DNA of 64,000 bases from Aldrovandia affinis (taxonomy: Eukaryota; Chordata; Actinopteri; Notacanthiformes; Halosauridae). Shown here piece after piece: positions 1-64,000 of the stretch. Location: contig JAINUG010000026.1 in NCBI GenBank assembly GCA_029706075.1, positions 5,536,674 through 5,600,673 of the forward strand, given 5' to 3'. The position numbers and the translations under genes were made by a program. Positions within the stretch are counted from its first letter, which is position 1; each line of letters starts with the position of its first letter. Under the pieces are notes generated by a model. It worked only from the letters and a program-made list of their open reading frames with translations. It made no database searches and was not told the DNA's origin.

Positions 1-129
1 AGATGGTGATGTCACGCAGCAGCCTCAGCACCGTTTCCCTCATGTTGTCGAAAGCCTGGCGGGACACACCCTCCGACGTGTCCATAGCAAACGCTAGCTC
101 GGTGGGGTACAGCGGGCACTCCTGAGCGC
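1..129 (-). CDS. col6a3: Second copy of the start of the C1 vWA exon (cut by window edge)
   Basis: The reverse strand reads through without breaks: after an acceptor at 130-131 it gives AQECPLYPTELAFAMDTSEG and then a vWA first helix ending RLLRDITI. This matches the human C1 start (ECPVFPTELAFALDTSEG). The same exon start lies at 3480-3598 in a poorer version with several indels and substitutions. The intron to its right (130-249) also matches 3599-3718. It is probably the true C1 exon on the next contig, or the other haplotype, rather than a second gene. Confidence 0.85.
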
Positions 130-249
130 CTGAAAATAGAAAATCTTACTTACTATTGTCTTTTTTTCCCGTTAAACCAATAATTATAGTTGGTGTGCTG
201 CTACTGGTACAGTTAAATGGCACAATTTTGAACCAGCACCATTTACTCA

Positions 250-349
250 NNNNNNNNNNNNNNNNNNNNNNNNNNNNNNNNNNNNNNNNNNNNNNNNNNN
301 NNNNNNNNNNNNNNNNNNNNNNNNNNNNNNNNNNNNNNNNNNNNNNNNN
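250..349. other. Scaffold gap, exactly 100 N
   Basis: A run of exactly 100 N is the usual placeholder for a gap of unknown size. Its left flank, inside an intron, stops at the point matching position 3718. Its right flank (350 onward) is unrelated. The two contig ends therefore overlap in content and were not merged. Confidence 0.97.
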
Positions 350-618
350 CATTATGAGATGGCCGCAACAAAATGCAGATTCAAAATAGTGCTATGGCTG
401 GAGTTCGGCACAAACATGAAACATTTATTTTACAATTGAGCATCACACTTGCACATTTTACGGCGCTGCAGCAGCAATCTCAACAAACACGATTGTACAC
501 CTAAAGTGGTAGACCATATTTGAACTTTTTTAAGAGCAATGGTTCCAATCAATAGCCAAAGAGTTCACAAACAGCAGGAAACAGGAAGTGGTTGTTGCAC
601 GCCCAGAGGAGAACTCAC
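350..618 (-). other. Possible 3' end of the transcript, or intron after FN3
   Basis: Reading leftward past the FN3 exon, the open frame continues for about 30 codons and ends at a TAA (530-532). A minus-strand AATAAA lies at 423-428, with T- and G-rich sequence after it. This could be a short last-exon tail and 3' UTR. Alternatively, the GTGAGT-like site at 613-618 is a donor and this is intron. No Kunitz-like cysteine pattern is visible. Sequence quality here is poor. Confidence 0.35.
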
Positions 619-861
619 TGGTGCTGACGATGCCCTTGTCACATGTGCACAGGCTTGCCCTGTGCGGCCACCACCACGTGATACTTCTGCGCGCTCTCCA
701 ACCTCCAGAAGGATCTGTGCCTGTCACGTTCTTTCTGAGGCAGGAGTGGTCCTGCAGCCGGGTCACAGTCACCTCGTAGTGGCCCACTCCTTGGTGTCTG
801 GACTCTGACCACAGACTGTTGGAGGTGACATTTGCAATGTGCAGTTCCTCTGTCTCTGGTT
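619..861 (-). CDS. col6a3: C4 domain: fibronectin type III exon, with indels
   Basis: After an acceptor at 862-863 the reverse strand gives [12 protein letters not shown], then in other frames [14 protein letters not shown] and [13 protein letters not shown]. These are the typical strands of an FN3 fold, and this is the position of the C4 domain of human COL6A3. The reading frame changes at least twice within the exon, as in the other exons of this contig end, so I read the breaks as sequence error. The 3' boundary is uncertain: a GTGAGT site at 613-618 may be a donor, or the exon may run on to the TAA at 530. Confidence 0.7.
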
Positions 862-3800
862 CTAGAAGAAAAAATAGAGGACACCAAGCCCAAACCGCAA
901 AGTCAAAGATGGTGATTCCTGCAGAAAGACATTCCAGACACTCTGGGAGACACGCCCGGACAGCACAGAGGTGTGTTACCTTTACTCTTCGGAGGATGCA
1001 CAGCCTGGTTCACCTGGTGTACTTCCTGCATGCAGAAGAAGATTTCAGATTCACAACAAACTAGGAACCAAAGGGAACAAATTACACTGATAATCTGACA
1101 AAAAATGTAGAAGTAGAACTGCAGTTGGTTTCCTTAGAATACTCACTCCTGTTTTGGGAGTGTTTGAAGGGGAATTTCAGAGACTTGGTCACTCTGGTAC
1201 CGTGCTTGATTCAAGAACCCGGAGACATGTAAAAGGAGTTCTCCACTGTCACGGGAGAGAAACACCACGAGGGTGAGGACAAAGTAATGTAACAGAGTTA
1301 AAAGTAATGTGAGGAACAAACTATTTGGCTTTGACTATTTGATGAAGTTTTAACTTCTCAAGCTGTGTAAGCACCTAAACCCAACAATGCTATATCAAAA
1401 TAATGTTATACTGATCCATTTATTTATAGTAATTACTTTTAACCAAATTCAGTTAATTTAATGTAATTGAATCCAGGCCAAACTCAATCAAATTCCAGCA
1501 GCACACTCAATACTCACTGCTGATGTATTTGGGAAGCCCAGGAGCCAGCGCTGGGATGTATGCAGTGTAGAACTGCTCGGCTGCCATCGATCCTCTTGAA
1601 GAAGGCGTTGGCCAGACTCGCTGGCCATGCGGAGCCAATGTGCGGCGTCAGTGACCCCATGTCGCCCACACCCAGGATAACCAGGAAGTAGCCCTTGCAT
1701 GGCCTCGGTAGCAATCACCGGATGAGCCTCTCTCGTCCTGCTCCCAGACGGGGTTCCCGTCACCATCAGCTACGATCACCTTCAGGTCGCCGGGGAGTGC
1801 AGGGCCTTCTCAGGCGTGCTCAATGGTGTACTCAATGGCATCGTAGGCGCTCAGAGAGCCCTCCAGCTGCGCCATCTTGTCCTGCAGGGGAAGTTATTGA
1901 TGTCCTCCTGGAGTGGTGGTCAGGTCAGGCAATGTCCACCCGCACTGGGACGCCACTGCCATTGTTGCGAATTGTGAGGGGGCGTGCTGATCACTGCCAC
2001 GCGGCGTGGTGGACCGAGGTCTGGGTCGGAGGTGATCTGCAGCTGGTCGATGATGTGGGAGATGTATCGCTTCATCTCCAAGATCGAGGGCCACTTGTTG
2101 AGAGCTGTCCATCACAAAGGCGACGCCGATGTCCACGCCGTGGTGAAGGACCGCTGTTCTCTGTTGATTGAGGGGATGTAGTCACAAACCTGGTTAGCGC
2201 ACAGAAGTCTGAAACGAAAATTTTTAACAAATTATATATTTAACAAATTGGAGACAACATGACTGAGAATAGTGATGGGTTTTAGCCTCTACAGTTCATA
2301 ATATGGTGAAAATGAACATACAATGTTTGAGAAGACAAAGATGTTTTAGCTATAGTTCATATAGTACAATAATAATATAATATAATATACACCATTTACA
2401 GACGCTTTATCCAAAGCGACTTACAGTAGTGAATGCATACATTTTCAGTATATGTGGGCCCAGTGGGTGAACGACAATACAAATACAAATTAAAATGGCC
2501 CTTACCCAGACAGACATGGCAGTTCATGACCTTGTCGATGACTGAGTTGTACTGTGAGCTGCCAGGAGCGGGCAGCACAATGACTGAGCCAGCGCAGTGT
2601 TGTTCACCTGACGCACAGAAGACAAATGCTGTGAACAAACTGCTTCTGACATGAAGTCAATGACTTACATTTCTGTTTGTACATGAATCAGTCAAGATAA
2701 AAGCTTGAATCTTGAGAACGATTATTTCACAGCCATCTGCACTTAGTTCATTCCATGCTAAATATAAACGGACCGACAGGCGGAGTGTCGAAAGCAGCAG
2801 CGTGGCGCCATCCACGGCGCCCCTAGCTTCACTTATTAGGCTCATAACCATACACACACTAGTGAACATGACCAGGTTGACACTCTCATGTGAGATAACA
2901 AGGATGTATTTTGCTAATAAAACAACGTCTTCTGATTAATCATGATCTTGTGTAGGTGAGGCTCCAATTGGGAGGCGGTGATTGCCAACTCAACTGACAT
3001 ACATCATAACGCTGGCTAAAACTCAGTAGATCCAATCAGATTGCTGAATCTAAGCTCGCAAACTGTAACTTCCCTTTCCAGATGCGCTGGGAGAGACTGT
3101 CATGTGTTGAGACAACGGGCGCCCTACCTGCAGAGCCTGGGTGAGCGGTCATCGCGGTTGGTGAGGAAGACAGAGGCGATCCGGCGTCATAGAGGCGGAG
3201 GGCGCGGCGCTGAGGCCGGCGAGGTCTTGATGGGGCGTTGACGAAGAAAGACGGCCACCTTGCGCATCAGGCGCAGCCACACGGCAAAAGTGTTCTGGGC
3301 CACGAAGTTCATGGCGTTTCCAGGCTGCTGCGGCTTGCGGTTCTGCAGCGCCTGCAGGCCTCAATGCGCTGCAGCAGCCTCTTCTTCTTCAGCGTCAACA
3401 GCGGATCTCCGTGGTAACCTCTCCTGGTTGTACATGGTGAGGGCCACACGCTCCCCCGTGGGCAGTTGCTCTCGGAGATGGTGATGTCACGCAGCAGCCT
3501 CAGCACGCTTTCCTATGTTGTCGGCCAGCCTGGCGGACACACCCTCCGGCGTGTCCATAGCAAGCTAGCTCGGTAGGTACAGCGGGCACTCCTGGCGCCT
3601 GAAAATAGAAAATCTTACTTACTATTGTCTTTTTTTCCCCGTTAAACCAATAATTATAGTTGGTGTGCTACTGGTACAAAGTTAAATGGCACAATTTTGA
3701 ACCAGCACCATTTACTCAAACTTCTGTATTTCCATTCACCCATTTTGCAAATGTAGCTGTATGTGTTGGTGGTACTTAAAATGTAAACTGTGTAAGAGTC

Positions 3801-5427
3801 ACCCTGCAAGTGTCTGTCAACCAAATTAATGTAATAATATCCTTGAAACTGACTTACCATAGCAGCAAGCTAAAAGTAAAAAAAAAAAGATTGTATTACA
3901 ATAGGCAGTAAGACATACAGTAGATGAATATGTAAATATTATAAATATGTACTATTATATCACTATATTGTATATTTGCAAAGAGAAATTAATTTAATTC
4001 AGATTAGTTTTAGCCTTACTAGTAAGTAAGACATGTGCTGCTCTAATTATAAGACAAAATGTGATAATGCATGTGTTAAAAACTGGCCTGGTTTCATTAA
4101 CATTTTCTCTCCACTTTGATTTGATAATTGATATTTATAAGATTTTTTAGCAATGGAAAAAATCAATCAATTTTGGTCATCCCTGAACTCGGAATACTTG
4201 TCATTTTAATAATGTTTGAGTCTAAATAAAGGACAAATGGTTGATTGAATCCAGGCCTATGTGTTTTTTTCAGTATCTCTAGCATAATTCATGTTAAGTA
4301 AGCATGATACACATGGTATAATAAATGGTGTTTATTATACCATGTGTATCACACTTACTTAACATATGAACAGTATCCTACAGTATGCAATACCATGTTA
4401 TGTAATAAACTGTGTTCTATGATAAAAACACAATATTTAGTAAACACCATATTCTATCATTTCAAAGTACATTAATATATATACACTGTACTATAGTATT
4501 GTAATCCAGTAAGGACAATATTTTATAATAAACAATCATATAAAATATGAAATTATTTACTAAAATAAGCACCATATTCTATAATAAATTGATTATTCTA
4601 CAGTAAGGACAATATTCAATAATAAAAAGAATATTCTATAGTAAGCACCATATTCTATAATCAATACTCACGGCAGTTATCTCTGATCTTCTTCACCAAA
4701 TCGCATTGCTGAAAACAGAATCAAATTATTATTTTTGAATGAAAATGATCCTTTTTTTCCCCATCACATGTGTACATTTGTTTGAAATCTATGAAGAAGT
4801 GTAAATAAGTTCCATACCGCCATGCCGGCTCTTTTCGGTCCTTTTAGGCCCTGCATAAACACCAAAAACATCTGCGTTAAGCGGCTGAACACAGAGGAAG
4901 CGCAACTGTAGACCCCCCAAACATAACAATAACAAGGTTTGCAGTCAAAGAGAACCAGGCCTTTGCCTGAGGCTGATTTGATAGAATGCATGCATTACAC
5001 TTGTTGTTCACTAATGTTATATACGCTCTGAAATGCTGTTTCGAGATGCAAATAATAAAGTCCTGGAATCAACATTTGTCCTCACAAATAAATTATCGTC
5101 TGTTTTCAATACGAACACATTTTCATTCAATTTTGGTGATTTCATTGTTTGAAAAAGCCAAAGCCAAATGTTGATATATCAGGCTAAAGAATGAAAGACA
5201 ATACAAAATAACTGTGAGGGGCAGCAGAGCTACAAGTGCATCAGAAAGTCTTGTTAAAAGGTGTTGCCTAGTTGTTCATTCCCCCAGGTGAACCTCTCAC
5301 ACAAGGCCTACACCATGAAGTGTGAGTCTGTCAGTTAGTTTTAATAGTCTGTGCTCAGAGATTCTCTGCTGTCCTTTCTTGGAGCTACATGAATGGCTGT
5401 GCAAAAAGGGTAATATTGCACCCAGTG

Positions 5428-5481
<54 letters not shown>

Positions 5482-5496
5482 ACATGCACATGCTGT

Positions 5497-5527
<31 letters not shown>

Positions 5528-8500
5528 TTTAAAAATAACCACTAATGAAATGTAGTCCTTACATAAGGTCCAGGGTATCCAATGTCTCCTTTCTGACCAG
5601 AAACACCAGCAGCACCAGAAACGCCCTGCAAAAGAATTTCACAAAAAAAAGTTGACACTGGTGTATTCACATCAGGAGTAGATAGGGACCTTTTTCCACT
5701 TCATAATAATAAACAACTTGGTTCCTGTACTACATTGATTGTCTACTGAAAAACAGTGTTATTACTGGGGATGATAAAGCTCTGTCTGTCTGTCTATCTA
5801 TCTATCTAGTGTGGCTCTAGATTTTCTAGTTGCACAACTTACTCTAATTTGATTTTAAATTGTGGTCATTTTCATAAGAAAATATGAATGTATTCTTCTT
5901 CTGTCACCAAGTTATTTTGTTAACAGTATTGCCAGAAAGGAAGACTGATGTTCTTTGTACACTTTGGGCCAAACTCACCCTCTGTCCATGATTTCCTCTG
6001 GGACCTGGGCCACCATTTGGCCCTGAGTCACCTGCTCCGCCCTGCAAGGAAACAGCAGAGAAAGAAAGAGAGTGATCAGCTGGTCTGCATGTGGCAGATC
6101 CAACGGTGGCAGCGGCAGTCATATGTGGGTCAGAACCAGGTGTGGAGAGAGCAACAGCAGGGCTGCGCTGAGCTCAGCTAAAGCTGCTGGCCCGCGGAAC
6201 TTTTACTGGGTTTGAAGAGACAGCGTCCCTCAGCCACGGCCAGGTATCATACCACAGCCCAATACGGCGAGACGTTACCTACCTTAGGTCCAGGGAACCC
6301 TGGGAATCCATCGTCACCCTGAAAAATATTTTTAAAAATATGTTTCCATAAACGCCAGCATCACAATGTTGACTCATCTCCAAGAGAATCGACTACACAG
6401 TATGCAATAATCCATTAACATTTACTCTACGTTGACTGAGTAACAATATTAATATCTCTTTGACCTATGGGACATGCACATTATGCTTATTAATTCACAT
6501 AATTCTATTGTTATTGAGAGTGTGAAAACGATTTTTACTCTTCTTCCTTTGGGTCCAGGGATTCCAAAGCCGTCTCTACCATCTTCGCCCTGTAAGCAAA
6601 AGGTACACACTATTTTCACCACCTATTTTCACCGTCTCATTTGGACAATGTCTCATTTGAGCCTGTAGAAAAGAAAGTATACTTTTTCTGTGATGAAAAT
6701 AATCCAGCTACAGATGGTCTTTTCTGCTTTCCTTTGATATTGCATCCAGATTACAAGCATGTGTATGAAACCCTAGCGCTGTATAAATGTGACTCCGGGC
6801 CGCAGTGTAGTATAATGGTTAGGGAACAGGGCTTGTAACTGCTGCTTGGGGTTCTCAAACACTCACAGGCTCTCCACGGGGTCCCAAGGGTCCAACCACA
6901 CCCTTTATACCAGTTTCTCCCGGTTCACCCTGTAAGAGAGGTCAGGAGGCAACAATTTATCTCCTGTCACATACTGCAATCAGCTGTAATAACCTCTAAG
7001 TGCTGATACATTAAAGTGGCCTGGAATCAATTACCATTTTGTCCTTTTGTTTTTGGAAAAAAAAAGTTACATTTGTATTCAAAGTAAAAATTTTGATTTA
7101 ATCCAGGCCAGTGTTTTCTTCAAAGCTTGTCATTCATTAGAGTAAGTGTAACATCCCAACCCTATACATTACATACACATACATTGCTCCAATGAAATAG
7201 TAATAATATCCTTGTATTCCCAGTGATTAGAAAACATTCATGAGTAGGTCTGTGCCGAAAATATGAAAAAGTAGTGGTGTACTGTGCAAACTTTTAGGCC
7301 CAAAATAAGAGCACAAGCCAAATCTGTTGGAACCCTAGAGGGTAAAATATTTTTCAAAATTGCACAATTTAATTTGCGAAAAATTGTGAAAGATTGAATG
7401 TAATTATGTTGTATATACATTTGAAAGGGAGGGAATTGTGATTCTGTTTGCAGTTAAGTGTGGGTTACAATGTTCACAATGATTATTATATGTTTGGTGG
7501 AAATATTTTCCCACCATATGTGGTAATATTGGACTATGTATTATGAGTGTGATCTACAATTTTCCATATTTTTCCATACACATACTTTTCATTATCAAAC
7601 ATTGTGGCTGCAGACGGTTTTGTATTATATGAATAGTAAATTGGAAGGTATGGCTATTTAGTACTTGCTCTTCCCATCGCTTGTATTATGTATATGTTGC
7701 GCAGTCTTATAATGCTGCACATTAAATTACCATCCAGAAACAATAAGGACTCACTGAACTGAACAGCCATTCCCACCATTGCATTTAGCATATTTTACAT
7801 ACCTACCAACAGGGCACACAACGTTTTATTTACATGATGACATATTTTTTAATGTCCCCTTTTTAATAATAATGAGAGAGTAAAAAGGGTGGAGCTACAC
7901 TGTGCTGTCAATCATCACATTTGTATAAACCAATGGAAAGTCTGAATTCTGATGTTACACAAACAAACACTGATCAGTTCAAGTCTGAGTCAATGACAAT
8001 GATAGGTTTTTTGTAGTTCACACAATACAAGGTCAAGCTTTGCGTTTCATTTTGCAGCCACTGGTCACATGTCAATATAGTCTGTACCTGACTCTTGCAT
8101 CTGCTGCCTGAAAAAACGTCCTAAGGAATGAATCTTCAGCACAGTTCATGAAGAGAAATATAAGCCAATCTTTCAGGCTTGTAGTCTTGCAGAAGAGGCA
8201 GAATGGTAGTGAGACCAGGACTTAGGCCAGGGGTAATTGAGCTGAAACATGTACTCTCTCAGGGAAAACTCCGGAATTGACTGAGATTCAACTCTGTATA
8301 GTTACGTCTGCAAACAGGATCTTGGTGCTGACAGGTGCTTTCACACCAGGTTCGATTCAAAGGCAAGTGTGGTTCGGTTCATTTGGAGCAGTGGTTCTTC
8401 AATCCTGATTCTGGAGAGCCGCAGGGTATGCTGGTTTTCATGTTACTCAGCACTTAATTGATGAATTAAAGTGGTTGATTACATAATTGGCTCAACACAC

Positions 8501-11500
8501 TTGGTTCCTTGTGTCTAAATTAGTTGCTGATTTTAAGGTGAAAACAAAAACCAGCATCCCCTGTGTCTCTCCAGGACCGGGATTGAGTACCACTGATCTA
8601 GAGCAATGTGCTAAACCCCTGACAATGACATAGTTGCATCAGGATACAAATTAAAACAATCAAACAGAGATCAAGTAAGGATGTGGCCTCAGACCGTTTG
8701 TAGGTGATTTCGGGTCACTGGAATCTTGTTCAGTGGTATTCAGAATCAAACTGCTCAGAAAAGGCATCAAACTGTGGAGGTGATGTTTGAGGAAGGGACC
8801 ATCCAGATTTTGTGCATGAACTGTTTCCAAAAGGATGGTGTCTTCCATAAAAACTATGCAGAATTCTTCATTATTTCCTATTTCTAGTGTCATACCAAGT
8901 AATGTAAACTGTTACTAAAATAGAATGAGTGAATGGGGAGGAGGAGTAGTTTATGTGAGACTTGCATGCCTTATCGGTATTCTTTTGTAAACATGGCAGT
9001 ATTAAAATCCCATTAGGTCACCCTGAACAGCTGGCAAAAAACAACATTGTAAAGAGGTAAGCACTTCTATCGTACTTGAAGCTGTCGCACAAACAGCTGT
9101 GGCTCTGCTCTGCAAAATTGTATGCTCTTTAGCTAGAAAGTAAGGGTAAAGACCAGTGTTGGTCAGCCAAAAACAATGCTGTGTACATGCCTGGTTAACA
9201 GGACAGCGAAGGCCAAAGACCTTCAGTGCAGCGGTGCAAGTGAACAGTACCTTGCGGCCGGCAGATCCTCTTCTACCCTTATCTCCAGAAGGCCCTTGAG
9301 ATCCTCCAGCCCCCTGTCAAGAAACAAGCAACATCATCAGCACCACTGGTCTGGTGGCTCCTAGTTGACAGTGATACTTTATAGCCTGCAGTGCATAATA
9401 TATACTGATGCTGTACAACATTGTAAACAGTTTTTTCTGGTAAAGCTCATTTATTTCCTGACCACACACAACATATGTTTACTGTTACTTCTAAAGACAG
9501 GATCATTTATTTTCTCAGCCGCTCATTTCATGCCACACAGTTCAATGAGACATGAACAACAACATCTGTAGCATATAAAAAAAAAAAAAAAATTGTAAAA
9601 AAAATGTAGGCCATGAGAATCAAAAGTTATTAAGATATTAAGCTCTTATTTGTGTGAGAAACGATTACTTGATTGACTGATCGACTTTTGCGGCACACAA
9701 TTCTCAGCTCTCCGTGACAGGTGTCCACTTGACACACCACATTTTCCTCTCTCATCTTTGATGTGGGATGAGAGAACGAACACGAGGGCATGTCTTACCC
9801 TGGGCCCAGAGTTCCCATCCTCCCCTCGGATTCCTGGAGCTCCAATTGGTCCAGCCGGGCCCTGGGGCACACACATACAACTTGTAACCACAGAAGGTTC
9901 TGGGTTTAAATCACAGACAGGACACTGCCACTGTACTCTTGAGCAAGTTACTTAACCTGAACTATTTCATTATATATATTTCTATAAATAGATACCACAA
10001 TTGTACATTATATGGGATTCCCTGGTTCCGTAAATAATAATGACAATATTAATGAATGCATAAATAAAGCAGTGATTGTTTTTCAAAGGAAGCATCATCT
10101 TAATTTGAGTCACGTTCATATGAACATTCATGCTCATTTGACCTCAGTTCTGCCAATTTCAATGTCAAGCGGCAAACTCCCAGCAGAGCTTCACCGGCAT
10201 TGCAGTGGTATCAGTGCCTGAGGTATCACTGTGTTTGTAAAATGTCTAACACACCACGGAGGGAGATGGGGGATTGTGAAATGAAAAACACCTACCCGAG
10301 ACCCTCCTATGCCTGGCTCTCCCTCCACTCCATCGGCTCCAGGCTTTCCAATCGCTCCCTGAAAGAGAGGCGAGAGACGGGGTGGTGTTCACAGGCCTGG
10401 AACGCTTACCGTGTGCCCTGAATGAGTCAAACTAAGCAGATGGATTGCAGACTGGGTCCATGGGCAAGCGGTGCAGTGAGATGGGAACAGGACTTTGGAG
10501 CCCAGAGTTGCGCTGGGTTTGATACTCTGGTGCCCTTGTGCCCTTGAGCGAGGTGCCCTTGAGAGAGGTACTTAACCTGAATTGCGTTGGTAAATGGCCA
10601 GCTGTATAAATGGATAATGTGCAAAGCATGCCGCGGGTAAGAACATCTGCTAAGCAAATCATGTAATGTCTACGGGTATTCACATTAAGAACGCCCGTTA
10701 GCAGAAGAAGAAAAAAGGAATTAGAATGTTTCTACATTACTTTTTCAGATTTTCCTTTTCTTTCAATATGGAACAAACAATATATATATATATATATTGT
10801 CAACATACTGTCAACATCAACATATGTTATACATAGAATGATTTGGCAGGGAATTTACATCTGTGCTGGTGTGAGAATACTGCACAGACATGTATAGGCA
10901 GGAATGACTTCATGTGTTGGCACTGTGGGATTGAGAGGTTTTAATCTGTTTGATCCGTTTGAAACTTACAGCTGGTCCAGGGGGACCCCTCCTCCCATCA
11001 GAACCCTAACCCAAAGGAAGAAGAAGAGAACGTCACATCCATGGTCAAATCCACTGTCACAACTGTCACATCCAGATCAGAACCTGATTGGGAAATGTTC
11101 TCAATCCAATTACACACAAAATATAAAACAAATTAAAATAATAACATTTCAAATGCTATGTCTTAAATTAAAAGGTATCCATTCTGTCAAAAAAGTATAA
11201 TGATGCACATGTTGGAGGGCATTTACCATTGGAATGTAGTGACATTATCACAAGGAGTAGTCAAGAGTTTTTTAAGAGTGCTTCAAGTTGTCTGGCCAAA
11301 ATCTTTCCCTAGGATTCACTGAAATGCTTATAGATGTTTCCCTGAGAACTCAAATTGAATTCTAGATTCAAAGTATGTAGAGTATGTGAAGGGCGGCAGT
11401 GTAGTATAACGGTTAGGGAACTGGGCTCATAACTCAGAGGTCGTGGGTTTCATTTCCAGGTGGGCACTACCGTTGTACCCATGAGATAGGTACTTAACCT

Positions 11501-14500
11501 GCATTTCTTCAGTAAGTATCCAGCTGTATAAATTGATTGTATGTAAAGAAATCTAAACTGTGTCGCTCTGGATAAGAATGTTTGCTAAAGAACATTTTAT
11601 TTTCTAAAAGTTTGGGTAATTAAGACGAAAGCCCACAATGCTGCTTTCTGATAGATGGTGATGTCATAAAGAACATATAACCCTTACCCTCCTGCCTGAT
11701 TCACCAGGGCCGCCTTTCCCTCCATCCAAGCCTGCTTCTCCCTGAGAAACAACAGAGTAATCCTTGAGCCGCCAATTCAACCACTTTCATTTACAAAATG
11801 CCACATTATTTACGTGCATGTTTTTTTAGTAAAAAAAATAAAAATGCAGCCTACAATCAACACACACACACACGTGCGCGCACACACATATACACACACA
11901 CACACACAAACACACTCTAAAAAAGATCCTGGGACATATTAAACTACCACGTGCAAGTGGAAATGTTCCTCAAGTAATCGCAAACAAGAAATGAGAACCC
12001 CCTTGCTGCTGACTGACAATTTGCTAGGCTTGCCGTAACTGAATCTAGCCCTGTGAGGGGGTCTTCTTGAGGTGCTGATGCAGGGGTCTTAATGAATCTT
12101 GCTGATAGACTTATATCTCGTTGACAAAGAACACAAGCAGGTGAAGCAGTTAAAGGTACATTACCGCTGGTCCAACATCGCCTGGGTCTCCCTTTGGTCC
12201 CTTCTTTGTGTTGTCTTGTCCAGTTATGCCCTAAAAAGCAAATGAATGTATCCTCAGGATGTAATACATAATCAAATTTAACACGTAGGTATTGCACGTA
12301 TAACAAAAGTAATTGGCTATGGTACATTTATAAGTCATTGAGATAGTTGGATAAAGTATAAGTATAATATTTAGGTATAATCAATAGCAATTAAAAATAT
12401 ATATAATTTCAGTGTAATTGTTATTTTAATAGGTTTCTGTGTAAGTAGCCAAAACATCTAGGTGAAGCTCAGGGAACTACACTCATTGCAATGTTACCAC
12501 ATCCTTACCATATTACCCCACTATCCTGAGCAGTAGAGTAACTTATGACTGGAATATACACACACACACACACATATATATATATATGCTTTTTGTTTGT
12601 TTTGTATTTTTACTTAGCACATGAATATGAAATAAAAAGGTGTCTTTTTGTTTTAACAGACTATTTTAAATGTTTGAGTTAGTGAAAGACATTACCGAGA
12701 CGATTTGCCTCTTCGTATTCAGCAATACCAAACCTTCCTAGTCTAGTACACTAGTGAGGTGCCTGTGGACCAGCTTGGGTACGTGCATTTAGCTCAAAGC
12801 AGACATGAAGGACTAAATGGTTTGAAACATTTAATATACTCACTGGGTCTCCCCGTAGGCCAGCCTCCCCTCGGTCTCCACTCTGGCCCTTAGCACCTTT
12901 AGGACCCTGAACACAGAAAAACATAATAAGGAAGACCCACAGGTAGGGTACCAATACTATATAATGGCACGTTTGTAAAAAATGCAAGAATGTGTGTTTA
13001 TGTAGGTGGGGAGTGGGGTTGGTGGTCAGATGTCTGCTCACCCTGCTTCCAGGGTTCCCACTGTCTCCTGGAGGTCCTGACACTCCACTTGATCCCTTGG
13101 AAATGAAGGTGGAGTAACCAATTATACTCAATCACTTAAACAAATGGAATTTATGGGAGCAAAGTAAAGTTCACTCTGATATGACGCATGCTGCATTAGC
13201 AGTGACAATGAGCAATGAGCAGGGACGCTACACTGGCTCGATGAGCCATCCTCAAAAAGGTATATAAAAGACTAGTTCATAAGTCATTTTAATCAGTTTT
13301 CAGTCTTTTATAAGGTAGTCCCCTACCTAAATTCATGTCTACATAATTTGAATTCTCATGGACTTGTGGAAGTTTCCTTACCTCCTCTCCATTGATTCCA
13401 TCAAGACCGATTTCTCCAAATTCTCCCTGTTATAAAAAAAACACAACAGAATTGACACCCTTGAGACTGAAGAAAAACAGAAAGAGTTCAAAATAAAAGT
13501 GTGGAGAATGAATTTGCATGCCAGACAAACGTACCTTTTCCCCAGAGTATCCTCGGGAGCCCTGTGTGAGAGAAAACATCAGCATTAGTACTGGGTCCGA
13601 GGACAGGTACATTATCAGTGGAGACAGTGTGATCAGAAGGGTAGAGGGGTCCTCTTTTGGACCCTGCTCTGAGGGTGCTCACCTTGATGCCCCTCTGTCC
13701 CGGACAGCCCTGGAAGCCTTGGGTTCCGTTCACACCCGAGGGACCTCTGTCACCCTATAAGAAGGGAGAATTACATTTAAAATATCAATGTTGAGTAAGT
13801 AAAAAAAAGCAATACAAAAAAAAAAAAAAAAAAAAAACCCTTGTATTTAATATCAAAGGTATAGCTAAATGAAACCCGCTCAGGGTAGGAATTTAAGAGT
13901 GGGGGATTGTTATTCAAATTAAATTAATAAAGCAATATAAAACAGCCCAGGGAAGAAAGATGATTCTTATAAATACCTACAAGAAATAAATAATTAAGTA
14001 AATAGATGGATTGCAAGGGATGAGACGAAGTATAGCGGTAAGAGATGGCTATATGAATTAATATAATCTGAAACAGGGAGGAATAACCCATCCACTGGGA
14101 TTTATAGTTGATGCCTAAGCAGTACAACGAGACCCGTGAAAAAAACTGAGAAATTGAGATGATTGAATGAAAAGAAGAGGAGGCTAAGGTCAGCGGCAGA
14201 ACTGCATGCTAGTTGAGCCTGTGGAATGAAGACAATTATGTGGGGGTGGTCATGGTTATCAAGCATGACATTACTGAAGTAGGAGCCTGGGTTTTGTGTA
14301 AAATGAGCTATGTGAAGGAGGGAGGTGCCGTGATTCTTTCCCTGGGCTCCCCAGACCAAGCGGGTGAATAGGAAGGATGCAATCAGAATTCACAGATTAT
14401 CGTAATTAATTTAGGTGCACTTACAGGACCACCTTCATCTCCCGGATGTCCTCTGTAGCCCAGCCCTCCTGGTCCACCCTGGCAGGAAAGAAAACCGCAA

Positions 14501-17500
14501 TGAACCCTTTTGTTTACTGAACTTTGTTTAGATTTCCCATAAACTGCTCTGCAATTTTGCAATGGCCATCCTGTAACACAGCTAAACGAGCACATAGAGA
14601 AACAAATGGACAGACAGGCAGACACACATGGCAAACAATTAAAGAAACAAACAAGAAACACTAATAACCTTAGTTCCTGGAACTCCGACACCTCCGCGAT
14701 CCCCTCTCTGTCCAGTACACTTGCATGGTACGGAGCAGCATTCTCTTTCTGCAATGTTATCCTGATAATACAAATCGATGGTCAGACACAACCGACCCCT
14801 GGAGGAACCAACCAAGCACATCTATTGCCGAGGTGTCCTGGGTGCTAAGTGTTTCTGCGCTTGTCTTATTGCTGCTAAAGTCATCCCTTTTCCATCAACC
14901 AAGTCATTTCACCATTAGGTGCCCTCCATCGGCCCCACTGCATGTAATATAGGTGTGGAAAAAAAACATGTCATCAAGATCAGGAGTACCAACAAGCACA
15001 TAGAGTATTAGGTCAAGGACTGAATCATTTGTTACTGTGTCTGGCATTGTGTTTTTATTCTTGAGCATTTGATAAAGCTGAATGTGACCTGTATTGGTAC
15101 GTACAATCACAAGCACATCATCATTTCTGATAGAATAAATTCTCAAAAATAGATTTTCTCTCTGAAGTAGCTGAGTGCTCGGTGTGTGCATGTGTATACC
15201 CGAGTTCAGTGAGTGTGTGTACATGTTCTTGTGTGTATACCATGCATGTGTGTGTGCATATGTCTCTGAGTGCAGTGTGTTTGTGTGTGTGCAGTTTTTA
15301 TATTTGCATCTGTGTGAATGTAGTGTGTGTGTTTGTGTCTGTCAGTGTGTGTTTGTGTCCGTGTGAATATCTGAATGTAGTGTTTGTGTGTGTGTCCCAT
15401 TGCAGTGTGTGTGTGTGTGTGTGTGTGAGAGAGACCACTCACCAGCTCCTCCAGAAGCTCGTAGTCGAGGTCCAGCAAGTTGACACGCAGAGGTCTGGTG
15501 TATCTGAAGCCACGGCCAAACTCCAGCAGCACAGCATCCTCAAACCGAGGAACTCTCTCCAGACCAACCAGGATAAAACTGTTCACGCCTGCCAGCACAT
15601 ATCACATACAGTTTACAGGTATTGGCTATGACAATATCTTCTGCATAGCAAGCCTTTGAAAATTACAATCTAAATGGGGTGATGATGCTCAATCCCACAA
15701 AAATGTTCAAACTCATTTTAAGGGATGGTGAAGGATGTTTATCAACAAGTAACTTGGCTTAGTTTCACCACTGGAAAAGCAACGCTTAAACAGATCCTTA
15801 GTCAACAGAAGTCTTAATGTGTTCGAACAATACAAAAAACACACATTTTTAAGATCACGTTTAAGAGTTTTTCCTTACAAAACGACACACACAATTTATT
15901 TCTTTGAAAAATGAAAAAACCTCCCCTTTAATTACTTTTATCAAAGCCTGACCATAATACATCAATGAATCAATTGTATTGCATATGCATTTTCAGTCAG
16001 TAGCTCACGTATGAACCAGTGTAAAATGCTACATTGTAAAATGTTTTTTGTGTGTCTATTATATGTCCTCGCCATGGTTGTGTGGCCAAGATGACATAGA
16101 ATTTCTCTACTGGGATTAATAAGGTATAACTTAATCTAACCTAATGCTTATGCACTATGGTTTAGTGTGTGGGGCAAATGGCTGAAAGTAACAAGGATCC
16201 TCCTTTACCTGACAGGCGGAGAGCCTCCATACGCTCCTTCATCTGTGCAAACTGTCCATCCAGACCATCTGTCAGGTGAATCACAACCTAAACATTTGTT
16301 TTAGGAGAAAGAAAAAAGCAACACCACCATTTTATTTTCACTCTTTTAACGAATACGTGACAAGCAAACCACGTCACCTTGTTCGCTATTCGTAAAGGTA
16401 CCCAAAAACCGAAAGAGGAAAAAACGCGCGCGGATGCACCTTGACAACGTCTGTGGCTCTGCCCCGGAAGCGGGCGCTGTAGGCGTCGATGGTCTTTGCA
16501 TTGAGGACATAGGGGCCGCGGCTGCGGAGGGCTTTGAAAGAGTCGAAGAGCTGGGCGTGGTTATCCGTGAAGTCCAATTGGACAGGCTCGGAGGCAGAGT
16601 CCATGGCCAGGATGCCGACCTGCACGGAAGGAACCTGACCGGATGAGCAGCTAACGCTTTGCATCTGTGTGAGCCTCTGGAGGATGGCGCCCATCTTGGA
16701 TTCCAGAACCCTCTGAGCGGCAAAGATGTTCTGTGCCGACACGTCGAAGCCGATCAACACCTCCAGTTTGCAGGCTGACAGGAGACAGCGAAAGAGAGTG
16801 GTTAAAATATGAATCTGCAATTTTATCTTTTGAATTATCATGCTTTTTATATGCTGCACATACATTGTAGGGCATTACTTTGTGTTGAAACGGGTACTTG
16901 TTCAAAATGATGTGCTATTTCCATCAGTGCCACGGAAATTGCATTCTTTTCTGTCTGTTGTGTTTAACTGCTTAGGAATAAATTGTACAGTATGGTCATG
17001 CAGTTTACAGGTGTGTCATATGCATTCAAACATTCAGGTTGTAGTATCTCAGCGTTCTATCCAGTAAAGGGTTTGGAACACTGTGATGTGATTGACCAAA
17101 ATATTCAAAGGAATCCATTGCTGCCCATCTGTTAGGAGCGCTATTCTCACATGACATGCCTAGAGCCTTACAATAAACAATTACAAAATAAACAGACGGT
17201 ATTCTTGTAAAAAAGGCACACAAGTTATTTCATTAAAAATGGGATAAATGTTCTTTTTAAAGTTAAAAGCAAAGTAAAAGTAGTATTGGCCAAAATCAAG
17301 TCCTATTGACAATATTCCTTTGAAGAGGATAAGAGGAAATGGATAGAGATTCTGGGTACTGTGAGATGTACCTTAACAATAATAAAAACAACTACAAGAC
17401 AACAAGAACAGGCACTGTTTGGAAACTATTTTGGCGGATCTATTAGATACTTTTGACCTAGTACAAAAGTACAATATTGCAGTTACATTGGGGATTGCTG

Positions 17501-20500
17501 CTGATCAGTCGGGGACACTAACTTTTCCTTGAACCGCTTGGATAATGGAAGTGAAAACCTATCCTATTGTCTTACCTCTTGTGAGTTCCGTTACCCCCGT
17601 GCAGAGTTTGATGCCTTTCACCTCATCGTCCAGAGTCTCCAAGATCTGCTCGTTTAGCTCAGAGAGCTCCTGGAAAGTGCTGGCTCTGGCCACGGTGGTC
17701 GGCTCACTCCCGAGGTTGTTGATCTCGTCCTCGATGTCGCCCACCCCTACGGCGTAGATTCGAACCCCTGTCGCTCTGAGCCCCAGGGCGGCTGACTTCC
17801 CGTCATCCTGAGATCTCCCGCCTGTGACGATCATCAGAATCTGGGGGACGCCCTCATCTTTCCTGCTCCCCTTCTCTCTGATAAAGTGGTTCTCCTGTAC
17901 GTGCTTTATGGCAGCGCCGGTGTTAATCCTCCGACCTCCTTTGTATTCCGTCCTGCTGATGGCTTCGATGATATCATCTTTGTTCTTGTATGTGTTGAGG
18001 TAGAACACGTCCGTCACGTCCGTGGCGTAGTATGCCAGGCCGAATTGCAGGTTGTCCCTCTCGGTGTAAAAGAGATCAATGAGGTTCAGGATGAACTCCA
18101 TGACTTCTTTGAAATTCTCCCGGCCAAGGTTAATTGAACCGTCCACCAAAAATACAATGTCAGCCAATTTAGGATTTGGAGGAGCTGAGGTTAAGGAAGA
18201 AAGGGGGGGGGAGACAGAGAGGCAGAGGGCAAGAGAATTAAACAGTGTAGTACTTAATATAGGTCTTATTTTTGTCCCTGTGACCGATATAAAACAAAAG
18301 GTGACCTAGTTTTTCTGTGCAGGCCCCTGAACTTTGCACAAAATATCTATTAAGTAGATATATTACTAATAAGTCCAATTTAAAACCCTTTTTTTTAAAC
18401 TTCCTTAGAATTCCTGTTCTTGTTAATTTTATGGCATTACCTGTATTTGATTTAAGTACTGCATCACACTAGCCCACTTTTAACCACTTGTACTATTTTA
18501 ACAGCTTATTTGAACTACCATGCCACATTCATTTCTATTTTATTTTATTATTATTATAATTACTTTTACTTTGTGTTATTTGAGTTGGAAATTTGCTTTG
18601 AACATCATGGAAAATTATTATTATATTATTATTATTATTACTAAGAAGAAGAAGAAGAACGTACCTGGGTCTATAAGATATGGATCTGTGGGTTTCTCTT
18701 CTTGCATTGTCCCATTGAGTCTTGCAATGAACCTGTCCTGAATGCTGGGCAGCCCTGGGAAGCTGGGCACCTGGAGGACATCGGCAGAGGAGGTGGCAAT
18801 CTGAGTGAGCTGCCTGGAGTCAGCGCCGCCGGCACCGATACCAATGCAGTTGACCCGTGATCCCTTGAGCAGCGGACCGTAAAATGAGACGTCTGACGGG
18901 GACCTTCCCCCGGTGAGCACCACCAAGTGCTGGGAGGCATCGGTATGCCTGACACCCGCCGCAGATTTAAGCTCATTTCTGATCACATACTCGATGGCTT
19001 CAGCCAGGTCGGCGGACCGCCCACCCATGTAGCGGAGCCTCTTGACTGCAGATAAAACAGCAGCCTTGTTGTTGTGGGAGTTGAGAGAGAACTCTGTCTG
19101 TTGCCTGTCGCTGTACTGAACAACGGCCACACGGACCTGGTCAGGCTGGATGTCCAGTTGCTGGAGCACCTTTAGTATGAAGTCCCGGATGTGGGCGATA
19201 CCATTGGTGCCCACGCTGTCTGATGAGTCAATGAGGAAAACAATGTCCTTTTTCCCAAGATGGGCAAGACCTAGCGTGAACAACAAAAGACAATGTTACG
19301 AGTGAAGCAAAAGCAAAAGTTTTTCCAAAAAATGAAAAAAAAACGACATTAAACTAATTCTGTACCTTTGACTAAACCTAAAATTGTAAACAAATATTCA
19401 AGTTACACTGCTGCAAACAACATTTTGTAGCCTTTTTGTAGTACATTTGTAAAACGTTATCATACCTATATCCACTGGAATGTAACTGGAAGAGATATCT
19501 GTTGTTGTCAAGGTGCTCACTGGGGCCAAAAGTTGTTGCTCAATACTGGGGAGTTCTTGAAAATCTCTGACTATGAAGGTGTATTCCGGTTTCAGAGATA
19601 TGAGCCTCAGCTCGTCTGCGTTGGCATTTTTTGCTCCAATGGCAAGCGGAGCCACCAGGCTTAACTTCAGCTGATTAGCTGGCCCGGAGACGTCATCTGA
19701 AGACTTGCCACCAGTGACTAGGACAAGGAACTGGGGGACCCCCTCTTCGATTCTGCTGCCCGCTGACCTCTGATAGATGTTTTTGGAAACCCAGTCCAAA
19801 GCTCGGCCCGTGTTCAGTCTGTTTCCTCCCTTGTTCCTTATTTTCCGGACTGCACCTCGCACCTCCTCCTTGGTCGAATGCTCATTGAGGAGGAACTCCA
19901 CCTTGGGTTCGTCACTGTATTGGACTACAGAGATCCTCACTCCCTCCAGGCCCACATCCAGCTTTTCAACCACTCTCCCGATCATGTCTCGGATGCTGGG
20001 GAAATCGCTGCGCACTGCGGTGGTTCCATCAATAAGGAAAACCACGTCCCTCTTGTCTCCAGGTGCTGTAACTGCATGACAGATAACATTTTTGTTTATG
20101 CTGAATATATTTTGAATGTTTCAAACATGCGGGTATGGCTAGCTGGTACAACTGAGAGCTTACTTGATCTTTTTCACATTTGAACACAGTGTTAATTTGG
20201 GGATTTTCCCATTAGGTTCTAAAATCTTATCCACTTAAGAAATGATCCTGGTCATTGATCACCCTGTTACACTGAGAATGATAGCAATAATAACAACAAT
20301 TATTCACTATAACAACAAAAGGAAAGCACTCAAATTCAAATGAATGGAGCTGGTCATATTACTACAACTATAAAATAGTGATAAATAAAATGACAATAAC
20401 GTTGATAACAAGGCAGTGCAATTAAAAAAAATATGCGGAAGACATGACACAGTAATTAAAAGTAATTGATTGACAAATGTGTTCATGGAAATATACATTC

Positions 20501-23500
20501 TCTCGTGTGACTGATAGCAAAGACCAGTCTACTATTTTATAGTTTAGTTTATAGTTGTGATTGTGTGACTGTGTTTTAAAAGTACCCAAAAAGAGATTTT
20601 CTCACCTGAGATTGTTGGGTACACAGGTTGCATTCGGCTAATTTCATCATTGGACAGTTCTGTCAGGGAGGAGATGAGACCCTCCTGGACGGTATATAGG
20701 CCAGGGAAATCATCAATAGTGTAAGAGAAGTTTGGAACATAGGAAACTAATTGAAGCTCATGGGTATCTACATCTCTGGTTCCAATACTGAAAGGGACCA
20801 CCCCTGACTGCTTTAAGGCCGTAGCTGAACCTCTAATATCATCTGAAGATCTGCCACCTGAGACCACAATCACAAACTGTGGAACACCCTCCGGCCTTCT
20901 ACCACCACGTCCAGGGTTTAAGGCATCCCGGCTAACAAACTCTAGAGCCCTCCCCAAATTACGCTGCCTACCCCCTTTGTGGCTCAGTCCTATGATGCTA
21001 TTTAAAACGCCTTCCTTGGTCGTATGGGAGTTTAGGTCAATGTCCCCCCTTGAATCATCACTGTACTGAACTACACCGATCCGGATTCTGTTCTCCCCAA
21101 TGTTGAGATTTTCCACAACCCTTCGGATGAATTCCTTGATGATTGGGAAATGCTGTGTCGTGGCGTCAGAACCGTCAACCAGGAAGACGACATCCTTCTT
21201 CGGACCCTGGGTCGCAGCTGAAGGGAAAAAAGCAAAATATTCTATTACCCTACAATCACAGACAAATATTCAACCAGAAAACGTTCTGGACAATTCCAGG
21301 GACATTTTAAAACATTCACAAGACTCAAAATCAATCTGGTTCATTTTCATTGCAGTTTCTGATTATTTTAATCACATTAACATAGTGTAGCAAACACTGC
21401 ATATTTCACCGGCTCTTTATTAATGAAATCAGACCAAAAAATACAATATGAACTTCCAGACCCATAAGAGCTTTCTGTACTGCACTGGAATGTATGCCTA
21501 GTAGGGATGTTAATGATTAATCAATGATTGATTCATCGCCGTTAAGAATTTGATCGATCAAGCATATCAAATTAATGATTATGTATCACAGCACAGCGGA
21601 GTTATCCAATAGCACAAACTCTAGTGAGTGTAATAATATTGCTTTGAAACAACAGTTAAAACCTTGTTGATTTTATAAAATATATCTAGCAATATTTCAC
21701 AAAAGAAACAATTTAAGACAAAACACAGCTTTTACACGTTACCTCAGCCGACATTGGCGTGATCACTTGAATTCACTAAGCACACCTAACGTTATTTCCT
21801 CATTTCTCAGAGTTTTTGGTGAAATCTTTTTTTTGGCACAACAGTATTTATGCATCCCCGGGACATCGGTTCTGTCAGAATGGGTGTTCTCAGTGGCTTG
21901 TCTTACTGTAAACAAGCTGTGCACATGGCTCACCCCTGAACATGTGGATATACTTATATTCTTAAATAAAAACCAGTAAGGGGACAAGTCGGGACTCGAA
22001 AGTTAGGAGGTAGGCTTTTTTTTCAAGTTGCCAAGCCTCTGCTGTCGGACAGCCCTTTTAATTTCAAAAGGAATATTGTTTTCATTGTTCATTGTTTCAT
22101 TACTGAATGGTGTTCATTTCCTTCATAATTCTTATTGTTTTATGCTGTTAAAATAGGCCTGTGTCTCAAAGGTTGACTAAAGCTTTGTTTTAGGAAAATA
22201 AATGTGCATTTTGTATTCTTTGTCATATGCTACATTTTGCATTCTTTTTTAAAAAGATTAATCAATTAATTGTTTGTTAACGTGGGCGACAATGGATCAA
22301 GGAAATTTCTTAAAATGAGCATCCCTAATGCCTAGGATATTCCTTTTTTTGTTATTAGTATTCAAGTACATCTACTGTTCCTGGTTGTCATTTATGCAAT
22401 ACCTGCAAATGTCAATGCATTTCTTAAAGGTAATATTGAGGGGGGAAAATGGAGATCAGCACAATCCGAATGGCACAATCCCACCCATACGTTTTGGAAA
22501 AAATACTTTCCCCACAAAATCCTAAAATTCTGTCTGAAATATAAAAAGTAAAATGAAATTGACATTAAGTCTTCCCCTAAATTAAATACATGGATTGATT
22601 GTTCCTTAACAAAAATATGTATTTTTTCTCCTAATTCTGAAGAAAAAGGCTGGCCACCACTCATGAATGGACCCAAGAGAAGTCCCTTAAAAGATTATTT
22701 CATGATAGTAAAGTATTATTTTAGAAACACAAACTGAGTTGTCTCTCTTAAGATATTAAACTAAGAGTACTATATGAGTATTACAGTTACAAATCACAGC
22801 AGGCTTCAATTTAAAGGAGGAAATTGTGGATCGACATTCCATGTTTAAAAGAGGAATGTATGAAAGTTAATAATGGCTGAAAAGTTGCATACTTACCAGT
22901 GAATGCAGATCTTCTTAATGTGGATAACACGTCTATTAAGACATTTGGAAGCTCTCCAAAGTCAATGACTGAGAAAACATAACTCAAATTATATGAAATT
23001 GTTGGAAGTTCCATAGGATTGATGTTCCTGGTTCCAATCGCAATACATGCAATTCCACGCCTTTTCAGGGCAGCGGCTGGTTGAATAACATCATCACTGG
23101 ACGTTCCACCAGTAAGAAATATCAGAATTTGAGGAACACCCACAAGGCGTCTACCTCCAGCGGAAGCAGTAAATACATCTCTATCAACAAACTGGAGGGC
23201 TGCCCCAGTGTTACGGGGCCTTCCTCCTCTGTGTCTGAGAGTTCGTATTTTGTTAATGATACTGTCTTTTGTTGAATATGTATTTAGGTAGAAATTAACT
23301 GCTGGATCCCTACTGTACTGAACTACTGCTACTCTGTCTTTGTTTTCTGCCACTTTGAGGTTCTCCACCACCCTGCGAGTGAAGTCGCGCATTGCAGGGA
23401 ATCCACTTCGACTGCCATCAGAACCGTCAAGGAGAAACACGATGTCTCTTCGATCCATTCCAGATTCCACTAGAGAGAACATTACATAAGTGACTCGTAT

Positions 23501-24677
23501 AAGATATATAAAATCATCGATGTATCGAGACCAATTCTTCAAAGAGGCAAAACATGCTCATGCCTTCTGGTATAGAAATTGGCAATCAAAGACCATTCTG
23601 AAGAAGCAGAGGAGGTGATGTCCAAAACATCATTCATGAAAGCAAGTGTCACGAAGAACTGCATATAGAAGCAAGTCCAGAAAAAAAAAATCAGGAAAAT
23701 TCTGACATTTTCCAAAAATGAGAGGGATATTGTAGCAAGAAAAATGTCAAGGTGAAACAGCAGCAGCTGTACATGCAACATCAGTTGCAAATGTTGAATT
23801 TGCATCAGTTGAAAAGTCATTCATTGTTCTCATTTTGGGGAACAATGCAGTGGTGAGACTGGAAAGATATTACAAGATTTCAAAATGAAATCTTGAGCAT
23901 CAGAAAATATCTTAAAGAAGAAATGTCTATCCTTACCCAAAATGCCTGCACGTCTCTCATAAGTTACTGTGAGCAATGATGAAAACAGCTGTTGTTGCAG
24001 ATTTAAGAGTTCAGAAAAATCCTCAAAAGAAAACGCAAAAGTGGAATTAAATGAAAGTCTCTGAAGCTCTTCGAGGTCTGCATTTTTTGACCCAATAGCC
24101 AACACCACAACTCCTGATCTCCTTGCAGCATTTGCTGCAATTTCAAAGTCATCGCTAGATCTTCCGAGAGTCAACATGACTAATATCTGTGGAACCCCTA
24201 AAAGTCGTCTGCTCCCAGAAGAAGCGGTAAAGATGTTATCTCTAACAAAATGGATAGCTGCCCCAGTGTTGCGAGGTCTTCCTCCTTTGTGCTTCAGAGA
24301 CCTTATTGAATTTAGAACATCAGTTTTTGTTGAGTATGTATTGAGAGAAAAAAATACAATTGGATCACCACTGAACTGTACCACCGCAACTTGGTCCATG
24401 CTGTCATCCAAACTGAGTTTTTCCACTACTACTTGAAGAAAGCTTTTCATTGCTTGGAATCCACTCCTCGAGCTGTCGGAACCATCCACCAGAAATACAA
24501 TGTCTCTTTTGGGCATTTGAGTCCCAGCTGGGAAAGGCATTAGATACAATATTAAAGAAATATCATCAATAAATGTGTTGATTGTCCTAAACGTTTTCCC
24601 CCAAAAATCTAGATCATAAATCTGGATTGGAAACCTTCAGCCGGAAAGGCTGCTCCATAAGAATTATATACATGCAG

Positions 24678-24715
<38 letters not shown>

Positions 24716-27700
24716 GGGGGGGTGTGTCTAAATGTACTGGAAGCATTGTAGAGAATTACAGACACATTGTATAAAGAAAATATTGTAACTGTACAAAAGA
24801 TCTTATATTGGCTTCTGGAGAAAGAAGAGATGCTGAAGATGACATCAGGTTCAAGGAGGGTTACGTAGAAGGAAAGGTCCACTGTTCTCTGTTTAGAGAA
24901 CAATTCAAGCAAATAAAGCATAAATGTAAAAAATGTTCATCAAGATTCATGGCAAATCTTGGGAAGAACTTCTAATGCAAAAAAAGAACCTGTCATGACA
25001 TTTACATTACATTTTAAGCATTTAGCAGACACTCTTATCCAGAGCGACTTACAAGATGTGCATTTATACATGGTAAAAACAATCATAGTTCACGCAAGAG
25101 ATCAGTGCAGTAATACAGCGATAGACATCGTTGTAGGCAGCTGCATACCATACCTGTAACAGTTTTTTTGATTTTTTTGAAGGAGTAAGCAGGGATACAT
25201 ATACAAAAAGTATTAAACAAGTAGGCAGTGGTGATGACAATTGGCTAGATGTACAGAATTCAGTGGTAGTGGAGTCTGGAGTCATGAAACAGTAAAATAT
25301 TTAGAGTATGAAGACGATTCTTAAAATTATGATGAAGACCCCATAAAGTGAGAGAAGCAAGAATAACAAAGTCAATGAATATATTTAAACATAAATAACT
25401 TATCTGTGTAAGACATGACTGAATAAAGCAAATAATGTACGTGAAATAAATATTAATTTGGCGTACGGAGGAAGAAGAGACTACATTTGGGGAGCGAAGA
25501 GAAGAAGGAAAGGTCTTTTGTTTTCCATTTAGAAAACAATAAAGACAAATAAAAGCATAGGTGATAAAACACCCTTCATGATTCCTGACAAATCTTGTGA
25601 GGATTTTGAAATGCAAAAAAAGACAAAGAAACGAATACAAGTGCATGAAAAGGATTCTGGAAGAAAGTGCTGTGTGATTCAAAGAATCCTAAAATATTTA
25701 AATATGCATTAATACATTAGTAACTTTACATCCCAATGTGTTTTCTAGATCAGTACGTATATTGGTTAACCTTGAGTAACTTCACTAATCAAACATGAAC
25801 CCAATATAAAATGTAGAGAGATTGACACAAAACATTCTGCTGGAGGTTTGGAAGGTCAGAAAAGTCAGAGGCCGAGAGAACATATCTCGGATCAAAAGCA
25901 ATCAACTGCAGTTGCATTATAAATATCAAAATGTCTAATTCCAATGGCAATGGACTGAACACCAAGGCAAATGCAGGACTACTGAAATTGTGATTGGACC
26001 ATCCACCATTGAGCAGAATCAGTATCCGTCCAGACAACTGCTAAAAGCAGAAGCGGGAAAGACATTGTCCTTAACAAACTGGAGAGCTGCCCCAGTGTTG
26101 AGGGGTCTTCCTCCTTTGTGTGAAAGGCTTGTTATGGTATCAGTGACATCTCCCTTTGTTGAGAATGTGTCCAGATAGAAATTAGCCTCTGGATCTCTAT
26201 TGTATTAGACCACACACCTTTGTCTTTGTTCTCCTTCACATGTAATTTATCCACTACACATTCAACAAAGCCTAGCATTGCTGGGAATCCATTTCTAGTG
26301 CCATCAGACCCATTCAGAAGGAAAACAACATCCTTCTTGGCCATTTCATAATAAACTGATATAAATGAAGTTGTAGACAAATAACCCATCAACTCAAAAC
26401 TTATGGAAAATGTAATGCTATCGTACCCACAGCGTTATAATAAACAAGAATACATAGAGAAATAATTATATTTCATGAAATTGAAACGTAAACCCTTCTT
26501 AGTTGAAGTCAAGTATAAATTCCTAGTCAACGTCATTGACATAGTAATGCATTCCAAATCGAGAGTCAAAAATGATAACATTATTTTGGTTAACTAACAA
26601 CCTGGGCCCGTATTCACAAAGCATTTTAAGGGTAAAAGTTGGTCCTAACTGCGAAATTTAGGAGGAAGTCCGAAAAATAATGGGCGTGTCACTCATAAAT
26701 TTAGGACTAGGGGTTTGGGTTTGAGAGCTAAAAAGTCCAGGAGAAGTTAAAAGCAGCCAAGAGGACTTCTAAGTCGCTAAAGACCTACTCACGGCGATCC
26801 GAAAATCTGCTGCGGCCGGCAATCGTTGTCGCAATCGCGTCAACACTGGAGATATTGAATGATACAGAGCTCATAAAAGGTACAGCCTCAATCGCGAGGG
26901 TATTATATATATAATATTATATATATTATATATAGATACCCGCTGATTGTTTACGAGATGCAGACATGTAACCAATTGACTAGTCAGTATTCTTGGTTTC
27001 ATGTTAAATCAGTGACACGTAGCCTACATTTGTATTTTAGAATCTTTATTAGAATATAATAGGGGTGCATCGGATCATTTTTCGGATCAGCAAAAAAAAT
27101 AATAACGGGACCAAAGGCGCGTTTCCACCAAAAATTGCCTGGAACTATTTTCAAGGAATTGAACGAATGATCATTTCAGTTTTTCAATTTAAGTTATTTC
27201 ACTAAATCTTTATTCAAAACGCCTTAGGCGATTTAACTAGGGTGGTCTTATGCCTGAATTAATTTAATTTAAAAAAAGATAAAAGATAAAAGAATGTTTC
27301 AATTCTATTTAATTCGGTCGCGTTTCTCATGCCTCCATGAAAGGCATTTACCTGATGTTCAAATAAAACAGATATCTTCCAAGAAATTAATGAAAAATGT
27401 AAAAAGCAGAATTAGAACGGAAAGGCACTGACATACCTATAACGGTTGGTGCTTCAGTTGTCATACGGACAACTACGGTGTCAACAGAGGAAAGAAGCTG
27501 CTGTTGGATATTGGGCAGGTCACTGAATTCTGACACTGAAAGTGCGTAACTGGGATCATGGGAAATCTTTTGCAATTCTCTACTATCAGAGCTCCGTGTC
27601 CCAATTCCAAAGATCAACACTCCAAGTTCTTTCAGTGCAGAAGCTGGTGAATCTACATTATCGAAAGACCTTCCACCAGTCAGCAGAATCAGTATCTGAG

Positions 27701-30700
27701 GAACACCTTCCAGACGTCTGCTCCCAGCAGAAGCAGTAAAGACATTGTCCTTAACAAACTGGAGAGCTGCCCCAGTGTTGAGGGGTCTTCCTCCTTTGTG
27801 TTTAAGGTTTCTTATGGTAACATTGACATCTCCCTTTGTTGAATATGTGTTCAGATAGAAATGAGCCTCTGGATCTCTGCTGTACTGGACCACAGACACT
27901 CTGTCTTTGTTCTCCTCCACATTCAGTTTGTCCACTACTCTTTGAACAAAGTCTCGCATTGCTGGGAATCCATTTCTAGTGCCATCAGACCCATCCAGAA
28001 GGAACACAACATCCTTTTTGGCCATATCATAATCAACTGAGAAAAATTAAATTCAAGACATAGAATCGGTCAATTTAACACATATTGGATTATTTTATGC
28101 CATCAAATGCACCGAATTTTCACATGAACAGGAATGCACTGTATACTATATATATATATATATTCGGCTATGAATTCTAACTTAACATCATTGACATAGT
28201 AATGCATTCCAAATCGTCAGTCAAAAATGATAACATTATTTTGGCTAACTAACAACCTGATGTTCAAATAAAACAGATATCTTCCAAGAAATTAATGAAA
28301 AATGTAAAAAGCAGAATTAGAACGGAAAGGCACTGACATACCTATAACGGTTGGTGCTTCAGTTGTCATACGGACAACTACGGTGTCAACAGAGGAAAGA
28401 AGCTGCTGTTGGATATTGGGCAGGTCACTGAATTCTGACACTGAAAGTGCATAACTAGGATCATGGGAAATCTTTTGCAATTCTCTACTATCAGAGCTCC
28501 GTGTCCCAATTCCAAAGATCAACACTCCAAGTTCTTTCAGTGCAGAAGCTGGTGAATCTACATTATCGAAAGACCTTCCACCAGTCAGCAGAATCAGTAT
28601 CTGAGGAACACCTTCCAGACGTCTGCTCCCAGCAGAAGCAGTAAAGACATTGTCCTTAACAAACTGGAGAGCTGCCCCAGTGTTGAGGGGTCTTCCTCCT
28701 TTGTGTTTAAGGTTTCTTATGGTAACATTGACATCTCCCTTTGTTGAATATGTGTTCAGATAGAAATGAGCCTCTGGATCTCTGCTGTACTGGACCACAG
28801 ACACTCTGTCTTTGTTCTCCTCCACATTCAGTTTGTCCACTACTCTTTGAACAAAGTCTCGCATTGCTGGGAATCCATTTCTAGTGCCATCAGACCCATC
28901 CAGAAGGAACACAACATCCTTTTTGGCCATATCATAATCAACTGAGAAAAATTAAATTCAAGACATAGAATCGGTCAATTTAACACATATTGGATTATTT
29001 TATGCCATCAAATGCACAGAATTTTCTCATGAACAGGAATGCACTGTATACTATATATATATTCGGCTATAAATTCTTACTTAACATCATTGACATAGTA
29101 ATGAATTCCAAATCGTCAGTCAAAAATGATAACATTATTTTGGCTAACTAACAACCTGATGTTCAAATAAAACAGATATCTTCCAAGAAATTAATGAAAA
29201 ATGGAAAAAGTAGAATTAGAACGGAAAGGCACTGACATACCTATAACGGTTGGTGCTTCAGTTGTCATACGGACAACTATGGTGTCAACAGAGGAAAGAA
29301 GCTGCTGTTGGATATTGGGAAGGTCACTGAATTCTGACACTGAAAGTGCGTAACTAGGATCATGGGAAATCTTTTGCAATTCTCTACTATCAGAGCTCCG
29401 TGTCCCAATTCCAAAGATCAACACTCCAAGTTCTTTCAGTGCAGAAGCTGGTGAATCTACATTATCGAAAGACCTTCCACCAGTCAGCAGAATCAGTATC
29501 TGAGGAACACCTTCCAGACGTCTGCTCCCAGCAGAAGCAGTAAAGACATTGTCCTTAACAAACTGGAGAGCTGCCCCAGTGTTGAGGGGTCTTCCTCCTT
29601 TGTGTTTAAGGTTTCTTATGGTAACATTGACATCTCCCTTTGTTGAATATGTGTTCAGATAGAAATGAGCCTCTGGATCTCTGCTGTACTGGACCACAGA
29701 CACTCTGTCTTTGTTCTCCTCCACATTCAGTTTGTCCACTACTCTTTGAACAAAGTCTCGCATTGCTGGGAATCCATTTCTAGTGCCATCAGACCCATCC
29801 AGAAGGAACACAACATCCTTTTTGGCAATATCATAATCAACTGAGAAAAATTAAATTCAAGACATAGAATTGGTCAATTTAACACATATTGGATTATTTT
29901 ATGCCATCAAATGCACAGAATTTTCACATGAACAGGAATGCACTGTATACTATATATATATTCGGCTATAAATTCTTACTTAACATCATTGACATAGTAA
30001 TGAATTCCAAATCGTCAGTCAAAAATGATAACATTATTTTGGCTAACTAACAACCTGATGTTCAAATAAAACAGATATCTTCCAAGAAATTAATGAAAAA
30101 TGAAAAAAGTAGAATTAGAACGGAAAGGCACTGACATACCTATAACGGTTGGTGCTTCAGTTGTCATACGGACAACTACGGTGTCAACAGAGGAAAGAAG
30201 CTGCTGTTGGATATTGGGAAGGTCACTGAATTCTGACACTGAAAGTGCGTAACTAGGATCATGGGAAATCTTTTGCAATTCTCTACTATCAGAGCTCCGT
30301 GTCCCAATTCCAAAGATCAACACTCCAAGTTCTTTCAGTGCAGAAGCTGGTGAATCTACATTATCGAAAGACCTTCCACCAGTCAGCAGAATCAGTATCT
30401 GAGGAACACCTTCCAGACGTCTGCTCCCAGCAGAAGCAGTAAAGACATTGTCCTTAACAAACTGGAGAGCTGCCCCAGTGTTGAGGGGTCTTCCTCCTTT
30501 GTGTTTAAGGTTTCTTATGGTAACATTGACATCTCCCTTTGTTGAATATGTGTTCAGATAGAAATGAGCCTCTGGATCTCTGCTGTACTGGACCACAGAC
30601 ACTCTGTCTTTGTTCTCCTCCACATTCAGTTTGTCCACTACTCTTTGACAAAGTCTCGCATTGCTGGGAATCCATTTCTAGTGCCATCAGACCCATCCAG

Positions 30701-33700
30701 AAGGAACACAACATCCTTTTTGGCCATATCATAATCAACTGAGAAAAATTAAATTCAAGACATAGAATCGGTCAATTTAACACATATTGGATTATTTTAT
30801 GCCATCAAATGCACAGAATTTTCACATGAACAGGAATGCACTGTATACTATATATATATTCGGCTATAAATTCTTACTTAACATCATTGACATAGTAATG
30901 CATTCCAAATCGTCAGTCAAAAATGATAACATTATTTTGGCTAACTAACAACCTGATGTTCAAATGAAACAGATATCTTCCAAGAAATTAATGAAAAATG
31001 GAAAAAGTAGAATTAGAACGGAAAGGCACTGACATACCTATAACGGTTGGTGCTTCAGTTGTCATACGGACAACTACGGTGTCAACAGAGGAAAGAAGCT
31101 GCTGTTGGATATTGGGAAGGTCACTGAATTCTGACACTGAAAGTGCGTAACTAGGATCATGGGAAATCTTTTGCAATTCTCTACTATCAGAGCTCCGTGT
31201 CCCAATTCCAAAGATCAACACTCCAAGTTCTTTCAGTGCAGAAGCTGGTGAATCTACATTATCGAAAGACCTTCCACCAGTCAGCAGAATCAGTATCTGA
31301 GGAACACCTTCCAGACGTCTGCTCCCAGCAGAAGCAGTAAAGACATTGTCCTTAACAAACTGGAGAGCTGCCCCAGTGTTGAGGGGTCTTCCTCCTTTGT
31401 GTTTAAGGTTTCTTATGGTAACATTGACATCTCCCTTTGTTGAATATGTGTTCAGATAGAAATGAGCCTCTGGATCTCTGCTGTACTGGACCACAGACAC
31501 TCTGTCTTTGTTCTCCTCCACATTCAGTTTGTCCACTACTCTTTGAACAAAGTCTCGCATTGCTGGGAATCCATTTCTAGTGCCATCAGACCCATCCAGA
31601 AGGAACACAACATCCTTTTTGGCCATATCATAATCAACTGAGAAAAATTAAATTCAAGACATAGAATTGGTCAATTTAACACATATTGGATTATTTTATG
31701 CCATCAAATGCACAGAATTTTCTCATGAACAGGAATGCACTGTATACTATATATATATTCGGCTATAAATTCTTACTTAACATCATTGACATAGTAATGA
31801 ATTCCAAATCGTCAGTCAAAAATGATAACATTATTTTGGCTAACTAACAACCTGATGTTCAAATAAAACAGATATCTTCCAAGAAATTAATGAAAAATGG
31901 AAAAAGTAGAATTAGAACGGAAAGGCACTGACATACCTATAACGGTTGGTGCTTCAGTTGTCATACGGACAACTATGGTGTCAACAGAGGAAAGAAGCTG
32001 CTGTTGGATATTGGGAAGGTCACTGAATTCTGACACTGAAAGTGCGTAACTAGGATCATGGGAAATCTTTTGCAATTCTCTACTATCAGAGCTCCGTGTC
32101 CCAATTCCAAAGATCAACACTCCAAGTTCTTTCAGTGCAGAAGCTGGTGAATCTACATTATCGAAAGACCTTCCACCAGTCAGCAGAATCAGTATCTGAG
32201 GAACACCTTCCAGACGTCTGCTCCCAGCAGAAGCAGTAAAGACATTGTCCTTAACAAACTGGAGAGCTGCCCCAGTGTTGAGGGGTCTTCCTCCTTTGTG
32301 TTTAAGGTTTCTTATGGTAACATTGACATCTCCCTTTGTTGAATATGTGTTCAGATAGAAATGAGCCTCTGGATCTCTGCTGTACTGGACCACAGACACT
32401 CTGTCTTTGTTCTCCTCCACATTCAGTTTGTCCACTACTCTTTGAACAAAGTCTCGCATTGCTGGGAATCCATTTCTAGTGCCATCAGACCCATCCAGAA
32501 GGAACACAACATCCTTTTTGGCCATATCATAATCAACTGAGAAAAATTAAATTCAAGACATAGAATCGGTCAATTTAACACATATTGGATTATTTTATGC
32601 CATCAAATGCACAGAATTTTCTCATGAACAGGAATGCACTGTATACTATATATATATTCGGCTATAAATTCTTACTTAACATCATTGACATAGTAATGCA
32701 TTCCAAATCGTCAGTCAAAAATGATAACATTATTTTGGCTAACTAACAACCTGATGTTCAAATAAAACAGATATCTTCCAAGAAATTAATGAAAAATGTA
32801 AAAAGCAGAATTAGAACGGAAAGGCACTGACATACCTATAACGGTTGGTGCTTCAGTTGTCATACGGACAACTACGGTGTCAACAGAGGAAAGAAGCTGC
32901 TGTTGGATATTGGGAAGGTCACTGAATTCTGACACTGAAAGTGCGTAACTAGGATCATGGGAAATCTTTTGCAATTCTCTACTATCAGAGCTCCGTGTCC
33001 CAATTCCAAAGATCAACACTCCAAGTTCTTTCAGTGCAGAAGCTGGTGAATCTACATTATCGAAAGACCTTCCACCAGTCAGCAGAATCAGTATCTGAGG
33101 AACACCTTCCAGACGTCTGCTCCCAGCAGAAGCAGTAAAGACATTGTCCTTAACAAACTGGAGAGCTGCCCCAGTGTTGAGGGGTCTTCCACCCTTGTGT
33201 GAAAGGCTTCTTATGGTATTAGTGACATCTCCCTTTGTTGAATATGTGTTCAGATAGAAATGAGCCTCTGGATCTCTGCTGTACTGGACCACAGACACTC
33301 TGTCTTTGTTCTCCTCCACATTCAGTTTGTCCACTACTCTTTGAACAAAGTCTCGCATTGCTGGGAATCCATTTCTAGTGCCATCAGACCCATCCAGAAG
33401 GAACACAACATCCTTTTTGGCCATATCATAATCAACTGAGAAAAATTAAATTCAAGACATAGAATTGGTCAATTTAACACATATTGGATTATTTTATGCC
33501 ATCAAATGCATAGAATTTTATCATGAACAGAAATGGACTGTATACTATATATATATCTGGCTATAAATTCTTACTTAACATCATTGACATAGTAATGAAT
33601 TCCAAATCGTCAGTCAAAAATGATAACATTATTTTGGCTAACTAACAACCTGATGTTCAAATAAAACAGATATCTTCCAAGAAATTAATGAAAAATGTAA

Positions 33701-36700
33701 AAAGTAGAATTAGAACGGAAAGGCACTGACATACCTATAACGGTTGGTGCTTCAGTTGTCATACGGACAACTACGGTGTCAACAGAGGAAAGAAGCTGCT
33801 GTTGGATATTGGGAAGGTCACTGAATTCTGACACTGAAAGTGCGTAACTAGGATCATGGGAAATCTTTTGCAATTCTCTACTATCAGAGCTCCGTGTCCC
33901 AATTCCAAAGATCAACACTCCAAGTTCTTTCAGTGCAGAAGCTGGTGAATCTACATTATCGAAAGACCTTCCACCAGTCAGCAGAATCAGTATCTGAGGA
34001 ACACCTTCCAGACGTCTGCTCCCAGCAGAAGCAGTAAAGACATTGTCCTTAACAAACTGGAGAGCTGCCCCAGTGTTGAGGGGTCTTCCTCCTTTGTGTT
34101 TAAGGTTTCTTATGGTAACATTGACATCTCCCTTTGTTGAATATGTGTTCAGATAGAAATGAGCCTCTGGATCTCTGCTGTACTGGACCACAGACACTCT
34201 GTCTTTGTTCTCCTCCACATTCAGTTTGTCCACTACTCTTTGAACAAAGTCTCGCATTGCTGGGAATCCATTTCTAGTGCCATCAGACCCATCCAGAAGG
34301 AACACAACATCCTTTTTGGCCATATCATAATCAACTGAGAAAAATTAAATTCAAGACATAGAATTGGTCAATTTAACACATATTGGATTATTTTATGCCA
34401 TCAAATGCACAGAATTTTCTCATGAACAGGAATGCACTGTATACTATATATATATTCGGCTATAAATTCTTACTTAACATCATTGACATAGTAATGCATT
34501 CCAAATCGTCAGTCAAAAATGATAACATTATTTTGGCTAACTAACAACCTGATGTTCAAATAAAACAGATATCTTCCAAGAAATTAATGAAAAATTAAAA
34601 AGTAGAATTAGCACTGAAAGGAACTGACATACCTCTAATGCTTGGTGCTTCTGTTGTCATACGGACAACTATGGTGTCAACAGAGGAAAGAAGCTGCTGT
34701 TGGATATTGGGAAGGTCACTGAATTCTGACACTGAAAGTGCGTAACTAGGATCATGGGAAATCTTTTGCAATTCTCTACTATCAGAGCTCCGTGTCCCAA
34801 TTCCAAAGATCAACACTCCAAGTTCTTTCAGTGCAGAAGCTGGTGAATCTACATTATCGAAAGACCTTCCACCAGTCAGCAGAATCAGTATCTGAGGAAC
34901 ACCTTCCAGACGTCTGCTCCCAGCAGAAGCAGTAAAGACATTGTCCTTAACAAACTGGAGAGCTGCCCCAGTGTTGAGGGTCTTCCTCCTTGTGTTAAAG
35001 GCTTCTTATGGTATTAGTGACATCTCCCTTTGTTGAATATGTGTTCAGATAGAAATGAGCCTCTGGATCTCTGCTGTACTGGACCACAGACACTCTGTCT
35101 TTGTTCTCCTCCACATTCAGTTTGTCCACTACTCTTTGAACAAAGTCTCGCATTGCTGGGAATCCATTTCTAGTGCCATCAGACCCATCCAGAAGGAACA
35201 CAACATCCTTTTTGGCCATATCATAATCAACTGAGAAAAATTAAATTCAAGACATAGAATTGGTCAATTTAACACATATTGGATTATTTTATGCCATCAA
35301 ATGCACATAATTTTCTCATGAACAGGAATGCACTGTATACTATATATATATTTATATTCGGCTATGAATTCTTACTTAACATCATTGACATAGTAATGCA
35401 TTCCAAATCGTCAGTCAAAAATGATAACATTATTTTGGCTAACTAACAACCTGATGTGCAAATGAAACAGATATCTTCCAAGAAATTAATGAAAAATGGA
35501 AAAAATAGAATTAGAACGGAAAGGAACTGACATACCTATAACGGTTGGTGCTTCAGTTATCATACGGACAACTATGGTGTCAACAGAGGAAAGAAGCTGC
35601 TGTTGGATATTGGGAAGGTCACTGAATTCTGACACTGAAAGTGCGTAACTGGGATCATGGGAAATCTTTTGCAATTCTCTACTATCAGAGCTCCGTGTCC
35701 CAATTCCAAAGATCAACACTCCAAGTTCTTTCAGTGCAGAAGCTGGTGAATCTACATTATCGAAAGACCTTCCACCAGTCAGCAGAATCAGTATCTGAGG
35801 AACACCTTCCAGACGTCTGCTCCCAGCAGAAGCAGTAAAGACATTGTCCTTAACAAACTGGAGAGCTGCCCCAGTGTTGAGGGGTCTTCCTCCTTTGTGT
35901 TTAAGGTTTCTTATGGTAACATTGACATCTCCCTTTGTTGAATATGTGTTCAGATAGAAATGAGCCTCTGGATCTCTGCTGTACTGAACCACAGACACTC
36001 TGTCTTTGTTCTCCTCCACATTCAGTTTGTCCACTACTCTTTGAACAAAGTCTCGCATTGCTGGGAATCCATTTCTAGTGCCATCAGACCCATCCAGAAG
36101 GAACACAACATCCTTTTTAGCAATATCATAATCAGCTGAAAATATTAAATTCAATTGAACAGACTAATATTTTAATCTTAAACTTACAACTATAATTATA
36201 ACATATTTTATGCCATCAAATCAGAGAAAATCAGATTTTCACATGAATTTGATTGAAAAAGAATGCACTGCTGTTTTAATCTCGGAGCCTTGAGCATAGT
36301 CCAGCAGGATGACAGGAACTAACATAGTAACATCATTTATATTAAACAAAATTTACAAATTAGTCCAAATTGGATGGGTTTCATTTAAAATAAATAAAAC
36401 ATTATTTTGGAACACAACTAACAACCTTGATGAATAAAAACACAAATCAGCAAATATCTGTTCTTTGAAATTCTTTTTGAACTTCAAATAAAAGATTCAA
36501 TCAAATGATTATTTGTTTCACAAACTGGCTGAGAACCACACCCCGAATATACACGTGTGAAATTAACATAATGGTACAGTGATTAATTTAACTCACCTAA
36601 GCTTGTTCTGGTTGCCTGCTTGTGAGAAGCAACTGATAACAGTAATGGTTGTATAGGAGATGAGAGATCAGAAAATGTGAGACCAGAAAATGCATAACTT

Positions 36701-39700
36701 GGGTCATGTGAAATTATCTGCATCTCTACTATCAGCATTCTTGTCCCAATGCCCAAAGATCAACACTCCAGTTTCTTTCAAAGCAGTTGCTGGTCCTCTA
36801 ACATCATCTCTGGACCTTCCACCAGTCAGCAGAATCAGTATCTGAGGAACACCTTCCAGATGTCTGCTCCCAGCAGAAGCAGTAAAGACATTGTCCTTGA
36901 CAAACTGGAGAGCTGCCCCAGTGTTGAGGGGTCTTCCTCCTTTGTGCATTAAAAGCCTGATTCCATTCATGACATCACTCTTTGCTGCATAGGTGTTTAG
37001 ATAAAAATTTGCAGTTGGGCCATCACTGTACTGTACCACAGCAGCTCGAACTTGGTTTTCCCCAATGTTGAGATTTTCCATGAATCGACCAATGAAATCA
37101 CGAATCATGGGGAATTCATCCCTGATTTCATCAGATCCATCAAGTAGAAACACAACATCCATCGTTCCAGAATCTGATTCAAAGATGAAGTACATGACAT
37201 TTTAAATGCAGAAAGTAAGAAAACTAAAGAGCAAAGAGAAGCCACGTTTCACAACCTTCTTCAGCAGTATGTAATCTTAACCATTGCTCAGATACTAAGT
37301 GATATGAATCTTATTATCTCATGAAAGCCAAAACTACAAAAAAAAGTTATATTTTAAATCTTAAATTACTTCAAAATGATAAGTTCACAAATAACCCCAT
37401 TCTTACCAAAGAGGTCAGGTGATTCAGGGAGCATTTCCTGAACACCACTCATGACAGATGTAATTTTTTCTTGAACACTTTCAAGATTTTTAAAATCAGC
37501 AACAGAAAAAGCATGACTAGGTGTGAAAGATATGGTTTGTAACTCCAGGGTATCAGCATTCCTTGTTCCAATTCCAAAGGCTTTGATTTCGTTCTTTTTC
37601 AGAGCTTGTGCCGGACCCCTGATGTCATCACCAGATCGACCCCCACTGAGAACAATCAAAATCTGAGGAACACCTTCCAGTCGTCTGCTCCCAGAAGAAG
37701 AGGTGAATACATTGTCTATAACAAACTGGAGAGCTGCTCCAGTGTTCAGGGGTCTTCCTCCTTTATGCCTCATGAATCTTATAGAACTGAGCACATCACT
37801 CTTGACTGAGTATGAATTGAGATAGAAATTGGCAGTAGCATCTCTGCTATACTGGATCAGGGCAACCTGATCTTTGTTGTCGTCCATATTGAGTTTGTCC
37901 ACTATTCTTTCAATAAAGCGACGAACTCCCTCAAAACCATTTCTAGTGTCATCTGATCCATCAAGAAGGAACACAACATCCCTTTTCATGGATTCGGAGT
38001 CTGTAATTAATTACAGGACACAATGAAACAAGTATAAGTGCAACGATCAGTGCTACATTATAGCCTACATTTGTTTAAAAAGGAAGAACCTCATATGTTA
38101 ATGAGACTTTAATTCAGATCCACAAATATTCTTGACATATTTTTCACTTGTTTCTAAAATGACTACAGCAAAACCAAAACCATCCAAACTCAAGAAACTG
38201 GTAAATGTATTAAGAATGTTACATAAATATACAGCAAACACATTATCTTACCGAAGCCTTTAGATGTTATTGTTGATTTGTGATAAGATACGTCCTTAAC
38301 CAGAGAAAAAAGCTCCTGTTGTATTGTGGGAAGTTCCCCAAAATCAGTAATGGATAAAGTGTATTTTGGATCATAGGCTATTGTTTGTATCTCAAGTGTG
38401 TCAGCATTTTCAGTACCAATGCTGAATGGAACAACTCTGGTTTCTTTTAAAGCAGTTGCTGGACCTCTTATGTCATCTCTAGACCTTCCACCAGTCAGCA
38501 GAATCAGTATCTGAGGAACACCTTCAAGACGTCTGCTCCCAGCAGAAGCAGTAAAGACATTGTCCTTAAGAAACTGGAGAGCTGCCCCAGTGTTGAGGGG
38601 TCTTCCTCCTTTGTGCCTCAAGCCTCGTATGGCATCAAGGATGTCTTCTTTTGCCAAGTATGTGTTCAGATAGAAGTTTGCTTCAGGATTATCACTGTAC
38701 TGGACCACAGAAAATCTGTTCTCCCCATCATATTTCTCAACAATACCTCGGACAAAGTCACAGATTACTGGGAATCGGGTCCTTGAGTCATCAGAGCCAT
38801 CAAGTAAAAACACAATGTCTCTTTTTCCACCGTCTGTTGCAAGCATAAACATTTACAAAAAAGATATATGTTAATGCATATTGGTTTGTTATGTGATCAT
38901 CGTCATATTCATATTATTATAATCATCACTGTTATCATGCAATATTCAGCATTCTCTCTTGGGTATTGTGGCTAGGGATGTCACGGTACAACTGTTTTAC
39001 AATATTCTTTTGTATTAAATTAAATTTGAGAGCAATCAATCTGTAAACATTTCTAAATTATTGAATTTATGATAATGGAATACCATAGTATTGAATGATA
39101 GTTGGATTGCCATGGTTCAATTAAAGCTCCCAGAAAAACTGTTTCACTCTGTTACAAGAATTGGCAAGTGTATATGGTGAACATGTACTCTGTGTGTGTC
39201 AATCAGTGTTTGTAGTATTAACTCATGCGTAGTCCTGCTAACGCCAGAATGCATCTGTGCATCATATCAATATATAAGAGGCTTATTCCTGTTTGAGAGT
39301 GCTGTCCTTTCCCTCTCTCTTTTTAACCTGGAAGATGAAAGGAAGTATTCTGTTTTTAAGTCATTATGTCACATTTTTTCATTATTTACAACTTTGTATT
39401 ACTGTATTGTTATCACAATTGTTTGGGAAATTACAACTTTCTCATTCTGTAGATTTATATGTTTTGTATTATTTCCTAATCCATATTACCAGGATATCCA
39501 GTTTAACTGTAGATAACAAAATAGTTGTTTGTATTCAATTGCTTTAGGCAACTCTTCATGTTGAAGATCCCACTGTATTCCATTATTTACCTCTCTGCAC
39601 TGGCTCCCCATTCCAGCACACATCAGATTCAAATCACTGCTTGCTTTTCAAGCGGCTAGAGCAGGGGTCGGCAACCCATAACACTCAAAGAGCCATTTGG

Positions 39701-42700
39701 ACCCGGTTTCCACGGAAAAGAAAACACTGGGAGCCGCACCATTTTCTGTCGACGGGGTGCAAATGAAAAAAAGCGGAAAATTGGATACTTATTATTTATT
39801 TTCCCAAGCCACGCGGAGCCGCAACATAAGGCTGAAAGAGCCGCATGCGGCTCCGGAGCCGCAGGTTGCCGACCCCTGGGCTAGAGGTACTGCTCCCCCA
39901 TACCTCCAGTCACTCATCACTCCCTACACCCCAGCCAGACCCCTCTGCTCTGCCTCCTCTGGCAAACTGACTGTCCCAGCCAGGCAGCCACTCCTCGCGG
40001 TCTCATCTCTTCTCTGTCCTGACCCCTCGGTGGTGGAACGACCTTCCGCAATCGGTCAGGACCACGGAATCACTTGCGATCTTCCACACAAGACTGCAAC
40101 CCACCTTTTCAGACTCCACTACCACTGAATTCTGTACATCTAGCTACTTGTCATCACCACTGCCTAATTTCTCAACACTATGTATCCCCACTTACTCCTA
40201 ATTTACTTCGCCTTCGTCACTACCGGTCGCAGGACTACGGCAGCGAACTCACATTACTAGGGGGGGATTGACATAAAATAGCGGGTATAATTGGCTACTA
40301 AATTGGGAGAAAATGGGAGAAAATCTGAAACAAAAGCTTAAAAAAAAATATATATAATAATAATAATAATAATATTACTAACCTTTTCCTTCCCAGTGTT
40401 ACAGGTATGGTACGCAGCTCCTGCAATGATGTCTATCGCTGTATTACTGCACTGATCTCTTGCGCGAACTATGATTGTTCCTAACATGTATTTATGCACA
40501 TCTTGTAAGTCGCTCTGGATAAGAGCGTCTGCTAAATGCTTAAAATGTAAAATGTAAATGTCTATATCAGGTACAAACTGATTGATCATTGCTTTCTGTG
40601 GCCAGTTATTCCATCAAAATGTCATACCGTGACATCCCCACAACTGTATTACTTCCATTATTCTTCATGCAATTAAACATTTACATGACAAATTAATGCT
40701 ATTATAACTGAAAAAGTATGTAAACAACATTTTTGAATGTATGGCAGTGAAAATGAAAATAAGTTTGTATCAGGCATGATTTACAAAACACTGAACTGCA
40801 GTTTCTGTCAATCATTAATTGGCAAATTAATGCTTGTATTTGCACAAGTATGCTTTCCTTACCGCTCACTGTGGTTGAGTCAATGGAGGTGAGTTTTGTG
40901 ATTTTTATCATTTCTGAAAAAACTTGCTGTTGAACACTTGGGAGATCGTAGAAATTGGGAATGGAGAAAGCATAGCTGGGCTCATGAGAAATCATTTGTA
41001 GCTCAAGTGTATCTGCGTTCCTCACACCAACCACCAATGGAATGACTCCAACGTCCTTTAAATTTGTAATGGCACTTTGTACATCATCACTGGACTTTCC
41101 ACCAGTCAGCAGAATCAGTATCTGAGGAACACCTTCCAGACGTCTGCTCCCAGCAGAAGCAGTAAAGACATTGTCCTTAACAAACTGGAGAGCTGCCCCA
41201 GTGTTGAGGGGTCTTCCTCCTATGTGTGAAAGGCTTCTTATGGTGTCAGTGATGTCTTCCTTTGTTGAGTATGTGTTCAGATAGAAATGAGCCACTGGAT
41301 CTCTGCTGTACTGGACCACAGACACTCTGTCTTTGTCCTCCTCTAAGATAAGTTTTTCCACTACATTTTTAACAAAGTCTCTTATTGACTCAAATCCATT
41401 CCAAGTTTCATCAGAACCATCCAGTAAAAACACAATATCCCTTTGTATTGTGTCTGATTTGACTAGAGGGTATATCAATATAAATTAGTCAGGAATATCC
41501 ACAACAAATACTCAGTTTATACATTGTATTGACCTTTTCAAGCATGCCACTCAGAAAGTCACCAACTAAAACATGTTTAGGTGTTAATATTGTTTAACAA
41601 ATGTGTGGCTTGTTATTTCACAAAATTCTAACATTTCCTACAATTATGATGGAAATCAAAGGTCAGTGAACCCAACCATCATAACAGATCAATACACTTC
41701 ATGCAGGCCTAAATGTATTCCAGAGACTAAGTAGAAAATATGTGTGCATGTAATGAATATCCCAGAGAAAATATTAAAACCATAACACTTAAAACAGTTA
41801 ACATTTAAAAAATTTAAAATAAGTGAAAACAATATATCTAACATTGAAAATTGTTGCAACCATCAAATATCAGTTCTTACCTACAACAGTTGGTGGATTT
41901 GGTCTCGCCAGACGAGGCACACTTTTAACAAATGATAAAAGCTGCTGATCAACCCTCCGCAGATGATCAAATCCAGGGACAGACAACGCATAGCTGGGGT
42001 TGTGTGAGATCACCTGTAGCTCAATTATATCTGCATTCCTTGTCCCAATAGTGAGTGGCACAATGCCATCCTCCTTCAGAGTCGATGCAGGCATGCTAAC
42101 ATCATCCTCAGACCTCCCACCACTCAGCAGAATCAGTATCTGAGGAACACCTTCCAGACGTCTGCTCCCAGCAGAAGCAGTAAAGACACTGTCCTTAACA
42201 AACTGGAGAGCTGCCCCAGTGTTGAGAGGCCTTCCTCCTTTGTGTGAAAGGCTTCTTATGGTATCAGTGACATCTCCCTTTGTTGAGTATGTGTTCAGAT
42301 AGAAATTAGCCTCTGGTTCTCTGCTGTACTGGACCACAGACACTCTGTCTTTGTTCTCCTCCACATTCAGTTTCTCCACTACTCTTTGAACAAAGTCTCG
42401 CATTGCTGGGAATCCACTCCTAGTGCCATCAGACCCATCCAGCAGAAACACAATGTCTCTCTGTGCTGCATCTAGTTCAACTAAGACACAACGAACAACC
42501 TAATTAATAATAACAGATATCATTCAAATATAACAGAAGCAAGAATAATTAAGTGTATAAACCATAAACTGTTTAAACCAAATAATTTACTCAGTATCAA
42601 TCACTGCTCCAATGAAAATAATACATTAATGGAATTGCATGTAGCTTATATTACATTTCTTCAATCAAAGTTTGTGATGGTTTGGGTGTCTTGTTAAACA

Positions 42701-45700
42701 ATGCATATATTTCAAAATAGACAAGAGGTAAGCAGACAATGAATAAATTAAGTGCAATTGTTCTATTATGGAAAGGAAAACAAGAGAAAATAATGAAAAA
42801 CTGGAAGATGAAGTCTCGTCTGTACAAGATGTAAATAACAGTCTCTAGGAAAACATAGAACCTGATATTTCAGGTTCTATGGGAAAATCATACTTACTTT
42901 CATGTTTTAAGGAAAATCTATCAAAAATGATGACATTAAAAATATTTTCTCTGTAGTAATGTAGTGCTAATTCAATGAATAAGAGGGGCAGGAAACCAAG
43001 TTTAAGCATATTTTTAAAGAAGCAAGAGAGGGCCTGAACAAGACTAGTGTTTCTCCAGAGCAAAGAAGTGTTTACATTTAGAACAGCCAGGCAATGATAT
43101 GGAAATCATTGGCTCAAGGAAGAGCAAAGTGCATAAATGGAGCCTGGTGCTCACAAGCATCATTTTCCGGACGGTTTATCCGAAAGGTAACTTGTGAAGT
43201 TCTCACCGGGAGAATAAGAAAAGGGAAGAGCCTCAGATGTAAACAAAACACATATCTACATTTTGTTTACCTGAACAAGACTGTGGATATAGACAGGATA
43301 TCCACTCCAATAAAAACTCTAGAGTCTCAAGAATGAGTAGACAGTTTGAAATGGATGAAACTGATCAATTGCTTTTTTTCTTCCAATGATAAAGCAGTTT
43401 CATAAGTATTCAAACCAGCTGAGAGCAGTAGCTGATAGGAAAATAAGATCTGAAAGAAGTCTGCATGTTACTGTTCACTGAGTGTGAATGGCAGTTTTTC
43501 TTACCAACAATAGTTGGAGGCTCAACTCCCATTTTTGATTTGATAAAGGAAAGGATCTCTGGTTGAATGGATAGGAGTTCACCAAAGACAGGCAAATTGA
43601 AAAGAAACCTGGAAGTGTAGGATATGCTCTGGAGCTCGTTTTCTTCCGCATTTTTCAACCCAATGGCAAAAGACAGAACTCCAAGGCCTTTCAGGTCAGC
43701 AGCGGGACCCGTGACGTCATCATTTGACCTTCCGCCCGTCAAAACAAACAAAATCTGAGGAACACCTTCCAGACGTCTGCTCCCAGCAGAAGCAGTAAAG
43801 ACATTGTCCTTAACAAACTGGAGAGCTGCCCCAGTGTTGAGAGTACTTCCTCCTTTGTGTCTCAGGCTTCTTATGGTATCAGTGACATCTCCCTTTGTTG
43901 AGTATGTGTTCAGATAGAAATTAGCCTCTGGTTCTCTGCTGTACTGGACCACAGACACTCTGTCTTTGTTCTCCTCCACATTCAGTTTCTCCACTACTCT
44001 TTGAACAAAGTCTCGCATTGCTGGGAATCCACTCCTAGTGCCATCAGACCCATCCAGCAGAAACACAATGTCTCTCTGTGCTGCATCTAGTTCAACTAAG
44101 ACACAACGAACAACCTAATTAATAATAACAGATATCATTCAAATATAACAGAAGCAAGAATAATTAAGTGTATAAACCATAAACTGTTTAAACCAAATAA
44201 TTTACTCAGTATCAATCACTGCTCCAATGAAAATAATACATTAATGGAATTGCATGTAGCTTATATTACATTTCTTCAATCAAAGTTTGTGATGGTTTGG
44301 GTGTCTTGTTAAACAATGCATATATTTCAAAATAGACAAAGAGGTAAGCAGACAATGAATAAATTAAGTGCAATTGTTCTATTATGGAAAGGAAAACAAG
44401 AGAAAATAATGAAAAACTGGAAGATGAAGTCTCGTCTGTACAAGATGTAAATAACAGTCTCTAGGAAAACATAGAACCTGATATTTCAGGTTCTATGGGA
44501 AAATCATACTTACTTTCATGTTTTAAGGAAAATCTATCAAAAATGATGACATTAAAAATATTTTCTCTGTAGTAATGTAGTGCTAATTCAATGAATAAGA
44601 GGGCAGAAACCAAGTTTAAGCATATTTTTAAAGAAGCAAGAGAGGGCCTGAACAAGACTAGTGTTTCTCCAGAGCAAAAGAAGTGTTTACATTTAGAACA
44701 GCCAGGCAATGATAGGAAATCATTGGCTCAAGGAAGAGCAAAGTGCATAAATGGAGCCTGGTGCTCACAAGCATCATTTTCCGGACGGTTTATCCAAAGG
44801 TAACTTGTGAAGTTCTCACCGGGAGAATAAGAAAAGGGAAGAGCCTCAGATGTAAACAAAACACATATCTACATTTTGTTTACCTGAACAAGACTGTGGA
44901 TATAGACAGGATATCCACTCCAATAAAAACTCTAGAGTCTCAAGAATGAGTAGACAGTTTGAAATGGATGAAACTGATCAATTGCTTTTTTTTCTTCCAA
45001 TGATAAAGCAGTTTCATAAGTATTCAAACCAGCTGAGAGCAGTAGCTGATAGGAAAATAAGATCTGAAAGAAGTCTGCATGTTACTGTTCACTGAGTGTG
45101 AATGGCAGTTTTCTTACCAACAATAGTTGGAGGCTCAACTCCCATTTTTGATTTGATAAAGGAAAGGATCTCTGGTTGAATGGATAGGAGTTCACCAAAG
45201 ACAGGCAAATTGAAAAGAAACCTGGAAGTGTAGGATATGCTCTGGAGCTCGTTTTCTTCCGCATTTTTCAACCCAATGGCAAAAGACAGAACTCCAAGGC
45301 CTTTCAGGTCAGCAGCGGGACCCGTGACGTCATCATTTGACCTTCCGCCCGTCAAAACAAACAAAATCTGAGGAACACCTTCCAGACGTCTGCTCCCAGC
45401 AGAAGCAGTAAAGACATTGTCCCTAACGAACTGGAGAGCTGCCCCAGTGTTGAGGGTACTTCCTCCTTTGTGTCTCAGGCTTCTCACTGCATACACCACA
45501 TCCTTCTTGGTTTTATGAGTCATTAGGTAAAAGTAAGGTGAAGCGTCATTGCTGTACTGGACAACAGCAACTCGAACATTGTCCCCGTCAATGTCAAGGT
45601 CTTCAGCCATCCTTCGAATGAATTCTCGCATCGCAGGCAATCCATTCCTGGAGTCATCGGACCCATCAAGCAGAAACACAACATCCCTTTTGATGCCTCC

Positions 45701-48700
45701 TGTATCAATTAGGATTTATGAAAAACAGGAATGGGAGTATGGATCATTAATCGGTGAAATATAACCCACCTATACTATAATAAAGAATAACTAAAGTTGA
45801 ATCTTCCCCTACAATTCCCATGTTCTTATTTCTACTGTTCTATGCAAAGCATTTCCCAAGAATCTGAAAGAATGACTTGTGCATTGTTATTAAAAACAGA
45901 CTTTAAGAAATCCATTACTGCAATCATGTGTTAAATAACAGCCGGTAGAGAAAATATAAAGAGCTCCTTTATATTTAGTTTATATAACATCTAAAAACAT
46001 TTTCATTTATCTAACTGCAAGACCATAAAAGGTTAAAAGATTAAATTGTATTTGAAAGCAGGCACTTTAACGGTATGCAGAAGAAATCAAGGGCCTGTCA
46101 AGGTCCCATCTTTTCAAAAGAAAAGACAATTATTTTCTAAGAGGAAGACAGACAAAAATGGTCTTGGACCAGAATGAAGAAGAAATGTAAGAAGAGCACT
46201 GCCATGGATTTCCAAAGAAGATGCGTCCATGACTGCAGCTGTCATGAAATAAATAATTGAATGGGCATATGTTCAGAAATGATGAATAATTACACAGAAA
46301 ATACATTTGTCCGTTTGCTTTATATGACATTATGTACGAGGTATGTAAATGTACAATGTGGGTGTGCAAGCATGTGTGAAGCATGTGGATGCAATGCATT
46401 TTAACATTAAATTAAAGGCACAATCTGTTTTTTCTAATGTTCCTGAAATCCATAGACTTACATTTCAGCATTATTTCCCAGATTGAATGTACAGTCCATT
46501 TATTTTCCATTACTAAAACCCATACTGCTGTTCTCCCTATTACTGGAATTCCTGGGGTTTCATCTGTACCTTTAGAAAAGCTCTTAATTGTGGCAACAAT
46601 CTGGTTTTGGATTGAGGGCAGGTCAGAAAACCCTGAAATCTGGTAGGTAAATCTGGGTTTGAAGGAAATCATTTCAAGCTCTTGCTGATCAGCACTTCCC
46701 ACTCCAGTGGCAAATGGCATAACTTCAAGATCTTTAAGAGCTACTGCTGGGCCCCTAACATTGTCCCTGGATTTCCCACTAGTCAAAAATATCAGTAACT
46801 GAGGAACACCCTTGAGTCGTCTGATCCCAGAAGAAGCAATAAAGATGTTGTGCCTAATGAACTGGAGAGCGTTTCCAGTGTTGAGCGTTCTCCCTCCTTT
46901 GTGCCTCAAGTTTCTTATGGTATCAGTGACTTCCTTCGTTGAGTATGTATTCAGATAGAAATGAGACACTCTGACTTTGTTCTCTCCCACATTCAGTTTC
47001 TGCACTACTCTTTGAACAAAATCTCACATTGCTGGGAATTGATTCACAGTGCCATCAGAACCATTCAGCAGAACCACAATGCCTTTGCTTACATTTTCCA
47101 CATGAACTGAGGCAAAATGAATAGAGGACATTGAGATAACAAACAGTGCTTCATCAACCCAGCAGCAACATCATTGCAAAACAGCCACATTTCTGCAAAA
47201 CAACCCATCTTACAGCACACAAAATGAAATTCAGCTTACCTTGTGCCAGAAGGGTTGTCAAGTCATGTGTGGGAAGGCTGACGAAACTCCCCAGTCGCTG
47301 TTGAACCGTGTTCAGCTGGCTGAAGTCCTTCACGTTGAATGCAAAGGAAGGATTGTGGGAGATGGCCTCAATCTGACTGCGGTCTGCGTTCTTCACCCCT
47401 ACGCCGAAGGGCACGACTCCACCTGTCTTCAGTGCCCCAGCAGCTTCTCTCACGTTGTCCCTCGACCTGCCCCCGGTCAGAACGATCAGGAACTGGGGTA
47501 CATTCTTATCCGCTCTGCTGCCTCTCTCCAGCGAGAGAACATTGTCCTTCATGAATGTCAGTGCTGCTCCTGTGTTCAGACTTCGGCCACCAGCCAGTCT
47601 CAGGCCGTTGATAGCCTCAGTCACCTCCTCTCTGGTATTGTAAGTGTTCAGGTAGAAGTTGGGCGATGGGCTCTCACTGTGCTGGACCACAGAAACCCGC
47701 ACTTTATTGATTCCAACATCAAGAGGTTCGATCACTTTTAGAATGAAATCCCGGATGTAGGGGAAGTCACTTCCTACGGCATCAGAGCCGTCAATCAGAA
47801 ATGCCACGTCCCTCGCAGATTCATGAATAACCTCTTCCACTGCAAAGGAAGGCATACATTGAAAGTCTGCTAACCCTGAAACCTTCTCCAAGTGTTTATC
47901 ACATGCAATTTATGTTTATCACAGCAGATTATCCCTGGAAGCAAATTACCCAACAAAAATTTAGCCAAATAAATTCAATATGCCGCCAAAAGGAGTCACT
48001 GACAGCTGTTTTGCCTGAATAAATTGCAAGTATAGAAGAACCCAAACAAACCAAAACACAATTTGGAGCGCTCACCTTCAATAGTTTCAATGATGGTGTC
48101 TGTGTCTCCCACCACCGTGATTAAAGGTGTGAAAAGCTGTTCAATGACACCTGGCAGGCTGTCAAATCTGCTCACATAATAAGCCATGGAGGGAACGAAG
48201 GCAACGGTCGTCAGGAAGTTTTCGTCCGCCTGGCCGACGCCAACTGCATAGGTCAGAACGCCTGCCAGGGCAACTTTGTCTGCAGTCCGTTTGACCTCAT
48301 CCTGAGGAGGACCTCCCGTGATGAGAACTGCTGCTTGTGCGACCCCTTGCCTTCTCCTGGACCCAGCTGAAGCCTGAAAGTGGTTGGCCAAGGCATACTC
48401 TAGTGCCGCCCCTGTGTTCAGAATGTTTCCTCGCATTGGACTAAGCCGGGCTACGGCATCCAGGACGTCCTGCCTGTTGTTATAGCTGTTCAAGTAAAAC
48501 TCGGTGCGCTGGTCCCTCGCAAACTGCATCAAACCAATCTGCACCCTGTCCGGGCGCACTTCCAGCTTGTTCACTATTCTGGAGATTAAGTCGCGCACAT
48601 ATGCGAAGCCGGCTTCATCAACGTAGGCTGACCCGTCCACCAGAAAGACGATGTCTCGGATGATACGCTGGGTCTCCACCGTGGTTATTTCAATAACTGT

Positions 48701-51700
48701 GGATGAGGGAAATCACACAGGATGTCATGTAATTTCAAAAACAGTTGGGCAGTGTTACGAATTATTCATTTTTCCTTCAGTTACCCTCCTCCCCTCCAAT
48801 TTGGAATCGCCAACTATGCCTGTTGATTCACCACTGTACCACCTGCACCCAAGCAAAGATTACGGCAGCTGAAACGTGTGCACCCCTTCTGTGCACCAGT
48901 TACTATTTTCCACACAACTGGGCCACAACTATGCTACAGTAGGGCTAGTGCCAGTGGGAGAAGTGGCACATCTCTCACTGGAAGGCTGTAGGGACATTAG
49001 GTGTCGATGGGAGAAGCTACTGCAGCAGTAAGCTGACCAATACTGTCCAAATTAAACCCACACCGCCCCAGGCAGGAAAAATCCAATTGTGTCCCGCCAT
49101 TGCTGACTCTCCATGTTTTGACTAATAACAAAGCCAAGGCTCAAGCCTGCGATATCTAGGCTATAGGGCCCAGTTAATTCTTGTAGCGAGCGCTTTCACT
49201 GACTGAGCCATTCAGGAGATCTTAATTTAGACCTGGATTCAATCAACAGTTGCCCTTAATTGTGCCTTTCAAATACTTTTTGAAAAGTCTTCAACGCTTG
49301 CATTTATATATATTATTTAAAGTTAAGGACAAATGTTGACTGGGTCCATGCCTCAATTTATTTATTTGACATTACATCATCATAATGCTTATATCTAAAA
49401 GTCATTATATTCTTATAAATTACACACATGCCACTTTATGTAACATATGTAAAGTTCTGATATGTATGAATCTGACATAAAACATCTGAAGTGAACATCG
49501 ATCCAGTTCTTCAACTATGGGTAGAGAACCAAATGTGCTCCAGATTAGTTTGAACTGGGTAATGAAGAGATTAAATTAAACAGGACCCAATAAATCCCCC
49601 AAAATATAAAATATTACCACTGTGCAGTAGCAAACTTGATTAGACTCTCTAAAGAATCGAATCTCTTTTACAATATGACTAAAGATTATGTGCGTATAGT
49701 ATTAAAATAAATAAGCAACGTATTCTCTAATGTTTGGATATCTAAGTGTTTCATTTTACTTCCCACATATTAAACACACTTTTGCAGTTTTCTATTGATT
49801 GTTTGAGGAGCTTTTTAGTGTCAAAAAGGTTTAAGACGTAGACTGCCTAAACAAAAAAGAAAACCAGATAATTAATAAAAGGATCTTTACTCGGCTCTGT
49901 TGGTTGCTCGATCACGACGACACCGGACAGCGTGGAGAGGGGAGAGATGATCAGCTTGGGGTTGCGGACCAGTAAGCGGAAGTCCTTCAGCATGAAGACC
50001 ACGCTCTCGTCGAAGGCGATCTGCTTCAGCTCCTGCTCGTCGGCGCCCTTGGATCCGGCAGCCAAGGTCAGGACGCCCATGCGGTGGAGCTGCTCAGCCT
50101 GCTGGGCCACAGTGTCACTGGCCTTCTTGGCCGAAAAGAGCAGCATCAGCTGGGGCACCCCCTGGCTGATGCGGCTCCCTTTGTCAGCCCGAAACATCTG
50201 GGTCCTGACAAAGTCCAGGGCGGCTCCGATGTTGACCTGCTGGGTGCCCCCCTTCACGCGCATCTTGCCCAACGCTGTATTGAGGGCCTCCTTGGTACCA
50301 TGCGTGTTCAGGTCCATCTCCAGCTTGGGGCTGTTGGTGAATTGGGCCACTCCCACCTGCACCTGGTCGGGTCCAATGGGCACGTTATCGACAAACTTTT
50401 TGATAAATTCACGGATGGCGTTGAAGAGGGTGCCACCCATATTCTGGCTCCCATCTATGAGGAAAATGACGTCCCTCTTCCCAACGGCATAGGCTGGAAA
50501 AGAAAAGGTGAAAAAGTTAAATTGTATTCATGTTAAAGCAAGATAAAAATGGAACAGCAAATTTCTTTGGAGACAAAGCTGTCCAGCTGAATTCTGAAGT
50601 GTCCACACACTATCAGTTTATAGATATCTGGAATGTTTCCATTTAATTAAGTAAGGTCTAACAACCTAGGAACACTAGGCCAAGCACAAAATGAATTGCA
50701 TAAATTAATATGATCAATTATGCTATCAATACTTTTCTCCAAGATGATGGTTTTGTGGAGTCTGGGTTGATATTCCAGAGCTTTCCACCAAGGCAATACA
50801 AGCAGAACATAAAAAAGATCAACCTTTATATTCTACTTGTGGTAGATATTGTCATCTCATATCAGTATATTTTCAGATGTGTTATTAGGTTATAATTTAC
50901 AGTTGACCTACATATTTTGGTGACAAATGCTACTCCCTAAGTGCTGGCAAAAGTATGTTATGGTTCATTTTCACAGCCTAAATAGTTTTGGTTAATACTG
51001 TCTATTAGCCAAATAGTATGACTGGTGCTTTGCAGTATGGCACAGTTGAGGTTCATGGCTGTTAAACCCAAATTCGTTTCTTAAAAATCCATTACAAATA
51101 TATACATATATATTGTATATTATAACTTGCAATACACATTCCTTGAGTAAACTATTGTTAATTGGGGATGAGGACACCAAACTCATTACCAAACTCTATC
51201 TCCATGTGGATACCTTATTTTGACACGTATCATTTTTAATCTCATTGATAATTAAAGTTATCTTCTGTTCTGTTCTATTCCAATGCTAATAACTGCTTGC
51301 ACTGATTAAATCTTTTTATCAATTTTACAGGAGGTACAAGTAACTGCCAAAATAAAGGAAACTCCAACATGTCTTTACAGGGTGTTGGGCCACCATGAGC
51401 CACTAGGACACCTTAAATGCACCTTGGCATGGATTCTAGAAATGTCTAGTGTCTAGAAATCTATTGGAGGGATGCAACCATTCAAAACTTTGGAAAAACA
51501 CTCTTCAATTGGGTTGAGATCTGGTGACTGAAACAAACATGGCATATGGTTTACATCATTTTCATACGCATCAAACCATTCAGTGACTATCGTGCTCTGT
51601 GGATGGGGGCATTGTCATCCTGGAAGAGACCACTCCCATCAGGATAGAAATGCTTCTGCATATGATGAAGGCGATTACTCAGAATGACTCAGATTACTCA

Positions 51701-54700
51701 AAAATATAAATATTAATTGGCATTTACCTTTGCCTTGCCCTCTAAGGGGTTGAGTGGACCTAAACCATGCCAGGAAAATGCACCACACACCATAACAGAG
51801 CCACCAGTATCCCTCATTTACTCAAGTGTTTCTTTTATTTTGGCAATTATGTGTATTACCTCAATGTTGTATTCTGTTCTGTTCTCAAGAAGTTAGCAAG
51901 AAGTTAACTGAAAAAGTTAACAAAAATGTAAATGAATAATTAGTTATATGATTGCATAATAATGACCATCATTTGTCCATGCACGTACAAAAAAGGGAAA
52001 ACCATGAAACAAGATCAATTGGAAAATGCATATGACTACTGTATGTATATTCAAACTACTGTATGTAACCATCATCACCAAGAACCTAAGTATCATGTGT
52101 GTATATGATTCCAACATATATTTGGGTAAATAAAAGTTGTCAAATCAATCTTAATCTTGCAATCTTGCGATCTGGAGCAAAGGTTTAATATTGAATATTA
52201 TTAGGGTGTGGATTAGGGTATGGATTTTTGAAATATACTGTTTAAATCAGGGCCCGTATTCACAAATAATTTTATTTTACCACTAGGAGTACTTCTAAAT
52301 CGCACTAAAACCTTTTAGTTAGGAGTCCCACCTTAAAACCTATTCACAAAGCTGCAAAGACAACTGAGGGCGGGGTTGACGTCGTTGCTAGGGATGACGT
52401 TGTTTCTCATGAACGAGCTTACTCAGAATGCCCACAGCGATTGGCTGATATAGGGGATGGGACGGATTAATAGCTAAATTGAACCATCATAGAGAAATAC
52501 AGTTTTTCTGCCGCTGTTACGTTTTAAAGTAACAATTCCCTAAATCTCGATGCAGAGTTACAGTGAAGAGACAGACAACCATGTATGTTTTGGTTTGCTT
52601 TGTTTTTCATACTAAATGCCTTTCTGGGAGGCATGTTTTTAGAAACGCGACCGAATTAAATAAAATGTATACATTAGCGATCTTTTAATTTTTATTAAAT
52701 TAATTCAGGCATAAGACCACCCTAGGTAAATCGCCTAAGGCGTACTGAATCAAAAATGTAGTTTGTGAAATTTTCGAATAAAGATTTAGTGAAATAACAA
52801 ATTGAAAAACTGAAATTATCATTCATTCAATTCCTTGAGAATAGTTCCTGCTAATTTTTGGTGGAACGCGCCTTTGGTCCCGTTATTATTTTTTGCTGAT
52901 CCGAAAAAATAATCCGATGCACCCCTATTAGGCTATATTCTAATAAAGATTCTAAAATACAAATGTAGGCTACGTGTCACTGATTTAACATGAAACCAAG
53001 AATACTGACTAGTCAATTGGTTACATGCCTGCATCTCGTAAACAATCAGCGGGTATCTATATATAATATATATAATATTATATATATAATACCCTCGCGA
53101 TTGAGTGCGGTACCTTTATGAGCTCTGTATCATTCAATATCTCCAAAGTGTTTACGCGATTGCGAGGACGATTGCCGGCAGCAGCCATTTTCGGATCGCT
53201 GTCAGTAGGTCTTTAGCGACTTAGAAGTCCTCTTGGCTGCTTCTAACTTCTCCTGGACTTAGGAGCTGTTTTTAGCTTTCAAACCCTTTGTGAAATACTC
53301 TTATCCCAAAAATGTAGGAGTCCTAAATTTATGAGTGACACGCCCATTATTTTTCGGAGTTGCTCCTAAATTAGGACCAACTTTTACCCTTAAAATGCTT
53401 TGTGAATACGGGCCCAGGAGACTAACTAAAACCACCAAGCAACCATGGATGTAATGCTAATAAATAAAGGGCTCTGTACACTTAGCATACACCACAGGAG
53501 ACTTCAAGAGATTTTAATTTAATTTAAATTTTAATTAATTTATCCTACAGTATTTATCCAATTTATTCTGTGAGTCTCTGAATATTTTTTTTTGGTTTTT
53601 TTGTTTCTGATTTGTTTCCTGTTTTTCTCCCAATTTAGTAGCTAATTACACCCTCTATTTATTTCGATTTACCCTCCCTACACGAGTCCGCCGCTCATCT
53701 CTACGAGACAAGCTAATTCTCCTTGGGCAGCAAACACTGCCTCCTTCGAGACGGAATTCACCCACCCACGTTCCGGAGACAACCTTACATGCTTCACAGC
53801 GAACTCAAACCTGCTCACCCTCCCCCCTCCGCCTGGGGCAGACAGCCGAATGCCACCCCCGACCGGGGCTAACAACCAGGCCGGTCTGGTAGAGATGGGT
53901 TTTGAACCGCGTCCCTGACGGGCAGCGCACACCTTATCGGACCAGCCAAAATATGGTGCGTTAGACCGCTACGCTATCCACCGCCCCTGAGTCTCTGAAT
54001 TCTTACCTGAGGTCAGATATTTCACTGAATACCTGGAAGTATATTAGTCACTTACCTCGATAGTAGAACAAATCTTCATTACTAACAAAACCATCTAGAA
54101 TTTCTTACTTTCAAAGGGTGTTCAAAGCTTTCAGCATTGGTTTGTGTGGCTGCTGCCTAAGAGTTTACATACCTTCTGTCATTTCAGTCTCTAGGACAAT
54201 GGTGCGTTGTGCCACGCCATTAATGTAGGGCAGCAGTTGGTCCGCCAGTGTGGCCAGAGCACTGACATTGGCCGCTGACAACACAAAGCTCCTGTCCGTG
54301 GCAATACCCTCCAGCTCCGCGGTGCTGGCACTGCCCGCTGCAACGCCAAATGTGAAAACATTCGCTTGCTTTAGGGCCCTGTCACCCGCACTGAGATCGT
54401 CGTTGGATGGCCCAGCGCTGATTACCACGAGGGCTTGCGGAACCCCGTCCTCTGATCTGCCACCAGCTTCGGGGCCCAGGAGGGTTTCGGCGACCTCCTG
54501 GAGACCCGCCCCCAAGTTGGCTTCCTCTCCGCCCGTGAAGCTAAGCCCCTTGATGGCGTCCAGGACGGCCGTTTTGGTGTCGTAACTATTAAGATAGAAC
54601 TGAATCTCGGGGTCCGCGCTATACTGAACAACGGCCACACGGATGGCGTCCCTTCCCACATCAAGCCTTTCAATGACACTGAGCGCCAAATCCCGGACGC

Positions 54701-57700
54701 GCGGGAAGTTGGCGGCTCCAACGTTCTCTGATCCATCAATTAAGAATACAAGGTCAGCCGACTCTTGTGCTTTAAGGGGAGAGAAAGAGAGAGAGAGAGA
54801 GAGGGAGAGAAAGAAAAAAGAGCACAAAATGTGACATGAAAAGAGCGTTAAAACAAGGAGACAACATGCAGCCACAACAGCTCATGTTTCTGTCATTTCC
54901 AACAAAGAAACACAGTCTATTTGTAAAACATTACACAAGCACATCATTCTGCATGGTGACTGAATCGAGGTATGGAAGACCCTGTTTGTAAGGGTCTGAT
55001 GTCGCTAAAGAAATGCATTGTGTCTGTAGTGCTTTGAAATAGCCTCTAGTCTTTTTTTTTCTTTCCGTTTTTCTCCCAATTTAGTGGCCAATTACACCCT
55101 CTATTTATTTTGATTCGCCTTCCCCCACAAACTCCCCGCCCATCCTCTGGGTCAAGCTAATTCCCTGAGGCCAGCAATGATCCGCCTCCTCCGAGACAGA
55201 ACTCGCCCCCATTTTTAGAGACACCCTTCGCACTTCACGGCGAGTTTGTGCCAGCTCACACTCTCCCATCCCCCTGGGGCAGACAGCCAAATGCCATCCC
55301 CGATCAGGGCTCCTGGCCAGGGCCGGTCTGGTACAGTCGGGTTTCAAACTGCGACCACAATAGGCAGCTCACACTCGCAAAGCACCAGTCAAAGCGAGTG
55401 TGTTAGACCGCTACACTATCCGAGGCCCCTAAATGGCCTCTAGTTTAAGAGCTATCTTTAGTAATTGCTCACTATCCCTAATAATTACTGTTTACTGCTG
55501 TATAACATAGGCCTGGATTCAATCAGTATTTGTCCTTCACAATGACTTACAAGTAAAAGTAAGTGTTACTTTTTTCAAAGCAAACACATTTTTAGCATTC
55601 ATTTTGGTCATCACTTGAAATTGCCTAACTGTGTTTGTGAAAAAAAACTAACACTTACGTTAAATCGTGAGTCAAATTTAAGGACAAATGTTGATTGAAT
55701 CCAGGCCATAGTTAACGTTTCTTATGCACACTACAGTACAACAGGATAGTAAAAATAAGTATGTATTGAATTGATGAATTAAATGTGCATTGCATCTACC
55801 AGTTGCAGTTAAAATGTAAATGTTCTGCAATTCAGTTTATTGATGCAATATACGCTATCTGCATATGACAACAGCAGGTAAGGCCATTGGGAAGTGTCTG
55901 GTGGGACACTATCATCTCAATAGCTGTGGGCCCTAAAATATTCTGAAGTGATGTTGACATTTAACCTTCCAACCTCAGGCATTCAGCCACCCATGCAGAT
56001 TCCTGTTACAGAACTCAGTGATCACGTGACCAGTCATGACTCTACGGTCCATCCTTGTCGCTACAGAATCACCTCTTCCTCTCTTCAGAACAAAACACTA
56101 AGATATTGCACTGTAACATACACTGCACCTTGCTCTACGGCTACAGCAAGGAATAGGTTACATTGGCTTTTCCTTGCTCAGCATTGGCTAGGAAAACCCC
56201 ATCTGTTTGCGATATACAGTTCAACCTCTCTGGGAATTGTGCTGTAAGACTACTGCTGAGCCCATCAAACAGTGTTTGGAGAGTCAGCACTTTTTTTTAA
56301 ATTGTGGAATTGAGGTATCATTTGTGACTGGCTGCGCTACTGACTGTATCCACTTCTGCAGCGTGCCAAGGATGGATCCTGTAGTTCATCACTGTTTTAA
56401 AACAGTAGAGTATTGTGCACATTTTTCTTTTTAAACAGGTAAAAAGAAAGCTGGTGATTTTCACACACAAGACACATCACAACGTTCAGACACAAAAAGC
56501 AGCAGTGGAAGGTTAGATATCGTTAATGGCTTTTCATATTACCGTCAAGTAACGATGGTTCTTTTTTTTTTGTGTTTTTTTTTTTGGTGGGTCGCATGAG
56601 TTCTCCGTTGCCGTGAGAGAGCTGAGGTTCTCAAAGCAATAAGGCAATTTACTAGGTTCTCTACCTAAATTGTTGTGTTGAAGAAATGTCGATGAAACGT
56701 AATGTAATGAACCTGTGATGCTGAAGACCCAGAAGCAGGGTTGGTATTTTCAATGCATTTTTAGGCTAATAATCAAATTGATGGATTGATGATAGGTGAT
56801 AGATGAATGAATATGTTATAACCTGGCAAATACAAAGGTAAGCAATGGCTCATTCTTTGAACTTTCCTAATATTATTTCACCCCCCCATTTTTTGTAATT
56901 GTAATTTGTACTATGCTCTTGCATTACTGCTTGCCACCTTCACCCACATAGGAAGCACCATAGGAGAAGCGTGTGCACTCCTCCATTACACTTGTGTGAG
57001 AGTCAGTTACTATTCTGCCAAACATCATAAAACAGGAGAGGCATATTTCTCACTCATAACAACTGGCAAACTGTAATTGCCTGGTGAGTTGTCAGGGGTG
57101 CAACAATGCAGCGGTAAACTAAGAAACCATCGTCCAATTAAAGGGTTACTAAACCCAAAAATGTTCTACTTATTTTCGGATGTTGTGATAGGTTTTGTGA
57201 ATTGTCCTCGTATACCCTGTCCTAGCCAATATAATGGAAGTCAAAGGGTAAAAAATCGGCATGCTCAAACTGCAGACATAAATCACTTCTCACTTCAATT
57301 TGTCATGGCTGGCCATGCAATGCCTTTGGAAGCTGTACAGCTGAACATGAATCGCTAAAATGCTATTTTAGCATATTTTCAAGCTAACGATGCAATAATT
57401 TCCAAAGTAATCAATTTCCCCAACTAATGTTTATCAGCCAGGACAAAATATCACTCCGCACACAATTATGCCACACAAGTCTGGTCACAAGTGAAGCACG
57501 TACAGGCACAGTTTTAATTATGGAGCAACATTGCCTGTTGACATAATGTTAGCTAGCTGGCTAGAGGCTACTCACCTGCCTGACAGATAGACAGCAAGAA
57601 ATCTTGCAATGTCGGATTTCATTGAAGACAGCATAGCCATTTATGGGTTTCCAGAGTCACAATTCATGTCTTAGTGATTACAAGCTACCCAGCTTCTTAG

Positions 57701-60610: not shown

Positions 60611-60638
60611 CTTTCAACCAAAACACTGGACAGAAGAC
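60611..60638 (-). other. 5' UTR part of the start exon
   Basis: 28 bases between an acceptor-like TTTTGCAG (60639-60646) and the ATG. It implies at least one further noncoding exon upstream, which I cannot place. Confidence 0.6.
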
Positions 60639-60646
60639 CTGCAAAA

Positions 60647-61008
60647 CGAAGGGAAACAGAGATGGTCAGAACTGTCATTTTTTCAGCCCTAACCGGTTAG
60701 CTCACAAACCCAATTATAGTCCTGGGTTTATGAGGCAAAAAAAAGCAATCCTCAGAGGGGTGCCTGGATTGGACCAAGCGGTGGAGGAGCTCTCCATCAA
60801 CACAAAGCTGAAGGGTTGGAGAATGCTGCCCACTACAGCATTGCATTGTATTCTGTAATGTACTGTATCAAGACAGTTTCAGTGCAGGGGAAGGAGGCAT
60901 CTGACCATGTCTATGTGCTTGTGGATTTTTGTACTCTTTTAAAGGAGTGCGGCTTGCTGACTCGAATAAACACAAAGACACACATATAAAGATACATGTA
61001 TACACATA
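60647..61008. other. 5' flank or first intron, no gene seen
   Basis: No exon or promoter motif that I can support. It ends at the Tc1 element. Confidence 0.5.
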
Positions 61009-62573
61009 CAGTAGAACACACAGTAGTTTTTATTCATAACCTTGATAAAGATGAACAAAATAGATTGTATAAAATAAACTATATAAGTAATGAGGTATAT
61101 TTTATGCTCAAAAAATTCTGAAAAGTATATTCTTTAATAATAATGCATTAGCACAAAGCATAATCGAACTGTTCAGAAATTATCATTTTTTCCCAGAAAA
61201 ATCTAGAATCACAAATATTTACACCCCTGTTATCAGTACTTTGTGGTTCCTCCCTTGGCCATAACAGCAAGTAGTCACCTTCTGTAGTGTCGGACGAGGT
61301 TATGGAACTTCTTGGGGGTGGATCCTCAACCATTCCTCCATGCAGAATTGTTCTAGTTCCTTCAGATTCTTGAGTTGACATTTGTGGACTGCTTTTTTGA
61401 GTTCAAACCAGAAATGTTCAATTGGATTCAGGTCTGGAGACTGAGATGGCCACGTCAGGACATTGATCTTGTGCTCTGTCAACCATTTCTTAGTTTCTTT
61501 GGACGTATGTCTGGGATCGTTGTCTTGTTGGAAGGTCCATATGTGGCCAAGGTGTAGCTTCCTGGAAGAGGGAACAAAGTTTTTGGACAAAATGTTGGAG
61601 TTCATGGTTCCATCTATTTTAATAAGGGCCCCAGGGCCTGTGGATGCAAAACAACCCCAAAGCATTAAAGATCCACCACCATGTGTCACCATAGGCATGA
61701 GGTGCTTTTCAACATTACTTGCATTCTTTGGACGCCAAACATAACGCTGATGTGCATGTCCAAAAAGCTTGATTCAGCCACAAGACACGGTTCCAATTGT
61801 AGTTCAGTAGTTTGAGAAATTCAAGAAGCCTTTTTCAGTGAATTGTCTTAAAAAGAGGCTTCCTTCTTGCAACTCTGCCATAAAGGCCATTGTCATGTTG
61901 GCGTTGTCGAATGGTAGCTTTAGACACCTTGTAACCCCAAGATGCCAGGTTGTTTTGAAGATCTTGAACTGTGCCCCTTGGACTTCTTTTTGCCTCTCGA
62001 TCCATCCGTCTCACTACACGTGGGGGCAAGATAGACTGGCATCCTCTAACTGGCAGGTTAGGCACTGTTCCAGTGGCCTTAAACTTCCTAATAATTGACA
62101 CAACAGTGAAAAGCGGTATCTTTTTAGTTTTTTGTAGCCATCTCGTGATCTGTAGAGGTCAATAACCTTTTGTCTGGTGCTTTCAGTGAGTTCTTTGTCT
62201 TTCACCATGATGATGGCTGACCACATTATTTCAAACGTGTGTTCCCTCCTTTTTATATCCAAGGGAAACAGGAAACCACTGTAGGCCACTATATAGTTCC
62301 ATAACCTTCCAATGAACTTCAAATAAGTTCTATATTTATGAAGATTTGTTTTTGTTGGATTAAATTAAAAAGAATAGTTAGGGGTATGAATAATTTTGAT
62401 CCAGATGTTTTCTGGAAAAAAAATATTAATAAAACAAAATATGTTTTTCTGAACAATTGTATTAGTTATGTAGGTTTAATTGTGCATAAAATATACCTCA
62501 TTACATATAGTTTATTTTATACGATCTCTTTTGTTCATCTTTATCAAGGCTATAAATAAAAAGGAGCCTACTG
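61009..62573 (-). mobile_element. Tc1/mariner-type transposon, decayed
   Basis: 1,565 bp between CAGTAG and CTACTG ends, each bordered by TA. Inverted repeats of about 100 bases include CTTGATAAAGATGAACAAAA on both sides. The minus strand carries transposase pieces in several frames: MVKDKELTESTRQKVIDLYR at 62208, VSKATIRQRQHDNGLYGRVA near 61890, HGGGSLMLWGCFASTGPGAL near 61670, and the DDE region with QQDNDPRHTSKETKKWL and [20 protein letters not shown] near 61530-61400. Frameshifts, a gap near 61700-61835 and a stop near the C-terminus make it inactive. Confidence 0.93.
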
Positions 62574-62830
62574 TATATACGCTTGCATGTTCTCCCTGTG
62601 TCCGCATGGGTTTCCTCTGCTTACTCCAGTTTCCTCCCACAATCCAAAGGCAGACCTTGTTGACTGACTTTTCTGATGTGTGTACCCTCCCCTACATGTT
62701 CATGTGCGTGCATTTGACTTGATTGCCATTTCAGCTTGAGTGTCGTCCCACCGTGGCTCACTACCACCCCCTACAGGATACTGCGGGTACTATCCATGGA
62801 TAGATCAGTTATATGAACAGACACATTTGA
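62574..62830 (+). repeat. Widespread vertebrate repeat fragment
   Basis: Contains GTTCTCCCTGTGTCCGCATG, TTTCCTCCCACAATCCAAAG and a later GTGGCTCACTACC segment, wording seen in many vertebrate interspersed repeats. I cannot assign the family. Confidence 0.4.
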
Positions 62831-64000
62831 GGATGAGCAATGAAATTGCTGTGAGCTGCCTTTGCTTGGGATTGGGTGATAGCTATCCACCTATGTACTA
62901 TGTACTGAAAACAGTATTCAGCATTCACCCAATGTAATTTCTCTGGGTTTATTTTTTTACAGTTTTAGTTTTTTTTCATAATTTTTCCTTTCCTTAATTT
63001 TCCCTTTCCCACATTCATAACATTGTGTAAGAGTAGTCAGGGAACCAACAGCATGTTTATGGTTATATTTATCTCTGGCAAACTAGAAAAACCAAACCAC
63101 ACTGGCCGTGTCTGCAGAAATGTGTGATCTACTGTCGCCACAAAACGTCAATGACAATCTGCCAAGGCAGCAACGGCAGTCTCTCACTGGGTTTGAAGCA
63201 CATATCTTCCCTTGCCACATGAAAACCGAACGCTCACCAACAAATACCTCAGGCTCTGGGTTCAAAACAACAGCCTCACTCTCACTGGCAAAGTTCTCTC
63301 CAGAATGTTATAGTCAGTAGCAATTTCTCTCGTTTTTCTTTTTTTTGTGTTCTTCTCAACGCTGCTGTTGTTCTTTGATGAGTACATACAACAGTGGGGT
63401 GGTAGAAGCTGGGAATTGTGGGTGAACTTGGGACCGGCAGGGTTTCGGGTGGCATAATGCGAACCACCTGTGAAAACAGCCACTCCTTGAGGGCAATTAT
63501 GTACCTTTGGCAGGGCATGCCATTTTCCATCTCCTAACAGCTAGGTTCTTAATGGGAATTTGGACTGGAAAGTCTTCTTTAGTTGGACAATTATGTGGGG
63601 AGGGTTCCTATGTGGTCAACTTTTCCCATGTTTTGTTAGGAAAGTAAGTGTAGCTTACTGCACACAGTGGGCATCGCTCAACATTAGCCACATCATAAGA
63701 AGACAAGTGAAGTGCCTGATTAACTGCATATAATGGAGCAGTATGCCATGGTCATTGTTAGACCTGGCTAATTCTGTCTCCACTCTCAAGTAAAGCCCAT
63801 GGGTTAACTTGTTTCAGACAAAGAGGGCAGCTAAAGGAAGAGGAGCCTTTCCTGTTTACATCACAATAAACAGCTTCCCACTGAAACGACAACTGAAAAC
63901 CACTGAGCCAGAGCCCACTACAGTGATCCACTGAGAACTAACGAGGGGGGGATCGCCACAGTAACAAAGACTGAAAAATCTATGAGCTACAGTGACAGAG
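62831..64000. other. Upstream region, nothing recognised
   Basis: No convincing exon, RNA gene or named repeat on either strand. It could hold the noncoding first exon and promoter of col6a3. Confidence 0.4.

Follow-up and report, generated by a model that had tools for sequence, protein, structure and literature searches.

The 64,000-nt window analysed here, from Aldrovandia affinis, carries a col6a3 gene on its minus strand in which 21 extra vWA exons lie between X47, the exon in the N6 position, and N5 (Table 1). Sixteen of them, from X22 to X45, are intact and open over 573-600 nt, and five (X46, X36, R2, R7, and X25.9) are broken. The sequence is best read as an expansion of N5-type vWA exons specific to this lineage, which would probably lengthen the distal alpha-3 arm, with the broken exons skipped in frame. 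The initial annotation had placed 21 extra exons at about 22897..47106, where they are indeed found, and the three frameshifted and two decayed exons it listed agree in number with the five broken ones.

The host gene and its conventional exons

The gene was traced from a signal peptide to a Kunitz domain. The signal-peptide exon, which we take to resemble that of human COL6A3, is the sole scan match at the thresholds used in the region upstream of N10. The tandem single-exon N-terminal vWA domains match mammalian alpha-3, with the mammalian reference chain 9han_C (domains numbered by order, counting back from N1) ranked first for 7/7 N-region queries. In the same gene, Pfam identifies VWA, VWA, fn3, and Kunitz_BPTI domains 3' of the N region, and the Kunitz domain matches alpha-3 Kunitz chains, among others. 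The original assignment of the gene to col6a3 is correct. Alpha-3 chains carry a Gly-X-Y triple helix between N1 and C1, and a few Gly-X-Y stretches were spotted by eye here at 12.7-14.8 kb. The mammalian alpha-3(VI) chain (COL6A3) has ten N-terminal vWA domains; a ten-domain region including N6 was not found here. Besides N1, the gene encodes 25 N-terminal vWA exons that are intact, a departure which bears on domain number and not on the identity of the gene.

The labels N10-N6 and N5-N1 had initially been given by motif. Those of N9, N7, N5, N4, and the N1 piece are backed by matches, with N4, N5, N7, and the N1 piece each best to their own domain of 9han_C; for the N1 piece this chain is the sole PDB match, and a Pfam search of the piece gave no match. 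The N8 label rests on order, because the mammalian N8 query matches N8 and R3 equally (147 bits), and N10, N3, and N2 are labeled by order together with what we presume to be the human motifs. Since mouse N5 ranks X43, X37, X45, and X41 (167-169 bits) marginally above N5 of the window (166 bits), labeling the latter as N5 relies on the best match of that exon and on its position. The label that is not supported is N6, which had been given to the exon before the array: X47 scores 162.6 bits with mammalian N5 versus 92.4 with N6, to which it is a poor match, and the mammalian N6 query finds N4 first. In the tree, X47 falls outside the clade of the extras.

A separate nested gene was provisionally rejected, as strand and phase are shared; a second signal exon was sought in the region upstream of N10 only. 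A haplotype duplicate of col6a3 was also rejected, as none of 77 matches was a near-identical vWA match on another contig. Among the longer matches, the best on another contig has 39% identity and lies on C1966. That contig holds vWA domains, each in a single exon and with no more than 39% identity to the R query, in two clusters which may be alpha-4/5/6-type genes or a second col6a3.

Table 1. Exons of col6a3 located in the window, in order of transcription
Feature	Positions	Strand	Remarks
Signal-peptide exon	60526..60610	-	28 residues then GTAAGT donor; phase-1 donor score 12.5
N10 vWA exon	58578..59198	-	DSSWS in first metal-site loop; label by order and motif
N9 vWA exon	54173..54769	-	mammalian N9 finds N9 first; groups with N9 (99/98)
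N8 vWA exon	49891..50493	-	donor 49891 or 49924, both weak; set by hand
N7 vWA exon	48076..48696	-	best to 9han_C N7, 150.3 bits
X47, N6 position	47240..47839	-	N5-like sequence; 9han_C N5 162.6 bits, N6 92.4
X46, broken extra	46570..47106	-	in-frame TGA, 30-nt deletion; bounds by first donor
X45, intact extra	45118..45699	-	
X43, intact extra	43505..44095	-	chimera of X41 (5') and X45 (3')
X41, intact extra	41881..42480	-	
X40, intact extra	40863..41453	-	alternative acceptor 41462; acceptor set by hand
X38, intact extra	38252..38833	-	
X37, intact extra	37407..38000	-	
X36, broken extra	36597..37173	-	frameshifts, stop; GTGAGT donor left, acceptor picked by eye
R1, intact array exon	35536..36135	-	first unit of 899-bp array
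R2, broken array exon	34633..35230	-	net 2-nt deletion beside converted patch
R3, intact array exon	33735..34334	-	modelled in 3D
R4, intact array exon	32836..33435	-	with converted patch
R5, intact array exon	31937..32536	-	
R6, intact array exon	31038..31637	-	
R7, broken array exon	30140..30738	-	1-nt deletion, splice sites intact
R8, intact array exon	29241..29840	-	
R9, intact array exon	28342..28941	-	
R10, intact array exon	27437..28036	-	last unit of array
X25.9, decayed extra	25750..26355	-	many indels and stops; low end approximate
X23, intact extra	23937..24527	-	
X22, intact extra	22897..23469	-	
N5 vWA exon	20606..21217	-	best to 9han_C N5, 169.0 bits
N4 vWA exon	19466..20071	-	best to 9han_C N4, 206.7 bits (wider frame)
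N3 vWA exon	18665..19270	-	label by order and human motif
N2 vWA exon	17576..18184	-	label by order and human motif
Open frame with first part of N1	16389..16874	-	9han_C 1661-1776, E 5e-25

Origin and probable maintenance of the extra exons

Chance open frames were rejected, as Pfam, with a VWA cut-off of 23.8, gave 150-161 bits to the four of the 16 intact extras submitted to it. Ten intact extras form one clade with support of 98/92 in a tree from which the near-identical copies R4-R6 and R8-R10 were left out, and whose bootstrap was not fully settled (0.988) with 12/21 inner branches open. By sequence, X41 is closest to N5, and R3 is about equally near N3 (151.9) and N5 (148.9). The predicted fold of R3 (pLDDT 92.5) has alpha-3 N5 (4igi) as its top PDB match, with a TM of 0.88, an rmsd of 0.9, and 47% identity. 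Alpha-3 N5 has been published as a domain without a conserved MIDAS, and the first MIDAS loop, the only loop tabulated, departs from DxSxS in 15/16 intact extras, X23 keeping DGSDS.

The copies multiplied through tandem duplication; in one instance, represented by the chimera X43, the breakpoints fell within exons. A young part of the expansion is an array of ten 899-bp units (R1-R10), in which, except for R2, stretches of 300 nt are mostly 97-100% identical between units. Apart from the patch in R4, the exons of R3-R10 are nearly identical; those of R3 and R6 are alike with introns that differ at 10/234 sites, the R7 exon differs from both solely by its deletion, and the eight intact R exons comprise seven distinct sequences. 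Variable sites in R3 and R5-R9 number 4/600 in exons versus 14/258 in introns (Fisher 3e-5), a contrast which weakens when R4 is added (12/600 versus 14/258, p 0.015) and which stands at 17/600 versus 19/258 (p 0.0045) with both R4 and R1; R2 and R10 were left out of these counts.

Gene conversion also appears to have acted, as copies carry tracts that look exchanged, and it may inflate apparent exon conservation beyond selection alone. As a control, the nine other exons gave one match (N9/N3, 21 nt, global p 0.003), and short identical runs may therefore also stem from constraint. In the comparison with N5, values are likewise somewhat low in the homogenised columns (0.51-0.77, versus 0.62-1.06 outside them). 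Being a chimera, X43 was left out of both the conversion test and the dN/dS estimates.

The older copies are 67-79% identical in their exons, and their silent sites are almost saturated. In the 18/28 pairs with finite dS, dN/dS outside the homogenised segment ranges from 0.18 to 0.40 with a median of 0.25, the other ten pairs being left out. Their 200-nt intron flanks align at shuffled level in 7/8 hand-picked pairs, and the X41/R3 downstream flank scores 18, as does the best of 200 shuffles. A dN/dS of about 0.25 together with unalignable introns and lower exon variation favours long-term use over decay.

Among the 25 intact vWA exons (16 extra, nine others), the best donor is in phase 1 in all 25 and the best acceptor in 22, the top-scoring acceptor of X43, X41, and X22 being in phase 0. 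Given this phase 1-1 symmetry and lengths of 3n, any number of intact extras can be added or skipped in frame. Acceptors are weak (3.9-5.7) in seven extras (X45, X43, X41, X40, X38, X37, and X22), and the conventional exon N4 has an acceptor score of 4.4. R2 and R7 retain their splice sites despite their lesions and X36 retains a strong donor, so that inclusion of all exons would amount to a null allele; broken exons, if included, would give premature stops.

A probably longer alpha-3 arm and competing explanations

The intact extras, 16 in number, account for 3,168 residues and the nine other exons for 1,814 (shorter N8 end), and N1 of this gene presumably contributes about 200 more. The predicted alpha-3 arm of more than 5,000 residues is thus arithmetically sound, at about 5,180 residues if all are spliced in. 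In the explanation that we consider probable, tandem duplication would have multiplied N5-type vWA exons inside col6a3, some or all of the 16 intact exons would be spliced into alpha-3(VI) mRNA with the five broken ones skipped, and their products would be N5-like domains that lie beyond N1-N5 as beads-on-a-string. The flexible distal arm would thereby gain up to 3,168 residues. A C-terminal extension of N5 is described in part of the structural literature as permitting a beads-on-a-string arrangement (PMC3919171). Five broken exons among 21, the seven weak acceptors, the phase-0 acceptors of X43, X41, and X22, the weaker exon/intron contrast once R4 or both R4 and R1 are included, and the compact C-shape reported for mammalian N regions in the accessible part of PMC4777857 count against this explanation.

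It is improbable that the array is skipped altogether, with X47 (or N7) joined directly to N5 and the extras drifting as relics in a large intron. The symmetrical phases would permit such skipping, mammals splice out alpha-3 N domains according to the available text of PMC5402720, and five of the 21 extras are broken, including R2 and R7 with their intact splice sites; however, drifting relics would not be expected to show a dN/dS of about 0.25 between old copies (18/28 pairs), exons that remain open and alignable where introns are beyond alignment, or, in the young array, less variation in exons than in introns. Less probable still is that part of the count is an assembly artefact, with too many or too few units assembled in the 899-bp array and with sequence errors behind the single-base lesions. 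The likeness of most units (97-100% over 300-nt stretches, R2 excepted) and the R7 exon, set apart from R3 and R6 by its deletion alone, would fit an artefact, but not the R3/R6 intron differences, the position of the sole N gap, at 250-349, or the fact that seven different sequences occur in the eight R exons that are intact. R has no close match on other contigs, a weak test which missed the array's own units, and an artefact of this kind cannot yield X45, X41, X40, X38, X37, X23, and X22, seven extras that are intact and divergent in sequence.

That the extras form a cassette for splicing choice, with tissues including different subsets and broken exons serving as poison exons, is compatible with and overlaps the N5-type expansion, and is taken here as a rather doubtful possibility. 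The intact extras are interchangeable in frame, broken exons with intact splice sites exist, and alternative splicing of alpha-3 N domains is noted in the accessible part of PMC5402720, yet the R3-R10 exons are nearly identical save for the patch in R4, and choice among them would alter length more than binding. Somewhat more credible, if short of an even chance, is a coding macro-repeat still turning over, in which the count of 899-bp units would vary among individuals and species and the length of the arm would be polymorphic, each step being about 200 residues, with splicing as a second layer. If true, collagen VI would offer a natural length series for probing the projecting arm in muscle and skin.

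Faults in collagen VI cause muscular dystrophy, and the distal alpha-3 arm of this collagen is poorly understood. A vertebrate in which the arm has more than doubled, with purifying selection apparently acting on it over a long time, would allow arm length to be told apart from microfibril assembly, a natural experiment on the way in which a matrix fibre reaches its partners. The locus also clearly illustrates birth, death, and conversion at the level of exons within one structural gene. In the parts of the structural reports consulted, assembly requires at least five N-terminal domains and the less defined tail of the bead is linked to N-terminal vWA domains (PMC5402720), extra density near N1 is taken as likely flexible N2-N9 (PMC12354898), and the distal alpha-3 arm is flexible and not resolved in microfibril maps (PMC12354898, PMC5402720). 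The initial annotation expected both the size and the spacing of the microfibril beads to change, which is uncertain: the bead-tail and near-N1 reports would make a bulkier bead tail or a longer projecting arm plausible; changed bead spacing would be less plausible.

Relation to known systems

Among the literature matches listed, titles and abstract openings describe no col6a3 expansion of this kind, a weak negative with subscription papers and fish col6a3 annotations outside its scope. For zebrafish, the accessible part of PMC6934817 names a single col6a3, and the word vWA is absent from it.

The gene resembles mammalian COL6A3 in its gene order, in its signal peptide, in the single exon given to each N domain, in the N5-type fold, and in the vWA, FN3, and Kunitz domains at the C-terminus, and differs in having 16 intact extra N5-type domains before N5 and no recognisable N6 exon. 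In mammals, alternative splicing of alpha-3 N domains was reportedly shown by transcripts (by Dziadek, in 2002), leaving out whole vWA domains of the distal arm, whereas here it is exon phase that would allow such omission. The alpha-4, alpha-5, and alpha-6(VI) chains, with seven N-terminal vWA domains in the available text of PMC12354898, are long like alpha-3 here but, unlike the extras, are encoded at separate loci. Growth of repeated domains or domain families in secreted proteins is also a feature of MUC16, going by the literature listing for PMC10829539, and of the expanded vWA proteins of pearl oyster in the excerpt of PMC5597905. In the oyster it is genes that have expanded, as opposed to exons inside a single collagen VI gene.

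Gene layout and the exon in the N6 position

The assembly searched comprised 1.22 Gb in 2,576 contigs, and the window lies within contig C1756 (5536674-5600673). On the minus strand, the exons run in the order signal peptide, N10, N9, N8, N7, X47 (the exon in the N6 position), the array, N5, N4, N3, N2 and an N1 piece. They are followed by collagen-type stretches, recognized by eye, and by two vWA domains, one FN3 and one Kunitz domain further downstream in the gene, outside the window. The mammalian alpha-3(VI) chain of solved structure, 9han_C, was the top match for the N1 piece, N4, N5, and N7, all at their expected places. The gene is col6a3, complete in outline; this assignment rests on identity features found on testing, and the domain number makes the gene a new variant.

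X47, which the initial annotation had taken for a conserved N6, matched mammalian N5 at 162.6 bits, N7 at 145.3 and N6 at only 92.4. With mammalian N6 as query against the window exons, N4 of the window ranked first (147 bits) and no exon fitting N6 better than N4 was found; the N6 of this lineage may have been lost or replaced, or may be altered past recognition. The mouse N5 query placed X43, X37, X45, and X41 (169-167 bits) marginally ahead of the window N5 (166), and by these scores we therefore classify the extra exons as N5-type, while the choice of the true N5 is partly based on position.

A transposase fragment lies upstream of the signal-peptide exon; it scored 52.3 bits against Pfam DDE_3, and we take it to be Tc1/mariner-like. 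Similar open frames were seen by eye at 3164-3700 and 3772-4152 of L010, a further stretch of the assembly. On another contig, C1966 (L013-L016), vWA domains encoded by single exons occur in two clusters, which may be genes of the alpha-4/5/6(VI) type.

Features located in the window (window positions)
Feature	Position	Strand	Basis or remark
Assembly gap, 100 N	250-349	no strand	sequence
X23	23937-24527	-	
Open frame, 148 codons, between X38 and X40	39682-40128	+	no Pfam match
1.6-kb tandem duplication, copies compared	42138-43871 and 43753-45484		
X47, N5-like exon in N6 position	47240-47839	-	bit scores to 9han_C domains
Signal-peptide exon	60610 (start)	-	exon scan
Transposase fragment	61303-61773	-	Pfam

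Growth and probable homogenization of the array

The count in the initial annotation was borne out, with 21 vWA exons between X47 and N5, 16 intact and five broken. The array history shows three layers: old copies, the 1.6-kb duplication and the R units. The old copies (X45, X41, X40, X38, X37, X23, and X22) formed one clade together with X43 and those R units that were included in the tree (support 98/92), and their silent sites are near saturation outside a central segment. The duplicated copies are 99.0% identical over 1,737 columns, and both ends of the duplication lie inside exons, creating the chimeric in-frame vWA exon X43. The ten R units in the assembly are spaced 896-905 bp apart and mostly 97-100% alike per 300-nt stretch, and are either young or recently homogenized; R2 and R4 have in common a patch of older-copy type.

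Among the seven old copies and R3, silent differences in codon columns 84-120 amounted to 0.24-0.30 per site vs 0.52-0.89 elsewhere; against N5, the values were 0.51-0.77 and 0.62-1.06, respectively. In a run test, the longest shared tract (X40/R3, 116 nt, 0 of 1,000 permutations) fell in this same segment. The likeliest cause here is gene conversion, with the caution that such runs may arise from constraint too, as the control for the run test also gave one short match.

Evidence for and against use of the extra exons

Best donors were phase 1 in all 25 intact vWA exons of col6a3 and best acceptors in 22; X43, X41, and X22 were the exceptions, yet phase-1 acceptors exist in each. Skipping any extra exon leaves the frame unharmed. 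Together, the 16 intact extras encode 3,168 residues and nine other exons 1,814 (using the shorter N8 end).

Exon use was judged from sequence comparison. The old copies keep their frames open, with dN/dS of 0.18-0.40 in the 18 pairs, out of 28, that gave a finite dS, and in seven of eight hand-picked pairs the 200-nt intron flanks were at shuffled-sequence level while exons were 67-79% identical. In the young array of 899-bp units, R3 and R5-R9 had 4 variable sites per 600 in exon vs 14 per 258 in intron (p 3e-5), a contrast that conversion could enlarge; the figures were 12 and 14 with R4 added (p 0.015), and 17 and 19 with R4 and R1 (p 0.0045). The five broken extras count against use; of these, R2 and R7 have their splice sites intact, and X36 still has a strong donor. 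In a working gene, the broken exons must be skipped, or their lesions be sequence errors, as that of R7 might be.

The R3 domain is confidently predicted to adopt a vWA fold (pLDDT 92.5, model from 17 window exons), nearest in structure comparison to the solved alpha-3 N5 domain. Its first metal-site loop is DGSDG; alpha-3 N5 is described in excerpts of PMC3919171 as being without a conserved MIDAS. X23 is the sole intact extra with DxSxS in this loop (DGSDS), and its ligand binding may differ. Each intact R exon except R4, seven out of eight, has one N-glycosylation motif; in R4 it is absent because of the older-type patch.

Comparison with mammalian collagen VI

Among the literature matches listed, none described such a col6a3 expansion. 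Excerpted text on the mammalian protein reports that a C-terminal extension of N5 lets domains align as beads on a string (PMC3919171), and that assembly needs at least five N-terminal domains, while distal domains can be spliced out (PMC5402720). Excerpts of PMC12354898 read extra density at N1 as likely flexible N2-N9, and PMC4777857 describes such N regions as a compact C-shape with possible partner surfaces, self-association not being seen. With all intact extras included, the arm would total 26 domains. Since the array is inserted just outside N1-N5, where added domains should least disturb assembly, we would expect the arm to become longer or bulkier and to gain surface; altered bead spacing seems less likely.
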